Part shown: positions 1-64,000 of the stretch, one piece after another
How the letters are laid out: the number at the start of each line of letters is the position of its first letter
How positions within the stretch are numbered: the first letter of the stretch is position 1
Notes under the pieces: generated by a model
The model's input: only the letters and a program-made list of their open reading frames with translations
The model's database searches: none
Told to the model about the DNA's origin: nothing
Origin: Lacibacter cauensis
GTDB taxonomy: Bacteria; Bacteroidota; Bacteroidia; Chitinophagales; Chitinophagaceae
Length of the DNA: 64,000 nucleotides
Reading direction: 5' to 3'
NCBI RefSeq assembly: GCF_007830055.1
Contig: NZ_VLLE01000002.1
Span: 197,953-261,952 of the forward strand
Made by a program: the position numbers and the translations under genes

Positions 1-837
1 CTCGATTTAATGCAGCAGGGACATATCAACCTCAGCACAATTCAGTTTTTTGTATTGGATGAAGCAGACCGTATGTTAGATATGGGCTTTGTACAGGATG
101 TGCGCCGCATTATTGCCAAGCTGCCTGCCAAACGCCAGACATTATTTTTCTCTGCAACCATGCCAACCGAAATTCAGCAGTTGGCCAATATGCTGCTTAC
201 CAATCCCGTGAAGGTAGAAGTTACTCCCGTATCATCTACTGCCGAAATGATTACACAATCGGTTTATTTTGTTGAAAAGCAGAACAAGCTTTCGCTGTTG
301 GTGAAATTGCTGGAAGATACATCCATTGAATCGTTGTTGGTGTTTACACAAATGAAGCATGCAGCCGATAAGCTTGCACGCCAGTTGAACAATCATGGCA
401 TCCGTACAGAAGCGATTCATGGTAATAAATCGCAGAATGCAAGACAGGCTGCATTGAATAATTTCAAAAAACGCAAAACACGTGTGCTGGTAGCAACCGA
501 TATAGCTGCACGTGGTATTGATATTGATGAGTTAACGCATGTGCTCAACTACGAGTTACCAAATGTTCCTGAAACGTATGTACACCGTATTGGACGTACA
601 GGAAGAGCAGGAGCGAGTGGCGTTGCGTTTTCTTTTTGTGATTGGAGCGAGAAAACATTTTTAACAGACATTCAGAAGCTGATTAAAAAGCAGATACCTG
701 TTGTAAAAGATCATGCGTACGATATTGTAACCATGCACAGTTCACCTGCGCCGGTTGTAAATACGGCCATTCCTGTAATACAGAATATTCCAAGAGGTGG
801 TGGCCGCCGCTATGGTAAAACTTTTTCGCAGCGTTAA
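1..837 (+). CDS. rhlE: DEAD-box RNA helicase, RhlE type (5' partial)
   Basis: ATP-dependent RNA helicase that remodels RNA duplexes in the cytoplasm. The gene is cut by the window edge: the reading frame is open from base 1, before the first ATG at 10. Numbering from that ATG, motif II DEAD is at residues 17-20, motif III SAT at 48-50, motif V near ATDIAARGID and motif VI near HRIGRTGRAG; the N-terminal Q motif and Walker A are missing because they lie upstream. The C-terminal tail ends in a short basic RGGGRRYG stretch, as in RhlE proteins. Its stop codon overlaps the stop of the convergent ketoacyl synthase gene. The DEAD-box family is certain; RhlE rather than another paralogue is inferred from the tail and overall similarity. 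Confidence 0.93.
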   Translation, partial: LDLMQQGHINLSTIQFFVLDEADRMLDMGFVQDVRRIIAKLPAKRQTLFFSATMPTEIQQLANMLLTNPVKVEVTPVSSTAEMITQSVYFVEKQNKLSLLVKLLEDTSIESLLVFTQMKHAADKLARQLNNHGIRTEAIHGNKSQNARQAALNNFKKRKTRVLVATDIAARGIDIDELTHVLNYELPNVPETYVHRIGRTGRAGASGVAFSFCDWSEKTFLTDIQKLIKKQIPVVKDHAYDIVTMHSSPAPVVNTAIPVIQNIPRGGGRRYGKTFSQR

Positions 838-1907
838 TAACGGTAGCAAACCGCATTAATATTCATGCCTGCTCCAACAGAGGCAAACAGAATGACATCA
901 CCGGCTTCGAGCCGGTGATTTTTTAATTCACCTTTTCTTACAAGATCGTACAACGTGGGTATCGTGGCTACCGAGCTGTTGCCCAGCCAATGAATACTCA
1001 TAGGCATAATGTGATCGGGTGCAGTATTGATACCGTATAATTTGTACAGGCGGTTAATGATGCCTTCATCCATTTTTTCATTTGCCTGGTGAATAAATAC
1101 TTTCTTCAACTCGTGAATAGCTACGCCACTTTTATCCAGGCAATCTTTCATCGCCTGCGGTACATACTTCATTGCATATTCATACACTTTTCTTCCTTTC
1201 ATTTTGATGAACCGTACATGAGGATCGCTCTCGGGATAAAATGATGGCCCCATGTTAATGTAATTCACTTCTTCCAACGCATGGGTTTGTACAGCGGTGC
1301 TTAATAAGCCACTGCCATTTTCGGATGTATTGCTGTATTCAATTACTGCAGCACCGGCACCATCGCTGAAGATCATGCTGTCTCTGTCATACACATCAAT
1401 TACACGTGATAATGTTTCGGCACCAATTACCAATGCTTTTTTTGCAATACCGGCTTTAAAAAATGCATCGGCCTGTATAACGCCTTGTAACCAACCGGGG
1501 CAGCCGAATAAGATATCATACGCCACACAACTGGGGTTATGTATGCCCAGCTTGTGTTTTACGAGTGAGGCTAATGATGGTACTGCATCGGTTTGTATGG
1601 TATGCTTTAATACATTACCAAAGTTATGTGCAACAATAATCTGGTCGAGTGTTTCAGGATCATCTCCGCTGTTTACAACGGCTTCTTTTGCTGCAATGGC
1701 TGCAATATCGGCGGTGCTTAAATCGTCGGTGGTATAACGGCGCTCTTCAATACCGGTTATCTGTTTAAATTTTTCTACCACTTCAGCTGGCGGAGTAGGT
1801 AAGGGCACATGTTCCTCAGTATAAAACAAATGCTTTGCAAAATCAGTGTTGGTTTGTACAACAGGAGGTATGTACGAACCGGTACCTTTAATAATTGAGC
1901 GTTGCAT
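834..1907 (-). CDS. 3-oxoacyl-ACP synthase III family protein
   Basis: Thiolase-fold condensing enzyme of the FabH/KASIII group, which joins an acyl-CoA starter to malonyl-ACP. The Cys-His-Asn triad is visible: Cys136 in the FGCPGW loop, His273 in HQAN and Asn310 in GNSS. At 357 residues it is longer than housekeeping FabH (about 320-330), with an extra stretch near residues 30-50. It stands alone, not in a fatty-acid operon, so it may serve a specialised lipid or pigment starter step rather than bulk fatty-acid initiation; this is inference. The ATG at 1907 follows the terminator of the upstream gene by about 20 bases. The 3' end overlaps the helicase stop by 4 nt (convergent). Confidence 0.9.
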   Translation of the reverse strand: MQRSIIKGTGSYIPPVVQTNTDFAKHLFYTEEHVPLPTPPAEVVEKFKQITGIEERRYTTDDLSTADIAAIAAKEAVVNSGDDPETLDQIIVAHNFGNVLKHTIQTDAVPSLASLVKHKLGIHNPSCVAYDILFGCPGWLQGVIQADAFFKAGIAKKALVIGAETLSRVIDVYDRDSMIFSDGAGAAVIEYSNTSENGSGLLSTAVQTHALEEVNYINMGPSFYPESDPHVRFIKMKGRKVYEYAMKYVPQAMKDCLDKSGVAIHELKKVFIHQANEKMDEGIINRLYKLYGINTAPDHIMPMSIHWLGNSSVATIPTLYDLVRKGELKNHRLEAGDVILFASVGAGMNINAVCYRY

Positions 1908-1923
1908 ACAATATGGTTATCGA

Positions 1924-1954
1924 TAAAAAAAACGCCTGCATCGGGTGCAGGCGC
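1924..1954 (-). terminator. Intrinsic terminator of the 126-residue gene
   Basis: An 8-bp perfect stem (CGCCTGCA, 1933-1940, with 1946-1953) and 5-nt loop. On the minus strand it is followed by an uninterrupted T run (1925-1932). It sits just after the stop of the upstream minus-strand gene and just before the ketoacyl synthase start, so it should separate the two. Confidence 0.85.
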
Positions 1955-1998
1955 TGAAATATTTTTGTAAAAAGATGCAAACTAAATTATTAAAAAAA

Positions 1999-2379
1999 TT
2001 ATTCCGGCGCATCTGCATTATCTGTTGCTGTAATGGCTTCGTCCACTTCCTGAACTGCTACCTGCAGGTGCTGTTTAATAGAAAGGGAAAATGCATTCGT
2101 CATCGAGAACTCTACATGCTTATCCATAAGGAAACGTTTCATGTTCTCATCTTCGAGCAAAAAAGCAGCAAACTCTTTTGCAAAAGGCGGTTGTTTCGAT
2201 TGGTTGTTCATACGTGCATTTACCAGTTCCAGATTGTTAAAGCTGTAACGGATTTTCCTGCCTGCGGCAGCACGTTCAAAATCGGTATGGTTCATCTGCA
2301 GTAACTGCTCACTTTGCGCCGAACGCTTTAATAAAATCTGAATAACCGGTAAATACTTTCGCCAGGTTTGTGTAAACAT
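1999..2379 (-). CDS. Conserved hypothetical protein, 126 aa
   Basis: Not recognised as a named family. It is a soluble, mixed-charge protein with no signal peptide or membrane segment and an acidic C-terminal tail. It runs in the same direction as the 84-residue gene and the RRM gene upstream (gaps of 23 and 46 bases), so the three could be one transcript ending at the terminator at 1924-1954. Its place next to an RNA-binding protein suggests but does not show an RNA-related role. Codon use looks like that of its neighbours. Confidence 0.72.
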   Translation of the reverse strand: MFTQTWRKYLPVIQILLKRSAQSEQLLQMNHTDFERAAAGRKIRYSFNNLELVNARMNNQSKQPPFAKEFAAFLLEDENMKRFLMDKHVEFSMTNAFSLSIKQHLQVAVQEVDEAITATDNADAPE

Positions 2380-2402
2380 ATGCTGTGTTTAAAAAACGTT
2401 GT

Positions 2403-2657
2403 TTAAATCGCCTCACTTAATTTGGTAAATTCTGCACCGTTGAAAATACGGGCAAGACCGCTGTCTTTTGTACGGTTCCATTCTTCCATTTTCGACTCCG
2501 AAATAATCCGCCAAAAGTTTTTACTCTTCAGTTCTTCGTAATCGTGGTTACGGATAAAAATACCTTTTACGGTACTGCGTTGTTTAAAGAAGATATTCAC
2601 CTTCTCACTCTTTCTTGCTTTGGTTTCAATAAACTTTTCAATCATGTCATTCGTCAT
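2403..2657 (-). CDS. Small conserved hypothetical protein, 84 aa
   Basis: A small basic protein resembling a family of short Bacteroidota proteins I have seen without assigned function: an N-terminal EKFIETKA helix, a central strand-rich part and a C-terminal RIFNGAEFTKL motif. No catalytic motif, signal or membrane segment is visible. It lies between the RRM gene and the 126-residue gene on the same strand and could be co-transcribed. The ATG at 2657 is used; an internal ATG four codons later is also possible. Confidence 0.75.
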   Translation of the reverse strand: MTNDMIEKFIETKARKSEKVNIFFKQRSTVKGIFIRNHDYEELKSKNFWRIISESKMEEWNRTKDSGLARIFNGAEFTKLSEAI

Positions 2658-2703
2658 ACTGCACTGAGATTTTTATATGAATAAAAGAAATTGCTGAAAA
2701 AAA

Positions 2704-2973
2704 TTACCAGCGATTGTTACGTGGTTTTTCCTCACGTGGTCTTGCTTCCGATACCCTGATGGCCCGGCCTTCAACTGTTTTTCCGTTTAATTCGGCAATG
2801 GCTGTACCGGCAGCTGCATCGTCGGGCATTTCTACAAAACCAAATCCACGGCTTTGATTGGTCATTTTATCGATAATAACCTTTGCAGAAGTTACCTCAC
2901 CGTAACCTGAAAATAACTGGCTTAATTCTGCATCCTGTACAGTATAGCCTAAATTGGAGACATAAATGTTCAT
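2704..2973 (-). CDS. Single-RRM RNA-binding protein
   Basis: A compact one-domain RNA recognition motif protein of 89 residues. RNP2 is IYVSNL (residues 3-8) and RNP1 is RGFGFVEM (42-49), with aromatic residues in the positions that stack on RNA bases; a short basic tail (RPREEKPRNNRW) follows. Such stand-alone RRM proteins in Bacteroidota and cyanobacteria are often cold-inducible RNA chaperones, which is family knowledge, not shown here. It is divergent from the VOC gene, with a 196-base spacer that must hold both promoters. It probably heads a three-gene minus-strand unit. Confidence 0.92.
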   Translation of the reverse strand: MNIYVSNLGYTVQDAELSQLFSGYGEVTSAKVIIDKMTNQSRGFGFVEMPDDAAAGTAIAELNGKTVEGRAIRVSEARPREEKPRNNRW

Positions 2974-3169
2974 CCTGCATGTTTTAGCGTAAAGAAACGT
3001 TGAGCTTAATGCTGGTGTAAAAGAAAAATAGGAGGGACGATGTTATAATTCGCTTACAAGAGATTACTCAAATGAACATTAAAGGTAACCTTTCTTTTCG
3101 GGAACAGCCGATTTATTTTGCCTGACAGCTGTAGCAGAAACCACCTATCTTGCTGTTTTAACAAATACT

Positions 3170-3571
3170 ATGCAGCAACGAATAGCACAACTGGCTTTGG
3201 TGGTAAAGGATTACGATGAAGCCATTGCTTTTTACCGGGATAAACTTTTGTTCAGTTTGGTAGAAGACACTGTTTTAAGCGAAACTAAGCGCTGGGTGGT
3301 AATGGCTCCTCCCGGCAACAGCATCACGTATTTGCTGCTGGCAAAAGCAGCCAATGAAAAACAGCTGGCGAGCGTAGGTAACCAAACAGGTGGCCGTGTA
3401 TTTCTTTTTTTGCATACTGATGATCTGCAACGTGACTATGAGCGTATGAAAGCTGCAGGTGTAAATTTTGTGCGTGAACCTTCGGTTGAAGTGTTTGGCA
3501 AAGTAGCAGTGTTTGAAGACTTGTACGGTACACTTTGGGATATGATTGAACCGGCAACCCCGGAATTTTAA
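3170..3571 (+). CDS. VOC family (glyoxalase/dioxygenase fold) protein
   Basis: 133-residue member of the vicinal oxygen chelate superfamily, built from two beta-alpha-beta-beta-beta modules. The N-terminal module starts RIAQLALVVKDYDEAIAFYRDKL and the C-terminal module ends with DLYGTLWDMIEP, the usual location of the glutamate metal ligand. Glyoxalases, dioxygenases and fosfomycin-type resistance proteins share this fold, so the substrate cannot be assigned. It is monocistronic and divergent from the RRM gene. Confidence 0.85.
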   Translation: MQQRIAQLALVVKDYDEAIAFYRDKLLFSLVEDTVLSETKRWVVMAPPGNSITYLLLAKAANEKQLASVGNQTGGRVFLFLHTDDLQRDYERMKAAGVNFVREPSVEVFGKVAVFEDLYGTLWDMIEPATPEF

Positions 3572-3645
3572 ACAAGTAGAACGTTTATCCGCTCTTGGGA
3601 GGGGCGTCAGCATCTTACGTAAGCCGGGAAATTATATGGGGTGGG

Positions 3646-3673
3646 TAACTTATAACTCTTAACCCATAACTTG
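3646..3673 (+). repeat. Heptad-periodic repeat, 4 units (TAACTTA type)
   Basis: Four consecutive 7-nt units each beginning TAAC (TAACTTA, TAACTCT, TAACCCA, TAACTTG) just beyond the 3' end of the Nudix gene. One of several 7-nt-period intergenic arrays in this window with unrelated unit sequences. Confidence 0.65.
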
Positions 3674-3674
3674 C

Positions 3675-4292
3675 TCACACCAAACGCAACACATCTTTAA
3701 TAGAAGGAAATGTATTGTTCAAATACAGTCCGATATCTTCTTTCTTTACCCATTTAATTTCCAGAATATCCTCTTCGGTTTGTGGGGTTGTGGTTTGCGC
3801 CCCTTTTACCTTCATTTTATACCAGTGCGAATCTTTGAGGATGTGCTTGCCAAATTCGTTGTAAGTATGATAGGTAATGGTAAGAAGCTCGCCCAATTCC
3901 GGTTGTTGTAACCCTGTTTCTTCCTCTACCTCCCGTACGGCACACTGCTCAATGGTTTCACCCGGGTCGAGCTTACCCTTGGGCAGATCCCATTTGCCCC
4001 GGCGGTGTATCAGCAGGTATTGGCCTTTTTCATTTTCCACCAAACCACCTGCGGCTGTAACCAATGTAAAGTGTTTAAAGAAAACTTTTTTCAGCTCATC
4101 AAGATCGCTGTGCAATAAAATGCCTGCATGAAACTCCTCCTTTGCAATTTCGTGCAGCAGCGATTTAATGGCAGGCCCCGAAATTTCATCCATTAACACA
4201 GCATCGGGGTGATGCATGTATTCTTCAATAGTAGCATCCACTTCGTTACAAAGGAAAACCGGTTTATCGCCAAAATAGATTTTGATGAACAT
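3675..4292 (-). CDS. Nudix hydrolase
   Basis: Hydrolyses a nucleoside diphosphate linked to another moiety. The complete Nudix box G-x5-E-x7-REVEEETGL runs from Gly106 to Leu128, with the metal-binding glutamates in REVEEE. The approximately 75-residue N-terminal extension before the Nudix fold is unlike the short MutT type and is seen in some Bacteroidota proteins; its role is unknown. Substrate is not predictable from sequence. It is divergent from pyrE across a spacer made mostly of heptad repeats. Confidence 0.9.
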   Translation of the reverse strand: MFIKIYFGDKPVFLCNEVDATIEEYMHHPDAVLMDEISGPAIKSLLHEIAKEEFHAGILLHSDLDELKKVFFKHFTLVTAAGGLVENEKGQYLLIHRRGKWDLPKGKLDPGETIEQCAVREVEEETGLQQPELGELLTITYHTYNEFGKHILKDSHWYKMKVKGAQTTTPQTEEDILEIKWVKKEDIGLYLNNTFPSIKDVLRLV

Positions 4293-4301
4293 GGGGGTAG
4301 A

Positions 4302-4500
4302 AGGTTTGAGGTTGTGGGTTTGAGTTGCAAGTTACAGGTTTCTGGTTGCAGGTTTCCGGTTGCTTGTGCCTTGCTCCTTGGATTTTCCTGTTTCCTGAAC
4401 CTTGTTCCTTCGGTTTTTGCTTTTTGGATATTTTCCCTTGTACCCTGTTTTTGTTCCTTGGATTTTGGTTTTTCTTGAGCCTTGTCCCTTGTTCCTTATT
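4302..4500 (+). repeat. Long heptad-periodic degenerate repeat between Nudix gene and pyrE
   Basis: The spacer starts with about nine 7-nt units of GGTTGCA/GGTTTCC type (4302-4364), then changes to units of CCTTGCT/TTTCCTG/CCTTGTT type that continue with some phase slips to the pyrE promoter. The strand bias (T and G rich on plus) creates long meaningless open frames on both strands, which I do not call genes. Confidence 0.8.
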
Positions 4501-4504
4501 TTTG
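4497..4504 (+). promoter_or_regulatory. Candidate -7 promoter box for pyrE
   Basis: TATTTTTG followed by CCGC matches the Bacteroidota -7 element TAnnTTTG and the extended form seen at other genes here. It ends 4 nt before the pyrE ATG, so the transcript would be leaderless or nearly so. No clear -33 TTTG lies at the expected distance. Confidence 0.5.
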
Positions 4505-4508
4505 CCGC

Positions 4509-5144
4509 ATGACAAATGAACAAGCTGTAGCCGAGAAACTGTTACAAGTTAAGGCCATTAAACTAAATGTAAAAGAGCCCTTTACCTGGGCCAGTGGCTG
4601 GAAAAGTCCTATTTACTGCGATAACCGCAAAGTCTTATCCTTTCCGCATGTACGTGAGTTTATCAAGAGCGAAATGTGCAATGTTATTTTCGAACAGTTT
4701 CCCAATGCAGAACTGCTGGCAGGTGTAGCTACCGCCGGTATTGCCTGGGGTGCTATGGCGGCCGATCAGTTGAAGCTGCCTTATATCTATGTGCGTCCGA
4801 AACCCAAAGAACACGGATTGGGTAACCAGATTGAAGGAGCCTACGAACCCGGACAAAAAGTAGTGGTGATTGAAGACCTTATCTCTACCGGTAAAAGCAG
4901 TCTTCAGGTGGTAGATGTGTTGAAGGCAGCAGGTGTGGAAGTAATTGGTATGGTATCCATTTTCAACTATGGGTTTGATGCCGCCAAAGATGCATTTGCT
5001 AATGCCGGGGTGAAATATCTGTCGCTTACCAATTATCCCACACTCATTCAGCTAGCAATCGATAAGCAGATTGTGGAAGCAGGCGAACAGGAAGTTTTGT
5101 TAAAATGGAGTGCCGACCCTGCCAATTGGAAGGGAATGGAGTAA
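4509..5144 (+). CDS. pyrE: Orotate phosphoribosyltransferase
   Basis: Converts orotate and PRPP to orotidine 5'-monophosphate in de novo pyrimidine synthesis. The PRPP-binding loop VVVIEDLISTGKSS and the YVRPKPKEHG segment, which carries active-site lysine and histidine, identify it. 211 residues is normal. I chose the ATG at 4509 (MTNEQAVAEKLL) rather than an in-frame start 27 nt upstream, because the family begins there and the -7 box abuts it. It is monocistronic; the next gene is 145 bases away behind a palindrome. Confidence 0.95.
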   Translation: MTNEQAVAEKLLQVKAIKLNVKEPFTWASGWKSPIYCDNRKVLSFPHVREFIKSEMCNVIFEQFPNAELLAGVATAGIAWGAMAADQLKLPYIYVRPKPKEHGLGNQIEGAYEPGQKVVVIEDLISTGKSSLQVVDVLKAAGVEVIGMVSIFNYGFDAAKDAFANAGVKYLSLTNYPTLIQLAIDKQIVEAGEQEVLLKWSADPANWKGME

Positions 5145-5214
5145 TTTCATATCGGCACTGCTACTCCTCATGAATTATAGTCCAAAAAACTGTTCTGTGT
5201 CTAATCAGGGCGTA

Positions 5215-5232
5215 ATCCCCTCCTTGGAGGGG
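5215..5232 (+). repeat. Dispersed palindromic repeat, copy 1
   Basis: ATCCCCTCCTTGGAGGGG, an almost perfect palindrome, identical over 18 nt to 39672-39689. It lies between pyrE and the metal-binding-domain gene. Confidence 0.75.
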
Positions 5233-5289
5233 GCTTGGGGGTGGGTCTCTTCAAAATCAGACAACTTAAAAACAATAACTACTCAACAC

Positions 5290-5649
5290 ATGAAAACATT
5301 CCTCAGCGTACTCTTCCTGGCGGTAACATTTACCGCCTCGGCCCAGTTTAAAAAGCCCATTGTGGCACAAATAAAAACACCACAGGCCCAATGTGCCGAG
5401 TGCAAAGAGCGCATTGAAAAGTTTATGAAAACGGAAGAAGGCGTGGTGAAAGTAGTGGTAGACATCCGTAAAAAAATAACCACCGTCACCTTTGCACCCG
5501 ACCGCACCAATATCGAAAACGTAAAAACAGCCATTGCCAACCTCGGTTTTGATGCCGATGATGTGGTGGCTGAAGCGGAACAATACAAACGCTTACCCCT
5601 TTGCTGCAAACGGGAAGCCGATGGTGGCGGACCGCCCAAAAAACAATAA
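5290..5649 (+). CDS. Secreted heavy-metal-associated (HMA) domain protein
   Basis: 119-residue exported protein: an N-terminal signal peptide (MKTFLSVLFLAVTFTASA, cleavage before QF) then one ferredoxin-like HMA domain of the kind that binds Cu(I) or other soft metals. The metal site is CAEC around residues 35-38, and a second Cys pair (LCCK) lies near the C-terminus. Typical HMA is MxCxxC; here the second Cys is at spacing C-x2-C but the Met is replaced. The ATG at 5290 is used because it starts the signal peptide; longer in-frame starts run into the palindrome. A strong terminator follows directly. Confidence 0.85.
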   Translation: MKTFLSVLFLAVTFTASAQFKKPIVAQIKTPQAQCAECKERIEKFMKTEEGVVKVVVDIRKKITTVTFAPDRTNIENVKTAIANLGFDADDVVAEAEQYKRLPLCCKREADGGGPPKKQ

Positions 5650-5666
5650 TTCAAAGCTGAAAATAG

Positions 5667-5701
5667 AAAGCCCCATCGTTTAGAGCGATGGGGCTTTTTT
5701 T
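5667..5701 (+). terminator. Intrinsic terminator
   Basis: 9-bp GC-rich stem (5670-5678 with 5686-5694), 7-nt loop and a 7-T run, placed 20 nt after the HMA gene stop. Confidence 0.92.
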
Positions 5702-5921
5702 GTGCGGTTGTAGCATGAGCGCTTTAACGTATTTTGCCGCCTCGTACTTTAACCCCCAAGGCTAACTTGTAATTAATTTCTTTTAAATGTTTGAGGAAAG
5801 AAGAATGTCCTTTTTTCTGCCTAACAGATTCCTCCTTTGTCGGAAAGACAACTTTCGGGGCAGCAGTACAAATAGGTGAGGTTGAGAACAGAAACTCAAA
5901 ATAAGAAACCTAAAACCTTCT

Positions 5922-6383
5922 CTACGGAGCCGGCTCCAAAATCCCCAACTCGTGTTTGCCCTCGTAGGCCAGCGGAATGGTTTTAAAAAGTCCGCCTACA
6001 CCTGCCCGGATGGTGCCGTTGGCCCGGATGGTTACCTGCCTGCTGGAAATGGCCGACCAGGCATTTTTGAACAAATTCTTCATATCCGTTTTAATCCGGA
6101 GGGGTATGGCAAAGTCTGCCTTTCTGGCAACCTTGATCAACGTGTCGCTGTAGGCCCTTCCCAAATACACATCATCTACATACACATCAGCCTCGGTGTG
6201 ATTGACCTGGAAACCGAGGCGGTTGGGGTTGTTGTAAACCAGTTCCATGTACACGGTTGTTTCATTTAACCCGATCGACTCCAGCCGAAGGTTTTGAAAA
6301 TCCTTGTACTCCGGAATCTTAAAAGGGTTGCAGGAACAGAAAAACAGGACCAAGAGGAGCAGGAGAGAGAAGGTTCGTAACAC
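5922..6383 (-). CDS. LEA type 2 family lipoprotein
   Basis: 153 residues. The N-terminus is a lipoprotein signal (LLLLVLFFCSC), so the mature protein is probably membrane anchored. The rest is one LEA14/WHy-type beta-sandwich: the YKDFQNLRLESI start, the NPNRLGF segment (the conserved NPN of the family), and IPLRIKTDMKNLF. Bacterial LEA2 lipoproteins have no clear biochemical role. It is alone on the minus strand. Confidence 0.83.
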   Translation of the reverse strand: MLRTFSLLLLLVLFFCSCNPFKIPEYKDFQNLRLESIGLNETTVYMELVYNNPNRLGFQVNHTEADVYVDDVYLGRAYSDTLIKVARKADFAIPLRIKTDMKNLFKNAWSAISSRQVTIRANGTIRAGVGGLFKTIPLAYEGKHELGILEPAP

Positions 6384-6678
6384 GCTTTTTGAGTTTGGCG
6401 CAAATTAACACAAGCTGTTGATATCTCTTTTAAAAGCTTTCGTGGAAGGTCTTACTTTTGAACTAAATTCATTAGCGGATTTTGGGGTAAAGAAGCTACC
6501 GGAGAAAGGCAAAGGATTGTAGTACTTAAATATAATAGTAAATGGTTGTTTTTAAATTTATTAACTATATTTTATTTATTTTTAAATAAATGCAAAATGT
6601 ACCTATAAATCGTTGAAACAGTCCTTTAAAAATGACTTTGGATAACATGGAGGTTAACAGAATTTAAATATAATATAA
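6384..6678. other. AT-rich intergenic spacer
   Basis: 295 bases without a credible gene. The second half (about 6520-6660) is strongly AT-rich with many TTTAAATA-like runs. It probably holds the promoters of the divergent LEA and WbqC genes, but I see no clear box. The AT-rich composition continues into the first 35-40 codons of the WbqC gene. Confidence 0.5.
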
Positions 6679-7275
6679 ATGATTGATTTACATTATTTTG
6701 GAGATATTTATTCGTATTTAAAATTTATACAACGAACAAATGTTGAATTTTCGCCATATCAAAACTACCAAAGAGCCTCAAAATTGAACCGAATGCGGTT
6801 AATGGGAGCTAATGGTCCACTCCTCCTCAGCGTGCCGTTAGAGGGCGGCAGAGACCAGCAGGTGGCATTGAAGGGTTTGCGGATCTCCTATGCCGAACCC
6901 TGGCAACGGATCCATTGGCGGGGTATCCACGACAATTACCGGAAGGCTCCCTGGTTTGAGGACTATGCCCCCGGGCTGGAAAGCCTGTACCGGAAGCGGG
7001 AGAAATTTCTGCTGGACCTGAACCTAAAAACCACTGAATGGGCAGTACAACGACTAAAACTAAAAGTTGACTTTTTGGCAGTAGAAAGGGAGCAGGACCT
7101 CCTGAAGCAGGTGCAGGTTGCAAAAGACTCCGGGCAGCCGAAGACCGGTAGCTGGCCAGTGTACCAGCAGGTTTTTGGTGAACGGCATGGGTTTGTACCC
7201 AATCTGAGTATTGTTGATTTGTTGCTTTGTGAAGGGCCGATGGCCATTAACTATTTAAAAAAAATTGCACTGTAA
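6679..7275 (+). CDS. WbqC-like family protein
   Basis: 198 residues, usual length for the WbqC family, which often lies near polysaccharide or envelope genes and has no proven reaction. Family marks visible: FSPYQNYQRASKLNRMRL, GANGPLLLSVPLEGGR, and WQRIHWRGIHDNYRKAPWFEDY. The first 110 bases are AT-rich, while from about 6790 the gene is distinctly GC-rich, an abrupt shift within one gene. Downstream lie 134 bases without a feature, then the large T9SS cargo. Confidence 0.85.
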   Translation: MIDLHYFGDIYSYLKFIQRTNVEFSPYQNYQRASKLNRMRLMGANGPLLLSVPLEGGRDQQVALKGLRISYAEPWQRIHWRGIHDNYRKAPWFEDYAPGLESLYRKREKFLLDLNLKTTEWAVQRLKLKVDFLAVEREQDLLKQVQVAKDSGQPKTGSWPVYQQVFGERHGFVPNLSIVDLLLCEGPMAINYLKKIAL

Positions 7276-7409
7276 TAAAAGTTTGCAGCCGATTAAACGT
7301 CAAACGCTTTCTTTAGTCTAACATCCTTACATGAAGAATTGCTGACCTGATTGAAGTTACCCACCATTTAATCATTAACTTGTAACCCGCTCTTCAGGCT
7401 GCTTAAAAA

Positions 7410-10400
7410 ATGAGAAAATTCTTCAGTCTATTTGTAACTGTACTCTTTGTTACCCAACTTTTGCGTGCACAGGATTTTTCGAACCGGGGAAAAGATTTCT
7501 GGATCGCTTACCCATCGCATATTGATGGTACCAACTCGGTGATGGGGTTGTATATCACATCCGATCAAAATGCCTCGGGCACCATCAAAGTAGGGGGTAC
7601 TACTATCGCTTTTACCGTTACTGCCAATACCATTACCCGTAAGTTTTTAGGTCCCGGTGCAGGTGGCGATGCACCCAATACCGGAGTTCATTTAACTGCC
7701 CAGGACGGCATTGAAGTGGGTAAGGGTATACGTGTTACTTCCGATAAGCCTGTGGTTGTATATGCACATATTATCCGTTCGGCACGTTCAGGGGCTACCT
7801 TGGCCTTGCCTGTTTCGGTATTAAGTAAGGAATACATTATACCCAGTTACCGGAATGTGGGCAGCGGTGGTGCCAATGCAGGGTACGGAGAGCTTGCAGT
7901 TGTGGCAACCGATACGAATACCATTGTAGAAATAACACCCTCCGTAACAAGCCGCTCCGGCACAAGGGCGGCGGGTGTGCCATACACCATAACGCTGGCC
8001 AACCCCGGCGATGTGTACCAGGTGCAGTTTCAGCAAAATGCCGATATATCGGGCACCATTGTACGCTCCATAGCAGCCAACGGTATAAAATGTAAAAAGA
8101 TTGCAGTGTTTTCGGCCACCACCTGGTCGGCCTTTGATTGTACGACACCGGTTGCATCAGGTGGCGATAACCTGTTTCAGCAACCATTTCCCACCACATC
8201 GTGGGGCAAGAGCTTTTTAACAGCGCCGTTTTTCAATAATCCATCTAACAGAGATATCATTCGTGTATTTGTAAAAGATCCGGCCACTGTTGTGCAGAAA
8301 ACAGAATTGGGTGTTACCACCACACTTACAGGCTTAATTGCGGGTTCTTATTACGAGTATTCAACTGGTAATCCAACCGCCATTACCGCCGATAAGCCGG
8401 CATCGGTGGTGATGTATATCCGTTCGCAAACCTGCCAAACACCAGCCGCCAATACCGATCCGGAAATGGTGATCATCAACCCGGTTGAGCAGACCATAAA
8501 TGATATTACCGTGTTTTCGGCGCACCAAAACTTTGTACCTACGGGTCAAAGCCAGGTAACCAATCACTATCTCAATATTATTATTAAAACAGCTGCAGCT
8601 GCTTCGTTTCGTATCAGCGGAGTGGCACCTACGGGTACCTTCATCCCTATACCGGGTACGCAGTATTCATACCTGCGGGAAGATGTTTCGGCCAAGTCGG
8701 CCAGTAATCCTGTACACAGCTTAAAGGCCGATTCAGCTTTTATTGCCATTGCCTATGGTTTTGGTAATGTGGAATCGTACGGGTACAATGCGGGAACGAA
8801 TGTGAAAGATCTCTTTCAGTTTATTGATACGAAGAACTCATTGGGTACAGCACCTTTCCCGGCAGCCTGTATCAATTCACCCTTTAATTTCTCAATTACA
8901 TTTCCCTATCAGCCCGATTCGATCCGTTGGGATTTCGGAACGTTGTTTCCTGCCGTATCGTATAGTTCGCCTGTAGCCGATACCAGCTACCTTATCAGCG
9001 GACGTATGGTGTACCGATTCCGCATACCGCAAACCTATTCGATACCTACGGCGGGTACCTATACGGTAAAAGTATATGCCCGTAACCCCTTGGGTGATGG
9101 GTGCAGCAGTGACCAGGAAATTGAATTTGATCTGCAGGTGTTCAATCCTCCAACAACTGACTTTAGTTTTACGAGCTCAGGCTGTACCGATTCGGCTGTG
9201 GTGTTTACACCCAGCACCAACTCGGGAGGAAGACCCATCATTAAACATTACTGGGATTTTGGCGACGGTACTACGGGCAGCACGGCCAATCCATCCAAAA
9301 TCTATCTCAGCCCCGGTACATTTACAGTAAAGTATGTAGCATTGACGGATATTGGTTGTATCAGCGATACGGTTACCAAAACCATTACGCTTACCAAAGT
9401 ACCGGTAGCGAAATTCGGTATCCTGGATTCGTTGTGTATCGGCAAAGTATTAACCTTCCGTGATTCTTCATCGTTAGCAGGTGGCTTTGGCAGTATAACC
9501 AACTGGAACTGGAGTACGGGAGTCGGAGGTCCGATCAATAATACATCCTCTGCCGATGTAACAACTACTTATGGTGCTACCGGTAATTACACAGCCAGTC
9601 TGCAACTGCGTACCAACACCGGTTGTACCAGTCCGGTTTATCAAAAAGCAGTAACCATCCGGCCTAAACCAACAGTTGATTTTACCTTATCGCATGGCTG
9701 TTTGCCGAACCCTGTTATCAACTTTACAAATACCTCTACTATTGCTGATGGTACACAGGCTGGTTTTGCGTATGCCTGGAACTTTGGTGACCCTGCAAGT
9801 GGTGCACTCAATAGCGCAACTGTTCAAAATCCGTCGCATGCATATCCTTCGGCCGGTCCGTTTACTGTGCAGTTGAAAATAACTTCGCAGTACGGTTGTA
9901 TTGATTCGGTAACGAAAGCAGCCGATAAAATTTATCCGCAACCGAAGGCTGATTTTACTGCGCCTGCAGAAGTGTGCTGGCAAACGCCCATTACATTTAC
10001 CGATGCATCGAATGGCTTCACGCATCCGGTTACAAAATGGGAGTGGCGCTTCAGCGATGGAACTACCTCTACCCAAAAAAATCCGGTAAAGAACTTTACC
10101 AATCCCGGTACTTATACAGCAACGCTCTGGGTGTTTACCGATCAGAATTGTGTAAGTGATACGATTGCAAAAACAGTTGTGGTGAACCCATGGCCAACAG
10201 CCAGCTTTACCACAAGCACCATTCTGTGCGAAAAGAATGTGTTGAACTTCACCAATACTTCAGTTGCCAATGCTGGTAATATAGCACGTGCCTATTGGGA
10301 TTTTGGCGATGGTAATACTGCCAATATCAATATACTCACCAGCACACATACTTATACCAACTGGGGAAATTATACGGTTCGTTTTGTAACAGAAACAGAC

Positions 10401-11789
10401 AAGGGTTGCCGGAATGATACCTTATTGCAAACAATACTGATTCACCCGCTACCCAAGCCGGGTTATGTGTTGCCGGAAGTTTGCTTGAACGATGCATTGG
10501 CCTTGTTCCTCGATACATCGTCGATTGCAGATAACAGTACGGCACAGCTGACTTACTTGTGGATGTTTAATACAAGTACACCGGCTATTGTCCCGGGTCC
10601 CGTACCAGCAACCAGTACATTGAAAAATCCGGCGATTAAGTTTAATAAGGCCGATAATTATTTGCTGTCGTTAACGGTAACCAGCAAGGATGGTTGTAAA
10701 GATTCGGTTGTAGCGATTCCGTTTACCGTAAATGGTTCGGTACCGAATGCTGACTTTACTATTTTAACAACGAACGGACAATGCAGCAATCAGGATATTC
10801 AAATAAAAGATAACTCAACGGTAGATTTTGGTTCGGTAACGAAAGTGGAAATTTATTGGGACAATGCCAATACGCCTGCATTGTTTGAAACAGATGATGT
10901 ACCAACACCGGGTAAAATCTATAACCATCGTTATCCCGATTTTCAAACACCATTAACGAAGACCTACCAGATACGCTACAAAGCTTACTCAGGTATTCTT
11001 TGTGTGGATGAGCAGATCAGAACCATTACCATCAATGCAAGTCCGCTTACACAGTTTAATGCATTGGCGGCTGTTTGTGTAAATGATAACTCTTTCCAGA
11101 TTACGCAGGCAAGCGAACTGGGAGGCTTGCCGGGTACAGGTGTTTATTCGGGTAAAGGAATTAACGCTGCAGGCATCTTTAATCCATCAGCAGCAGGCGT
11201 GGGTGTACACACATTACGCTACACATTTACAGCGGCCAATGGTTGTGTGCATTACAGCGAGCAAACGATTGAAGTGTGGCCCAAGCCAACTGTAAATACC
11301 GGTGCAGATATTACCGTACTGGAAGATGGTGTGCGTAAAATAACCGATGTAACGGTAACGGGTAGCGGCTTACAGTTCTTATGGACGCCCGCCACTTATT
11401 TGGACAGCGATACGGTTCAGTTTCCAACCATCATTGGTCCAAAAGATGATGTTACTTACACACTAACGGTAACGAACAGCTTTGGTTGTACCGCAACTGA
11501 TGATCTGTTTATGAAAGTATTGAAATCGCCCCGTCCGCCGAATACCTTTACTCCAAACGGTGATGGTATCAACGATTTCTGGGAAATCAAATTCATAAAC
11601 GATTATCCGGGTTCTGTAATAGAAGTATACAACACTGCCGGAACAATGGTTTACCGTTCGGTGGGTTACAGCACACCCTGGGATGGTAAATGGAAAGGGC
11701 AGCCATTACCTGCAGGTACTTATTATTATGTAATGGATCCGAAAAACGGCCGCAAACGCATCAGCGGTTTTGTAACCATATTACGATAA
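7410..11789 (+). CDS. PKD-repeat T9SS type B cargo with IgGFc-binding-like N-terminus
   Basis: 1459-residue secreted or surface protein. A signal peptide (residues 1-20) is followed by an IgGFc-binding-like domain starting RGKDFWIAYPS (about 25-480). A string of PKD-type beta-sandwich domains follows (about 585-1210), recognised by WDFGDG-type motifs: YWDFGDGTTG, WNFGDPAS, WRFSDGTTS, YWDFGDGNT. Then come further Ig-like parts, and a C-terminal gliding-motility/T9SS type B sorting domain (about 1375-1459) with TFTPNGDGINDFWEI, WDGKWKGQPLPAGTYYY and a final VTILR. Each PKD unit carries a Cys near its start (SGCTDS, HGCLPN). Such proteins are exported through the T9SS and attached to the surface, acting in adhesion or motility; the ligand is unknown. 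Its PorP/SprF partner follows 16 nt downstream. Confidence 0.93.
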   Translation: MRKFFSLFVTVLFVTQLLRAQDFSNRGKDFWIAYPSHIDGTNSVMGLYITSDQNASGTIKVGGTTIAFTVTANTITRKFLGPGAGGDAPNTGVHLTAQDGIEVGKGIRVTSDKPVVVYAHIIRSARSGATLALPVSVLSKEYIIPSYRNVGSGGANAGYGELAVVATDTNTIVEITPSVTSRSGTRAAGVPYTITLANPGDVYQVQFQQNADISGTIVRSIAANGIKCKKIAVFSATTWSAFDCTTPVASGGDNLFQQPFPTTSWGKSFLTAPFFNNPSNRDIIRVFVKDPATVVQKTELGVTTTLTGLIAGSYYEYSTGNPTAITADKPASVVMYIRSQTCQTPAANTDPEMVIINPVEQTINDITVFSAHQNFVPTGQSQVTNHYLNIIIKTAAAASFRISGVAPTGTFIPIPGTQYSYLREDVSAKSASNPVHSLKADSAFIAIAYGFGNVESYGYNAGTNVKDLFQFIDTKNSLGTAPFPAACINSPFNFSITFPYQPDSIRWDFGTLFPAVSYSSPVADTSYLISGRMVYRFRIPQTYSIPTAGTYTVKVYARNPLGDGCSSDQEIEFDLQVFNPPTTDFSFTSSGCTDSAVVFTPSTNSGGRPIIKHYWDFGDGTTGSTANPSKIYLSPGTFTVKYVALTDIGCISDTVTKTITLTKVPVAKFGILDSLCIGKVLTFRDSSSLAGGFGSITNWNWSTGVGGPINNTSSADVTTTYGATGNYTASLQLRTNTGCTSPVYQKAVTIRPKPTVDFTLSHGCLPNPVINFTNTSTIADGTQAGFAYAWNFGDPASGALNSATVQNPSHAYPSAGPFTVQLKITSQYGCIDSVTKAADKIYPQPKADFTAPAEVCWQTPITFTDASNGFTHPVTKWEWRFSDGTTSTQKNPVKNFTNPGTYTATLWVFTDQNCVSDTIAKTVVVNPWPTASFTTSTILCEKNVLNFTNTSVANAGNIARAYWDFGDGNTANINILTSTHTYTNWGNYTVRFVTETDKGCRNDTLLQTILIHPLPKPGYVLPEVCLNDALALFLDTSSIADNSTAQLTYLWMFNTSTPAIVPGPVPATSTLKNPAIKFNKADNYLLSLTVTSKDGCKDSVVAIPFTVNGSVPNADFTILTTNGQCSNQDIQIKDNSTVDFGSVTKVEIYWDNANTPALFETDDVPTPGKIYNHRYPDFQTPLTKTYQIRYKAYSGILCVDEQIRTITINASPLTQFNALAAVCVNDNSFQITQASELGGLPGTGVYSGKGINAAGIFNPSAAGVGVHTLRYTFTAANGCVHYSEQTIEVWPKPTVNTGADITVLEDGVRKITDVTVTGSGLQFLWTPATYLDSDTVQFPTIIGPKDDVTYTLTVTNSFGCTATDDLFMKVLKSPRPPNTFTPNGDGINDFWEIKFINDYPGSVIEVYNTAGTMVYRSVGYSTPWDGKWKGQPLPAGTYYYVMDPKNGRKRISGFVTILR

Positions 11790-11805
11790 GAAGAGTTGAT
11801 TATTT

Positions 11806-12825
11806 ATGAAACGAGTTGTTTTGTTCGCATGGTTTTGTTGTTTGCTGATGCACATGAAGGCGCAGCAACGACCGCATTATACGCAGTATATCATCAACCC
11901 TTACATCATTAACCCTGCATTAACGGGTATCGAAAATTATACGGATATAAAATTGAGTTACCGCAGCCAGTGGGTTGGTTTTCCGGGTGCACCACAAACG
12001 GTTTATGCAACTGTGCATACACCCATTGGTAAAGATGATTACCGCAACAGTCCCACTTCATTTGAAGTACCCGGTGAAAATCCGAGAGGCAAACAGTATT
12101 GGGAAGATTATACGGCAGCAACACCGCATCATGGGGTAGGTGCAACCCTCATCAATTATAAAACAGGTTATATCAACCGCTACTTTGCTACCGTATCGTA
12201 TGCCTATCATTTGGGTTTATCGCCTAAGTTGAATTTATCGGCCGGTTTTGCAGGAGGTATTTCGGGCACAACCATCGATGCTTCAAAGATTGAACTGGCC
12301 AATCCTGTTGATCCTGCTATTGGTGGTGTTACGCAGGAGTTGCGCAGCATAAAGCCCGAACTGAGTGCCGGTGTGTGGCTGTACAGCGATGTGTTTTTTG
12401 CAGGTATATCGGCACAGCAGATCATTCCGCAAAAAATGAATCTGGTGTCGAGCGATTTGTACAGATCAACCCTGGTGCCACACATTTTTGCGACAACAGG
12501 TTACCGTTTTGCTGCAGGTGATGATGTGAATGTATTGCCATCGGTGATGGTGCGTTACATACCAAGTATGCCGGTATTTGTGGATGTAAATGTAAAAGCC
12601 CAGTACCACGATCGTTTCTGGTTAGGTGGTAACTATCGTATAAAAGAAGGTTTTGCGGCGATGGCAGGGTTTAATATTTCCAATACCTTAAACGTAAGTT
12701 ATTCGTACGATGTAAACAATTCGAAATACCTTTTACAGTACATGCAAAGAGGCACACACGAAATTGTGATTGGCTTTTTACTGGGGAATAAGTACGGCGA
12801 TCTTTGCCCACGTCGTGTGTGGTAA
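11806..12825 (+). CDS. PorP/SprF family type IX secretion membrane protein
   Basis: 339 residues with a signal peptide ending MKAQQ and the family start RPHYTQYIINPYIINPALTGIENYTDIKLSYRSQW, then an amphipathic-strand pattern typical of a 14-stranded outer-membrane barrel. PorP/SprF proteins bind particular type B cargos and help attach them to the cell surface. Placement 16 nt after the type B cargo gene fits the cargo/SprF pair seen throughout Bacteroidota. Its stop abuts the stop of the convergent M56 gene. Confidence 0.94.
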   Translation: MKRVVLFAWFCCLLMHMKAQQRPHYTQYIINPYIINPALTGIENYTDIKLSYRSQWVGFPGAPQTVYATVHTPIGKDDYRNSPTSFEVPGENPRGKQYWEDYTAATPHHGVGATLINYKTGYINRYFATVSYAYHLGLSPKLNLSAGFAGGISGTTIDASKIELANPVDPAIGGVTQELRSIKPELSAGVWLYSDVFFAGISAQQIIPQKMNLVSSDLYRSTLVPHIFATTGYRFAAGDDVNVLPSVMVRYIPSMPVFVDVNVKAQYHDRFWLGGNYRIKEGFAAMAGFNISNTLNVSYSYDVNNSKYLLQYMQRGTHEIVIGFLLGNKYGDLCPRRVW

Positions 12826-14820
12826 TTACAAACGAATTACTTCGAGTTTCTTAATAACAATACGCTTGGGTTGGGGAGGCATATTCATTTGCTGACCCTG
12901 CTGTGGAATAGAATCTACCGGGCAATTGCACGATGGAGGAGGGCCTTGTAAGAACAGCACATCATTCTCCACTACAAATTCGAAGTGCTGCTGTGCACGT
13001 TTAATTTCATCCAGCAATGCTTTTTTATTGTGCAATACTGCCAGGGCAGCCGAACGGTTGGTACGGTAGCGTTGTTCTTCTTCAGCCAATGTACTGTCAA
13101 CCGCTTTTTTGGGCCGGCGCATGACACTTACTTTTGTTTTCATCCGTTCTTTCTTTACTTCATCGGAGCCCTGTTGCAACCGTTGAAAGAATACGCCCTC
13201 TTCCATTGGAAGAAAACGTTGCAGGAATTCATCGGGAGGAAACTGCTGAAACGTAAACCCTTCGGGCCATTGTATGTTGATCTTCTTTAGCAATGAATCG
13301 GTATGCCAGTTTTTTGTGTATGCAGAATAATGTTGTGGTAATACTCTCACAGAAGGCATTTTTCTGCGTGGAGCTTCACGTGTACGATCTCCGTTCTCAA
13401 CATACACATTCATTTCTTTTTCCTGTTGTGCATATTGTAACGAGTCGTGTTTATAGCGGAACAGAAATACATCACGCTCAGGTTGTTCCGGTTTTTCTCT
13501 ACGATACTGTGTGCCGGGTTTTACAATCCGTTCGAACCATTCAACCGGCATATCGTTGATGATTACTTTGTCGAATTTCAGTTCTTCATTTTCCAGTTCA
13601 TCCCACAACACCACATTTTCCATTTTTGTTTTGGGGTGAAGCTGCAGACGGTATTTCCGTTCTTCATCGTGTAATACCACTTCGTCTTTGGTTTTCTTTT
13701 CCACTACTTCGGTGGTAAGATAATACGTATTATTGGCTGACTTTTTTAACGGTGTAGAAGAAGCCATTCTGCGTTCGCTCAGCTGAACAGCAGGCTTATG
13801 TTCTTTCAGCATCCAGCCGGTTAAGGCAAACACAACCGTAAACAAAACCAATGCTAATAAACGGGAACTGATTTTATTTTTTTCTGCAGGTAAATTGAGA
13901 ATACGTTTGATGCGGTCTTTCAAATGATGTTTATTATCGCCCAAAGCCATAGCCAGCTGCGGATTTTGGATACGTGCTTTCTCAACATTCAATAATGCTT
14001 CGGCATAAACTGCTGCATTTTGCTGATAGTTCATTACATAATCATCGCAGCTGTTTTCTCTTTCTTTGCGGGCAATGCCAATGAGCAATAATGCAAAAGG
14101 ATTAAAGAAGAGAATGGTTTCCGAAACAGACAAGAGCATGTTCCAGAAATAATCATTCCGCTTAATATGCGCCAGCTCGTGTAACAATACAGCTTCGAGT
14201 TGTGCAGCTGTTAAATGTGTTACTGCTGTTGCAGGCAGTAATACAATGGGTTTTAAAAAGCCAATGGTTGCAGGAATATCAATCTGTTTACTGAAATAGA
14301 GTTGCACATTGCGTTGCAGTCCCATTGTTTCAACCAGGTAGCTGAAGAATTCTTTGATGTCATCTTCCACTTCCGTCAATCCTTTGTTGCGGAGTGCATT
14401 GGCTGCCTGTACCTGCAACAGCAGTTTGGCAGCAAACCAAACAAGCACAACAATGTAGGCTGCAGAAAGATAGGGCAGTACAAACTGAATTTTATAATCG
14501 AGCCAGTTGAAAAAGAGTTCCCAACGGTTACTGTTAGTAAAGCTGTTGAGCAAGCTGTTGCCCGCACCTGCATCGGTAATAACCAAGGCTGTTTTTTGCT
14601 GCAGTTGATTGTTCCAGAGGCTGCCGATGGTATAAAGGAACCACGCAAAGCCTGTAAACGATAAAACAGTACTAAAGAAATTCTTTATCGTTGATTGTTT
14701 GATGCGGAACAGCAAAACAACCAGGTGATAAAGCAGATACAGCAAACCGATTTGCCAGATGCTGTTGGCAATTGCTTTACCCAAGGCCTGTAAAAATGCA
14801 GATTGAAACAGTTGCTGCAT
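12826..14820 (-). CDS. M56 family (BlaR1-like) membrane metallopeptidase
   Basis: 664 residues. Four or so membrane helices lie in the N-terminal 340 residues, with the zinc site HELAH (214-218) on a cytoplasmic loop and a downstream ERENSCDDYV segment that normally carries the third ligand. In BlaR1/MecR1 this domain cleaves the partner repressor after ligand binding. The region after about residue 345 is not a penicillin-binding domain as in BlaR1 but a charged, low-complexity tail, so the signal sensed is unknown. It begins 4 nt after the BlaI gene stop, forming a two-gene operon. Confidence 0.92.
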   Translation of the reverse strand: MQQLFQSAFLQALGKAIANSIWQIGLLYLLYHLVVLLFRIKQSTIKNFFSTVLSFTGFAWFLYTIGSLWNNQLQQKTALVITDAGAGNSLLNSFTNSNRWELFFNWLDYKIQFVLPYLSAAYIVVLVWFAAKLLLQVQAANALRNKGLTEVEDDIKEFFSYLVETMGLQRNVQLYFSKQIDIPATIGFLKPIVLLPATAVTHLTAAQLEAVLLHELAHIKRNDYFWNMLLSVSETILFFNPFALLLIGIARKERENSCDDYVMNYQQNAAVYAEALLNVEKARIQNPQLAMALGDNKHHLKDRIKRILNLPAEKNKISSRLLALVLFTVVFALTGWMLKEHKPAVQLSERRMASSTPLKKSANNTYYLTTEVVEKKTKDEVVLHDEERKYRLQLHPKTKMENVVLWDELENEELKFDKVIINDMPVEWFERIVKPGTQYRREKPEQPERDVFLFRYKHDSLQYAQQEKEMNVYVENGDRTREAPRRKMPSVRVLPQHYSAYTKNWHTDSLLKKINIQWPEGFTFQQFPPDEFLQRFLPMEEGVFFQRLQQGSDEVKKERMKTKVSVMRRPKKAVDSTLAEEEQRYRTNRSAALAVLHNKKALLDEIKRAQQHFEFVVENDVLFLQGPPPSCNCPVDSIPQQGQQMNMPPQPKRIVIKKLEVIRL

Positions 14821-14824
14821 GCGG

Positions 14825-15205
14825 TTACTGCTGTTTCAGGTTATCAATTAATTTTTGAATTTCATCCAGTTCTTCTTTCGAGGCTTTGTGGTTGCCCAAG
14901 GCCTGCATCACCAGTTGTGAAGATGAACCCTGGAAAAGGGTATCGATCATTTTACCTACGAACTGTTTTTGTGTTTTTTCACGGCTCAGCAATGGAGCAT
15001 ACTTATGTGTTTTGCTGCTTTCATCCCGCTTTACCATTCCTTTTTCGTGCATAATCTGCATCAGCTTCAGGGTGGTGGTGTAACCTGCATCTTTCGTTTT
15101 ACTCAGTTCTTCATGCACATCACGAACGGTTGCTTCGCCACGTTCCCACAATACCCGAAGAATTTCCAGTTCACTTTCTGTAGGTTTTAATTGCTTTAAA
15201 CTCAT
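14825..15205 (-). CDS. BlaI/MecI/CopY family repressor
   Basis: 126-residue winged-helix repressor. It starts MSLKQLKPTESELEILRVLWERGEATVRDV, the conserved N-terminal helix-turn-helix of BlaI, followed by GYTTTLKLMQIMHEKGMVKRDE (recognition helix and wing) and a C-terminal dimerisation region with the cleavage-prone stretch. I chose the ATG at 15205 since the upstream in-frame extension runs through the promoter and operators. Two perfect palindromes flank the -7 box directly upstream, so it should repress its own operon. The co-transcribed M56 peptidase is the likely inactivator. Confidence 0.95.
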   Translation of the reverse strand: MSLKQLKPTESELEILRVLWERGEATVRDVHEELSKTKDAGYTTTLKLMQIMHEKGMVKRDESSKTHKYAPLLSREKTQKQFVGKMIDTLFQGSSSQLVMQALGNHKASKEELDEIQKLIDNLKQQ

Positions 15206-15208
15206 GGT

Positions 15209-15249
15209 ATACGACTTGTTTCGTATCAAAAATACGAGTTCGTTCGTAA
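15209..15249 (-). promoter_or_regulatory. blaI-M56 promoter with two operator palindromes
   Basis: Two inverted repeats: ATACGA-N6-TCGTAT (15209-15226) and TACGA-N6-TCGTA (15233-15248), centre to centre 23 bp, about two helical turns. Between them on the minus strand is TATTTTTG (15234-15227), a fit to the -7 box TAnnTTTG; CTTG at 15257-15254 is a near -33 element 19 nt away. Site 1 ends 3 nt before the ATG. Binding of the BlaI dimer to both sites would cover the promoter. Spacing resembles other BlaI-family dyads, though the half-site differs from staphylococcal TACA/TGTA. Confidence 0.85.
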
Positions 15250-15311
15250 AAACCAAGACCATCCGTCATGTAAATGCGTGGCTTAACAAAATTTTGAAGA
15301 ATAGTGGGCAT

Positions 15312-15338
15312 AAAAAAGCCGCTCAACTGAGCGGCTTT
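15312..15338 (-). terminator. Intrinsic terminator of the DUF4382 gene
   Basis: 11-bp stem (15315-15325 with 15328-15338) with a tight loop; on the minus strand it is followed by six T. It lies 22 nt after the DUF4382 stop. Confidence 0.8.
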
Positions 15339-15359
15339 GTATGTGGTATCACAGAATGC

Positions 15360-16160
15360 TTATTTCTTTTCCAGTTTCACTGTATCAACAATAGTGATCT
15401 GTCCTAAGGTAACAGGCACCACTTTGGTTGCTGTTTTGTGAATGGTATCGCCGGGCACATACGAGAATGTGTAGCTGCCGGCAGGAATATCTTTGATCAT
15501 GTAGTTACCATTGCCTACCTGTGTAAAGGTTGAAGCAACTGTATCGGGTCCGTTAATCGCATAAATTGCTGTAATGATCGAATCCGGAGCAACCACACCT
15601 TTTACGCTACCACCTGATGATGCAAAAGAAATGATGCGCAAAACAGGTTTCAACAGGTATTGCCCACTGTTGCCGGCTTTTACAATTGATTTACCTGCAT
15701 CAAAGTCTAACACCAGTCTGTACAGGATACCACCTGTAACATCCTGCTGGATCTGTACTTTCAAACCAGAATGCTGTGCGCTTGGCGTAGTTAAATTGAT
15801 TTTTTGTCCTGTTTTGGTAATGATGTAGTTGTTATCGCCCAGTAACAAGCGGATTTGTGAAATACGGCCTGCAGGAATCTCTGCATCTGCAAGGATAGTA
15901 TCTTTTCCGTTGGTAAGGTCCAGAAGGTTATACAGTCCGGGATAAGCATTGGTCAATGTTATTTCAGCACTGTCGCCCATTTTGATAGCGATGCCTTTCA
16001 CGTCAACCCAAACTTCTTTCACGTTCGGATCGGGGGCATCCGTTAACCGAACCTGCAAACGTGGTTTATCACTGCTCTTATTCTTCTGGCAACTAACTGC
16101 CAGCACTGTTGCTGCCATGATTACAACTCCCGAAAGAATTGTACTGAATTTCAGTTTCAT
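15360..16160 (-). CDS. DUF4382 domain lipoprotein
   Basis: 266 residues when begun at the ATG of MKLKFSTILSGVV, which gives a clean lipoprotein signal with lipobox LAVSC. A longer frame from a TTG at 16271 has no signal and runs through a likely promoter, so I reject it. DUF4382 begins at RLQVRLTDAPDPNVKEVWVDVKGIAI and covers about residues 35-170; a carboxypeptidase-regulatory-like beta-sandwich (GVVAPDSIITAIYAI to TVKLEKK) forms the C-terminus. Function unknown. A minus-strand TAATTTTG at 16227-16220 could be its -7 box. Confidence 0.85.
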   Translation of the reverse strand: MKLKFSTILSGVVIMAATVLAVSCQKNKSSDKPRLQVRLTDAPDPNVKEVWVDVKGIAIKMGDSAEITLTNAYPGLYNLLDLTNGKDTILADAEIPAGRISQIRLLLGDNNYIITKTGQKINLTTPSAQHSGLKVQIQQDVTGGILYRLVLDFDAGKSIVKAGNSGQYLLKPVLRIISFASSGGSVKGVVAPDSIITAIYAINGPDTVASTFTQVGNGNYMIKDIPAGSYTFSYVPGDTIHKTATKVVPVTLGQITIVDTVKLEKK

Positions 16161-16269
16161 AAAGTGATTTGTTTTAAATGAGTAATCCAATTCGTTTTCA
16201 TATAAACCAAACATCGTTCCAAAATTAAAATTATATCTGCGCAACAGTGAAAAACGTCTTATGCAACGC

Positions 16270-16303
16270 AAAAAAATCCCTGCGTAAAAGAGCGCAGGGA
16301 TTT
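16270..16303 (-). terminator. Intrinsic terminator of hppA
   Basis: 11-bp stem (16274-16284 with 16293-16303), 8-nt loop, followed on the minus strand by a T run. It is 30 nt after the hppA stop. Confidence 0.85.
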
Positions 16304-16332
16304 ATCTATAGAAAGAAATTTTTATGTGAAGA

Positions 16333-18723
16333 CTAATTCACGTTGATGTTGAGTTCTGTTTTACCATTCAGTAAGGAACGGTATTTCTCCAACACCTCTG
16401 TTGGTTGTACCATACCATTAATGGTTAATACGTCTTCCTTCAGTTCAATAGAGAAAGCTTTTGCATCAACCAGTCCATCCGCAACAATTGCAGCAACGAA
16501 TGGATTTTCAAATTTTACATCTGCTTCTGCAGTTGTTTTCTGTTCCATCTTCACTTCAATCTTCTGCTCATGTTTTGCATGACCACCTGTACCATACATC
16601 TGTGCAAGGGTAGGAGCAATTACCAATGAAACAATTGACATCAACTTGATGAGGATATTCATTGACGGACCGGAAGTATCTTTAAACGGATCGCCCACGG
16701 TATCACCTGTTACAGAGGCTTTGTGTGGTTCGGATTTTTTATAGAACACTTCACCGTTAATTTCAACACCTTTCTCAAATGATTTCTTGGCATTATCCCA
16801 AGCACCACCGGCATTGTTCTGGAACATACCCATCAGTACACCACTTACGGTAGCACCCGCCAGGAAACCACCCAAGGCTTCGGGCCCCATGGTGAAACCA
16901 ATGATCAATGGAGCGGCAATCGTAATAGCACCCGGCAATAACATTTTTTTGATGGATGCTTCGGTAGAAATTGCCACACACTTATCGTATTCAGGCTTGC
17001 CTGTACCTTCCATAATACCTGGAATGGTACGGAACTGGCGACGCACTTCTTCCACCATACTCATCGCTGCTTCACCTACTGCACGAATGGCGAGTGAAGA
17101 GAAGATGAACGGAATCATTGCACCTACAAATAAACAAGCCAGTACATCGGCTTTATAAATATCAATACCGCTGATGCCAGCCACACCCACAAACGCAGCA
17201 AACAAAGCCAACGCTGTTAATGCAGCAGAAGCAATGGCGAAACCTTTACCGGTTGCAGCAGTTGTGTTACCAACCGCATCTAATACGTCTGTCTTTTCAC
17301 GTACATCTTTTGGTAATTCGCTCATTTCGGCAATACCACCGGCATTATCAGCAATCGGTCCGAATGCATCAATTGCCAATTGCATCGCTGTAGTGGCCAT
17401 CATACCTGCAGCCGCAATGGCCACACCATATAAACCGGCACACAAGAACGAACCATAAATACCAGCTGCCAATACCAGGATAGGGAGGAAGGTTGATTCC
17501 ATACCGATTGCCAGACCACCAATTACGTTGGTAGCATGGCCGGTAGAAGACTGGCGAATGATGCTCAATACCGGACGTTTACCCATTGCTGTGTAATACT
17601 CGGTGATGATGCTCATTAATGCACCCACCACTAAACCCACAGCGATAGCGCCGAGTACACCCCATTTGGTAATAAGGTATTCTTCCGAAGTACCAGGACG
17701 GAAAGTCATAGTTTCCGGAAGAATAAAATATACAAGACCAATACAGGAAATCGCTGTAAGAACAATTGAGCCCCAGTTACCCATGTTCAATGCTTTCTGA
17801 ACATTATCGGTACTGATACCTGCGTTGTCGCTGATCTTTACGAACCAAGTTCCAATAATTGAAAAGAGAATTCCTAATCCTGCAATAACCATTGGTAAAA
17901 GAATAGGAGCCATGCCACCAAAATCATCAATTGATTTTGTTTGCTGTCCCAACACCATTGTTGCCAACACGGTTGCCACATACGAACCGAACAAATCGGC
18001 ACCCATACCAGCCACATCACCTACGTTATCACCTACGTTATCTGCAATAGTTGCAGGGTTACGAGGATCATCTTCTGGAATACCCGCTTCAACTTTACCC
18101 ACTAAATCAGCACCTACGTCGGCAGCTTTTGTATAAATACCACCACCTACACGGGCAAACAAGGCGATTGATTCTGCACCCAGTGAAAAACCGGTGAGCA
18201 CTTCAATTGTCTTGAGCATTTCTGCACCATTTACATCAGCACCTGCAGGAACAAAGATGGCTTTGAGAATAATAAATAAGGCACCCAGACCAAGTACCGC
18301 CAAACCGGCAACACCCAAGCCCATTACCGCACCGCCTGTGAACGAAACATTCAGGGCTTTGCTAAGGCTTGAACGGGCAGCCTGTGCAGTACGTACGTTA
18401 CTTTTTGTAGCGATGCGCATACCAATATAACCGGCAGTAGCACTAAACACGGCACCAATTACAAAGGCAATGGCAATACTCCAGTGGCTGTTCGGGTTAG
18501 CCATTGCCATTACACCTAAAAGGATGGCAACAATTACCACAAAGTAGCCCAGTATTTTCCATTCGGCTTTCAAGAAAGCCATAGCACCGGTTGCAATGTA
18601 ATCGCTGATTTCTTTCATGCGGTCGCTGCCGGCATCCTGTTTCGATACCCAGTTAAATTTCACGAACGTGTACAGCAATCCAATAACTGCCATAGCGGGA
18701 ACGAGATAAATCAAATTCTCCAT
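16333..18723 (-). CDS. hppA: Membrane-bound ion-translocating pyrophosphatase
   Basis: Couples PPi hydrolysis to H+ and/or Na+ transport across the inner membrane. 796 residues, about 16 helices. The substrate-site motif [22 protein letters not shown] and [11 protein letters not shown] are intact, as is a second acidic cluster DNAGGIAEM. The [11 protein letters not shown] segment has Ala where K+-independent enzymes have Lys, so this belongs to the K+-dependent group, which contains the Na+ pumps; pumped ion not decided from sequence. After the last helix it has about 85 extra residues: a Lys/Glu-rich linker and a small domain ending [12 protein letters not shown], not part of the standard fold. 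It is monocistronic. Confidence 0.96.
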
Positions 18724-18790
18724 AAACGAAAAATAGTGTTAGTTGATTGAATGAACTCCGGCAACGTTGCCGAAAATAGTTCAAGGGCGG

Positions 18791-18798
18791 CAAAGATA
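18791..18798 (-). promoter_or_regulatory. -7 promoter box of hppA
   Basis: TATCTTTG followed by CCGCC on the minus strand, the same extended sequence as at the ABC-F, tRNA and rnk-like genes. It is 68 nt upstream of the ATG. No good -33 box is visible. Confidence 0.65.
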
Positions 18799-18853
18799 GG
18801 GGAATGAGGCTAAAAATGAGACGGTTGCGGAGCAGTGGGGAAAACGGGATTTA

Positions 18854-18937
18854 GTCGTGAGTGGTGAGTGAAGAGTTAAGGGTTATGTGTTGCCGGTTGC
18901 AGGTTGCCGGTTGCTGGTTATGGGGTATGGGTGGAGC
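18854..18937 (+). repeat. Heptad-periodic repeat, 12 units (GTnnnnG type)
   Basis: Twelve consecutive 7-nt units, with no slip, each beginning GT or GG: for example GTCGTGA, GTGGTGA, then GTTGCCG, GTTGCAG, GTTGCCG, GTTGCTG. Units diverge gradually along the array. No coding capacity. Confidence 0.8.
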
Positions 18938-19180
18938 TGCGTATAGTGTTTTAGTTAAGGGCTACGGCAAGTAAGCGCTTTTACTACGCTTTATCTATGC
19001 TTTATCCTGCCTTTATGGTGGCTTTAGCAGCGAAGGATGGACGGAGGTGACTAATCCTAAGTTAATTGTACTGGTCATAAAATAAATGATGTTCCTTTAC
19101 CATAAACCTTCTCCTTGTCCCTTCCGCTTTTTCCTGCATCTTTAAAGTAAAATCAAAACAGCCATCGTCTTGTTTATCAA

Positions 19181-19747
19181 ATGAAGGATGGCATGGAGGC
19201 AATGGCCCGTCAACAAACAATCATATCGGCAGTAAAGGATTACGGCCGGCAACTTTTTGGTTTTATACGCAGCCGTGTAAATACCAACGAAGATGCCGAA
19301 GACATTCTGCAGGATGTATGGTACCAGTTCAGCAATTTCTCGGGGGTAGACTCGGTAGAAAATGTAGGCGGCTGGCTGTACCGTGTGGCCCGTAACCGCA
19401 TTATTGACAAAGCACGCAAAAAGAAAGAAGCCCACCTCGAAGACTATACCTACGAAGACGAAGAGGGTGTCAGCTTTTTTACTTCGTTGATGCGCAGCAA
19501 CGAAACCGATGCGGAAACACAAACCATGCAGCGGGTGATCTGGGACGAATTAATGGCTGCCTTACAGGAACTCCCCGAAAAGCAACGCAATGTGTTTGTG
19601 TGGAATGAGCTGGAAGAAATGACGCTGCAGGAAATTGCCGACCGTGAAAACGAAAACATCAAAACCATCATCTCCCGCAAGCGTTATGCTGTATTGCATT
19701 TACGGGAGCGATTGGAAACATTGTACAACGATCTTACAAACAATTAA
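19181..19747 (+). CDS. ECF-type RNA polymerase sigma factor
   Basis: 188 residues. Region 2 (about 25-90) shows NEDAEDILQDVWYQF and the -10-reading segment GWLYRVARNRIIDKARKKK; region 4 (about 125-180) has LQELPEKQRNVFVWNELEEMTLQEIADREN, a normal helix-turn-helix. A central acidic linker joins them. Start: ATG at 19181; a second ATG 21 nt on is possible. The following small membrane protein, 14 nt downstream, may be its regulator, but no zinc anti-sigma motif is present. Confidence 0.93.
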   Translation: MKDGMEAMARQQTIISAVKDYGRQLFGFIRSRVNTNEDAEDILQDVWYQFSNFSGVDSVENVGGWLYRVARNRIIDKARKKKEAHLEDYTYEDEEGVSFFTSLMRSNETDAETQTMQRVIWDELMAALQELPEKQRNVFVWNELEEMTLQEIADRENENIKTIISRKRYAVLHLRERLETLYNDLTNN

Positions 19748-19761
19748 ACTTTTTAAAGACA

Positions 19762-20115
19762 ATGCGGAACAGGAATAAAAAATGGATGGCGTTTATACCC
19801 TTGCTGATTGTGGCAGGTGTGGCACTCTTTGGCTGGCTGGTAATGTATTTATGGAATGTGGCATTGGTGCCGGCGGTGAACGGTGTTAATACAATCGGCT
19901 TCTGGCAGGCACTGGGTATTCTGTTGCTGAGTAAAATTTTGTTCAGCAGTTTTTCGGGCAAAAAGCACAAAGGCGATCATGCGTGGAAAAAGAAATGGGA
20001 TACGATGAGTGATGAAGAGCGCAGGCGTTTTCGCCAGGAGTGGTGGAAGCGTTGCGGAAAAATGCCCGAGCCTCCTGCAACACAACAGCAGGATAAAGAT
20101 GAAGCATCACTTTAA
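19762..20115 (+). CDS. Small two-helix membrane protein, putative sigma-operon partner
   Basis: 117 residues with two predicted membrane helices (about 9-32 and 44-60) and a highly charged cytoplasmic-type tail (KKHKGDHAWKKKWDTMSDEERRRFRQEWWKR). No family recognised. It follows the sigma factor by 14 nt and shares its terminator, so it is the best candidate for a membrane partner or anti-sigma, by context only. Confidence 0.82.
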   Translation: MRNRNKKWMAFIPLLIVAGVALFGWLVMYLWNVALVPAVNGVNTIGFWQALGILLLSKILFSSFSGKKHKGDHAWKKKWDTMSDEERRRFRQEWWKRCGKMPEPPATQQQDKDEASL

Positions 20116-20117
20116 AC

Positions 20118-20146
20118 AAAAGACCGGCCAACGCCGGTCTTTTTAT
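20118..20146 (+). terminator. Intrinsic terminator of the sigma factor operon
   Basis: Stem AGACCGGC (20121-20128) with 20133-20140, CAAC loop, and T run; immediately after the stop. Confidence 0.9.
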
Positions 20147-20230
20147 TGTGAGTTGCATGAATAAAGTAAAACAGCTGTGTGCATCGTCATTCTACCTGTT
20201 ATCATTTTTATTCATTTAAAACAAACAACG

Positions 20231-20626
20231 ATGTATCAAACACATCACGCCGCAAAAGGCGATTACTACGGAAGCAGCAAACGGCACCTGCTTTACCGCT
20301 CCATGCAACGGGCCGCAGTAAACATTTACAAAACAGCAACCAGTTATGAAATGCTGGTGTTTGCACCGGGCCGCATCAAGGAACATTTTTCGGTGAGTGT
20401 AAAAGGAAATGAGTTAACAATTTCTTATACGCCACCCGAAGGTTTTCCAAAGTTCAACTGGGTATTGCGTGAGTACAGCCGTGGTGGTTTTGTACGCAGC
20501 TTTACGTTAGATGAAACCATTGATGCTGCTGCCATTACTGCAAAGTACGAAGAGGGGGTGCTGCAGGTGAGTTTGCCTGTAATAGCAGGTGCAACCAACA
20601 AAGAACAGGAAATTAAGATTAGTTAG
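20231..20626 (+). CDS. Hsp20/alpha-crystallin-like small heat shock protein
   Basis: 131 residues. An alpha-crystallin-type beta-sandwich is visible: YEMLVFAPGRIKEHFSVSVKGNELTISY, then GGFVRSFTLDETIDAAAITAKYEEGVLQVSLP, the A-x-x-x-x-G-V-L signature near the end of the domain. The C-terminal IxI-like anchor is EIKIS. It acts as an ATP-independent holdase for unfolding proteins. I start at the ATG at 20231 (MYQTHHAAK); a longer frame from 20177 adds a hydrophobic stretch not in the family. Confidence 0.88.
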   Translation: MYQTHHAAKGDYYGSSKRHLLYRSMQRAAVNIYKTATSYEMLVFAPGRIKEHFSVSVKGNELTISYTPPEGFPKFNWVLREYSRGGFVRSFTLDETIDAAAITAKYEEGVLQVSLPVIAGATNKEQEIKIS

Positions 20627-20676
20627 GTTGGTTTTACTGTAAACGCCTGTTATCGAACAGGTGTTCTTACGTTCAA

Positions 20677-20708
20677 AGGCAGTTCCGTTTTTACGGGGCT
20701 GTCTTTTT
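20677..20708 (+). terminator. Intrinsic terminator of the hsp20 gene
   Basis: 12-bp stem with G-U pairs (20677-20688 with 20693-20704), TTTT loop and a T run that ends at the stop codon of the convergent nucleotidyltransferase gene. Confidence 0.7.
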
Positions 20709-21324
20709 ATTTACAATGTTCGGTTATGTAGTGCTTTATATTTTCCCAACTTGTATCGTAAGGAGGTAAAAGTTCAGCATCAGCATCTTCGTCTGCATCG
20801 GTGAAATAATGAATACTGCGCCATAGATAATAAAACTGGTCTGTACCATATTTCTGTTCGAACCACTGTAAAAGTTGTTGCCAGCCATAAAGTCTGGTAA
20901 GCACATATACGTCAACAAAATCTTTCTTTTTTCCTCTGCCGCAGATTGTATGCATTTTCATAGCAGCGATGTCTGCTATACTAAACAGTCGGACGCCATC
21001 CGTTTCTGTAAAGGGAGCAATTAGCTTTGCAGGTTCTGTTACAAAATCGCATTTGATTTCGTTGAGGTAACAAAACAGCATTCGCTTTGTACTGTTTACA
21101 AACGTAAACCTGTTATTGTATTCTGCAGAAAGTAATAACTCTATATCCCTTGTATGAAAAGGTTGTGTAGTAAAAAGATCAAGATCAATGGATTTACGAT
21201 GTCCAATCTGTAATGCAAGTGAAGTTCCACCGGCTAATGCAAACTGTTCATTTATCTCCCGAAGGGTAAACAGTTCTTTCAGAAGACGGAACGTTTCGGG
21301 ATCAATTGTAGAAAGATGAAGCAT
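20707..21324 (-). CDS. AbiEii/AbiGii-type nucleotidyltransferase (putative toxin)
   Basis: 205 residues from the ATG of MLHLSTIDPE. The nucleotidyltransferase motif is AGGTSLALQIGHRKSIDLDLF: GG-x-S at 32-35 and the metal pair D47-x-D49. The later KKKDFVDVY is the conserved Lys-Asp segment of the AbiEii group. In the AbiE system the toxin transfers nucleotides to tRNA, blocking translation and giving phage abortive infection; this family role is not proven for this protein. Its start overlaps the upstream partner gene by 23 nt, a translational-coupling arrangement typical of toxin-antitoxin pairs. Confidence 0.87.
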   Translation of the reverse strand: MLHLSTIDPETFRLLKELFTLREINEQFALAGGTSLALQIGHRKSIDLDLFTTQPFHTRDIELLLSAEYNNRFTFVNSTKRMLFCYLNEIKCDFVTEPAKLIAPFTETDGVRLFSIADIAAMKMHTICGRGKKKDFVDVYVLTRLYGWQQLLQWFEQKYGTDQFYYLWRSIHYFTDADEDADAELLPPYDTSWENIKHYITEHCK

Positions 21325-21625
21325 GCATTTCCTGTTTAGGAATATTGAAATAATTGCTGCAGAAATTGATGGTTTTCGGATCAAGTTCCTTGCTTTTCAG
21401 CAATGCTTCTTTTATTTCAGTGGTGGTATAGATTTGAAGGAGCATGTAAAAGTCTTCCAAAAAACCACGTGTGAGTACCCTTTCAATAATGTACCGCTGA
21501 TTTTTTTTCAGATCAATTTTTTCAACAGCCGTATCCCAAAACAGTTTTTGGCTGAAAGGAAATTCGCCCGATCTTATTTTTTTATCCAGCGCTTTTGTAT
21601 CAATAAAATTGAAGTAGGAACTCAT
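21302..21625 (-). CDS. Putative antitoxin partner (DUF6922-like)
   Basis: 107 residues, SSYFNFIDTKALDKKIRSGEFPFSQKLFWDTAVEKIDLKKNQRYIIERVLTRG in outline: small, helical, no signal peptide. It resembles short proteins found upstream of AbiEii-type nucleotidyltransferases in Bacteroidota (DUF6922 as I recall, not certain). The IERVLTRGFLEDFYMLL part suggests a promoter-like DNA-binding or partner surface but no clear helix-turn-helix is seen. Overlaps the toxin gene by 23 nt. Confidence 0.75.
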   Translation of the reverse strand: MSSYFNFIDTKALDKKIRSGEFPFSQKLFWDTAVEKIDLKKNQRYIIERVLTRGFLEDFYMLLQIYTTTEIKEALLKSKELDPKTINFCSNYFNIPKQEMHASSFYN

Positions 21626-21649
21626 CTCTTCAAAAATAACAAAAGATGT

Positions 21650-22753
21650 TTAAAACGCTTCGCCAAACTGCACATAAAAACCCTGGTTGCCTTTGCCGCT
21701 TCCTACACCATAATCTAAACGGATATGCAGTTTCTCGTTTTTGTTTACAGCAAAACGTAGTCCGCCGCCATACGAATATTTCAAGCGCTGCAACGATACG
21801 GTACTGAATCTTCCTGCCACATCACCTGTGCCTGCAAAACCAACTACGCTGAAACGTTTGTACACCGGTACACGGTACTCTGCTTGTAAGCTGAATAAAT
21901 GATCATCACGATAACGACCGCTGAAATAACCACGCATACGATCTGCTCCACCCAAGGATGCAATACTGCGGATGGGCACATCGGCACCTGTATTGAAAAA
22001 GCCATAGCCCTGCAATGCAAGTATTTGCTGCCGGTAAATACGTTTGTATAAACGCAGATCGGTAATGATGTTGGTGTAGCGGTGATTGGATAAGAGGAGC
22101 GAAGTGTAATGCGTAGCCTGTACCGAAATTAAATGTCCACGGTTGGGCCAGAAGGTATTGTTGCGTTTGTCCCACGATAAGCTTACACCTAAGCCCGATA
22201 CCTGGTAAGGTTTGCGGCCTGCTACATTCTGCTGATCGAACAAGCCGCCGCTTTTTACATTGATGTCGATGACCCGTTGAAAATCGTAAATAACACCGGC
22301 AAATATTTTTTGCGCCAATAAACGTTCGCCATGCAGGTGTACATAAAACTGGCGGAAATCGTATGCTTCTTCCTTGGCATCGCTTGTTTGATTACCCATG
22401 CCCCAGAAACGATCGGGAAAAGAGCTGAAGGAAAAATGACTGTTGAGAATGTATTTTTCACCCGGAAAAAACACCGGTCCATTAATGGTAAATAAAAACT
22501 GTTTGCGTAACGAGTAACTGCCCAAAAAACGAATAGAAGAAGTGCGTGTAGTAGAATCTTTTTTGCGTGTGGTATAAAATGTATACGTACCACCGGCACC
22601 AAACGACCAGTCGGTTTCAATCGATCGGGAAATAACAGGTACCGCCAGTAAATGACTTTTGTTTTTTGTTGAATCGTTTTGTTGCTGTGCAAAAAGCACT
22701 GCAGGCAGCATTGCAAACATCAACCCCGTACCAAGCAAAAGAATACGCAGCAT
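21650..22753 (-). CDS. BamA/TamA (Omp85) family outer-membrane protein
   Basis: 367 residues: signal peptide MLRILLLGTGLMFAMLPAVLFA, then only a barrel domain of the surface-antigen type with no POTRA repeats, so shorter than BamA or TamA. Family marks: VSLSWDKRNNTFWPNRGH, SLGGADRMRGYFSGRYRD and a C-terminal aromatic residue (FGEAF). Barrel-only members may be membrane pores or lipid-handling proteins; role here unknown. Its ATG directly abuts the nnr stop, so the two are probably co-transcribed. Confidence 0.88.
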   Translation of the reverse strand: MLRILLLGTGLMFAMLPAVLFAQQQNDSTKNKSHLLAVPVISRSIETDWSFGAGGTYTFYTTRKKDSTTRTSSIRFLGSYSLRKQFLFTINGPVFFPGEKYILNSHFSFSSFPDRFWGMGNQTSDAKEEAYDFRQFYVHLHGERLLAQKIFAGVIYDFQRVIDINVKSGGLFDQQNVAGRKPYQVSGLGVSLSWDKRNNTFWPNRGHLISVQATHYTSLLLSNHRYTNIITDLRLYKRIYRQQILALQGYGFFNTGADVPIRSIASLGGADRMRGYFSGRYRDDHLFSLQAEYRVPVYKRFSVVGFAGTGDVAGRFSTVSLQRLKYSYGGGLRFAVNKNEKLHIRLDYGVGSGKGNQGFYVQFGEAF

Positions 22754-24268
22754 TTACCTGTTGGTTAATGAAAGTTGAAGAAATGCTTTTCCCAAATAGC
22801 GTGTAAGATCGCCTGCTGTCATGGCTTCCTGCGAAAGCTCGGCTGCAGCAAAATCGCCTGCCAATCCGTGGAGATAAACGCCTAAAATTGCGGCCTCCGT
22901 TGTGTTATAACCTTGCGCCAGTAAACCGGTTAAGATGCCTGTTAACACATCGCCACTTCCTGCAGTGGCCATGCCTGCGTTACCGGTGCTGTTGAACCAT
23001 GCAGTACCATCGGGGCAGGCAATAAATGTATGATGACCTTTTACTACAATCACACAATTCAGTTCCGTTGCTTTTTCTTGTGCCTTTTCAATGCGTTCAA
23101 AATCGTTGGCTGTTTTCCCAAAGAGCCGTTCAAATTCTTTTGGATGTGGTGTTAAAATACAGTCGGTATGTAGCAAAGCCGACAGCTCTTTTTTGATCGA
23201 TAATAAATTCAATGCATCTGCATCAAGCACCATTGGCTGATGCGCCTGTTGCAACAGCAGCATCAAAGCATTTGCCGTTTCTTCGTGTAAATCAATGCCG
23301 GGGCCAATGCCAATAGCTGCATAACGCAACAGATCAGCAGGAGTATTGCTTAAATACTTTTCGTTGGCATCTGTTTCAACCATTGCTTCGGGTACTGCTG
23401 TTTGTAAAGGAATGATTCCACAAGTTGGCGTATGCATGGTTAATAAACCAACACCACTTCGTAAACAGGCTTTTGCACTTAGTATAGCTGCACCTGTTTT
23501 GCCATACGAACCTGCTAACAGTAAGGCATGACCGAAATTGCCTTTGTGTGCAGCGGCTTTTCTTTTTTTATAGATCGATCGGATGATGGCTGCATCCATC
23601 AACTGCTGTGCAGCGAGTGTTGTTTCGTAATAGGCCGGATGCAGTCCAATAGCAAGCAGATGGACATTCCCGCAGTACTCTGCATTTTCAGCTACAAGCA
23701 AACATTGTTTGTATACTTCAAAGCTCAGGGTATGATCAGCCCGCATGCACACTGCCTCTTTACAGCTTTTATCGGTAAACATACCGGTGGGCAGATCAAT
23801 GGCGATAACCGTAGCAGGAGAGTTACTGATGTGTTGAACCAGGTCTGCAAGCAATCCTTCGAGCGGACGATCCAGGCCTGTGCCCAGCAGTGCATCAATC
23901 ACTACATCGTTTTGCTGCAGTGTTGGAAACGCATCTGTTGATTGGAGGAAATGAATATCGGTGGTATGATTATGCAGCAACTCAAGATTGCGTTGAAAAT
24001 CGTTGCTGCCCTTTTTGCCCGTTTCAAAAATATATACGGTAACAGGAACAGCCTGTATTAACAGCAAACGTGCGATGGCTAAACCATCGCCACCATTGTT
24101 TCCTTTACCACAAAAAATATGAATGTGCTGTTGTGTAAAACGTTGTTCCAGTAACCAATTGGTGCAGGCCGTTGCTGCACGCTCCATCAGTTGCAGTGAA
24201 GTGATGGGTTCGTTTGCAATCGTGTAAGCATCCCAGTTACGTATCTGTCCGGCAGTAAAAATTTTCAT
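22754..24268 (-). CDS. nnr: Bifunctional NAD(P)H-hydrate epimerase/dehydratase
   Basis: Repairs damaged NADHX/NADPHX: the N-terminal YjeF_N half (about 1-210) epimerises, and the C-terminal ribokinase-like half (about 220-500) dehydrates in an ADP-dependent reaction. Motifs: CGKGNNGGDGLAIARLL in the N half, and in the C half VLDADALN, TPHPKEFERLFG and AGSGDVLTGILTGLLAQG. 504 residues when begun at MKIFTAGQIRNWD, the conserved start; an upstream in-frame extension crosses a terminator. Confidence 0.95.
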   Translation of the reverse strand: MKIFTAGQIRNWDAYTIANEPITSLQLMERAATACTNWLLEQRFTQQHIHIFCGKGNNGGDGLAIARLLLIQAVPVTVYIFETGKKGSNDFQRNLELLHNHTTDIHFLQSTDAFPTLQQNDVVIDALLGTGLDRPLEGLLADLVQHISNSPATVIAIDLPTGMFTDKSCKEAVCMRADHTLSFEVYKQCLLVAENAEYCGNVHLLAIGLHPAYYETTLAAQQLMDAAIIRSIYKKRKAAAHKGNFGHALLLAGSYGKTGAAILSAKACLRSGVGLLTMHTPTCGIIPLQTAVPEAMVETDANEKYLSNTPADLLRYAAIGIGPGIDLHEETANALMLLLQQAHQPMVLDADALNLLSIKKELSALLHTDCILTPHPKEFERLFGKTANDFERIEKAQEKATELNCVIVVKGHHTFIACPDGTAWFNSTGNAGMATAGSGDVLTGILTGLLAQGYNTTEAAILGVYLHGLAGDFAAAELSQEAMTAGDLTRYLGKAFLQLSLTNR

Positions 24269-24325
24269 CGTTCGCTTGTTGTGCGATAATCTGTTGTATA
24301 AAGGTACTGTTACTAATCTGTAAAT

Positions 24326-24351
24326 AAAAAAGGTCTGACAACTGTCAGACC
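24326..24351 (-). terminator. Intrinsic terminator of the barrel-protein gene
   Basis: 9-bp perfect stem (24332-24340 with 24343-24351), followed on the minus strand by six T; 24 nt after the stop of the small barrel-protein gene and upstream of nnr. Confidence 0.85.
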
Positions 24352-24375
24352 CTTTCAAGAGACCAAGAGAACAAA

Positions 24376-24837
24376 TTATTTTTTTGATGGGAATGCAAAG
24401 CGTACAGATACAGCAACCGTTGATGCACGGAAACGAACTGCTTCAATAAAATTCAACTCCGGCTTCCAGTCAATGGAAAGATTAACAGGTACACCTGTAA
24501 ATTGATAGTCTACACCTGCAATGCCGGCTATACCGAAATTGTCGAAACCGCTGAAGCCAACATAAGCGCCACCGCCATAGAACCATTGCAGATTGGGAAC
24601 TGCACTGATGGGTTTAAACACTTCATAAAGGGCACCTATTGCAATGTTTTCACGCAGATTCAATATACCTTCCACCGCTTTGTTTTCGTTGAAATGGTAA
24701 CGATAGGTAAAGCCGGTTGCAACAACCTGGTCGTAACTGCCAAGGCGTACACCTGCCTGGTGCTTTACCTGAGCATTGGCTGCAAAGCCTGTAATTACTA
24801 AAACAAGAATGAGCGGTAGCGAACGTTTGGGCATCAT
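24376..24837 (-). CDS. Small outer-membrane beta-barrel protein
   Basis: About 153 residues from the ATG of MMPKRSLPLILVLV, which begins a signal peptide ending ANA. The rest is a run of alternating strands: HQAGVRLGSYDQVVATGFTYRYHF, WFYGGGAYVGFSG, and the terminal FRASTVAVSVRFAFPSKK, as in small 8-stranded barrels. No function can be assigned. A TTG start 21 nt upstream is less likely. Confidence 0.75.
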   Translation of the reverse strand: MMPKRSLPLILVLVITGFAANAQVKHQAGVRLGSYDQVVATGFTYRYHFNENKAVEGILNLRENIAIGALYEVFKPISAVPNLQWFYGGGAYVGFSGFDNFGIAGIAGVDYQFTGVPVNLSIDWKPELNFIEAVRFRASTVAVSVRFAFPSKK

Positions 24838-24883
24838 AGTTTTTAAGATTGATTTCAATCATCCTAAAATGATGCCAGCGTTG

Positions 24884-26041
24884 TTATTGTTTTTCTTTTA
24901 TGAAAAATTTAAACCAGGCATATCCGCAGATGATTGCAAGAACAGACGCTACCATAACGGCCATCTTACTGATATCCTGTGTGAAGGAATCCTTAAAAGC
25001 AAGCATTGAAATAAAAATACTCATGGTAAAGCCAATACCGGCGAGTAAACCCAGGCCAATCATGTGTTTCCAGTTAATGCCTTCGGCCAGCTGTCCGATC
25101 TTGAGTTTTACCAATAACCAACAGAAGAGCACAATACCTAACGGTTTACCCAATAATAAGCCCGCAATAATACCAATGCTCAACGAGTTCGTCATGTGTT
25201 CTGTAAAACCAAGTGGGATAACAATGGCTGTATTGGCTAATGCAAATATTGGTATGATGAGAAAGTTAACGTAGTTGTGCAACGCATGTTCGATGCCATC
25301 GAGTTTTTTAATAGGAATAGTAAAAGCAAAAAGTACACCTGCAATGGTTGCGTGTACACCGGAGTTGAAAAAGCAAAACCACAGAGCTGCACCCAACAGA
25401 AAATTCCAAAAACCAAATTTTACTTTCAAGCGTGTAAGCACTAACAGCAATGCAAAAATGCCCAGTCCGCCGAAGAGATAAACGAACTTGATAGTACTGG
25501 TATAAAAAATGGCAATGGCTACAATGGCACCGAGATCGTCGATAATGGCCAAGGCTGTAAGAAATATTTTCAATGCCAGTGGTACACGTCCGGATAAAAG
25601 CGAAGCAATGCCCAACGAAAATGCAATATCTGTTGCCATGGGTACACCCCAGCCGTTTGCAAATTCGGTTCCGCTGTTGAAAATTGTAAAGATCAATGCG
25701 GGCACCAGCATACCACCCACTGCACCTGCAACCGGTAAAATGGATTGTTTGATAGAGGCGAGTTCGCCGGTAACCATTTCCCGTTTGATTTCCATGCCCA
25801 CCTGGAAAAAGAAGATGGCCATCAATCCATCGTTGATCCAATGCAGTACCGTATGCGGCATGTATGCACCCAAATGCACTTCTGCATTCCAGAAGTTGAG
25901 ATAATATTCGCCAATAAATGTATTGCTGATTACTAATGAAACAACAGTACAAATAAGCAGCATGATGCCAACTGCACGACTGTCGTGAATAAATTCAAGT
26001 AAAGGCGAAATGAAGACTTTCTTTAAAAAACTAAACGGCAT
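24884..26041 (-). CDS. nhaA: Na+/H+ antiporter NhaA
   Basis: Electrogenic antiporter that expels Na+ in exchange for protons. 385 residues, 11-12 helices. Motifs: FFFQVGMEIKREMVTGEL near residue 75-95, the unwound-helix ATDIAFSLGIASLLS, and the ion-binding aspartate pair in ALAIIDDLGAIVAIAIFYT. Length and domain order are normal. A TATCTTTA -7-like box lies only a few bases before the ATG. Monocistronic. Confidence 0.96.
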   Translation of the reverse strand: MPFSFLKKVFISPLLEFIHDSRAVGIMLLICTVVSLVISNTFIGEYYLNFWNAEVHLGAYMPHTVLHWINDGLMAIFFFQVGMEIKREMVTGELASIKQSILPVAGAVGGMLVPALIFTIFNSGTEFANGWGVPMATDIAFSLGIASLLSGRVPLALKIFLTALAIIDDLGAIVAIAIFYTSTIKFVYLFGGLGIFALLLVLTRLKVKFGFWNFLLGAALWFCFFNSGVHATIAGVLFAFTIPIKKLDGIEHALHNYVNFLIIPIFALANTAIVIPLGFTEHMTNSLSIGIIAGLLLGKPLGIVLFCWLLVKLKIGQLAEGINWKHMIGLGLLAGIGFTMSIFISMLAFKDSFTQDISKMAVMVASVLAIICGYAWFKFFIKEKQ

Positions 26042-26071
26042 GCGTAAAGATAAGCAACGATGACGATAGAA

Positions 26072-26113
26072 GTCAGTCGTAAATCGTCAGTAGTGAGTCG
26101 TGAATCGTTAAAG
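26072..26113 (+). repeat. Heptad-periodic repeat, 6 units (GTCAGTC type)
   Basis: Six exact 7-nt units beginning GT (such as GTCAGTC, GTAAATC, GTGAGTC, GTGAATC). The last overlaps the 3' end of the OstA-like gene. Confidence 0.75.
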
Positions 26114-28009
26114 AAAAAGTTCCAGTTTATTCTTTGGCCGTTTACTTTCCAGCCATTTAAAATTGGGCAGTTTTTTTTGATTGGCAGGTAATTGGCGAAT
26201 GGGGTAGGTAATTCCTTTTACCGAACTGCTGTATTTTACTTTGTGCGGACTTCTTTTCTGGAAGAACATATCAATCATATCAGCAGTGGTACGGTTCATA
26301 CCAATATACGCACTGTCATCGTCCTGCGCATAGTAAATACTTTCTGCAGTACCTTTTGCGTTTACAAAATCCAGTTCACCATCTTTAAAATAACCATTGA
26401 TGGTGCGGCCTTTGATCTGGTTAAAGAACTCTGCATTTTCTTTTACACCCTGCACCAGCATCGCATTTTCAAACACGTACATGCGTTTGGGCTTTTTATT
26501 TTCGGTATAGATAAAAATGGTATCGCCTGTAACCTGGCTGCCTTTGCTCCATGCAATGGGATTGTGGAAAAGCTGGAAGATGCTGTCAACACCCGAGTAA
26601 AATAAACTGTCTGCAACTGCCTGTAACGAATCGTTAAAGATGCGCACATTTCTGAATGCAGTAATAAAACGCAACGTATCTGTTTCTGCCTTGCTTCGTT
26701 TGCGTTGTTGCAAGGTATCGGTTATTACAACAGCATTACTGTCTTTCGGCAATACCGTTGTTGAATCGTTGAGTGCCAGTGTTGGTTTTGTTTTTAAAGG
26801 CGGAGGTTTGTTGTCAACAATGCTGTCTTTTTTCAAGACTGGTTTTACCGTTACAATCGACGCTGTAACAGTATCTTTCACTACAACAGGAGCAATACTA
26901 TCGCTTACAGCAACATCCTGTTCCAACTTTTGTTGGGAGGAATCTCTGCTGATGAGCGAATCTACTTTCAGCACCTGTTTCCCTTTCACCGTATCAAATG
27001 CTTTTATATAACCATCTTTAAACTGTGCAAGATCTTTCATTAAGCCGGAGTAAATCGTATCGGCAGCAATGTAAACCGAGTCTTTATTCTGCACTACTAC
27101 CATCACCGGTTTTTCAGTTGCCAGGAAATTCTTTTTCTCTTTGTTAAAGAACACCCTGTTGCTAAAGAGGAGTGCACCTTGTGCGGTGTCTTTGTATTGT
27201 ACATTGCCTCTTGCTTCGCCGTAACCTGTTTTATCATCAAAGGCAAAATCATCGGCAATCATGGTGGATGTGCTGTCCTGCATGCGTGAACGGCTGCCGA
27301 ATTTTGCTTTCTTCAGTTTCAGATCGTAATAACCTTCTCTTGTATTGATAATGGAGTTGCCGCTTTTAATGGTCGTAGGAGCAATAAAGGTTGCCACCTG
27401 GCTGTTGGTGTTGTATAACAACGAATCGCTTGCCAGTGCAACTTCGGGATCGCTCATTTTTACATTGCCGATGAAGTACACATCTTTAATATCGGCATAA
27501 TAAAAACCCTGTTTGCTGTAGAGTGTTGTTTGTTTGCTTTCAATACGGCCACCGTCTTTGTACGAACCCACTTTGCCGTTCATGTCGTAATCCATTTCAT
27601 CGGTGTACAGTGTACTGTTACCGTCGCTCAGTTTTACTTTGTCCCGAAAGGTGGCGAGTTTTTTTGCGCCGTCGTATTGCAGGTATTGCGAATAAATATT
27701 GACCGAATCGGATTCGTTGATGTGTACGTTGCCGTAGGCCTGCATGTAATTCGTCTTCTCGTTGTAGACAACGCTGTCGGCAAAAAACTTTGTACCACCT
27801 TGCCAAACTTCAACATTGCCGCTCAGGATTTGCAGTTGTGTAACGGAGTCGACTGTTTTATAGTAAAACGTGTTTGTTTTTTTAATTTGAACCACACGCA
27901 CTGTATCGCTTGTTTGCGAAGGGCGGGGAGGTGCTGTTTTTTTTTGTGCTGAAACAGTATTCAACAACAACAGCAAAGAACAAAACAATAAACCAATTCG
28001 AACAAACAC
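26108..28009 (-). CDS. OstA/LptA-like periplasmic protein
   Basis: 633 residues: signal peptide (1-21), then two stretches of OstA/LptA beta-jellyroll repeats. The first (about 55-270) reads as recurring units such as LQILSGNVEVWQGGTKFFADSVVYNEK, AYGNVHINESDSVNIYSQYLQYD and FIGNVKMSDPEVALASDSLLYN. A Thr/Ser/Lys-rich linker follows and then a second OstA part from about 440. LptA bridges LPS from the inner membrane to LptD. The pairing with MlaD and the nearby lptD supports an LPS-transport role. It begins 14 nt after the MlaD gene. Confidence 0.85.
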   Translation of the reverse strand: MFVRIGLLFCSLLLLLNTVSAQKKTAPPRPSQTSDTVRVVQIKKTNTFYYKTVDSVTQLQILSGNVEVWQGGTKFFADSVVYNEKTNYMQAYGNVHINESDSVNIYSQYLQYDGAKKLATFRDKVKLSDGNSTLYTDEMDYDMNGKVGSYKDGGRIESKQTTLYSKQGFYYADIKDVYFIGNVKMSDPEVALASDSLLYNTNSQVATFIAPTTIKSGNSIINTREGYYDLKLKKAKFGSRSRMQDSTSTMIADDFAFDDKTGYGEARGNVQYKDTAQGALLFSNRVFFNKEKKNFLATEKPVMVVVQNKDSVYIAADTIYSGLMKDLAQFKDGYIKAFDTVKGKQVLKVDSLISRDSSQQKLEQDVAVSDSIAPVVVKDTVTASIVTVKPVLKKDSIVDNKPPPLKTKPTLALNDSTTVLPKDSNAVVITDTLQQRKRSKAETDTLRFITAFRNVRIFNDSLQAVADSLFYSGVDSIFQLFHNPIAWSKGSQVTGDTIFIYTENKKPKRMYVFENAMLVQGVKENAEFFNQIKGRTINGYFKDGELDFVNAKGTAESIYYAQDDDSAYIGMNRTTADMIDMFFQKRSPHKVKYSSSVKGITYPIRQLPANQKKLPNFKWLESKRPKNKLELFL

Positions 28010-28022
28010 GTATTTCCTGATT

Positions 28023-29006
28023 TTATTTTTGATTCACACTATCAGCCAACGGCGCTTTCAGTGGTTCTGTTTTATCTTTCTTGCCAAATACAGAGAAGCT
28101 TACATAACGTTTCGGATGTGTTTTGAAATCATCCAGTAGAATGTTGAGGCTTCTGCTGGTATTCTGCAGGTTGTTGTACAGTTTCGGATCATTGATCAAC
28201 AATCCAAGTGAACCTTCGCCTTTATTGGCTTTCTGCAAAATTCCCTGTAATTGTGTGATGGTGTTGTTAAGGTTGGCCACTGTTTCTTTCAATTGTAACT
28301 CCGTTAACTTTTGCGAAGTATTCTTAAGATTCTCAATGGTTGAATTCAGTTTTTCGTTGTTGGTATTGAGGTTGGTGGTAAAGGTTTCTACATTATTTAA
28401 TGTTTTAGCCAGTGCACCGTTTTTACTGTTCATTAACACCGATAAATTATCGGATGTGGTTTTTAAATTGGCAATGGTATGTTTCAGGTTGGCTTTTGTA
28501 TCGGCATCGAACATACTGTTTACATTACCCAACACCAGCTTTAATGAATCAACCGCCTGCTTAATGTTGGCCATTACCGGATCAACACTGGTCATGATCT
28601 TGGATAAGATATCGGGGTTGCTGCTGCTGAGCACTGTATCGCCTTTGGCAAGAAAGCCGGGGCCTTCGCCGGGAATAATTGAAATGGAAGCGTTGCCGGT
28701 GAGACTGCTGTTGATAACAGCAACCGAATTCTTCGGAATGTTTACATCTTCCAGCAGATTAATGGTTACAATTACTTCGCTCACATTTTTATCGAGAGCG
28801 CTTATCTTATATACATTACCGATGCGGAAGCCTTTAATTTTTACCAGATTCGCTACTTCCAGCGATCCTGCATCGGGAAAGCGGGCATAAAGCACATTCG
28901 ATTTTTTTAAAATCGTTTTGCCTTTGAGAAAATTAAAACCCAGTATAAGAAGGGTAACGGCTATAACAGTTAAGGCGCCTACTTTGGTTTCGTTTGAAAC
29001 TTTCAT
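28023..29006 (-). CDS. MCE/MlaD family lipid-transport protein
   Basis: 327 residues. One N-terminal membrane helix (VGALTVIAVTLLILGFNFL), one MCE domain (about 35-120, KGKTILKKSNVLYARFPDAGSLEVANLVKIKGFRIGNVYKI in outline), and a long helical or coiled region rich in LKNTSQKLTEL-type repeats ending in a Pro-rich tail. It is the substrate-binding part of an ABC importer for phospholipids; no ATPase or permease is adjacent. I start at the ATG at 29006. A minus-strand TATTTTTG near 29053-29046 is a likely -7 box. Confidence 0.88.
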   Translation of the reverse strand: MKVSNETKVGALTVIAVTLLILGFNFLKGKTILKKSNVLYARFPDAGSLEVANLVKIKGFRIGNVYKISALDKNVSEVIVTINLLEDVNIPKNSVAVINSSLTGNASISIIPGEGPGFLAKGDTVLSSSNPDILSKIMTSVDPVMANIKQAVDSLKLVLGNVNSMFDADTKANLKHTIANLKTTSDNLSVLMNSKNGALAKTLNNVETFTTNLNTNNEKLNSTIENLKNTSQKLTELQLKETVANLNNTITQLQGILQKANKGEGSLGLLINDPKLYNNLQNTSRSLNILLDDFKTHPKRYVSFSVFGKKDKTEPLKAPLADSVNQK

Positions 29007-29087
29007 GTGTTGGTGAAGGGAAGCGGTTGAAATTTCCCTTGGGGTCAAAAATAAGGAATGTTTATGCGCTGCAAGCTGCGAAACGAA

Positions 29088-29113
29088 AAACGGCTGTTAA
29101 AAAACAGCCGTTT
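29088..29113 (-). terminator. Intrinsic terminator of the amidase gene
   Basis: 11-bp perfect stem (29088-29098 with 29103-29113), A4 loop. The arms begin and end in AAA/TTT so it can act on both strands; on the minus strand it follows the amidase stop by 5 nt. Confidence 0.85.
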
Positions 29114-29118
29114 ACCAA

Positions 29119-30081
29119 TTATTTACGTTTATTTTCTGCTGCATTTTGCACAACCGGTTTTTCTACCAGGTCTTTGTAGCGTTTAATGGAGCGTGTTATA
29201 CTGCCGGCCATTTGTTGCTGGCCTTCGGTACTCAGCAAATAAGCTTCTTCATCTCTGTTCGAAAGAAAGCCCAACTCAATTAAGATACTCGGCATTGCTG
29301 TTGCCTGTAACACCCAAATACCTTTCTGGCGTTGCTTTACACCACGGCTAAAACGGCCAACCCCGGTAAACTCTTCTTCTACAATGGTTGCCAGTTTAAC
29401 ACTGCTGGCGAAGAACTGTTTGGTCCATAAGGCTACCTGTTGCTTCACAATAGGATCGTTGATGTTGATATTAAATGCAGTACTATCGTCTTTTTCGTTT
29501 TGAAACACATCACCGTTTTCCAGCAGAATATCTTCTTTATCGTCTTGCTTATGCGCCGCAAACACGTAGGTTTCGGTACCGTTGGCAGGGTTGGGGTGAT
29601 AGTAGGTTTTATATACAGGAACTGTACGGGTCTTTTTAATTTTCTTTTTGCCCTTTCCTCTTACATAATAGGTTTCGGTACGGGAGCCTTCACGTCTTAC
29701 TTCACGCAGGTTGGGTGCAAAGTTGCAGTGGATGGAAACGAAGAGATTGCCTTTATTTTCGTTGGCAAAGTTGGCACGTTCACGCAAACCGATAAAGAAA
29801 GGAGTAGGGCGTGTTTCGAGTACCTGCACTTCAGGCATTACACGCTTGAGTTCTTCCACCACTTTTTTCGCTACTTCGTACGAAATCACATCTTCCTGGC
29901 TGTTGGCGCCGTGTGTACCATCGGGGCTGCTCATACTGCCTTTAAAACCATGACCTGCATCGATAATGATTGTTTTGATTTTTGCCACACCTGCGTGCGC
30001 ATTTCTTTTACTGGTAAAAGAAACAGCAACCAATCCTAACATAATGAACGAAGCAATTCCGGGTAGCCAGTTTTTCTTCAT
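29119..30081 (-). CDS. N-acetylmuramoyl-L-alanine amidase
   Basis: Zinc amidase of the AmiC/Amidase_3 family that cleaves the bond between glycan and stem peptide of peptidoglycan. 320 residues: N-terminal membrane anchor or signal (7-25), then Amidase_3. Motifs: IIIDAGHGFKG (zinc His), SIHCNFAP (second His), and the C-terminal ILIELGFLSNRDEE with the catalytic Glu. An insert of about 60 residues (TETYYVRGKGKKK to DVFQNEKDD) breaks the fold between the second His and the C-terminal motif. Start chosen at 30081. Divergent from lptD. Confidence 0.92.
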   Translation of the reverse strand: MKKNWLPGIASFIMLGLVAVSFTSKRNAHAGVAKIKTIIIDAGHGFKGSMSSPDGTHGANSQEDVISYEVAKKVVEELKRVMPEVQVLETRPTPFFIGLRERANFANENKGNLFVSIHCNFAPNLREVRREGSRTETYYVRGKGKKKIKKTRTVPVYKTYYHPNPANGTETYVFAAHKQDDKEDILLENGDVFQNEKDDSTAFNININDPIVKQQVALWTKQFFASSVKLATIVEEEFTGVGRFSRGVKQRQKGIWVLQATAMPSILIELGFLSNRDEEAYLLSTEGQQQMAGSITRSIKRYKDLVEKPVVQNAAENKRK

Positions 30082-30148
30082 GATTTGAATTCTTTTTATG
30101 GGTTCGTCATTAAAAACAACATTCACAGTTCGTTAATGCAAATGTGGT

Positions 30149-30156
30149 TATTTTTG
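30149..30156 (+). promoter_or_regulatory. -7 promoter box of lptD
   Basis: TATTTTTG followed by CCGCC, 12 nt before the ATG. Same extended form as other boxes in the window. Confidence 0.6.
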
Positions 30157-30168
30157 CCGCCATAGCAT

Positions 30169-32970
30169 ATGTATAAGCGCTGTAAAGTTAACTATAAATC
30201 TGTTTTATTTGCTGCATTAACCCTGTTGTTACTGTATGGCTTAACGGTTGAAGGCCGAAGCGCATTTCGTGTGCAGGACTATTTTCTGCAAGCTTTAACA
30301 ATTTCCGGCAACGAATCATCTGCGGCAACAGCAACAAAAAAAGCAGCAGCTGTTGAAGGAAAGACGTTGCGTACAAAGCAACAGTCCATAAACGTTCTGT
30401 TAAATGATACGGTTCCGAAAACCAATGATACCTTACCTGTTGTCGATTCTTTACGCAAAAAAGATTCACTCGTAACTAAGGTTGATACATTTGATTTGAA
30501 GTTATCGAAAGATACCATTGATGCGCCGGTTGAATTTGAAGCAGAAGATTCGATGGTATTGGATATTCCCAACAAACAGATTTACCTGTACAACAAAGCT
30601 TCGGTAAAGTTCAAAGATGTATCGCTCGATGCATCGGTTATCCGGCTCGATCAGCCAACACAACTGTTAACAGCTTATTCAACCAAAGACTCTGCCGGTA
30701 AGCGTGTTGGTGTGCCTGCCTTTAAACAGGCAGAGAGTGCATTTACTTCCGATACCATTCGTTACAATTTTAAAACACAACGGGGTTTAACCATTGGCAC
30801 CTATACACAGGAAGGGGAGATGTTTATCTACGGTGAAAAAGTAAAACGCATCAGCCCCACAGTTTTCTTTGCAGAGAAAGCAAGGTTTACTGTTTGTAAT
30901 TACGATACGCCACACTTTGCATTCAAAGCAAAAAAGGTAAAGTTCATCAGTAATAATATTGCTGTTACCGGATCGGTAAGACCTGAAGTGGAGAACATAC
31001 CTATACCAATTGGTTTGCCATTCGGTATCTTCCCGATGAAGCAGGGCAGAAGAACAGGTTTACTTCCACCGCAACCTGTAGCCAACGACCAGTTGGGTTT
31101 TGGTTTAGAGGGGTTGGGTTATTATAAAACAATCGGCGAATATTGGGATGCTACTATCCGTGCCAACATCTACTCTTACGGATCGTATAATTTATTTCTA
31201 TCGCCCCAGTACCGTAAGCGTTACCGTTACAGCGGCGGGTTTAACCTGAGTTATATGAATAATAAAATCGGGTTTAAAGGCGATCCCGATTACCGTCCGC
31301 CAAGCCGCAACTTTTCCATACAATGGAATCATGCCTTAGACGGAAAAGCAAGACCCGGTCAAACGTTCAGTGCCAACGTAAACGTTGCAACGAGTCTGTT
31401 CAACCGCTTTTTCCCGAGTAATGCGGTGCAAAACTTTAATAACACACTTACATCGTCTATTGCTTATCAACGCAGCTGGGCAGGTAAACCATTTAACTTA
31501 ACGGTTAGTGCCAATCATAACCAGAACACCAACACCAAACTCTTTAATGTAAACCTGCCCGATGTTGGTTTTACGATGAACACCATTTATCCGTTCCAGA
31601 AAAAAGAAATGGTGGGTGCTCCCAAATGGTACGAGAAGCTGGGTGTGGCTTACAATGGTACATTCAAGAATCAGTTTTCGTTTTACGATACAGCATTCAG
31701 TTTACGACAACTCATCGATACATTTCAATGGGGAGCAAGGCATAGTGTACCCATTCAGTTATCGTTACCGCAGTTGGGTCCTTTGCAGGTTGGTCCCGCC
31801 ATCAGTTTCGATGAAACCTGGTATGCACAGGAGTTTTTCCGTAAGTGGAACCCTGCTACAAAGAAACTTGATACTATTGTGAACAAAGGTTTTTATGCGG
31901 CCAGACAAATGAGTTTTGGTCTCAATTTCAGCACCGCTTTGTTTGGTACGCTGAATTTTAAAAACAAGAACAGCAATGTAAAAGCACTGCGTCATGTTGT
32001 ACGTCCTACACTTGGTTTAAGTTACCGGCCGAATATGGCAAGGGATCAATGGTATACCGAACAGGTTGATTCAACCGGACGTACTTACCGTTTTAATAAG
32101 TTTGATGGTTCGTTGTATGGTGGTTTAGCTGAGGGGCAATCGGGCTTTATCAGTTTTACGCTCGACAATAACCTGGAGATGAAAGTGCGGGATAAAAAAG
32201 ATACCTCGGAATCTGCAACCAAAAAAGTTAGGCTGATTGATGGTTTCGGTTTATCGACGGGTTATAATATGCTGGCCGATTCGTTTCCGCTGAGTGATTT
32301 TAATTTATACCTGCGCAGTAACCTGTTTGAAAAAATCAGTTTAACAGCGGGTGCGAATGTTACGCCTTACCAACTCGATAAAACAACGGGTTTCCGGAAA
32401 CAATTGTACACCTGGCAGGGAGGCGATAAGTTTTCGTTAGGCCGTTTTACCAGTGGTTTTGTTTCGGTAAGTACACAGTTTAAGAGCAAGCCGAAAGATG
32501 AGAAGAAAGAAAAAGAGAAACAGGAAATTGAAAAGAACAGACGCAACAATGGTACTTACGATGAGCAAAGCAGAGAGCTCAATGCCATCCGCCGGAACCC
32601 TAATGAGTTTGTTGATTTTAATATTCCCTGGAGTTTGAACCTGTCGTATTCGTTGAACTTTACACGGCAGCTGAAACGGGATTATTCGGGTTTTGAAACC
32701 GTGCTTGCACAGTCTATTAACTTCAACGGCGATTTTAATTTAACGGAGAAGTGGAAAATGCAGGGTAGTGGTACCTTCGATATTCAAACAAGAAAGCTGC
32801 AATACTTTACAACATCTATTTCAAGAGATCTGCATTGCTGGCAATTATCCATTAACGTAACACCGATTGGTATTTACCGTTCGTTCAGCATCAGCATTAA
32901 TCCCAAATCGGCATTGTTGCGTGATCTGCGGATTAACCGTTCACGCTTCTTTTACAATTTACCACAGTAA
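30169..32970 (+). CDS. lptD: LptD-like LPS assembly outer-membrane protein
   Basis: Outer-membrane barrel that inserts LPS into the outer leaflet. 933 residues: N-terminal membrane/signal segment (about 10-25), low-complexity Lys/Thr/Asp region (50-130), an OstA-like N-domain (about 140-290: LDIPNKQIYLYNKASVKFKD to FAFKAKKVKFISN), then a large LptD barrel (from PIPIGLPFGIFPMKQGRRTGLLPP to the end). The IPIP..PFGIFP motif is conserved in Bacteroidota LptD. It is divergent from the amidase; the OstA-like/MlaD operon lies on the far side. Its stop abuts that of plsC. Confidence 0.88.
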   Translation: MYKRCKVNYKSVLFAALTLLLLYGLTVEGRSAFRVQDYFLQALTISGNESSAATATKKAAAVEGKTLRTKQQSINVLLNDTVPKTNDTLPVVDSLRKKDSLVTKVDTFDLKLSKDTIDAPVEFEAEDSMVLDIPNKQIYLYNKASVKFKDVSLDASVIRLDQPTQLLTAYSTKDSAGKRVGVPAFKQAESAFTSDTIRYNFKTQRGLTIGTYTQEGEMFIYGEKVKRISPTVFFAEKARFTVCNYDTPHFAFKAKKVKFISNNIAVTGSVRPEVENIPIPIGLPFGIFPMKQGRRTGLLPPQPVANDQLGFGLEGLGYYKTIGEYWDATIRANIYSYGSYNLFLSPQYRKRYRYSGGFNLSYMNNKIGFKGDPDYRPPSRNFSIQWNHALDGKARPGQTFSANVNVATSLFNRFFPSNAVQNFNNTLTSSIAYQRSWAGKPFNLTVSANHNQNTNTKLFNVNLPDVGFTMNTIYPFQKKEMVGAPKWYEKLGVAYNGTFKNQFSFYDTAFSLRQLIDTFQWGARHSVPIQLSLPQLGPLQVGPAISFDETWYAQEFFRKWNPATKKLDTIVNKGFYAARQMSFGLNFSTALFGTLNFKNKNSNVKALRHVVRPTLGLSYRPNMARDQWYTEQVDSTGRTYRFNKFDGSLYGGLAEGQSGFISFTLDNNLEMKVRDKKDTSESATKKVRLIDGFGLSTGYNMLADSFPLSDFNLYLRSNLFEKISLTAGANVTPYQLDKTTGFRKQLYTWQGGDKFSLGRFTSGFVSVSTQFKSKPKDEKKEKEKQEIEKNRRNNGTYDEQSRELNAIRRNPNEFVDFNIPWSLNLSYSLNFTRQLKRDYSGFETVLAQSINFNGDFNLTEKWKMQGSGTFDIQTRKLQYFTTSISRDLHCWQLSINVTPIGIYRSFSISINPKSALLRDLRINRSRFFYNLPQ

Positions 32971-33714
32971 TCAGGCATTGGTTTCGTAATACTGCCACAT
33001 GCTGTTGAAGATGGTTTCTTTCAGTTGCTTTACATCTGTCATCTGTAATCCTTCTGTTGTAACGGGATCGAGAAAATGCATTTCAATTGTTGATGGCCAG
33101 AAGTAAAACGCTTTGTGCTGCGGCAATACTTTTTTAGTGTTGAACAACACGGCGGGAATTACCGGTTTGCCTGTTTCAATAGCCAGTCGGAAAGCTCCGT
33201 CTTTAAATTCTTTTAAGGGCTTGTTAGTTTTATTGCGTGTGCCCTCGGGATAAATACACATGTGCAGTCCCATTTCCAGTACACGCTTCATATAAGTATA
33301 ACTTTTTAACCTGCTTTCTTCGCTCTTGCGATCAACGAGTACACTGCCTCTTTTATAAATAAGACCAAAGAGCGGAATACGAGCCATCTCAATTTTAGCA
33401 ATGGTTTTATTGCCGCCCGGAATACCCGGCGATGTTACCGGCACATCCATGAACGAATTGTGGTTGCAAACCACCACGTAGTTCTCGCCTTTGGCAAATT
33501 TTTCCCTGCCTTTTATGATCAGACGAATACCTGCAAGCGGCAGCCATACGGCCATCCATATTCTGGAGAGGCGGATAAAAAGAATAGTGCGTTTGGGTTC
33601 GGACCAAAAACCAAGAAAAGCGGTTGGTATCAACACAATCAGCATCGTGGCAATAAACGTAAGCATTGCCCATGCTGCAAAAAATCGACCGAGTATGTTC
33701 TTAAGTAGTTGCAT
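32971..33714 (-). CDS. plsC: 1-acyl-sn-glycerol-3-phosphate acyltransferase (PlsC family)
   Basis: Acylates lysophosphatidate to phosphatidate. 247 residues with an N-terminal membrane segment (about 12-38), catalytic H85-x4-D90 in NHNSFMD, glycerol-phosphate-binding YPEGTRNKT (155-163), and PVIPAVLFN as the last block. The start overlaps the ung stop by one base (TAATG on the minus strand), so ung and plsC are co-transcribed and translationally coupled. Confidence 0.93.
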   Translation of the reverse strand: MQLLKNILGRFFAAWAMLTFIATMLIVLIPTAFLGFWSEPKRTILFIRLSRIWMAVWLPLAGIRLIIKGREKFAKGENYVVVCNHNSFMDVPVTSPGIPGGNKTIAKIEMARIPLFGLIYKRGSVLVDRKSEESRLKSYTYMKRVLEMGLHMCIYPEGTRNKTNKPLKEFKDGAFRLAIETGKPVIPAVLFNTKKVLPQHKAFYFWPSTIEMHFLDPVTTEGLQMTDVKQLKETIFNSMWQYYETNA

Positions 33715-34391
33715 TATGGTAGTTTCCAGTCAATGGGTTCAAGTCCTTGTTGTAACAGCAGTTCGTTTGTTTTTGAAAAATGTTTGCAGCCAAAAAATCC
33801 ATTGTAAGCGCTGAGGGGCGATGGATGCGCCGCTTTGAGCACAAAGTGTTTGGTTTCATCAATGAGGCTTTGCTTTTCCTGTGCAAATTTGCCCCACAGC
33901 AAAAACACAACCCCTTTTTTATCGTCGGAAATTTTGCGGATTACAGCATTGGTAAAATTTTCCCAGCCAATTTTCGAATGGCTGGCAGCTTCGTTTGCCC
34001 GCACAGTTAAAAACGCATTCAGCAACAACACACCCTGCTGTGCCCATTTGGTTAGATTGCCATAATTGGGGGGCATGCCAACACCTATATCACTTTCAAT
34101 TTCTTTGTAAATATTTACCAGCGAGGGTGGGGGCTGTACGCCATCCTGCACCGAAAAGCACAAACCATGCGCCTGGCCTGCACCATGATAAGGATCCTGT
34201 CCCAGGATAACCACTTTTACGTTGGGAAACGGTGTTTGTGCAAATGCATTAAATATAAGTGGCCCGGGCGGATAAATGGTTTTACCCTGAATGCGTTCTG
34301 TTTTCAGAAAGGCAACGATCTGTTGAAAGTAGGCTTTTGTAAACTCCTGCTTCAGTTCATTTTTCCAGCTTTCTTCTATTTGAACATCCAT
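33714..34391 (-). CDS. ung: Uracil-DNA glycosylase
   Basis: Family 1 UDG, removes uracil from DNA. 225 residues. Motifs: water-activating [29 protein letters not shown], and the [21 protein letters not shown]-intercalating loop. Start: the ATG of MDVQIEESW at 34391; an upstream TTG start overlaps the tRNA promoter region. It heads a two-gene unit with plsC. Confidence 0.96.
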
Positions 34392-34401
34392 GCACAATAC
34401 G

Positions 34402-34433
34402 TTTGGATGCAATGGTACTAAAAATTATCTTTG
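34402..34433 (+). promoter_or_regulatory. Promoter of tRNA-Arg
   Basis: TTTG at 34402-34405 (-33) and TATCTTTG at 34426-34433 (-7), 20 nt apart: the full Bacteroidota vegetative promoter, followed by CTGCC. The tRNA starts 20 nt downstream. Confidence 0.85.
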
Positions 34434-34453
34434 CTGCCTCTTAATCGAAAGCT

Positions 34454-34527
<74 letters not shown>

Positions 34528-34531
34528 CACG

Positions 34532-34560
34532 CAAAGCCGCTTTACAGCGGCTTTGTTATT
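34532..34560 (+). terminator. Intrinsic terminator of tRNA-Arg
   Basis: 10-bp perfect stem (34532-34541 with 34546-34555), TTAC loop, then TTATTTT. It follows the tRNA by 4 nt. Confidence 0.88.
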
Positions 34561-34981
34561 TTAAGGCACTTCTGCAGCCATTAAATTCAGTTTGGCAGTC
34601 ATGATTTCAGTATACCTGCAGCAGCAGTTTTTTTGACGGCCCTCTTCTATACTGAGATTGAGTAAGTGTTTGCATTTAATATTTTGTTCGTGCAGTAATT
34701 ATTTTGCTTTTTTTTCTGAATCAGACAAAAAACAGACAATCTATTTTGCAATTACCTGCCACAATACTTCTATATTTAGTTGCCCGTTTTTAAATCCAGC
34801 TTCTGTAAGAAGAACAATTCGTACCAATCTCCTTCGCAAAACTCCGCTACCGCTTTCAACTCACCGAACAAGCTTTCGTTTTATTTGTAATAACAAAGCA
34901 CAGCAACCAATACTTCTGAAAGAACCGTAACATAACGCTTGAAACAGCATCTCTCATTGCTTATATAAAAAAAGAGAAAAA
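34561..34981. other. 421-base intergenic region
   Basis: No credible gene: the longest open frame (34658-34930) has no family signal, no start context and biased composition. AT-rich with runs of T; a promoter for the following barrel-protein gene is expected but not clearly recognised (TATATTTAG near 34770 is weak). Confidence 0.5.
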
Positions 34982-35401
34982 ATGCTAAAGATTTTTACGT
35001 TCTGTATTTGTATGCTCACTGCTGCAGCCGGTTATTCGCAAATGTATGTGCAGGCTGGTGGAGGAGTTACCACACATGGCAATGCAGGTGCCGATTTAAG
35101 TGTGGGGTATGCAGCAAAGAAAACAACTTTTGCTGTTGGTTATTTTGCGTTGCTCGATAACGATCAACCACTGCTGCTGAATGTGCAGGCCGGTTATAAA
35201 TTAACGAAGGCTGTAAGAATGTACGGCGGGTTTGTACGCAAACAGGTATCGGCAAACTTTAAATCGCTGAATAAAAACTCCTGGATAACAGGGGTGGAGT
35301 ATAATACCAAGCGGTTCAAACGGGGGAATTTTTATTACTCTGCCAATTACATACCCGACTATTTCTTTGTAACCGTAGGGATGAAGTTCAATTACCGTTA
35401 A
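34982..35401 (+). CDS. Small secreted barrel-type protein, 139 aa
   Basis: Signal peptide MLKIFTFCICMLTAAAGYS, then alternating strands with glycine turns (AGGGVTTHGNAGADLSVGYAAKK, LLLNVQAGYKLTKAVRMYGG) and a terminal FVTVGMKFNYR typical of an outer-membrane barrel end. No family identified. Weak codon-level difference from neighbours is not apparent. Confidence 0.75.
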   Translation: MLKIFTFCICMLTAAAGYSQMYVQAGGGVTTHGNAGADLSVGYAAKKTTFAVGYFALLDNDQPLLLNVQAGYKLTKAVRMYGGFVRKQVSANFKSLNKNSWITGVEYNTKRFKRGNFYYSANYIPDYFFVTVGMKFNYR

Positions 35402-35629
35402 TAACAGTAACGGATGGCCGAAAAAAAAATAATCTGTCAAAAATTTGCATATCTCAATTCTGGCCGTAATTTTACGGTCAGAATTGAATCCGGCCCTAAA
35501 CTAATTTCTTTCCCGATTTAATTCCCTCATTTACAATCCCTATATCCGGAAGCCCTTTCCAAAATTCCTCTATTAACCAAATTGATTCCAATCCTAAGCC
35601 CGAGATTGTATTTTAATCAATTTGTATAC

Positions 35630-36004
35630 ATGAAAACAAGAGTCGTACCTGTAATTGTAACCTTGCTGATGCTGTTTATCAGTAACACAGGAATCAGCGG
35701 AACAATTCCTTCTATCAAATCATGGCCTCGAGTATATGATGTGCAGATCGAGCAAAAAGCAGCACACATTATTTTACAGTGGAAAGCAGAGAACGAGCCG
35801 AAAGAAATCTATTATGAAATAGAAAGCAGCGCAGATGGCAAAACTTTTCAAACGTTTGCCATTGTATTAGGCGGTTTCAGTGAAGATGCACATTATAAGT
35901 ACAAAGCCCGCATGAAACAGGCGGCAACTACCAAGACATTTTATCGCATTAAACAAATAAACAACGATGGTACTTACAGAATTGTAAGTGAACAATCGCT
36001 TTAA
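35630..36004 (+). CDS. Secreted single fibronectin-III-like domain protein
   Basis: 124 residues: signal peptide (MKTRVVPVIVTLLMLFISNTG), then one beta-sandwich of the kind that precedes T9SS sorting domains in Bacteroidota: ILQWKAENEPKEIYYEIESSADGKTFQT and KTFYRIKQINNDGTYRI match the usual FEIERS-DG and YYRLKQVD-DG motifs. The sorting domain itself is absent, so this may be a free-standing domain or a relic of a longer cargo. A terminator follows. Start ATG at 35630 chosen because it begins the signal peptide. Confidence 0.75.
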   Translation: MKTRVVPVIVTLLMLFISNTGISGTIPSIKSWPRVYDVQIEQKAAHIILQWKAENEPKEIYYEIESSADGKTFQTFAIVLGGFSEDAHYKYKARMKQAATTKTFYRIKQINNDGTYRIVSEQSL

Positions 36005-36043
36005 GCTATTCAAAAGACTGTTGGTTCTCTTATAGGTAAATAC

Positions 36044-36076
36044 GCCGTCCTTATTCTTAAGGATGGCTTTTTTATT
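36044..36076 (+). terminator. Intrinsic terminator
   Basis: 10-bp stem (36044-36053 with 36058-36067, one G-U) and a T run. It ends at the stop codon of the convergent lipoprotein gene. Confidence 0.82.
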
Positions 36077-36746
36077 TAGAAAATTTCCAACCAAAAGTAT
36101 TTTCAAGAGCTTGTTTTTGAGATTCCGTTAGACGGATATACAAAAAAAACTGGCCAAGCCCCAAACCATCTTTTCCTAAGTACATGTAAAATTTCTCATG
36201 CCCATTTTTTATCATTTGTTGATTGATGATATCAAAAACTTCTTCGGAAAGCCAATCATCATGGTAAGTTGGGTCGAATTTAATTTCTTCTCCTTTTTCT
36301 TTAAATGAAACATGAATTGGACCATTTTCAGTTTCCCATGTTTCAATAATTTCGGTTGGTTGAAAATATCCAGCGGATGCTTCGGAAAAGATTTTTAGAA
36401 GTGAGACGTATTGATTATTGTCTTTGCCAACATCCGATTCTGCATCACCATAAACAGCTCTTTCCTGATCAAGCATAAGCACTTCGTATTTTTCTAATTT
36501 CATTCCCGGATCATAGAATTCTTTAAACATTTTAGAATGTTCAGCTATTCTTTGCTGGTGAAGTGTATCGAATAATTGTTCATTGCTCAAGCTTTCATAT
36601 TTTCTAAAAAAGCCAATGCTCCTTAAAGTATGAATGGTTTGTTTAACTGAATCAACACTGTTTTCATTATTTTTTTTGTGTGGTGAATTACAAGAAATTG
36701 TTAGAAGAAATAGGAAAGATATTATTGTGAGTAGCAATCTAAACAT
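36072..36746 (-). CDS. Lipoprotein of unknown function, 224 aa
   Basis: Lipoprotein signal (ISFLFLLTISC). The mature part has no family I recognise: helical start (HTLRSIGFFRKYESLSNEQLFDTLH) and a mixed domain ending LTESQKQALENTFGWKF. Base composition is visibly lower in GC than the neighbouring ABC-F gene, hinting at accessory origin. Alone on the minus strand. Confidence 0.72.
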   Translation of the reverse strand: MFRLLLTIISFLFLLTISCNSPHKKNNENSVDSVKQTIHTLRSIGFFRKYESLSNEQLFDTLHQQRIAEHSKMFKEFYDPGMKLEKYEVLMLDQERAVYGDAESDVGKDNNQYVSLLKIFSEASAGYFQPTEIIETWETENGPIHVSFKEKGEEIKFDPTYHDDWLSEEVFDIINQQMIKNGHEKFYMYLGKDGLGLGQFFLYIRLTESQKQALENTFGWKFSK

Positions 36747-36819
36747 AAATGAAGAGGTATTTAAACATAATATCTTTCAGTAAAGTTTGTTTATTGTCTA
36801 TTCACTATTGCAAATTCCA

Positions 36820-38799
36820 TCACCCCATCTTACTCTCCAACTCCATCACTTTCTCAAACGCAGCTTCGTATTCTTTGTTGAGCTGTGCTAATTCTTTGCT
36901 GAGCTGTTGATAAGCAGTTTCGGTTTGTTTAAACTTGTCTTTATCCGAATACGTAGCAGGGTCGGAGAGTTGCGCTTCCATCTTGTTTTTTTCGATGGTA
37001 ACAGCGTTGATCTTCTCTTCGAGCTGTTGCAGTATGCGTTGTTGCTTCTGCAATTCTTTCTTCGCTTCTTTGTTAATCACCACTTTGATTTCGGCAACAG
37101 GAGCAGGTGTTGGTGCTGGTTTTTCTTCCACTACTTTTTTTACTTCGGCCTTCTTCTCACTACCGGCTGCCGGCTCTTTATTCTCGGCAGCTCTCTTTGC
37201 CATCCGTTCTTTCCACTCTAAGTATTCGGTGTAAGTGCCTTTAAATTCTTTGATCTCTTCATCTACAATTTCCCAGATCTTATTCGCCGTTTGCGATACA
37301 AAGAAACGATCGTGACTCACCAAAATGATACTGCCCTGGTATTTGTTCAATGCTTCAATGAGCAATTCAACCGAGTGCATATCTAAGTGGTTCGTCGGTT
37401 CGTCGAGCATGAGGAAGTTGGCCTTGCTGATGATTGTTTTTGCTAAGGCAATCCTTGCTTTTTCACCACCACTTAATACCTTGATTTTTTTATCAATGTC
37501 ATCGCCTCCAAACAAAAAGCAACCCAGCAGTGTACGCAACTCCTGATCAGTTTTCTGCGTGCCACAGGTTTTTAATTCATCCAGCAGTGTGTGATTCAAC
37601 CCTAATGACTCCAACTGATGCTGTGCATAAAAACTTTCGTCTACATTATGTCCCCATTTGCGTTCGCCTTCAAAACTTTCAACGCCGGCAATAATGCGCA
37701 GCAGGGTTGATTTCCCTTTACCATTCGCACCAATCAATGCAATCTTATCGCCCCGTTCAATTTCGGCATTGCCATTTGTTACGATTCGTGTGCTGCCGTA
37801 ATGTTTAGTAATATGCTTTAGCTCACATAATACTTTGCCGGGCATTTTATCTACCGAAAAGTTGATGCGGATATTCGGACGGTCATTCGTTGGCGCTTCA
37901 ATCACATCCAGCTTTTCTAATTTCTTAATGGCTGTTTGTGCAGCAGCAGCCTTGCTTGCTTTTGCACGGAAGCGCTCAATAAAACGTTCCTGCTGACGAA
38001 TGAAATCCTGTTGGTTTTCGAAGGCTTTCATCTGCAGTTCCATCCGCACTTCTTTTTCCTTTTGATAGAAGGAATAGTTGCCGCCGTAAATATGCAGACC
38101 TTGTTGAAACACTTCCACAATCTTTGTTACCATTCGATCAAGGAACCAGCGGTCATGCGATACAATCACAACAGAACCCTGGTAGTGCAGCAAATATTTT
38201 TCTAACCATTCAATACTGGGAAGATCAAGGTGGTTCGTCGGTTCATCCAATAACAAGAGATCGGGCTGTTGTAAGATCATTTTTGCCAGTAACACACGCA
38301 TGCGCCAGCCACCGCTGAACTCTTTATATGGACGTTGCAGATCGGCATTGGCAAAACCAAGCCCCTGCAGAATTTCTTCTGTTTTGTGATGGATATTGTA
38401 CCCATCCAACGTATCCATTTCGTGCAGCTTATCGCTGTAGAGGTGAAGCAGTGCTTCATCTTCATGATTTTGCTCCAGCTGTTTGCCTAATTCTTCAATT
38501 TCTTTTTCCAGCAGCAATACTCTTTCAAACGCACCCAACGCCACCTGCAGAATCGATTCGCTGGTATCAAAACTCAACAGATCCTGGTGCAAGTAACCAA
38601 TACTGGTGTTGCGGCTGCGGATCACTTCGCCTTTCGATGGCTGGTATTCGCCCACCAGCAACTTCAGCAGGGTTGATTTGCCCGTGCCGTTATACCCGAT
38701 CAAACCAATGCGTTCATTGGGATGAATGTGCCAGGTTGCATCTTCCACAATGGCTCTTGCGCCAAACTCAAACGTTACATTCTGAAAACCAGCTAACAT
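36820..38799 (-). CDS. ABC-F family ATPase (Uup/EttA group)
   Basis: 659-residue soluble protein with two ABC cassettes and no membrane helices. Cassette 1: Walker A GYNGTGKST, signature FSGGWRMR, Walker B LLLLDEPTNHLD. The linker (about 250-320) is the charged helical arm of ABC-F proteins. Cassette 2: GANGKGKST, LSGGEKARIALAK, LMLDEPTNHLD. The C-terminus (about 560-659) is Ala/Pro/Glu-rich and then a coiled coil, as in Uup. ABC-F proteins act on the ribosome; some give antibiotic protection, others housekeeping. Nothing here marks a resistance type. Confidence 0.94.
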   Translation of the reverse strand: MLAGFQNVTFEFGARAIVEDATWHIHPNERIGLIGYNGTGKSTLLKLLVGEYQPSKGEVIRSRNTSIGYLHQDLLSFDTSESILQVALGAFERVLLLEKEIEELGKQLEQNHEDEALLHLYSDKLHEMDTLDGYNIHHKTEEILQGLGFANADLQRPYKEFSGGWRMRVLLAKMILQQPDLLLLDEPTNHLDLPSIEWLEKYLLHYQGSVVIVSHDRWFLDRMVTKIVEVFQQGLHIYGGNYSFYQKEKEVRMELQMKAFENQQDFIRQQERFIERFRAKASKAAAAQTAIKKLEKLDVIEAPTNDRPNIRINFSVDKMPGKVLCELKHITKHYGSTRIVTNGNAEIERGDKIALIGANGKGKSTLLRIIAGVESFEGERKWGHNVDESFYAQHQLESLGLNHTLLDELKTCGTQKTDQELRTLLGCFLFGGDDIDKKIKVLSGGEKARIALAKTIISKANFLMLDEPTNHLDMHSVELLIEALNKYQGSIILVSHDRFFVSQTANKIWEIVDEEIKEFKGTYTEYLEWKERMAKRAAENKEPAAGSEKKAEVKKVVEEKPAPTPAPVAEIKVVINKEAKKELQKQQRILQQLEEKINAVTIEKNKMEAQLSDPATYSDKDKFKQTETAYQQLSKELAQLNKEYEAAFEKVMELESKMG

Positions 38800-38818
38800 A
38801 ATTTATAAAAATGAGCCG

Positions 38819-38826
38819 CAAAGATA
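38819..38826 (-). promoter_or_regulatory. -7 promoter box of the ABC-F gene
   Basis: TATCTTTG followed by CGGC on the minus strand, 20 nt before the ATG. -33 not evident because heptad repeats occupy the upstream region. Confidence 0.62.
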
Positions 38827-38834
38827 AGGTTTAA

Positions 38835-38890
38835 GTACGGGGAGAGAGGTAAGAAGTACGATGTATGCGGTACGAAGTACGAAGTGTGCG
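38835..38890 (+). repeat. Heptad-periodic repeat, 8 units (GTACGAA type)
   Basis: Eight exact 7-nt units beginning G (GTACGGG, GAGAGAG, GTAAGAA, GTACGAT, GTATGCG, GTACGAA twice, GTGTGCG). It starts 8 nt upstream of the ABC-F -7 box, where the -33 box would lie. Confidence 0.8.
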
Positions 38891-38894
38891 TCCT

Positions 38895-38939
38895 GAGCGG
38901 AGTCGAAGGGCGGGTAAGTCAATCGAGCGTAGTCGAGAG
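38895..38939 (+). repeat. Pair of dispersed 15-nt repeats
   Basis: GAGCGGAGTCGAAGG (38895-38909) and GAGCGTAGTCGAGAG (38925-38939), 12 of 15 bases alike, 30 nt apart. This word is familiar from intergenic regions of other Bacteroidota. Confidence 0.6.
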
Positions 38940-38967
38940 TGACGTAAAAAGTTGAGAAGGTAGGTCT

Positions 38968-38975
38968 TATCTTTG
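38968..38975 (+). promoter_or_regulatory. -7 promoter box of the DUF3347 gene
   Basis: TATCTTTG followed by CCC, 15 nt upstream of the ATG. Confidence 0.62.
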
Positions 38976-38990
38976 CCCAAAATTTTTTGT

Positions 38991-39572
38991 ATGAAAAAGA
39001 CTTTGCTTATCCTCTCTGTTGTTTTATTGGTGGTGGCCTGTAAAAACAAAGATGAAAAATCGGAAGAAACAACCGCAGCTCCCGAACAACCCAAAGCAGC
39101 AGGCTATGCGTACAGCGAAACCTTTAACCAGTCGATGACGAATGTGCTGAATGCGTATTACAACCTCAAAGATGCGTTTGTAGCAAGCGATACTGCAAAA
39201 GTGAATACAGCTGCAGTAGCTTTAAAAGGTTTGCTCGACAGTTTAAAACTGGATGAAGTAAAGCAATTCGATAGTCTTGGTTTTACAAGTATTGATGGCC
39301 GTGCAGGCGATGTGGCTGCAGAAATCAGTGGTATGCTGGGTGAAAAAGAACTGGAGAAAAAACGTGAATCGTTCGAAATGGTTTCGAATGCATTTTACGA
39401 CATGGTACGTGTGATCAAACCAACCGGTGCCACCATTTACTATCAATACTGCCCAATGGCATTCAACGATAAAGGAGCCTACTGGCTCAGCAGTGCCGAC
39501 AGCATTATGAATCCTTACTTCGGTAAAAAAATGCTCACCTGTGGTGAAGTGAAGGAGACGTTGAAATACTAA
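38991..39572 (+). CDS. DUF3347 domain lipoprotein
   Basis: 193 residues with lipoprotein signal (LLILSVVLLVVAC). DUF3347 occupies about 45-150: LNAYYNLKDAFVASDTAKVNTAAVALKGLLDSL is its helical core, followed by an extracellular-like end with YYQYCPMAFNDKGAYWLSS, where a Cys-Pro-Met segment often binds copper in DUF3347 proteins fused to CusB-like parts. Metal binding here is inference. Monocistronic. Confidence 0.87.
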   Translation: MKKTLLILSVVLLVVACKNKDEKSEETTAAPEQPKAAGYAYSETFNQSMTNVLNAYYNLKDAFVASDTAKVNTAAVALKGLLDSLKLDEVKQFDSLGFTSIDGRAGDVAAEISGMLGEKELEKKRESFEMVSNAFYDMVRVIKPTGATIYYQYCPMAFNDKGAYWLSSADSIMNPYFGKKMLTCGEVKETLKY

Positions 39573-39596
39573 GATGATTGATGAGTGGGGAGCTGG

Positions 39597-39634
39597 TAGC
39601 TATTAGCCATTAGCCGATAGTTGGTAGTTGATAG
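39597..39634 (+). repeat. Heptad-periodic repeat, about 5 units (TAGCTAT type)
   Basis: Consecutive 7-nt units TAGCTAT, TAGCCAT, TAGCCGA, TAGTTGG, TAGTTGA, then TAGTC. Located 25 nt after the DUF3347 stop. Confidence 0.72.
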
Positions 39635-39671
39635 TCTTTCGATCATTCACTTTTAAAATATCACACTGTCT

Positions 39672-39689
39672 ATCCCCTCCTTGGAGGGG
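39672..39689 (+). repeat. Dispersed palindromic repeat, copy 2
   Basis: ATCCCCTCCTTGGAGGGG, identical over 18 nt to 5215-5232. Confidence 0.75.
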
Positions 39690-39795
39690 CGGCATGTTGT
39701 TACACATGAGAATGATTGATGGGTTGGGTTGTTTCATTTAAACAAAAACACCGTTTGCTTGTAATAGAGGGGACTTTAAAACAGGACATAGCCGC

Positions 39796-42162
39796 ATGCA
39801 TCATTTATTGAAACCTATCATTTCACTGCTCATTTGTTTTGCAACAGTCGTTTCGGCTACCGCACAAGAGAAATTCACCATCAGCGGTTATGTAAAAGAC
39901 AGTACCAGCAATGAAACCATTATTGGAGCCACCATCAGCGTTCAAGGGCGCACCAAAGGCATCAGCTCTAACCAATACGGTTTTTATTCCATTACACTCG
40001 ATAAAGGCAATTACACACTCACAGTTTCGCATGTGGGTTTTGTAGCCAAAGAAATTGTGCTCGATTTAAAAAGTAATACCCAGCTCAATTTCGATCTTGC
40101 TCCACGCATTGCCATTGCGCAGGAAGTGATTATCTATTCCAAAAAGCGTGATCTGAATGTGAAGAGTGCACAGATGGGCAAGTTTGAACTGAGCATGAAC
40201 CAGATCAAGGCGGTGCCGGCATTTGCAGGAGAAGTAGACCCGATTAAAGTATTACAACTATTGCCCGGTGTACGCAACGCAGGCGAAGGCAACAGCGGGC
40301 TGTATGTACGTGGTGGAGGCCCCGATCAGAATTTAATGCTACTCGACGATGCAGTGGTGTACAATCCCGGTCACCTGTTTGGTTTCTTTTCAGTGTTTAA
40401 CAGCGATGCGTTGAAGAACGTGAGTTTGATTAAAGGAGGCATGCCTGCTAACTACGGTGGCCGCATCAGCAGTGTTGTAGATATTGCCATGAAGGAAGGC
40501 AACAACAAAAAATTCCAGGTAGAAGGCGGTATTGGTAATGTGTCTTCCCGTGTTTCTATTCAAGGTCCGGTTGTAAAAGAAAAAGCTTCATTCATTATAT
40601 CTGCGAGACGAACGTATCTCGATGTGTTGGTGAAGCCTTTTATTAAAAAAGAAAGTGCGTTCTATGGCAGCGGTTATTATTTCTACGATCTCAACACCAA
40701 ATTCAACTATAAATTTTCGGAGAAAGACCGCCTGTATGCCAGCGGTTATTTCGGAAGAGATGTGTTTACCTTCAACAACAAAGAACGCAGCTTTGGTGCA
40801 CGCATTCCCTGGGGTAATTCAACAGGAACGATACGGTGGAACCATGTGTTCAACAGTAAATTATTTTCCAACACCTCGGTTGTATGGAACGATTACCAAT
40901 TTGCCTTCGGTGGTAAACAAAGTAATTTCGAAATCAATCTTAATTCAGCCATACGTGATGTAAGTGCGAAGATTGATTTTGATTATTACCCTGTCAACAA
41001 TCACCAGTTAAAGTACGGCATCAACTATACGTATCACAAATTCAATCCGCAAACTGCCAGTGGAAAAAGCGGTGACATTTCGTTTGAACCACAAACAGTC
41101 AACAACAAGTTTGCACATGAAATGGCAGCGTACGTGATGGATGATTGGGAGGTGAACGATGCATTGAAAATTAATTACGGTATCCGCTATACAGCTTTTC
41201 AGCAGGTTGGTCCGTATAAACTGTTTGTAAAAGATGCAGATGGCAATAAGCTCGACAGCACCGTTTATGGCAGAGGCGATAACATTAAAACCTATGGCGG
41301 TTTAGAACCACGTGTAACGATGCGTTATGCATTGGATGATGAAACATCGTTGAAAGCGGCAGTAACACGTAACCTGCAGTTTATTCATTTGGTAAGTAAT
41401 TCGGGTACAACCTTGCCAACCGATATCTGGGTACCGAGTACGTACAGGGTTAAACCACAGATCGGCTGGCAGTATGCCGCAGGTTTCTTTAAAAACTTTA
41501 AAGACAATATGTGGGAAACATCGGTGGAAGTGTATTACAAAACCATGCAGAACCAGATCGAATACAAAGAAGGATACACGCCGGGTATTGGTGACCCTGA
41601 AGAAAGTTTTGTATTCGGAAAAGGGTGGAGTTATGGTGCTGAGTTTTATGTAAACAAAGCAAGAGGCAATTTCACAGGATGGATCGGTTATACGCTTTCA
41701 TGGACGTGGCGACGTTTTGCCGATTTGAATGATGGTCAAAAATATCCCGGCCGTTACGATCGCCGGCACGATCTGAGTATTGTTACCAATTACCAGCAAA
41801 ACAAAAAATGGCGTTATTCGGCGGTGTTTGTCTTTGGCACAGGCAATGCGTTTACACTCCCTGAGCGTTTCTTTTTGGTTGATGGTGTACTAACGCAGCA
41901 GTACAGCCGCATCAATCAATACCGTTTACCTGCCTATCATCGTTTAGATCTTTCGGCTGTGTACACACCGCAACCTAAGAAAGTAAAGAAGCTGAAAACA
42001 GAGTGGGTGTTCAGTGCGTACAATGCCTATAGCCGTCAAAATCCTTATTTTATTTACTACGATCAGCAAGGCAATCCGCTGCAGGGTAATTTACAAGTGG
42101 AAGCAAGACAGGTATCACTGTTTCCGATTATACCCAGTGTAACGTTGAATTTTAAATTGTAG
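39796..42162 (+). CDS. TonB-dependent receptor with carboxypeptidase-like N-terminal domain
   Basis: Outer-membrane transporter of 788 residues. Signal peptide (1-23), CarboxypepD_reg-like domain (about 27-110: ISGYVKDSTSNETIIGATISVQGRTKG), plug (about 120-230: VDPIKVLQLLPGVRNAGEGNSGLYVRGG in outline) and a 22-strand-type barrel ending VTLNFKL. No adjacent SusD-like gene, so this is not a standard SusCD pair; the shorter length also points to a metal, vitamin or peptide receptor. Substrate unknown. Confidence 0.94.
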   Translation: MHHLLKPIISLLICFATVVSATAQEKFTISGYVKDSTSNETIIGATISVQGRTKGISSNQYGFYSITLDKGNYTLTVSHVGFVAKEIVLDLKSNTQLNFDLAPRIAIAQEVIIYSKKRDLNVKSAQMGKFELSMNQIKAVPAFAGEVDPIKVLQLLPGVRNAGEGNSGLYVRGGGPDQNLMLLDDAVVYNPGHLFGFFSVFNSDALKNVSLIKGGMPANYGGRISSVVDIAMKEGNNKKFQVEGGIGNVSSRVSIQGPVVKEKASFIISARRTYLDVLVKPFIKKESAFYGSGYYFYDLNTKFNYKFSEKDRLYASGYFGRDVFTFNNKERSFGARIPWGNSTGTIRWNHVFNSKLFSNTSVVWNDYQFAFGGKQSNFEINLNSAIRDVSAKIDFDYYPVNNHQLKYGINYTYHKFNPQTASGKSGDISFEPQTVNNKFAHEMAAYVMDDWEVNDALKINYGIRYTAFQQVGPYKLFVKDADGNKLDSTVYGRGDNIKTYGGLEPRVTMRYALDDETSLKAAVTRNLQFIHLVSNSGTTLPTDIWVPSTYRVKPQIGWQYAAGFFKNFKDNMWETSVEVYYKTMQNQIEYKEGYTPGIGDPEESFVFGKGWSYGAEFYVNKARGNFTGWIGYTLSWTWRRFADLNDGQKYPGRYDRRHDLSIVTNYQQNKKWRYSAVFVFGTGNAFTLPERFFLVDGVLTQQYSRINQYRLPAYHRLDLSAVYTPQPKKVKKLKTEWVFSAYNAYSRQNPYFIYYDQQGNPLQGNLQVEARQVSLFPIIPSVTLNFKL

Positions 42163-42194
42163 AATTTGCTACAATGACTCCAACTCGTAAGCTT

Positions 42195-42271
42195 GACCTG
42201 ACAGGTTTATGTTCATCGTGCAGTTAGCATTTAATCTGGTAAATGGTAGTGAAAGCTTAACCTGTCAGGTC
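42195..42271. repeat. Inverted repeat downstream of the TonB receptor
   Basis: GACCTGACAGGTT (42195-42207) and its exact reverse complement AACCTGTCAGGTC (42259-42271), 51 nt apart. Each arm also contains an internal ACCTGnCAGGT palindrome. The same AAGCTT precedes both arms. No T run, so not a normal terminator. Confidence 0.7.
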
Positions 42272-42332
42272 GAATCCGTTTTTTAATAGCATCCTTCACA
42301 AGTTCATAACATTTACAACAACAGGATGCAGT

Positions 42333-42340
42333 TATCTTTG
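42333..42340 (+). promoter_or_regulatory. -7 promoter box of the rnk-like gene
   Basis: TATCTTTG followed by CCG. The next ATG (42347, short leader ORF) is only 6 nt on, and the Rnk-like gene starts 112 nt on. Confidence 0.65.
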
Positions 42341-42346
42341 CCGTTT

Positions 42347-42432
42347 ATGCATTACTGCAATACATACGCATTTCTCTTTCTTTCACTTAACCCTGTTGGT
42401 TGTATTTAACCGATAGGGGCGTTTTATTTTTC
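42347..42432 (+). promoter_or_regulatory. Candidate attenuator: leader ORF plus terminator hairpin
   Basis: A 20-codon ORF (42347-42409, MHYCNTYAF... ending VGCI) begins just after the -7 box. Its last codons overlap an 11-bp hairpin (42391-42401 with 42408-42418, two G-U pairs) followed by a T-rich tail (TTTTATTTTT). The stop codon sits at the loop. This layout would let leader translation melt the terminator. No antiterminator was worked out, so this is a candidate only. Confidence 0.45.
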
Positions 42433-42452
42433 ATTTTTTAAATACAGTCATT

Positions 42453-42845
42453 ATGAACAACGAATTGAACCCTGTGGTTCTTTGCGAAGAAGATTTTTCC
42501 AAGCTGAAACAATTGGTATCACTTTCCGGTTCTGCTAAACAAGACGAAATGAGTCTTGCACATGAAATAGCCCGTGCTATTGTTGTGAAGAACGATTCGT
42601 TTCCACCCAACACCATTCGCATCGGATCTACGGTAAGTATTGAAGATGTGGAAACAAAGAAGCTGCATGAGTTTACGATTGTGATGCCTTCTTTAGCTGA
42701 TATTAAACGCAAGTTTGTATCGGTACTGTCGCCCATGGCTGCTGCCATCATCGGCTTCCGCAAAGGTGAAGAAGTGGTGTGGAAAATGCCGTCGGGCTTA
42801 AAACGTATTGTTATTAAAGATGTACAAACACCCTTACCGGCCTGA
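42453..42845 (+). CDS. Rnk/GreA-GreB C-terminal-domain family protein
   Basis: 130 residues. The C-terminal half has the FKBP-like GreA/B C-terminal fold: IRIGSTVSIEDVETKKLHEFTIVMPSLAD and SVLSPMAAAIIGFRKGEEVVWKMPSG are the usual Gre/Rnk motifs; the N-terminal half is a short helical pair rather than the long GreA coiled coil. Rnk binds RNA polymerase in E. coli. It follows a candidate attenuator and is followed by a terminator. Confidence 0.85.
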   Translation: MNNELNPVVLCEEDFSKLKQLVSLSGSAKQDEMSLAHEIARAIVVKNDSFPPNTIRIGSTVSIEDVETKKLHEFTIVMPSLADIKRKFVSVLSPMAAAIIGFRKGEEVVWKMPSGLKRIVIKDVQTPLPA

Positions 42846-42877
42846 GCAATACAAACAACAAACTGAAAGCAAAAAAT

Positions 42878-42912
42878 AAACCCTTTGTTGCATCAACAAA
42901 GGGTTTATTTTT
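42878..42912 (+). terminator. Bidirectional intrinsic terminator
   Basis: 13-bp perfect stem (42878-42890 with 42894-42906), tight 3-nt loop, T run on plus and T run on minus as well. It lies between the convergent rnk-like and MetF-like genes. Confidence 0.9.
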
Positions 42913-42941
42913 ATTCTGCTTTAAAAAAAACGAGTACGCTG

Positions 42942-43913
42942 TTATACGTTTGCTGCAACAATCTTTTCAGCAGTAATTGGTTTGCGTTCTTTCTGCAAAC
43001 GAGCTGCTATGTTATTGAGTATTTCTGTTGCGGCATCAATTTCATCTTTTTTGTTCGAAATACTTTCTACATTAAATCCAATGGGTATCTGTTTCTGAGC
43101 AGCAAATTCTAACAGTTCATCTGCAATCAGGATCGATGTACGCACGGATGTTTCTAAAATGTCTTTTGCATGTTTCAGATCGTTGTACAACCACTTGGGT
43201 ACTTCAATGCCCAGCCATTTCATAAACTCCAGCGTTTTGATTGAGCCACAGGGACTGAGGGTAAAGAAGATGGGTTGCAATTCGTACTTGTTTTCAATGG
43301 CATCGTAATAATAATCGGAGAGGAGGTTTTTCGATTCGTACACATTGTACACGCATTGCGATACAAAGAAGCTGCAGCCTTTTGTTGTTTTCGAAAAAAT
43401 GCGTTGGTGTTCATCGCCTTTCTTCGAGTGGCGTTCAGGAATTGTTATGCCGCCGAGCAATAAATGCTGGTGCTGATCTTTTCGCAAATCGTAGGCATCC
43501 GTCAACGCAAAATTCGTTGCGGCTATTTGTGCACTGGATGATGCACCCACAAACACAAAGTTCTCCAGGTCTTTGTTGTTGCTCAACCACTCGTTAAAGC
43601 TTTCTTTTGTCTGGTTGGCAATGCTTTTATAAATGATGCCCGGCACCTTGATGCCGTTGAGATAATACCTGAAATATTCTTCGGGCGGAACAGTCTGGAT
43701 AAATGGAAACGTACGTTGCTCATTGGTACGTTCACTTTCATCCTGTATATCGTAGAGGATCAAGCCGTCAATTGCAAGGTTGTTGATGCGGTTGATCTGC
43801 TTTTCGGCAATGGTCTGCAGTTTTTCTGCTGCTGTGGTGATTTTCGGCGGTGCAAAGCTGTACAGCAATAGTCCGTTTTCCCGGGCGGCAATTTTTTCTT
43901 TTAATGCTTTCAT
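42942..43913 (-). CDS. Methylenetetrahydrofolate reductase-like protein
   Basis: 323 residues from the ATG of MKALKEKIAAR. A TIM-barrel of the MTHFR superfamily: LLLYSFAPPKITTAAEKL at the start, LLLGGITIPERHSKKGDEHQRIFSKT, and GCSFFVSQCVYNVYESKNLL, each matching MetF blocks. The first block differs from the canonical EFFPP, and the folate-binding end is weak, so it may be a paralogue with another role rather than the methionine-pathway enzyme. No methionine genes adjoin. An upstream in-frame extension is not part of the family. Confidence 0.78.
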   Translation of the reverse strand: MKALKEKIAARENGLLLYSFAPPKITTAAEKLQTIAEKQINRINNLAIDGLILYDIQDESERTNEQRTFPFIQTVPPEEYFRYYLNGIKVPGIIYKSIANQTKESFNEWLSNNKDLENFVFVGASSSAQIAATNFALTDAYDLRKDQHQHLLLGGITIPERHSKKGDEHQRIFSKTTKGCSFFVSQCVYNVYESKNLLSDYYYDAIENKYELQPIFFTLSPCGSIKTLEFMKWLGIEVPKWLYNDLKHAKDILETSVRTSILIADELLEFAAQKQIPIGFNVESISNKKDEIDAATEILNNIAARLQKERKPITAEKIVAANV

Positions 43914-44087
43914 GCGTTGTATAAACAGTTCGTTTCGATTGTAAGAACAGGCAAAGGTAGGTGCAGACAAGCAAACGAATGATAGGTAAAGAAGAACGGA
44001 ATCAAATCCTTTTTTGGCAGGAAGTTTAAACAACAGCGAGAAAAAATATATTCATTCGATTCGTTAGCTTGCAGCCCAATTTTATTC

Positions 44088-45332
44088 ATGCAAACAACCC
44101 GACGCTCTGTTTCTACAAAAGAAGTAATTGTGTTTACTTCCTGTTCCATGATACTCACTGCACTGGGTATTGATATTATGTTGCCGGCGTTGGGAGCGAT
44201 CCGTCAGCATTTTGGTTTACCCGATAACAGTCCGGCCACTGCTAACCTGATCTCTTATTTTTTTATGGGACAGATTACGCAAATCTTCTTTGGTTATTTA
44301 ACCGATAGGTATGGCCGCCTGCCTGTTTTACGCATTGGTTTTGTTATTTATATTTTTTGCGGTATTGCAACGGTATTTGCACCTGCTCTCAGCATGATGC
44401 TGGTGCTGCGGTTTTTCAGCGGCATGGGAGCAGCAGCAGTACTTATGACGGCCATTGCTTCTGTGCGAGATCAGTATGCCGGAAGTGAAATGGCCAGGGT
44501 GATGTCGTTTGTATTAACCATTATGTTGCTTACACCGGTCATAGCACCTGCGTTGGGATCGTTTGTATTGCAGCACTCATCGTGGCAGGTGGTATTTCTT
44601 ATACCGCCGTTGTTTGCTATTCCGGTTTTTATATGGTCATTCCGGTTAACAGAAACACTTCCTGCAGAGGCACGGTTGCAAACAAGCTTTCTTAAAAGCA
44701 TGCCGCAGTTATGGTATGTACTTACCAACCGACTGTTTATGCGTTACTGCATTACAGCCACCATCATCTTTTCTATTCTTACTGCTTATGTTTCCAGTTC
44801 GGAACGGATCATTGGAGAGTTGTATCTGCAACCTGCGCTGTTTCCCTGGATATTCGGAACAATCGGTGCAGTGATGGCCGTGTTTGCGTTAAGCAATTCT
44901 TATTTTACCAAACGCTTTGGTGCGAAAAGAGTGTTGCGCTTTTTTCTTACGGCCTACATGCTGGTATCGCTGTTGTTTGTTGCATTGCATTTCATTATCG
45001 ATAATCCTCTTCCGCTCTGGTATTTTGTTGTGTGTATTGGTTTGTTGATGTCGTTTACTGTAGCCGCCGATCCCAACGGCAGTGCATTAGCCCTTGAGCC
45101 AATGGGGAGCAAAGCAGGTATTGCCGCTTCGGTGTATGGAACCTTGTTTTTCTTTATCGGTTCGTTGATTGGCACAATCATCAATCACTTTATGATTGCG
45201 AGTGTATTGCCATTAGCAATTGCAGCGCTGATTGTGAGTGTTGTTGGGATGATATTGGTGTTTAGTGAACCTAAAAATTTTTTACCAAAAACGATACGCA
45301 TGCATCAAAGCAGAGTAATTGGATTCGGCTAA
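44088..45332 (+). CDS. MFS drug-efflux transporter (Bcr/CflA type)
   Basis: 414 residues, 12 helices. MFS motif A is GYLTDRYGRLPVLRIG after helix 2, and helix 5 has the antiporter motif TPVIAPALGS. Bcr/CflA members export drugs or dipeptides in exchange for protons. The last 18 residues (NFLPKTIRMHQSRVIGFG) differ from a duplicated 3' fragment at 46565-46667, where the frame ends directly after VFSEPK; the fragment may show the older 3' end. Confidence 0.9.
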   Translation: MQTTRRSVSTKEVIVFTSCSMILTALGIDIMLPALGAIRQHFGLPDNSPATANLISYFFMGQITQIFFGYLTDRYGRLPVLRIGFVIYIFCGIATVFAPALSMMLVLRFFSGMGAAAVLMTAIASVRDQYAGSEMARVMSFVLTIMLLTPVIAPALGSFVLQHSSWQVVFLIPPLFAIPVFIWSFRLTETLPAEARLQTSFLKSMPQLWYVLTNRLFMRYCITATIIFSILTAYVSSSERIIGELYLQPALFPWIFGTIGAVMAVFALSNSYFTKRFGAKRVLRFFLTAYMLVSLLFVALHFIIDNPLPLWYFVVCIGLLMSFTVAADPNGSALALEPMGSKAGIAASVYGTLFFFIGSLIGTIINHFMIASVLPLAIAALIVSVVGMILVFSEPKNFLPKTIRMHQSRVIGFG

Positions 45333-45364
45333 TCAGGTTGAGTCCAAGTTATTTCACCTATATA

Positions 45365-45553
45365 TCACCGGTCAATAGTAAATATAAACTGGCCATTGAG
45401 CTCATAATTTGTGCCATCAGGTTTTACAAATTCAACTTCATAGCTATCGTCGCTCCAAATTTCAAGTACAACACCTGCCATTCCTTTGACTATTGCTAGA
45501 TTGACATCTTTCCCAAGTGTGAAAGTATCATATTGTTTTATCTTATACTTCAT
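45365..45553 (-). CDS. DUF4926 domain small protein
   Basis: 62 residues: IKQYDTFTLGKDVN..KGMAGVVLEIW..SYEVEFVKPDGT, an SH3-like fold with the GxxGVVxEI pattern of DUF4926. Family members often lie in immunity, toxin or DNA-transfer contexts; function unknown. It starts the accessory stretch behind the MFS gene. Confidence 0.8.
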   Translation of the reverse strand: MKYKIKQYDTFTLGKDVNLAIVKGMAGVVLEIWSDDSYEVEFVKPDGTNYELNGQFIFTIDR

Positions 45554-45583
45554 CTTCTTGTGCTTTAGGTGACGACGGAAAAT

Positions 45584-45907
45584 TCAGCTATTAATATCTT
45601 TCAAGGGTGGGGGCTCATTAAGTTCTACTTCCCAGTGTTCATATGGAGGCACAACCACAAATGACGGATCGCAATAAGATCGCAAGTAATCTGTAGCTCT
45701 TTTTTCAGCATATTTAGCATTCAATACATTGCCATTTTCATCAATCTCTATCACATTAGCATAAATGGCAAACACCTGCTCAATTGCACTCGGTTCTTCT
45801 CCATACAGTGGTAAGTAATCTATGCCTTCAAGCGTGTATTGAGTTCCACTTGCCATAAAGTATGCAAATGTTCTTAAAGCGCCACTGAACGAGTTACTTA
45901 GTTTCAT
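45584..45907 (-). CDS. Small conserved hypothetical protein, 107 aa (DUF7677-like)
   Basis: No signal or membrane segment. The blocks GALRTFAYFMASGTQYT, DYLPLYGEEPSAIEQVFAIYANVIEIDE and KYAEKRATDYLRSYCDPSFVV recall a small protein family I believe is DUF7677; I am not certain of the number. Acidic, helical, compact, as are many toxin-immunity proteins. It lies next to a REP palindrome and is on the same strand as DUF4926. Confidence 0.72.
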   Translation of the reverse strand: MKLSNSFSGALRTFAYFMASGTQYTLEGIDYLPLYGEEPSAIEQVFAIYANVIEIDENGNVLNAKYAEKRATDYLRSYCDPSFVVVPPYEHWEVELNEPPPLKDINS

Positions 45908-45926
45908 TTTGATTGACTTTTTTTAT

Positions 45927-45948
45927 CGGTTGGTGTCTCCACCAACCG
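45927..45948 (+). repeat. REP palindrome 1
   Basis: CGGTTGGTG, TCTC loop, CACCAACCG. 9-bp stem, preceded by TTTAT and followed by AAAC. 20 nt upstream of the DUF7677-like start. Confidence 0.85.
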
Positions 45949-45963
45949 AAACAAACATACCAG

Positions 45964-46509
45964 TTATTCATCATAATGCGTCAGTATACCAAACTCATTC
46001 TTTCCTGTTAGATAGAAATCGGCGCTGCTCCATCGATAACGTTCAGGCAAATCTGCAAGATTCCATTTTTCTTGAATTGGATTATTATGAATGTAGTCAA
46101 GCTTTTGCAGCAATGCTTTTTTCGAACTGATTACAATAGCTAATGGATCCCGTTTCCAAAACTGGAAAGCTCGATCTGTTTTCTTTGAATGATAGTTCTG
46201 CAAAGATTCCGGATCTTTGATAGTAAGTAATTGCTTAAACCGGTGGGCTGTAAACTTGGCAAAGCTACCGGCAGGGCTTTCTTTTCCGTTAAGATCGTTC
46301 ATCATCCACAACAGGTGAATATGATTTGGCATGATGACATACCCGTAAATAGTTATGAGTTTTCGTTCGGTTAAATATTTCCATGAATCAATGCAGATTT
46401 GTTTACATTCATCATCAGCCAATAATGGTTTAAAATCCTGGATTGTATCTGTATAGAAATAACAGAGTGCGGTTTCCATTTGGCCTTGTCTGGCATGTTG
46501 TAGGTGCAT
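45964..46509 (-). CDS. REP-associated tyrosine transposase (RAYT)
   Basis: 181-residue Y1 transposase of the IS200/IS605-related RAYT family; cuts single-stranded REP hairpins. The HUH motif is HIH (63-65) in YGYVIMPNHIHLLW; the catalytic Tyr is Y139 in LDYIHNNP, followed by YRWSSADFY as in other RAYTs. Length fits and no frameshift is seen, so it may be active. Flanked by matching inverted REPs. Confidence 0.92.
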   Translation of the reverse strand: MHLQHARQGQMETALCYFYTDTIQDFKPLLADDECKQICIDSWKYLTERKLITIYGYVIMPNHIHLLWMMNDLNGKESPAGSFAKFTAHRFKQLLTIKDPESLQNYHSKKTDRAFQFWKRDPLAIVISSKKALLQKLDYIHNNPIQEKWNLADLPERYRWSSADFYLTGKNEFGILTHYDE

Positions 46510-46535
46510 GAATTAAATTTACAACATTCTGGTTT

Positions 46536-46557
46536 CGGTTGGTGGAGACACCAACCG
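46536..46557 (+). repeat. REP palindrome 2 (inverted copy)
   Basis: CGGTTGGTG, GAGA loop, CACCAACCG: reverse complement of palindrome 1 including the flanking GTTT and GATAA. The MFS gene fragment starts 8 nt after it. Confidence 0.85.
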
Positions 46558-46564
46558 ATAAGAA

Positions 46565-46667
46565 AATCATCAATCACTTTATGATAGCGAATGTGTTGCC
46601 ATTAGCAATTGCAGCGCTTCTTGTGAGTGTTGTTGGGATGATATTGGTGTTTAGCGAGCCAAAATAA
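46565..46667 (+). pseudogene. Duplicated 3' fragment of the MFS transporter gene
   Basis: About 103 bases match the 3' part of the MFS gene (45176-45277) with roughly 8 substitutions, in the same orientation. In frame it reads IINHFMIANVLPLAIAA and so on, ending VFSEPK and TAA. It begins exactly at the REP palindrome boundary. There is no start codon or promoter. Confidence 0.85.
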
Positions 46668-46686
46668 AACTGATAAGTTGTTTTAA

Positions 46687-46753
46687 TTGTTGGTGTTTTC
46701 AACAACTAAAAATTTATGCCTTTATTTCGGTTGGTGAAACGCCAACGGATAAA
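46687..46753 (+). repeat. Degenerate REP-like palindromes
   Basis: TTGTTG-N7-CAACAA (46687-46705) and TTTCGGTTGGTG...CAACGGATAAA (46725-46751), the latter sharing the outer parts of REPs 1 and 2 but with an altered loop. Remnants of the same family. Confidence 0.6.
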
Positions 46754-46767
46754 AAATAGGCTGTTGA

Positions 46768-47283
46768 TTATTGTTGTGTAAATTTTGATGCAGTTAATTG
46801 CAATAGTTCCATCTTAGTGTTAAGCTTAATTTTTTCAATTTTTAAATCTAATATTTCAGACGGCGTATTTTGCTCAACTTTTATTTTTGAAAGAAAAGTT
46901 GATAATACTGATTCTACGTTATTTTCAGTTGTGAACTTGATACCATTAGCTGTGTTAAAAACAACGTGATTAATAATGGTATAAATAAAGAGCCTGTCCC
47001 AAATATCATTTCTATTGAAAGAAAGATTGCTTAGAATGCCTTCAAAGTCCATCTCTCTTTTACCATGAATACAGTTCATGGTTTTTATCAAAAGAGATTT
47101 TGTTCTTCTTTTCACTAGCTGAAATTGTAGTTTGTCAAATAGATTTCCACCTGACAGTAGGCTGATTTTACCTTCATTGCTCCATAAATTGACATAACAA
47201 AAATTCATTAAAAAACTTCCTGATGGGTTTATTCTTATCATGATTGAAAAGTTTATAGTGCTTTTGTTCACCCGGGGTTTCAT
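46768..47283 (-). CDS. Hypothetical protein, 171 aa, accessory region
   Basis: Unrecognised. Low-GC gene encoding a soluble protein with a Lys-rich C-terminal helix (EILDLKIEKIKLNTKMELLQL). ATG at 47283 is used; the ATG at 47241 is an alternative. No motif seen. It lies between a REP remnant and a hairpin next to the HEPN gene. Confidence 0.55.
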   Translation of the reverse strand: MKPRVNKSTINFSIMIRINPSGSFLMNFCYVNLWSNEGKISLLSGGNLFDKLQFQLVKRRTKSLLIKTMNCIHGKREMDFEGILSNLSFNRNDIWDRLFIYTIINHVVFNTANGIKFTTENNVESVLSTFLSKIKVEQNTPSEILDLKIEKIKLNTKMELLQLTASKFTQQ

Positions 47284-47302
47284 CGAGTGGGCACTTTTTG
47301 TA

Positions 47303-47328
47303 GGCGAGTCTTCTGCAAAGGACTCGCC
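47303..47328. repeat. Hairpin GGCGAGTC/GACTCGCC
   Basis: 8-bp perfect stem with a 10-nt loop, between the HEPN gene and the 171-residue gene. No T run next to it on either strand within 5 nt, so terminator status is doubtful. Confidence 0.55.
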
Positions 47329-47409
47329 AGAATTACTTTTTCGTTTCCATTATACGACGAGTCTGTTTCACCATGTACGCTTGTAAACCGGTTGGCAAAA
47401 AAATATTAA

Positions 47410-48015
47410 CTAAGTGCTGTACTTTCTCAAAAATAAATTTACTCCTTGCAGCATCAGGGAAATTTTGCTTTTGTCACAAACTAAATCCCATTCTCCGTGA
47501 GCTGCATGGTTTCTAAGACCAGCCCATGATGTGATGTCTTTAAAGTCTTGCTTAGTTATTAATTCTGCTTCTTTAAGAATTTTGGTATATGTATCAATAC
47601 CAGGTTTTAAGTTCCCTAAATCTAAATTTTTATCTTCCACCCAATTTCTCAGAAATTCTTCAAGTGAGGCTCCTATTAAAACACAAGCAGCTGCAGAATG
47701 AACACCTTTTGTGTCTAACAATTGATTGGCTTGTTCTAAAATATCAGAGACTACATCCATTTGAGCTTTACGCTCAATAGAAATGCCATCTGTAAGTCCA
47801 TTCTCTAAAAATGTAATAAAACCTTTTAAAATCATTTTAGCAAGAGCCGCATTATGCTCATGCGAGTTTTTGAAATTGTTTACCTGTTTGTAAAACGAAC
47901 TTTTTTCACCTGCATAGATTCGCAAAAATTCAAGAATGCTTACATAGGTAGAGGGTGCAGGTTGGTTGCTATTTGCTAAATTCTTTGCTGCATTTATTAG
48001 AAATGGTTTATCCAT
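47410..48015 (-). CDS. HEPN-motif protein
   Basis: 201 residues, all-helical. The R-x4-H motif is R168-NHAA-H173 in LRNHAAHGEWD, the catalytic mark of HEPN RNases and of the DUF4145/AbiU-like group; SAAACVLIGASLEEFLRNWVED is the usual partner helix. Many HEPN proteins in such islands are toxins or phage-defence effectors, but some are inactive. No minimal-nucleotidyltransferase partner adjoins. It sits at the edge of the accessory island against nrdA. Confidence 0.72.
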   Translation of the reverse strand: MDKPFLINAAKNLANSNQPAPSTYVSILEFLRIYAGEKSSFYKQVNNFKNSHEHNAALAKMILKGFITFLENGLTDGISIERKAQMDVVSDILEQANQLLDTKGVHSAAACVLIGASLEEFLRNWVEDKNLDLGNLKPGIDTYTKILKEAELITKQDFKDITSWAGLRNHAAHGEWDLVCDKSKISLMLQGVNLFLRKYST

Positions 48016-48110
48016 AAAATTGATTAATTATTGCTTATCTACTAAATTATACGACAATTAATGTAAAACCAAATTTCTCAATCGTTGTTATCACTCCATA
48101 AACAAAAACA

Positions 48111-48141
48111 AAAATCCCCTTGCTTCATCAACAAGGGGATT
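48111..48141 (-). terminator. Intrinsic terminator of nrdA
   Basis: 10-bp perfect stem (48113-48122 with 48132-48141), 9-nt loop, followed on minus by a T run. 20 nt after the nrdA stop. Confidence 0.87.
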
Positions 48142-48161
48142 GCAAATTTATACAACAACAA

Positions 48162-50558
48162 TTACGAACCGCAACTGATACAACCATCCTGCATGCTGCA
48201 GGTAGGGCCATCAACCTGTGTAGGTTCAATGTCGGTGGTTGTTTGTGCGTTGTTTGTTTTTTCAGTTGAAGGAATCACCGGGCTGATATCTGCACTTGCC
48301 TGTTTCTCTACTGTAAACTGCACCGCTTGCGTTGCCGCTTGTGTACGCAGGTAATACATACCTGTCTTCAAACCTTTTTTCCATGCGTGGAAATGCATCG
48401 AAGTCAATTTAGAAGCAGTCGGATTATCAACAAAAAGATTCAACGATTGCGATTGACAGATGTACGCTCCACGATCGGCAGCCATATCAATGATATTGCG
48501 TTGCTTGATTTCCCAAACTGTTTTGTACAGTTCTTTAATATCAGCCGGTATTTCATCAATATTCTGGATAGAACCGTTTGCTGCAATGATCTTGTTCTTC
48601 ATCGTATTGTTCCACAAGCCGAGGCTTACCAGGTCTTTCAGCAAATGCTTGTTCACAATAATAAACTCACCACTTAATACACGGCGTGTATAAATGTTGG
48701 AGGTGTATGGTTCGAAACATTCGTTGTTGCCAAAGATCTGCGAAGTAGAAGCAGTAGGCATTGGTGCAACCAGTAAAGAGTTTCGTACGCCATATTGTTT
48801 TACTTCTTCTTTCAGTGTAGCCCAATCCCAACGGTCGGTTGGTGTAACACCCCACATGTCGAACTGGAAAATTCCTTTCGATACCGGTGAACCTGCAAAG
48901 GTTTCGTAAGGCCCTTGTTCTTTCGCAAGGTCTTTACTTGCTGTCATTGAAGCAAAGTAGATGGTCTCGAAAATATTTTTGTTCAGCATTTTGGCGAGGT
49001 CGCTTTCAAACGGCAAACGCAGTAAGATGAACACATCAGCCAAACCCTGTACACCTAAACCAATCGGGCGGTGACGCATGTTGCTGTTCTTTGCTTCTTC
49101 AACAGGGTAGTAGTTGTTATCAATAATCTTGTTGAGGTTCTTGGTTGTTTCGTACGTTACCTCGTATAATTTTTCATGATCAAACTTTCCATCAATCACA
49201 AAACGGGGGAGAGCCAACGATGCAAGGTTACATACCGCCACTTCATCAGGACTGGTATATTCCATGATCTCTGTACACAGGTTCGAACTCTTGATGGTAC
49301 CGAGGTTCTGTTGATTTGATTTGCTGTTGGCCGCATCTTTATACAGCATGTACGGCGTACCTGTTTCAATCTGCGATTGCAGAATAGCAAACCAAAGATC
49401 CTGTGCCTTGATGGTTTTTCTTGCTCTTCCTTCGGCTTCGTATTGTGTGTACAGCTTTTCAAACTCTTCGCCCCAGCATTCGCTTAAGCCGGGAGCTTCG
49501 TTGGGACAGAACAAACTCCATTCGCCGTTTGCTTCCACACGCTTCATAAACAGATCACAAATCCACAATGCATAGAACAGATCTCTTGCACGCATTTCTT
49601 CTTTACCATGGTTCTTGCGCAGATCGAGGAACTCAAACACATCGGCATGCCATGGCTCGAGGTAAATAGCAAAAGCGCCTTTGCGTTTACCACCGCCCTG
49701 GTCTACATAACGGGCCGTATCGTTAAACACACGCAGCATGGGGATGATACCGTTGCTGGTACCGTTGGTGCCACCAATATAACTACCCGTTGCTCGGATG
49801 TTGTGAATAGCCAAACCTATACCACCTGCACTCTGCGAAATTTTCGCCGTTTGTTTCAGCGTATCATAAATACCATCAATGCTGTCTTCCTTCATGGTTA
49901 AAAGAAAACAGGAACTCATCTGTGGTTTCGGCGTACCTGCGTTGAAGAGTGTAGGTGTTGCATGCGTCATCCAGCGTTCACTCATCAGGTGATACGTTTT
50001 GATGACGCTGTCGATATCGTTTTTATGAATGCCTACAGCTACACGCATGTACATGTGCTGCGGACGTTCTGCAATTTTTCCGTCGATTTTTAAGAGGTAT
50101 GATTTTTCCAGTGTTTTAAAACCGAAATAATCAAATGCAAAATCACGATCGTAAATAATGGTGCTGTCTAACAACTCTGCATGCTCTTCAATAATCTGCA
50201 TCACATCATCTGCAATCAACGGTAATTTTTTACCGGTTGCTTTATCAACATAGTTGTAAAGATTCCGCATGGTTTGCGAAAAACTCTTGATGGTATTCTT
50301 ATGCAGGTTGCTCACGGCAATACGTGATGCAAGAATAGCATAATCCGGATGAGTGATGGTTAATGAAGCAGCTGTTTCTGCTGCCAGGTTATCGAGGTCG
50401 GTTGTAGCCACACCTTCGTAAATACCTTCAATCGTTTTTTTGGCAACATCAATAACGTTCACCATGGGGCTGAGACTGTAACTCAACTTCTCAATCCTTG
50501 CGGTAACCTTATCGAATTTTACCGATTCTTTTTTGCCGTTCCGTTTTACTACAAACAT
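48162..50558 (-). CDS. nrdA: Ribonucleoside-diphosphate reductase alpha subunit
   Basis: Catalytic subunit of class Ia RNR. 798 residues: N-terminal ATP-cone (about 1-90: [21 protein letters not shown]), the barrel with active-site NLCTE (Asn-Cys-Glu), substrate Cys pair in SSCFLLTM and VAVCNLASL, the Tyr-containing [20 protein letters not shown], and the swinging-tail Cys pair CISC four residues from the end. The sequence is of the eukaryote-like subgroup, as is its partner. Second gene of the nrdB-nrdA operon with a 96-base spacer. Confidence 0.97.
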
Positions 50559-50582
50559 AATGGGGTGTAAGTTTTATAATGA

Positions 50583-50654
50583 ATGATGTCTGATTTCTGA
50601 TGTATGATGTCTGATGGTTTTAAATCCGACATCAGCCATCATACATCCTACATC
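50583..50654. repeat. Heptad repeat folding as a hairpin between nrdB and nrdA
   Basis: Five 7-nt units of ATGATGT/CTGATTT type (50583-50617), an 8-nt spacer, then four units of CCGACAT/CATACAT type (50626-50653), which are reverse complement in character. GATGTATGATG(T/G)CTGATG pairs across with one mismatch. The whole would form a long hairpin in the nrdBA mRNA. Confidence 0.8.
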
Positions 50655-51626
50655 TTAAAAGTCCTCGTCTGTTGAAAACACCTGCGTATCCTTTCCGCCC
50701 ATCACACCTGCTTTCTGGTAATCGCCTACACGCTTCTCAAAGAAGTTGGTTTTACCCTGCAGTGAAATCATTTCCATAAAGTCGAATGGATTGGTTGCGT
50801 TGTACACTTTTGAATAACCAAGCTCTGTTAACCAACGATCGGCTACAAACTCAATGTATTGCTGCATCAGTTTCGCATTCATACCAATCAATGCCACCGG
50901 CAACGCTTCGGTGATGAATTCTTTTTCGATGGTTACAGCATCGGTAATAATGGTGCGCACCTGTTCTTCACTCAGTTTGTTTTGCAGCATGCTGTAGAGT
51001 AAGCAGGCAAATTCGCAATGCAAACCTTCATCACGGCTGATGAGCTCGTTGCTGAAGGTGAGGCCCGGCATCAGTCCACGTTTCTTCAACCAGAAAATAG
51101 AGCAGAAACTACCGCTGAAGAAAATACCTTCTACTGCAGCAAATGCAACCAGGCGTTCCGCAAAATTTCCGTTCTCGATCCAACGCAACGCCCATTCTGC
51201 TTTTTTCTTTACAGCAGGTACCGTGTCGATAGCGTGGAAGAGTTTATGTTTTTCCTGCGGATCTTTAATATAGGTATCGATCAGCAAGGCGTATGTTTCG
51301 CTGTGAATGTTTTCCATCATAATCTGGAAACCATAAAAACATCTTGCTTCGGGCAACTGCACTTCGCTCATGAAATTAACAGCGAGGTTCTCGTTTACGA
51401 TACCATCACTTGCTGCAAAAAAAGCGAGTACATGCGAAATGAAATGACGTTCGCCTTCGTTGAGGTTTTCCCAATCTTTCAGATCACCACTCAAATCAAT
51501 TTCTTCAGCCGTCCAGAAACTGGCTTCGTGCTGCTTATAATGCTTCCATATTTCAGGATAGTTAATCGGCAGAATAACAAAACGGTCTTTGTTTTCCTTT
51601 AACAGGATTTCTTCTTCGTGCTGCAT
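50655..51626 (-). CDS. nrdB: Ribonucleoside-diphosphate reductase beta subunit
   Basis: Diiron-tyrosyl radical subunit. 323 residues. Iron ligands E105-x-x-H108 in ENIHSETY and the later E-G-L-H of RDEGLHCEF; the radical tyrosine is Y112, four residues after H108 as in mammalian R2. [13 protein letters not shown] and [26 protein letters not shown] are nearly as in animal R2, so it belongs to the eukaryote-like NrdB group. The C-terminal peptide ends FSTDEDF, for docking to NrdA. Start chosen at 51626. Transcribed from behind a cobalamin riboswitch. Confidence 0.97.
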
Positions 51627-51754
51627 AATTGCTTCTTTACATTTTAAATTCGGAAGACGAGTATAGTGCTGACAGGACAGGCCACAACAGAAGTGGCGAA
51701 TACGATCAGTCAATTACTTTTCTACCCGAAAGCTTTGTGACTTTAACTTGTTCA

Positions 51755-51985
51755 TCCTCCGGCAGGTCTTCTGACTTGTTCGCTGTTGAACACCTTCCCA
51801 TCCAACCAAGTGGTAAGACAGTGGCTTGTAGATTCAACAGGTGAGTGGTGAGTTGTGAATAGTGAGTGGGATTCCGATCAGAGAATCATTCACTATTGAC
51901 CATTGACCATTCACATTAAGAACTCACAGCTACGGGGATAGCTCAGGATTTACACCTGATTCCCTTTTAATGCAATGTGCTGGAA
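51755..51985 (-). promoter_or_regulatory. Cobalamin riboswitch upstream of nrdBA
   Basis: Read on the minus strand the conserved parts come in order: GGGAATCAGGTG, AAATCCTGAGC, CCCCGTAGCTGTGAG, then after a variable arm GCCACTG (51825-51819), GGGAAGG (51799-51793), and CAGAAGACCTGCC (51773-51761). TTCAACAG (51833-51840) pairs with CTGTTGAA (51783-51790). This is the classic AdoCbl-type aptamer. Vitamin B12 should shut off nrdBA. Expression platform lies in the approximately 130 bases to the ATG; a GCCAC...GTGGC hairpin (51681-51697) is a candidate part. Confidence 0.92.
51841..51926. repeat. Heptad repeat forming the variable riboswitch arm
   Basis: Four 7-nt units GTGAGTG, GTGAGTT, GTGAATA, GTGAGTG (51841-51868), then an inverted set GAATCAT, TCACTAT, TGACCAT twice, TCACATT (51883-51917). 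The two halves pair over AATAGTGA-TG-ATTC. Exact period 7 as elsewhere. Confidence 0.8.
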
Positions 51986-52138
51986 AGCATATTGTCAACC
52001 GAAACGGACTGTAAAATAAACCCCATTCAGTTGAATGAACAGAAGTTGTTATTCACGTGATGTTGAAAAAAAAGAAAATGGTGCATTGCTTTCTAACAGG
52101 TAGGCCAAACCCGGAAAATGAACTTTTTTTTGTGGAAT

Positions 52139-53410
52139 TTATTCAGTAAAAAACTGCAGGTAAAGTAGTACAGCAGCACTAACCGTCATAATCAGCAATG
52201 CAGCGATGCCGAGGATATTTTCTGTACGGCTGTTTACATTATTGCCCATAATTTCTTTGTTGTTGGAGATATGCAGGATGATGGCAATTAATACCGGTGC
52301 TGTAATACCGTAAAGAATGGCTGTATAGATCAATGCTTTTATGGGAGAGATTCCAACATAGTTTAACGAGAGGCCGAGTAGCAGTGAAAGCGCAATGATG
52401 ACATAGAATGCTTTTGCCTCGTGAAACTTTTTATCGAGACCTTCTTCCCAGCCAAAGGTTTCGGTGATGATGTACGAGATAGAACCGCTTAAGACAGGAA
52501 TCGCTATCAGGCCTGTGCCGATTACGCCAATTGAAAAGAGGAGATAGGCTAAATTTCCTGCCAAGGGTTTTAAGGCACTGGCTGCCTGTTCAACGGTATC
52601 GATCTGGTGAATACCTTCTTTAAACAAAACCGAACCGGTGGTGAGTATAATAAAGTACATCACAAAACCGGAAAAGGTCATACCCATATCCACATCTTTG
52701 TTGATGGTATGTACCAGCTTTTTGTCAACAATCAAATGTTTTTTCTTGTGTCTCATTTCTTCTACTTCCACAGCCGCCTGCCAAAAAAATAAGTAGGGAG
52801 AAATAGTGGTACCCAGAATACCTACAAGAATAGCAATGAACTCTTTGTTGAAACGGATGTCAGGAATGAATGTTGAACGGAGAATTGCAGTAAGATCCTG
52901 TTTGTATAAAAAAGGCACTACAAAATATACCAGCATTACAATGCAGAGATATTTTAACGTGGCTGCAATTTTTTGATAGGGCAGATAAATGATGAGCCCG
53001 ATGAGCAGCATCGTAAAAAATACACTGAAGTACGTTGCATCAATAGCAGGAAACAACAAGTTGCCTACAGCACCCATACCGGCAATATCTGCACCAATGT
53101 TGAGCACAATAGCAGGAAAGCTGAAGAGTAACATGAGGTACAGCACCGGCCGTGGGTAATGTTTTTTCAACGTGCCTGTTAACCCTTGCGATGTAACGAT
53201 GCCGATGCGTGCACACATTTGCTGGATCACGGCCATTAACGGAAAAGCAACAATGGATGTCCATAGTGTAGATAAACCATAGGCCGCACCCGCCTGCGAG
53301 TACGTAGCAATACCGGAAGGATCATCGTCACTTGCGCCTGTTACCAGCCCGGGACCGAGCTTTTTCCAGAAACGCAGCAGCTTTTGCGAAAAACTTTTTT
53401 TATGATTCAT
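52139..53410 (-). CDS. Nramp-related divalent-metal transporter
   Basis: 423 residues, 11 helices, LeuT-like Nramp fold. In TM1 the metal-binding DPGN is DPSG (SDDDPSGIATYS) and in TM6 the MPH motif is replaced by SPY (TTISPYLFFWQAA), so the metal-binding Met is absent. These changes recall Nramp-related Mg2+ transporters; Mn2+/Fe2+ transport is therefore uncertain. Monocistronic, downstream of a 113-base plain spacer. Confidence 0.86.
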   Translation of the reverse strand: MNHKKSFSQKLLRFWKKLGPGLVTGASDDDPSGIATYSQAGAAYGLSTLWTSIVAFPLMAVIQQMCARIGIVTSQGLTGTLKKHYPRPVLYLMLLFSFPAIVLNIGADIAGMGAVGNLLFPAIDATYFSVFFTMLLIGLIIYLPYQKIAATLKYLCIVMLVYFVVPFLYKQDLTAILRSTFIPDIRFNKEFIAILVGILGTTISPYLFFWQAAVEVEEMRHKKKHLIVDKKLVHTINKDVDMGMTFSGFVMYFIILTTGSVLFKEGIHQIDTVEQAASALKPLAGNLAYLLFSIGVIGTGLIAIPVLSGSISYIITETFGWEEGLDKKFHEAKAFYVIIALSLLLGLSLNYVGISPIKALIYTAILYGITAPVLIAIILHISNNKEIMGNNVNSRTENILGIAALLIMTVSAAVLLYLQFFTE

Positions 53411-53524
53411 GCAGTACGTAATTGTGGATCGGAGATTAAAAGGTACGATAAGGATCTTTCTTCATCACTGATCAATCTCATACATTCTGCTTTTTGTTGT
53501 TGTTGAAATGCGGGGGCGGGTTAC

Positions 53525-54622
53525 TTAAAGGGTAAGGGAACGGTCTCTTGCTACAACTTTCCAGGTTGTAACAGCTTCGTTATTTTCAACAACCACAGCT
53601 TTATTGTACAACGCAACTGTAGGACAAATATGTACCGGCACACCATACAATACATCGCCTACTTTAAAAGCACTGCTATCGGTAACTTTTGCAACCAGGT
53701 GTTCTTCGCTTTGTGCATAAGGCGTTACATCGGGTGCGTTTAAAAAGTGTACACGGGGCAATGGATTTTCTGCAGCAATGGATTTGTGCCCCAGATCGGT
53801 GGTGATGGTTTGCTCATCTACAATCGAGATCACTCTTGTTGCAACAAGTGCAGCATACTCAAACGGCTCATCGGGCAGCTGCTGTTTGTAACCCCAATCC
53901 CAATACACAAATGTGCCGGGACTGCATTCTACATGTCGGTTAACATGTGTAGGAAAGCTGGGTGATCCTCCTGCAATAATTGTGAGTGGTTTGTTGGTGA
54001 GCTTTTCAATTTTTGTTGCCAGTGCAAGTACTTCATCAAATGCGGCATTGCTTTTTTGCTGTCGTTGTTCCAGATCGGTATCTCTTAAATGTCCATCGTA
54101 CGCATGCAGACCTTTGAACTCAATGCCGGGTAATGTTAACAGCAGTTCAGCTAAAGCAAATGCGTTGGCTGGTTTAATACCGCTTCTGTTCATGCCCGTA
54201 TTCAGATCAATATAAACAGCAATGGTTTTATTGGCTGAAGAAAATAAATTGGATAAGACGGTTGCCGTATACGCATTATCAGTTACGCAACTGAATGTTG
54301 TTTGCGGGTATTGTTGTACCAGTGTCAATAAACGTTTTGCTTTTGGTCCAACGGGTTGGTAAGCCAGTAACACATCCTTTGCATGCAACATCGCCAGCAT
54401 TTCTGCTTCGGCAATGGTGGCACATTTAAATTTGGTAATACCTGCTGCCATCATCATGGCACATACTTCGGCTGTTTTATTTGTTTTTACATGGGGGCGA
54501 AGCAGGTTTACATCCTTGATCATAGCAATGGCATGAGCAATATTTTGCTGCACACGCTCTTTATACACAAGCAATGCAGGCGTATCAATACTGTCAATAT
54601 TGTTGATGTTATACCAATTCAT
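53525..54622 (-). CDS. D-threonine aldolase-like PLP enzyme
   Basis: 365 residues, fold-type III (alanine-racemase barrel). The PLP lysine is K46 in LRPHVKTNKT; AGGSPSFPTH and the metal ligands His/Cys in GVPVHICPTVALYN fit D-threonine aldolase / D-serine dehydratase-like proteins. It would cleave or dehydrate D-beta-hydroxy amino acids; substrate unknown. A truncated copy of its start lies at 57537-57656, on the other side of the GH43 gene. Confidence 0.88.
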   Translation of the reverse strand: MNWYNINNIDSIDTPALLVYKERVQQNIAHAIAMIKDVNLLRPHVKTNKTAEVCAMMMAAGITKFKCATIAEAEMLAMLHAKDVLLAYQPVGPKAKRLLTLVQQYPQTTFSCVTDNAYTATVLSNLFSSANKTIAVYIDLNTGMNRSGIKPANAFALAELLLTLPGIEFKGLHAYDGHLRDTDLEQRQQKSNAAFDEVLALATKIEKLTNKPLTIIAGGSPSFPTHVNRHVECSPGTFVYWDWGYKQQLPDEPFEYAALVATRVISIVDEQTITTDLGHKSIAAENPLPRVHFLNAPDVTPYAQSEEHLVAKVTDSSAFKVGDVLYGVPVHICPTVALYNKAVVVENNEAVTTWKVVARDRSLTL

Positions 54623-54933
54623 AAAAGCAGGTTGAATAATTTAAAACTACTTGATTGAAGTAAGACAGCCAAATGCAGATTCGATTGCGGGGAGGAGGCA
54701 GACCATACCTGTAACGTTCTCATTTTCGTTCAACCGGCATGGTATGAATATTTGGCTGCATTACATTAGTCAACAAAGTTCTTTAGTTAAACTGATTCAT
54801 TCGTGCAACGCTCAAAGCTTTCAAAACGTTACGGTTGCTGTTCGGGTAAAAGAGATACTTGAAATACAAAAAAACGCATCATCCCGGAGTGGCAACGTCA
54901 GCCCGGGATGATGCGTTCATATAAAAAATACAA
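54623..54933. other. Spacer between the aldolase-like and GH43 genes
   Basis: 311 bases with no gene. Includes the upstream region of the aldolase-like gene, whose first 40 bases also occur in part at 57657-57700, an imperfect inverted pair CCATACC/GGTATG (54697-54746), and the terminator at 54870. Confidence 0.6.
54870..54917 (-). terminator. Intrinsic terminator of the GH43 gene
   Basis: Stem of about 15 bp (54873-54887 with 54902-54917, one bulge), 14-nt loop, followed on minus by seven T. 17 nt after the GH43 stop. Confidence 0.9.
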
Positions 54934-56370
54934 TCAGTGAGCTCTGAAATTCCATTTACAATTATCGCTGTTAAAATCAAATTCTGCCAGCGCAGGAGTG
55001 CTGTCTCCTGAAGATACCAGCACCAATTTTTTCCCTGAATTGGGAATTATCTTCGGCATTATTCTGTAGGTGCCATCTGTCAATTGATCGATTCGCCATA
55101 ATTGCTCTGGCGCACCGGTAAATGCCGGTACAGTAATTACTTCAGCATCGGCAGTAGCCGCTAATGTGCGGTCTGTTCCTGCCAATACAATTTTATAATA
55201 AGGTCCGCCCAAATAGCCTGTTGTATCAGGTGCATCTGTGATCGTCCACTGTTGATGCGGGCGTGACATATAATCACCTATTCGCAAATTAATCGTTCCT
55301 GTTGGCCAGTTTTTAATCACATCTGCCAGTTGTTGCGGTGGAACAGGTTTGATAGGTTCATTGTTTGGTTGACCAAACCCACGAGGGCCGCCAGGCATTC
55401 TTGTAAAATCAACTGCCAGCTCTAATGCATATCCTCTTCTTACGGATTCAATTTCATACGTACCTTCTTTAAATTTTTCTCCGGCTACAGGCCAACCATC
55501 TTTCCAAACCAATGGAAGAATACCTAACACACTTCGTCCGCCTTGCTCAAGATCTGCTTCATAATGCAACGACATTTTTTCAACTCCTTTTTCCAGCTTG
55601 ATGTGTCCAAAATGTCCGGGACCTATTAAGTTTCCACGTGTAGCTACCACCATTTTGCCGCCACCTTCCAGCATGCTTCTTCCTACGTTATCGAGGTAAG
55701 GACCTGTTATTTGTTTTGAACGACCCACTACAACATTATAAGTTGAGTTGGCACCATCGCAGCAACTGCCATGTGTGGCAAGGAGGTAATACCAACCATC
55801 ACGATACGTTAATGTGGAAGCTTCGCATACAATGGCCACATCAATAGGTTTGTTTCCTTCTTTGAGTTTGCCGGTTTTAGGATCCAATTCAATCAGTCGT
55901 GTGAATCCAAAGTAAGTACCGTATGTTAACCAAAGACGTCCTGTGTTTGGGTCTAACATTACACCGGGATCAATGGCATCGTTTTCTTCGTAACCATCAG
56001 ATGTGGCAACAACAATTGGTTCAGAATAGTTGAAGTCGGGTGATGTTGGATCCAGTGTTTTATTCCACATCGTAAGAATGGCGCCTTTGTGGTTGCTTGA
56101 TCCGCCGGTTGCTCCATATATTACGAGATAGCGGTCGCCAATTTTAATTGCATCAGGAGCAGCACCACCTCCCGGTCTTACTGCACCGCCATACCATGTC
56201 CAACCATCTGCTGAAATTAATCCGCCGCCACCGGTGCCGAACGTATAATACTTTCCGTTACATTCAACAATGGTTGATGGATCATGGATAAATGGTCTTC
56301 CGATTTGAGCTGATGCTATTTGAAAGAATACTGCTAACAAAGCAGTGATGGAGATGTGCATTCGTTTCAT
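54934..56370 (-). CDS. Glycoside hydrolase family 43 with beta-trefoil C-terminus
   Basis: 478-residue secreted enzyme. Signal peptide (1-21), five-bladed propeller of GH43 (about 25-310): HDPSTIVECNGKYY has the catalytic base Asp, NDAIDPGVMLDP the pKa-modulating Asp, and VCEASTLTYRDGWYYLLATHGSCC the acid Glu. This pattern fits arabinanases (endo-1,5-alpha-L-arabinanase group), most likely. C-terminal part (about 330-478) is ricin-type: QQWTITDAP and EQLWRIDQL repeats, and NCKWNFRAH at the end, for sugar binding. Downstream of the accessory protein at 56419 with a 48-base gap; they appear to be one unit. Confidence 0.9.
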   Translation of the reverse strand: MKRMHISITALLAVFFQIASAQIGRPFIHDPSTIVECNGKYYTFGTGGGGLISADGWTWYGGAVRPGGGAAPDAIKIGDRYLVIYGATGGSSNHKGAILTMWNKTLDPTSPDFNYSEPIVVATSDGYEENDAIDPGVMLDPNTGRLWLTYGTYFGFTRLIELDPKTGKLKEGNKPIDVAIVCEASTLTYRDGWYYLLATHGSCCDGANSTYNVVVGRSKQITGPYLDNVGRSMLEGGGKMVVATRGNLIGPGHFGHIKLEKGVEKMSLHYEADLEQGGRSVLGILPLVWKDGWPVAGEKFKEGTYEIESVRRGYALELAVDFTRMPGGPRGFGQPNNEPIKPVPPQQLADVIKNWPTGTINLRIGDYMSRPHQQWTITDAPDTTGYLGGPYYKIVLAGTDRTLAATADAEVITVPAFTGAPEQLWRIDQLTDGTYRIMPKIIPNSGKKLVLVSSGDSTPALAEFDFNSDNCKWNFRAH

Positions 56371-56418
56371 ACTAATGATTTCAGAATAATTGAATGGCTG
56401 TAACAGCCGGAAAATTTT

Positions 56419-57180
56419 TTATTGGTAACTGATGCTGAGGTTTTTGATAGGCGATCCTTTTTCATCTAAAAAACGAACGCAGAAGTTCGCCATGCCCGGC
56501 CCGTTAATTACTGCACCACGTATAATGTTCTTTCCTTTCTTTAATGTTAAACGGGATGAGGTAGCATTATCAACAATCATATCCCTGTCGCCTGAAAGCA
56601 GCAGTGCTTCCTGGCCATTCAACCACCACATGCTTGCTGAATTACATCCTGCAGTCATCCGCACATTTTTCATTTCTGTCGGACAGTCAATAACAGTAAC
56701 CAACCAAAAAAGAACGCCGTAGGGCGGTTTGTTAATGGCGTAAGTGAAATGGTATAAATTAAAGTTGAATGTTTTACTTTCTAAAGCATACCATTTTAAT
56801 TCCTGGTTACCCAGCTTTATCATGTCGCCGTTTTTCGGAACACTGTTATAATCGTTCGAAAAATTATCGGCGGCGAAAGTTGTGCGGAGATAGTTGTCGG
56901 TAAAAATATTATTGCGGGCAATGTCTTTCCTCACGGGTTCAAGCACCAGCCAACGTTGAATGAATCCCTTTTCGTTTGTAGTTTTTTTGGCAGGCGAAGC
57001 AACAATAAAATGTTTGGAAAGCGTATGCGTTGTATCGCCTTTAATGGGGATGGGAGGTAATGATGGCCGTGGTGGTGGCTGACCCGGCGCCTGCGCATAT
57101 GCATGAATGGCGGTTAATTGTACCAGTGATAGCATCACAAAAGCCATAGCCGGCAATAAGGAGCTCTTTTTTTTGTTCAT
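56419..57180 (-). CDS. Secreted beta-sandwich protein next to GH43
   Basis: 253 residues: signal peptide (about 1-30), Pro-rich linker, then a galactose-binding-like jelly-roll that reads FIQRWLVLEPVRKDIA to SMWWLNGQEALLLSGDRDMIV and SRLTLKKGKNIIRGAVINGPGMANFCVRFLDEKG. This module is common at the ends of bacterial sugar-active enzymes, here without a catalytic domain. Probably binds carbohydrate; I do not assign a reaction. It precedes GH43 in one operon. Confidence 0.78.
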   Translation of the reverse strand: MNKKKSSLLPAMAFVMLSLVQLTAIHAYAQAPGQPPPRPSLPPIPIKGDTTHTLSKHFIVASPAKKTTNEKGFIQRWLVLEPVRKDIARNNIFTDNYLRTTFAADNFSNDYNSVPKNGDMIKLGNQELKWYALESKTFNFNLYHFTYAINKPPYGVLFWLVTVIDCPTEMKNVRMTAGCNSASMWWLNGQEALLLSGDRDMIVDNATSSRLTLKKGKNIIRGAVINGPGMANFCVRFLDEKGSPIKNLSISYQ

Positions 57181-57536
57181 TGCAGATTTCTTTATATGGT
57201 GACGTTGTTTCTGAGCTGATGAAACAAACCTACAAATGAAACTTTAGCTTTATGTACAACAAACACCGCCGTATTATTATACACAATCGGGTTGTTTGCA
57301 TTTGTTTTTGGACTGGTTTCTTCTAACCAAAAAAGTCCTTTGCACATGCATGGGGCTCATAAGCAGCAAACCCAAATGTTTCCGGGCGATGTCCGGCGCA
57401 GCCGACTCGCCGCAGTATGAAAACGGATAAAGAAAATTAGCTGTTGTTCCGTTAACACTTCGATTACCGCAAATGCTTTCTTACAATATGTTTCTGACAC
57501 ATCGCCTTGGAAAGAGGGAGACTCGGCAGCAAAGGA
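57181..57536. other. 356-base region with no intact gene
   Basis: Behind the truncated aldolase copy. It contains the out-of-context tail of that frame (to 57357) with no homology I recognise, a G/C-rich patch near 57380-57410, and no terminator or clear promoter for the 56419 gene. Confidence 0.55.
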
Positions 57537-57656
57537 AAGCTTTACATCTTCGACCATAGTAATTGCATGAGTAATGTTTTGCTGCACATGGTCTTTACAA
57601 ACAAGCAAAGCAGGCGAATCAATTGTATTGCTATTCTTAACCTCGTACCAGTTCAT
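57537..57656 (-). pseudogene. Truncated copy of the D-threonine aldolase-like gene
   Basis: The first 40 codons (MNWYEVKNSNTIDSPALLV ... EDVKL) match the aldolase-like gene at 54622-54503: about 25 of 40 residues are identical. Similarity extends upstream (TTGAATAATTTAAA in both). The match ends two residues before the PLP-lysine motif, then the frame runs on into unrelated sequence and stops at 57357. It cannot fold as the enzyme. Confidence 0.85.
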
Positions 57657-57736
57657 AACAATCAGTTGAATAATTTAAACAACTGTTTGAAGGAATACGA
57701 CCAAGTATGAATTGCACCCTGTTGATGCATATATCA

Positions 57737-57769
57737 ACAAAAACAGGATAGCGTTTGCTATCCTGTTTT
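57737..57769 (-). terminator. Intrinsic terminator of the pectate-lyase-like gene
   Basis: 13-bp perfect stem (57740-57752 with 57757-57769), GTTT loop, T run on the minus strand. 20 nt after the stop. Confidence 0.9.
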
Positions 57770-57788
57770 ACAAGCTTTAACGGTTTGC

Positions 57789-60700
57789 TTATTTTTGAAC
57801 GACCAGTTTTTGTGTGGTTATCTTTCCGTTTACAGAAAGTTTCAGGAAGTATAACCCGGCTGATAGATTGGAAAGATTGTAGCGTACAAGGTGGTTACCG
57901 CTGTTCGTACCTCTGTCGAGGGTTGCTATTTTCATACCCATCAAATTGTATACATCCAGGCTGTAGTTTTGCGCATCTGTTATATTGAACCGTATAACTG
58001 TCTGCTGTGTTGCAGGATTGGGCGAAACAGTTAAAAGTATATTTTCATTTTGTTCCATTTCGTTTCCGCTGCTTCTTGCATTGGCACCTGCAGAACATGC
58101 AGCAAGCATATAACCTTTGTTGAGCATAGCTGGAACGGCAGATGCTGCAATACAAATTGATTTATTGTCTTTACAGATAAGCAGCTTATCCATATTGTTG
58201 CCGCAGCGTGCATCTATTACTTTCAGAGCAATTTGCGCAGAGGCCTTACAGCCATATTCGTTTGCAGCTTCAACTGTATAGGAATAATGGCCTGCGCTTA
58301 CAGGAGCAAATGTTGTTACTGCTGTTGAAGCAGAACTGAGGTTATCTGCAGGGGTCCATACAAAACTGTTTTGGGTGCTGTTGGCATCTGCAGCTGTTAA
58401 GGTTAATTGCTGTGCACCATAACCCAGTACAACAGTATTTGCATCGGTATTTGTTAGGGTAGTATTACTGCGGCTTATTGTGATTGCAGGAGCAGGAACA
58501 GATCCAACAACAGTAACAATTGCAGTGGTTGTATTTACATTGTTATTGTTATCGGTTACGGTTAAAGTGATGGTATGTTCTCCAATCTGGCTGCAATCGA
58601 AAGTGGTTGAGTCGATGCTTACAGACCGGATACCATAATCGTCGCTACTGCCATAATTAACCTGTTCAGCAGTTACGGTTACAGTTCCGTTTACTAAAGG
58701 AACAGCAATGTTTCTAGCCAGTGCAGTTGGTTTGGTGGTATCAACAACGGAGAACGACCAAACATCGCCTGTTGCCACTTCGCCATCCCGAACAGCATCA
58801 ATACGCCAGTATAAATTACCAAGTGTACTGATGTTCGGTAGTGTATAAGTTTGGTCTGCTACAGCTGTTGCAGCGGCAGAAAGATTGTTGGCGTTATTAC
58901 CCGTGTACACATTGTATGTTTGTGCGGCGCCTTTCCATTTTAACTGTACCGAACCGTAGCTTACTTGCGGTTCTCCATTTGCCGGAGAGGGATCGGTTAC
59001 TTTGTTTACCAGTGGCGCTCCCTGCTGTATACGTTGTATTTCCTGTGCTGTTAGTGCATAGTTATACAGGCGTATGTCGTCCAGCTTATCATGGAAGGGT
59101 TTATTCTCTAACGAATTGCCGATAAGCAATGGAAGGTTTAAACCTGTATTACCGTATGTTGCACTGTAGGCAATGGATCCTGCTTCTACACCATTGATAT
59201 AAACCTTCAGGCGTCTGGCGGCAGTATCTTTTACGGTGATGATATTTGTCCAGCTGTTATTGAATGGAAAATAAGGGGATGCCTTTTTGAGATTTACATT
59301 CAAACTTACTTTCGTTGAAGCATCGTCAATAGAGAAAGTAAGGGTACTGTCTCGCAGCTGCAGGCCGTACCATTTACCGCCGGGGTCTGTAAATTTTCCT
59401 TTGTGGAAGAGATAACAGTCTTTGTTAACAGCAGAGTTATAGTTACTGTTACTGCTGCTCAGGTTCACCCACATTGAAACAGTAAAGGAGTTTCGGTCGA
59501 AAAGCAGATGATCTGCGTGTTGCACGGTAACTGCACTTGTAGCAGCAGGGTTTAAAAAGTTTAATCCGTTTGCAAACCTGCCTGCAATCCATTCTGCTCC
59601 GGGCATATTATTTACTGCGCCATGCCATTGGTAATTGCTGTTATCCGTTACAACGGTTCCTGTAGTTTCATCGAATTTGTAATGTGCCACCATTCCTTTG
59701 GGAGAAACTGCTTTAAAGTTCCAGACCGTGCCGGTTGTAGTGCCCGCAGCACCAATTGCATCTACACGCCAGAAATACATTGTTCCTTTTTGCAGATTAG
59801 TGAATGTAACAGAAGGATTTGTAACTGTCGCATCAGCAAGAAAAGAAAGATGATTGGCATCTGTTCCAAAATATACTTTGTATGATGTAGTGTTGATTTC
59901 GCCTTTCCATGATGCGCTGACCGTTTCATCGTAACCTTCCAGAATGGTGCCGGTGGCTAATGTAGGTGCATAGGGCGTAATGGGCAAGGGACTGGTATGA
60001 AACAGTCGCAACACATCCACATCATTTAATACATAGTTGAATACTTTAAATTCATCGAGCATGCCTTTGTAAGGAGCAGGTTTGTTGGTGGTTGTTAAAA
60101 ACTCCAATTCGCCAATGTTGCCAAGGATAAAATCGCTTTCTTCTCCAATAGCTTGTGCCGCACCGGTACCTGTTGCCTGTTCTTTAATCATTTGTCCGTT
60201 GTTGTACACCCGCAATTTTTTGGCAGCAGTATCACGCACAATCACTACATGTACCCAATCGTTTACAAAAAAGGGCACCCCGCTTGTACTAAGCTCGTAC
60301 TTGGTGATATCATCATCAATGGCAAAACGGAATTCTTTGTTCTTGAATTCAATATCAAAACGTTTACCTGTTGCACCAGTTGTTGTGTTTTTGGTGATTG
60401 AACCTTTGCATAACAGATACGAGCTTGTATTATTATCGGGTGGCAGCATGGAAGCAGGAGCTTTCATCCAGAATGAAATGCTGAAAGGTGTTTTATTGAG
60501 ATAGAGATGGTCTTTATGCGGAATACTTACCACATATTTGTCAACCGATGCCGTTGCAAAATCTACAGCACCATTTACTTTGCCGGGTACACGAATACTG
60601 AGGTCATCATCATCCAAACCCAGAATGCCGTGGTTGGCGTATTCCGAACTGTCGATGATGTCTATGCCTTCCGTTTCATCGAAACTCCAGTAACCGATTA

Positions 60701-62723
60701 ATCCTGCAGGGAATGTTTTTGTTGTGCGGAAATTCCAAACAGTACCAGTGGTTGTTCCTTTAGTATTAATTGCATCAACACGCCAGTAATAAGTTGTATA
60801 TTCTGTGAGGTTATTAACCGTAAATGAGGGACTTGCACTGTAAGTAACAGAACCCAGCTGTGTAAGATTGTTTTCACTTGTACCAAAGAAAACAGCATAG
60901 CTCACGGTATTGCTGCTACCACTCCAGGTAAGTTTTACACTGCCGTTAACAGGTTCTGCCTGTTGTGCATTATTGGTTGGGTTAGGGTTTGACGTTACTG
61001 TTGGTGCCGAAGCAATGGGCGGCGTTGTAACAGAAACAACCGGACTGTAGGCCGACTGTGCAGTTGCAGAAACTGCTTTTAAACGATAGTAATAGGTTTT
61101 GTTAGGCAGTAATCCTGTTACATCATCGTACGAAACTGTATTGGCCACAGGTTGTGCAACCGGAGTAAAAGTTGTTCCATTTTCACTACGTTCAATTATA
61201 AAATCAGTTTCGTTATCGGCATTGTCTTTCCACTTTACAACAATCTTACTGTTAGGCGATGGCAGTTCAAACGAACTTGCGGTTAATGTAACAGCAGTAG
61301 GATGTTTAACGAAGTCTGCTGCGGGTGTGTTTACAAGAGAGTTGATGTATACTTCAATGTTCAGATATTGCGGCATACTTGTACTGAAGGCAGTTGCATC
61401 AGCTGCATTGTTTTTATTCAAACCATTTGCATCTTCCCAAACATCAGGCATGCCATCACTGTCGCTGTCGGTTGCAGCCGGGGCATTAAACACATTACCA
61501 ACTCCGCCATTTGTAAATGGCAAATCCGTTTCACGGTATACATAAAATCCATTCACCCCTTTCGATGCTACTTCGCTTATGAGCAATGCATCAACCTGAT
61601 CACGACGTGGATAATTGCTGCCTGCATTATTCATTACATACTCGTATGCCTGTGCAGCACTCAAAGATGGATTGGCAGCAGGATAGGGGAACGGAGCTGT
61701 TTTAAAACCTTCGTCGGCAATGCCGGGGTAACCGGTTGCTGAACTATTGTAGGGTACCTCATCACCATCTAACAAACCATTACGGTTATTATCGAAATAG
61801 TTACCTGCACCATACAAATAAAAAGTACCTGTTCCCCTCGAAAACGGCGATGCCTCGCCTGGTGGTGTCAGCGGACCACTCATGAAGTAGTTGTTGATGA
61901 TGTTTACTTCCGAAACACCCGATGATCCACCCATAATATATGCTTCACCCGACCAACCATAGTTCAGATTGTCGCCTAAACGGTTTCCATTTCCCCAGTT
62001 GTATATTACATTATTAACAAATTCATTTACGCCTTTTACTTTCGGGTTACGGGTTTTATTGCTGATGTACAAGTTTTTAATGAGGCTCACTTTTCCGCCA
62101 TCGGGTGTTTGAATCAAACCACCTGCAGAGTGGTTTTCTCTGTGCAAACCTTGTGCAATTATGGAGTTCTGAATGCTGATGTTGTCGGGCGCTGTGCCTT
62201 TACCATCCCAGTTAATTGAAAATACTTCATCCATGCCCCATGAAAACGACATGTGATCCATGATCATATTGTTGCCGTTTGCTAGACCCGAAGCATCTTT
62301 TCCAGAATTGCCGGTTGCACCTAATCGGAACCGTAAGTAACGGCAAATGGTATTGCTTGCGCCGGTAAACGTAACTCGTTTATTGAAGATGGTGATACCG
62401 TCACCTGGAGCCGTTTGCCCTGCAATTGTACAGTTGGCCGAGACAACCACATCACTTTGTAAGGTGATGATACCGCCAACGGCAAATACGACTATACGAC
62501 CAGGCTGGCTTACGGCATCACGAAATGATCCTGCACCTGAATCGTTAAGGTTCGTTACAATGTAAACCTGTCGTGTGGCATTGGCTCTGGCACCTTGTGC
62601 ATAGCGACCAAAACCTTCTGCTTCGGGGAAAGCCAGTGTTTGTGCGTTAAGAAATTGATTGGAAAAAAGAGCGCATAGTAATAGCCATATAGGCGCTGCG
62701 GTAAGCAGAGTACTTTTTTTCAT
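57789..62723 (-). CDS. Pectate-lyase-like multidomain T9SS type A cargo
   Basis: 1644 residues. Signal peptide (1-27); right-handed beta-helix of polysaccharide lyase family 1 type (about 28-400: FPEAEGFGRYAQGARA, VTNLNDSGAGSFRDAVSQPG, GGIITLQSDVVV, SFSWGMDEVFSI); a calcium-binding DSDSDGMPDVWED segment (about 430); Fn3-like domains; two LamG-like domains (about 690-900 and 985-1180), each from GYWSFDETEG / AHYKFDETTG; another Ig/HYR-like part with ITLTVTDNNNN; and a type A T9SS sorting domain at the C-terminus (VSPNPATQQTVI to KLVVQK). It probably cleaves pectin and binds sugars at the surface. Fits the adjacent arabinanase. Confidence 0.92.
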   Translation of the reverse strand: MKKSTLLTAAPIWLLLCALFSNQFLNAQTLAFPEAEGFGRYAQGARANATRQVYIVTNLNDSGAGSFRDAVSQPGRIVVFAVGGIITLQSDVVVSANCTIAGQTAPGDGITIFNKRVTFTGASNTICRYLRFRLGATGNSGKDASGLANGNNMIMDHMSFSWGMDEVFSINWDGKGTAPDNISIQNSIIAQGLHRENHSAGGLIQTPDGGKVSLIKNLYISNKTRNPKVKGVNEFVNNVIYNWGNGNRLGDNLNYGWSGEAYIMGGSSGVSEVNIINNYFMSGPLTPPGEASPFSRGTGTFYLYGAGNYFDNNRNGLLDGDEVPYNSSATGYPGIADEGFKTAPFPYPAANPSLSAAQAYEYVMNNAGSNYPRRDQVDALLISEVASKGVNGFYVYRETDLPFTNGGVGNVFNAPAATDSDSDGMPDVWEDANGLNKNNAADATAFSTSMPQYLNIEVYINSLVNTPAADFVKHPTAVTLTASSFELPSPNSKIVVKWKDNADNETDFIIERSENGTTFTPVAQPVANTVSYDDVTGLLPNKTYYYRLKAVSATAQSAYSPVVSVTTPPIASAPTVTSNPNPTNNAQQAEPVNGSVKLTWSGSSNTVSYAVFFGTSENNLTQLGSVTYSASPSFTVNNLTEYTTYYWRVDAINTKGTTTGTVWNFRTTKTFPAGLIGYWSFDETEGIDIIDSSEYANHGILGLDDDDLSIRVPGKVNGAVDFATASVDKYVVSIPHKDHLYLNKTPFSISFWMKAPASMLPPDNNTSSYLLCKGSITKNTTTGATGKRFDIEFKNKEFRFAIDDDITKYELSTSGVPFFVNDWVHVVIVRDTAAKKLRVYNNGQMIKEQATGTGAAQAIGEESDFILGNIGELEFLTTTNKPAPYKGMLDEFKVFNYVLNDVDVLRLFHTSPLPITPYAPTLATGTILEGYDETVSASWKGEINTTSYKVYFGTDANHLSFLADATVTNPSVTFTNLQKGTMYFWRVDAIGAAGTTTGTVWNFKAVSPKGMVAHYKFDETTGTVVTDNSNYQWHGAVNNMPGAEWIAGRFANGLNFLNPAATSAVTVQHADHLLFDRNSFTVSMWVNLSSSNSNYNSAVNKDCYLFHKGKFTDPGGKWYGLQLRDSTLTFSIDDASTKVSLNVNLKKASPYFPFNNSWTNIITVKDTAARRLKVYINGVEAGSIAYSATYGNTGLNLPLLIGNSLENKPFHDKLDDIRLYNYALTAQEIQRIQQGAPLVNKVTDPSPANGEPQVSYGSVQLKWKGAAQTYNVYTGNNANNLSAAATAVADQTYTLPNISTLGNLYWRIDAVRDGEVATGDVWSFSVVDTTKPTALARNIAVPLVNGTVTVTAEQVNYGSSDDYGIRSVSIDSTTFDCSQIGEHTITLTVTDNNNNVNTTTAIVTVVGSVPAPAITISRSNTTLTNTDANTVVLGYGAQQLTLTAADANSTQNSFVWTPADNLSSASTAVTTFAPVSAGHYSYTVEAANEYGCKASAQIALKVIDARCGNNMDKLLICKDNKSICIAASAVPAMLNKGYMLAACSAGANARSSGNEMEQNENILLTVSPNPATQQTVIRFNITDAQNYSLDVYNLMGMKIATLDRGTNSGNHLVRYNLSNLSAGLYFLKLSVNGKITTQKLVVQK

Positions 62724-62897
62724 TGTGGCAAGTCAGTTTAGTCCATGAAATTAGTAGAGCAGATGTTTTAACTGTCCTGCACTGTTGACAAATGTGTGTT
62801 GTATGTTGAAAGCAGCATGTAATAACGAGCCGCTAATAATGCTTCAGTAAGATTTATAACAATCGATAAGTGTGAACTGAGGGAACAATAAATAAAC

Positions 62898-62925
62898 TAA
62901 AAAAGCCACTGCTTACACAGTGGCT
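62898..62925 (-). terminator. Intrinsic terminator
   Basis: 8-bp perfect stem AGCCACTG/CAGTGGCT (62904-62911 with 62918-62925), followed on minus by six T. 24 nt after the stop of the last gene. Confidence 0.85.
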
Positions 62926-62949
62926 CTCAACTAAGATTTATTTTTTACG

Positions 62950-63981
62950 TTAACTCTTAAACCGAAATACTACACTGCCGTTCTTCTTATCATCGGCACT
63001 CAAAAATACCTTGTAGTAGTGTTCACCATTCTGTACACGCATAATGGCGGTGTTGGGCGGTACACGTCCCTGGTTTTCGGCATACATCGTTAAGGTGTTG
63101 TCTCTTCCTTTAATGGCTTTCAGTTTAAGGGTAATCGGTTTGTCGCTGAGTGTTTTTTGCGAAGCAACCACTTCACCATTGAACAATACGGTAATAACAT
63201 CACCATCAATTTCTGCATTATCATAGAGGTTTACAGTAATCTCTTCTTCTTCAATCGGAATCGTTTCAAATACTTTGCTTTCACGCTTCTCTAAACCATT
63301 AGGAAGTTTAGGTGCAGGAATAGTGGTTGGTTTTACTTCTGTTTTCGTTTGTGGTTCGGTGTTGTTTTCAACTTTTGTAATTGCAGGACCGGTAACAACA
63401 GGCGTTTCTTTTTTAGGTTCTGTTGTTGGTGTTGTTGCCGGTTTTGTTACCGGCTTGGTTACAGGTTTTTCTACAGCCGGTTTGTTCGGTGCAGGGTTTG
63501 CACGGGCTGTTGTGTTTTGCGGTGGAGTGGTAATGGTATTTTTTACCAGCTGCTTGCGCATCAGTGTGGTAGAACCTACACCGCACTTATCAATGTCTCT
63601 TGCACCTTTCCAGGTGCCACTCAATTCTTCTGTTTCGCCTTTGCGGAAATACGTGAGCGTATGCATTTGCAGGCAATCAATCTGATCGGGCGGTGTATTT
63701 TTCTTGATCACTTTTACTTCGGTAGAAGTAAGCGTTTTACTGCCCGGATCGATGGTGCCTTTTATTTCGCAGATGGTATAAAAACGTTTACCTGCATAAT
63801 TAAAGTAGGTCGTGGATGTGCCCGTAAAGCTGTTGCCCCGTGCTTCAATTTCCAGTACATATTCGGTTTGGCTGCCGGGTTCGCTTTTGGAACTGAAGCT
63901 GCCGGTCCACTGACCACTGTATTTCTGGGCAAAGGTCTGAGTAGTGCAAAAAAGGAAAGCAAGTAGTATTATCTGTCTCAT
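62950..63981 (-). CDS. Secreted two-domain protein with Pro/Thr linker
   Basis: 343 residues. Signal peptide MRQIILLAFLFCTTQTFAQ, N-terminal lipocalin-like or barrel-like domain (about 20-140: YSGQWTGSFSSKSEPGSQTEYVLEIEARGNSFTGTSTTYF), a linker of KPVTKPVTKPATT repeats (about 160-225), and a C-terminal beta-sandwich (about 235-343: EEEITVNLYDNAEIDGDVITVLFNGE ... GSVVFRFKS). This C-domain recurs in secreted Bacteroidota proteins. No function. The start lies 19 bases from the window end. Confidence 0.78.
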   Translation of the reverse strand: MRQIILLAFLFCTTQTFAQKYSGQWTGSFSSKSEPGSQTEYVLEIEARGNSFTGTSTTYFNYAGKRFYTICEIKGTIDPGSKTLTSTEVKVIKKNTPPDQIDCLQMHTLTYFRKGETEELSGTWKGARDIDKCGVGSTTLMRKQLVKNTITTPPQNTTARANPAPNKPAVEKPVTKPVTKPATTPTTEPKKETPVVTGPAITKVENNTEPQTKTEVKPTTIPAPKLPNGLEKRESKVFETIPIEEEEITVNLYDNAEIDGDVITVLFNGEVVASQKTLSDKPITLKLKAIKGRDNTLTMYAENQGRVPPNTAIMRVQNGEHYYKVFLSADDKKNGSVVFRFKS

Positions 63982-64000
63982 TGTGTAAGTTCAAAATCAG

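What the first reader, a model, noticed from the sequence alone, without database searches (positions are those of the whole stretch)
3646..51926. A family of intergenic repeats with exact 7-nt period but unrelated unit sequences
At least eight loci (3646, 4302, 18854, 26072, 38835, 39597, 50583, 51841) carry 4-12 consecutive heptamers. Period 7 is exact within arrays, usually a G (or TA) opens each unit, yet units drift within an array and are unrelated between arrays. All are intergenic. This is not simple slippage of one unit: sequence drifts while length is held, as if length or phase were selected or as if the arrays grow by copying the previous unit with errors. Cyanobacteria have heptanucleotide STRRs, but those have fixed units. 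Origin and role here are unknown.
Basis: partly seen in the sequence, partly recalled or inferred. Interest (0 to 1): 0.78.

Follow-up and report, generated by a model that had tools for sequence, protein, structure and literature searches.

The report
Seven-base repeats flank a mystery gene
The odd seven-base repeats scattered through this bacterium are the same kind of sequence that sits, as a mirrored pair, on both sides of a widespread small gene of unknown function, which suggests a common hairpin element with its own binding protein rather than random stutter of DNA copying.

Summary
Period 7 dominates intergenic DNA here: 22 arrays (score >=12) against 0.1 in shuffles; no other period from 4 to 13 exceeds 3. 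But the arrays are not unrelated and not all intergenic. They share a register, a G (usually AG) every 7 nt with other positions loose; one pair lies inside a cobalamin riboswitch, others in frame inside urocanase and a dehydrogenase linker. Key finding: PF05635 genes (23S-rRNA intervening-sequence / four-helix-bundle protein, IVP) sit between inverted heptad arrays. Both flanks pass in 10 of 12 copies in this genome, 43 of 68 in relatives, 13 of 30 across the phylum and 19 of 23 plasmid records, mostly cyanobacterial; control periods give few or none. Genomes of the phylum with IVP carry AGT-heptads more often (58/65 against 14/52). Slots persist between species while words turn over. Best reading: IVP elements and IVP-less hairpins related to them. 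Inferred, untested: the IVP pentamer reads about five heptads per arm through AG, as TRAP reads its repeats. Ten paper searches found no report linking the two.

The parts
3646..3671 (-). short heptad array (reads GTTATGG GTTAAGA GTTATAA on the - strand), convergent spacer; no array in the three relatives compared (0 of 3)
4296..4448 (+). composite array: GT-rich heptads (GGTTTGA, GGTTGCA) followed by heptads of the opposite type (CCTTGTG, CCTTGCT), continued at 4458-4500; arrays in the same slot in 3 of 3 relatives
18851..18931 (+). heptad array, G in the fixed register in 12 of 12 units; slot occupied in 2 of 2 relatives compared
26062..26111 (+). heptad array AGTCGTA/AGTAGTG/AGTCGTG, antisense to both neighbouring genes; weak array in 1 of 2 relatives compared
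38839..38885 (+). heptad array GTACGAA type, G in register 7 of 7; slot occupied in 2 of 3 relatives
39573..39635 (+). heptad array AGCTATT/AGTTGGT type, G in register 8 of 9; slot occupied in 3 of 3 relatives, two of them with a GTGAGTG-type hairpin
50576..50616 (+). arm of a heptad hairpin between the ribonucleotide reductase small- and large-chain genes (TGATGTC type). The same slot holds GTGAGTG-type hairpins in G001 and G003 and a hairpin with an IVP gene in its loop in G007
50622..50659 (-). inverted arm of the same hairpin (overlaps the stop codon of the small-chain gene)
51840..51869 (+). arm of a heptad hairpin (GTGAGTG type) inside the cobalamin riboswitch upstream of the small-chain gene
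51888..51914 (-). inverted arm of the same hairpin (GTGAATG/GTCAATG type)
51744..52018 (-). cobalamin riboswitch (RF00174, 70.2 bits, gathering score 31.5) that hosts the hairpin; the corresponding leader of G007 has no heptads

Best explanation
The arrays are arms of a family of hairpin elements whose complete form carries a PF05635 gene (IVP, four-helix-bundle protein) in the loop: arm of about five AG-heptads, IVP gene, inverted arm. The window holds IVP-less forms: two hairpins (50576-50659, 51840-51914), one composite with both orientations (4296-4500), and single arms. Shown by the data: IVP genes lie between inverted period-7 (sometimes 8) arrays in several phyla; the conserved feature is a G/AG every 7 nt rather than a sequence; slots persist between species while words turn over, and IVP presence in a slot varies. 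Inferred: IVP binds the arms. PF05635 crystals hold five chains (2GSC, 2RLD) and 2GSC is described as a homopentameric ring; arms measure about 35 nt, so each protomer could take one heptad through the AG and leave the rest unread, as TRAP (recalled) takes (G/U)AG triplets at fixed spacing. That would hold spacing and register while sequence drifts; local slippage then supplies new units. I put the element/IVP association at about 0.85 and the pentamer-reading mechanism at about 0.3. How elements spread or are replaced is not shown.
For: Both-flank period-7 arrays (score >=9) at IVP genes: 10/12 own, 43/68 relatives, 13/30 phylum; at periods 5, 6 and 9-13 none on both flanks, at period 8 1, 5 and 3 (110 of 111 loci delineated). 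All 23 plasmid records found by IVP similarity: 19 period 7 on both flanks, 2 period 8 on both, 2 on one flank only (20 are distinct, since L352/L404 and L353/L354/L405 are 97-100% identical; one of the 19, L408, also passes at periods 6 and 8). Seven more, chosen for nearby arrays, all period 7. Phyla: Cyanobacteria, Alphaproteobacteria, window's phylum, and MAGs labelled Terriglobia and Chitinispirillaceae. Ordinary genes in the same genome: 11 of 350 have arrays on both sides, two of them IVPs. Up arm against reverse complement of down arm: median score 37 within an element, 18 across elements. Polarity: up arms G>C 68 of 78, down arms C>G 70 of 81. Register: EM score 35.2 against 27.6 +/- 0.2 in 20 column-permuted sets; the model from IVP arms fits 39 non-IVP arrays of this genome better than 200 of 200 permutations (7.65 against 5.64 +/- 0.58, max 6.99). 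Genome level: AGT-heptad runs in 58/65 IVP-positive (E<=1e-25) and 14/52 other genomes of the phylum (p 3e-12). Three family genomes without IVP: 1 array (>=14) in 400 kb; fifteen with IVP pooled: 70 in 1,324 kb. Slots: 16 of 19 relative spacers have an array where this genome has one >=12, 0 of 39 where it has none. IVP presence varies in a slot: nrd spacer, spacer between ALAD and aminotransferase genes. IVP under purifying selection: in 36 pairs with matching flanks and >=70% aa identity, third positions 0.58 identical, arms 0.64. Arm length median 34 nt, IQR 31-41, n=160. 2GSC and 2RLD, five chains each; homopentamer per PMC4990558, introduction.
Against: Only 14 of 43 arrays in the sample have an inverted partner within 300 bp by sequence, so most are single arms or have arms with different words. 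Only 36 of 110 IVP elements have arms more alike than the 99th percentile of cross-element pairs. Four genomes without PF05635 at E<=0.001 (G127, G143, G149, G159) still have AGT-heptads, G149 with 158 overlapping matches; 7 IVP-positive genomes have none. In 4 of the 15 IVP-positive relatives the 20-40 kb looked at held no array, and IVP number and array density correlate weakly (rho 0.43, p 0.08). Arm words follow IVP similarity only weakly (Mantel r 0.13, above 500 of 500 permutations; below 50% identity 0.06, inside the permuted range), so there is no direct sign that an IVP type reads particular words. Period-8 arms exist. Sense-RNA pairing is not favoured (42 G.U-type against 46 A.C-type differences). 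The array at 26062 is antisense to both neighbours. The genome-level test is not corrected for shared ancestry. No binding, expression or mobility was tested.
Confidence: 0.68

Rival explanations
1. Plain slippage: heptamers arise because the replicating polymerase slips by 7 nt, then decay by point mutation; IVP genes merely land near them.
For: Similarity decays with unit distance; 14- and 21-nt repeats appear inside arrays; this explanation is in print for bacterial heptamers (PMC4692102, passages, citing a 2007 study that I did not see). Four genomes without a PF05635 match have AGT-heptads.
Against: It predicts no shared register, no inverted partner, no fixed polarity and no tie to one gene family; all four are seen. 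Three family genomes without IVP have almost none (1 in 400 kb).
Confidence: 0.12
2. Reverse order: heptad hairpins exist for another reason (another mobile element or nucleoid protein) and IVP genes insert preferentially into their loops.
For: IVP-less arrays far outnumber IVP genes (43 arrays in 464 kb; 12 IVP matches in 4.95 Mb); the same slot can be empty, hairpin-only or IVP-bearing; 113 of 120 array loci from other genomes hold no IVP in the stretch seen.
Against: IVP loci were mostly found with arms, also on plasmids (21 of 23 with period 7 or 8 on both flanks); genomes without IVP less often have AGT-heptads.
Confidence: 0.15
3. RNA hairpins kept for transcript stability, termination or riboswitch shape; sequence free as long as arms pair.
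For: 18 of 43 arrays with flanks fold better than shuffles at z <= -2 on at least one strand (to -7.7; mononucleotide shuffles); hairpins sit in an operon spacer and a riboswitch.
Against: 25 of 43 show no such excess and 29 of 43 no partner by sequence; arm differences are not biased to G.U pairs in the sense RNA (42 against 46); arms of the dehydrogenase-linker hairpin differ in word; this would not demand period 7.
Confidence: 0.05

Closest known systems
23S rRNA intervening sequences (IVS) with an S23p/IVP gene
   Same: Same protein family in the loop of a stem made by complementary flanks, sporadic presence (PMC4990558, abstract and introduction)
   Different: Here the elements lie between protein genes, in a riboswitch and in coding sequence; arms are periodic heptads; IVP-less copies are common
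REPIN / RAYT systems
   Same: Many dispersed hairpins of inverted doublets in extragenic space and a cognate protein gene near copies of the repeat (PMC3116915, abstract)
   Different: RAYT is a transposase and REPs keep a sequence; IVP has no known catalytic motif (recalled) and the arms keep spacing and register, not sequence
Heptanucleotide repeats of cyanobacteria, Xanthomonas, Beggiatoaceae (TAACTGA, GGGAATC, GGGGA(C/T)T)
   Same: Period 7, mostly intergenic; convergent pairs in Xanthomonas and 83% of repeats in the same gene context between two species (PMC4692102 passages); indels in 7-nt steps and mixed heptamers in Bacteroidetes and Microcystis (PMC4679880 section 10). TAACTGA read on the other strand is AGTTATC, which fits the AGTTnWW register
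   Different: Those reports follow mainly one fixed word each; I saw no PF05635 partner named in the parts I read (PMC4679880 suggests S1, Csp or Csr proteins)
TRAP binding sites (recalled)
   Same: Ring protein reading short motifs at fixed spacing with loose spacers
   Different: Analogy only; 11 subunits and triplets in TRAP, five chains and AG every 7 nt here; binding untested
Avd of diversity-generating retroelements
   Same: PF05635 resembles Avd (PMC10053308 passages)
   Different: No reverse transcriptase was sought near these elements; my profile search of the PDB did not list Avd

Membership tests
23S rRNA intervening sequence | PF05635 open frame in the loop of a stem formed by its flanks | tested here: met
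   met for IVP-bearing relatives of the arrays; the window copies lack the gene (no PF05635 hit falls within C1:197953-261952)
23S rRNA intervening sequence | located in a 23S rRNA helix | tested here: not met
   window arrays lie beside protein genes and in a riboswitch
23S rRNA intervening sequence | excised by RNase III | not testable with these tools
   needs RNA work
REPIN/RAYT | cognate RAYT tyrosine transposase | not tested
   no RAYT search was run
REPIN/RAYT | repeat with conserved sequence | tested here: not met
   words differ between arrays and between species in one slot
Heptanucleotide repeats of bacteria | tandem units of exactly 7 nt, mainly intergenic | tested here: met
Heptanucleotide repeats of bacteria | one fixed unit word per family | tested here: not met
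TRAP-like recognition | oligomeric ring protein | tested here: inconclusive
   five chains in 2GSC and 2RLD; ring described for 2GSC in PMC4990558; not shown for the proteins of this genome
TRAP-like recognition | short motif at fixed spacing bound by the ring | not testable with these tools
   motif and spacing are there; binding is not testable

The most novel reading that the evidence does not exclude
A bacterium-wide class of elements whose ends are defined by spacing and register, not sequence: five AG-heptads read by a pentameric ring protein (IVP). It would account for the excess of heptanucleotide repeats in bacterial genomes, give the four-helix-bundle family a function, and make the 23S rRNA IVS one case of it. 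IVP would then be a maintenance or mobility factor that keeps arms in step while slippage renews their words.
Probability: 0.3. Interest if true: 0.92.

Novelty: new variant of a known kind. Interest (0 to 1): 0.8.

Why it matters
Two old puzzles would meet: why 7-mers exceed other long simple repeats in bacteria (put down to polymerase slippage in a study cited by PMC4692102), and what the common four-helix-bundle/IVP proteins do. The link is directly testable with one purified protein and one 35-nt oligonucleotide. It also warns that heptad hairpins can sit in frame inside enzymes and inside riboswitches.

Tried and rejected
G-quadruplex reading: GG does not recur in the TGATGTC and GTGAATG types; set aside by eye. 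Terminator or promoter reading: arrays occur in convergent, divergent and tandem spacers; no terminator or promoter scan was run. RNA hairpin as the selected feature: folding z-scores mixed, strand test null. Word specificity of IVP: Mantel test weak. Copy-number correlation among relatives: weak. Higher conservation of arms than of silent sites: not clear, 0.64 against 0.58 with different measures; the near-identical arms of G000 and G010 in one spacer are one case. Target-site duplication: flanks too diverged to tell. Xanthomonas XCC0516 flanks: not reached with the collections open to me.

Literature: ten searches listed no paper that by title, abstract start or term counts links PF05635 with heptamer arrays; aimed at that link. 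Subscription journals are mostly not held, so this is weak evidence of absence.

After a looser search of 30 of the 52 genomes without a strong IVP, 10 of 14 with AGT-heptads and 3 of 16 without had a PF05635 match at E<=0.001, some partial or below the curated cut-off; 22 were not re-searched. The EM null used fewer restarts (6) than the observed set (20). In one search, chance is about 5% per side.
Full report
What is there. The window lies in a genome held as G000 (4.95 Mb, 10 contigs). No call names it; from gene content I take it to be Bacteroidota. All eight loci carry 7-nt arrays. In 464 kb of the genome (window + 20 stretches) the intergenic lag-7 excess is z 8.7 with harmonics at 14 and 21, and coding sequence has none in bulk. 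Period-7 arrays of score >=12 number 22 in 42.5 kb of intergenic DNA against 0.1 in shuffles; no other period from 4 to 13 exceeds 3. Scanning all positions, 43 arrays pass. Among 18 genomes sampled, period 7 leads where there are arrays to speak of; the three without IVP have mostly periods 6 and 9.

Not only intergenic. The pair at 51840-51914 lies inside an RF00174 cobalamin riboswitch; the same leader in G007 has no heptads. In other stretches, arrays lie inside urocanase and between the E1 and transketolase-like domains of a fusion protein. In nine congeneric genomes, own included, the second urocanase site holds arrays of score >=8 in 6 (own, G012, G011, G013, G007, G003), an imperfect one by eye in G001, and none in G010 and G002, in open frame and with words that mostly differ; the dehydrogenase linker holds heptads in 6 and a different C-rich hairpin in 3; the first urocanase site holds heptads in 2, a C-rich hairpin in 1 and nothing in 6.

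Slots stay, words change. Against three congeners with conserved gene order, 16 of 19 spacers have an array (>=8) where this genome has one >=12, and 0 of 39 where it has none; the one slot with a weak own array, 3646, has none in 3 (spacers of 30 nt or more). Yet the nrd spacer holds TGATGTC words here (and by eye in G004, where no array passes the cut), GTGAGTG words in G001 and G003, and in G007 an arm, a gene, and an inverted arm. That gene is a PF05635 protein (E 5.6e-17).

The gene family. This genome has 12 PF05635 matches, 11 above the curated cut-off. Period-7 arrays stand on both sides in 10 of 12 (sequences). In 68 IVP loci of relatives 43, and in 30 loci across the phylum 13, pass on both sides; periods 5, 6 and 9-13 never do, period 8 does in 1, 5 and 3. 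The printed alignments show arm-like matches in many of the rest, but I count only those that pass. Arms within an element resemble each other as inverted copies (median 37 against 18 across elements; 36 of 110 above the 99th cross percentile). The control, ordinary genes of this genome, gives 11 of 350, of which two are IVPs and three more are neighbours in the same haem-gene cluster.

Other phyla. A tblastn of plasmids with one IVP found 23 records, 17 of them Nostocales genera. All 23 were fetched: 19 have period-7 arrays on both flanks, 2 (L362 Picosynechococcus, L364 Gemmatirosa) period-8 arrays on both, and 2 (L407, and L410 with a split gene) on one flank only. Some records are near copies, 20 are distinct. 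In L406 the up array has the C-rich polarity. Seven IVPs found in 120 loci with GTGARTN arrays all have period-7 arms, but those loci were chosen for such arrays.

The shared register. EM over 144 IVP arms gives A .68, G .88, T .56, T .50, any, W, W; score 35.2 against 27.6 +/- 0.2 when columns are permuted within each arm. The same model fits the 39 non-IVP arrays of this genome, which it was not trained on, better than 200 of 200 permutations. Up arms are G-rich in 68 of 78, down arms C-rich in 70 of 81. The published TAACTGA repeat, read on the other strand, is AGTTATC and fits.

Genome level. With five AGT at 7-nt spacing as probe, 58 of 65 IVP-positive genomes (E<=1e-25) and 14 of 52 others have a match (p 3e-12; period 8: 31 of 65 and 4 of 52; own genome left out). 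A looser look at 30 of the 52 found PF05635 matches, some partial, in 10 of the 14 exceptions and in 3 of 16 others. G127, G143, G149 and G159 remain exceptions. Shared ancestry is not removed.

Mechanism. Shown: association, inverted layout, register, slot persistence, word turnover, purifying selection on IVP (third positions 0.58 on average, positions 1 and 2 from 0.78 to 0.99, in 36 non-independent pairs above 70% identity). Inferred: the IVP ring reads the arms. PDB entries 2GSC and 2RLD, the only strong matches, hold five chains each; 2GSC is described as a homopentamer of four-helix bundles (PMC4990558, introduction). Arms have a median of 34 nt, about five units; the detection cut sets a floor to that length. 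Whether the target is RNA, ssDNA or DNA is open: the sense strand shows no pairing bias, single arms are common (29 of 43 without a partner), and the 26062 array is antisense.

What is known. Heptamer excess in bacteria, fixed-word heptamer families, convergent pairs in Xanthomonas and mixed heptamers in Bacteroidetes and Microcystis are in print (PMC4692102 passages; PMC4679880 abstract and sections 8, 10). IVP genes inside 23S rRNA stems are in print (PMC4990558, abstract and introduction). REPINs give the pattern of many hairpins plus a cognate gene (PMC3116915, abstract). PF05635 and Avd are likened in PMC10053308 (passages). The join between heptads and IVP I did not find in ten searches.

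Noticed in passing
L338-L341, L343 (dehydrogenase linker, urocanase site 1); window 39660-39690: A second, C-rich hairpin type (CCCCC...GGGGG) occupies coding slots in G010, G011 and G012 (linker) and G012 (urocanase site 1) that heptad hairpins occupy in congeners; a CCCCTCC/GGAGGGG stretch lies in the window slot 39573-39795.
   Followed up: no
L250, L252, L254, L255 (spacer between ALAD and aminotransferase genes): By eye, hairpins with roughly 8-nt units (CACGAAGG/CTTTGTGCC) sit where G000 and G010 carry an IVP element; G003, G007 and G013 have nothing there; G004 could not be aligned. Period-8 arms also flank some IVP genes (L362, L364).
   Followed up: partly
L355; L191:18561-18923: An IVP gene lies between the two ribonucleotide reductase genes both in G007 and on a Nostoc edaphicum plasmid.
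   Followed up: no
L358, L359, L362: IVP genes with repeat arms lie between cas6 and cas4 (Anabaena sp. 90, Pseudanabaena galeata) and between cas10/cmr2 and a cmr3-type gene (Picosynechococcus) on plasmids.
   Followed up: no
L018:14618-18870: Several spacers of a haem-biosynthesis gene cluster (ALAD, aminotransferase, coproporphyrinogen oxidase, URO-D) carry heptad arrays, and two IVP genes lie there.
   Followed up: partly
G001 slot matching window 39573-39795: A small open frame that looks glyoxalase-like by eye follows a single heptad arm where G003 and G007 have only a hairpin.
   Followed up: no
L047-L166: GTGARTN arrays occur in records titled Chloroflexi, Armatimonadetes, Acidobacteria, Mesorhizobium, Methylotuvimicrobium, Chamaesiphon, Petroclostridium and others, mostly without an IVP gene in the stretch held, up to 8 kb (113 of 120).
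   Followed up: partly
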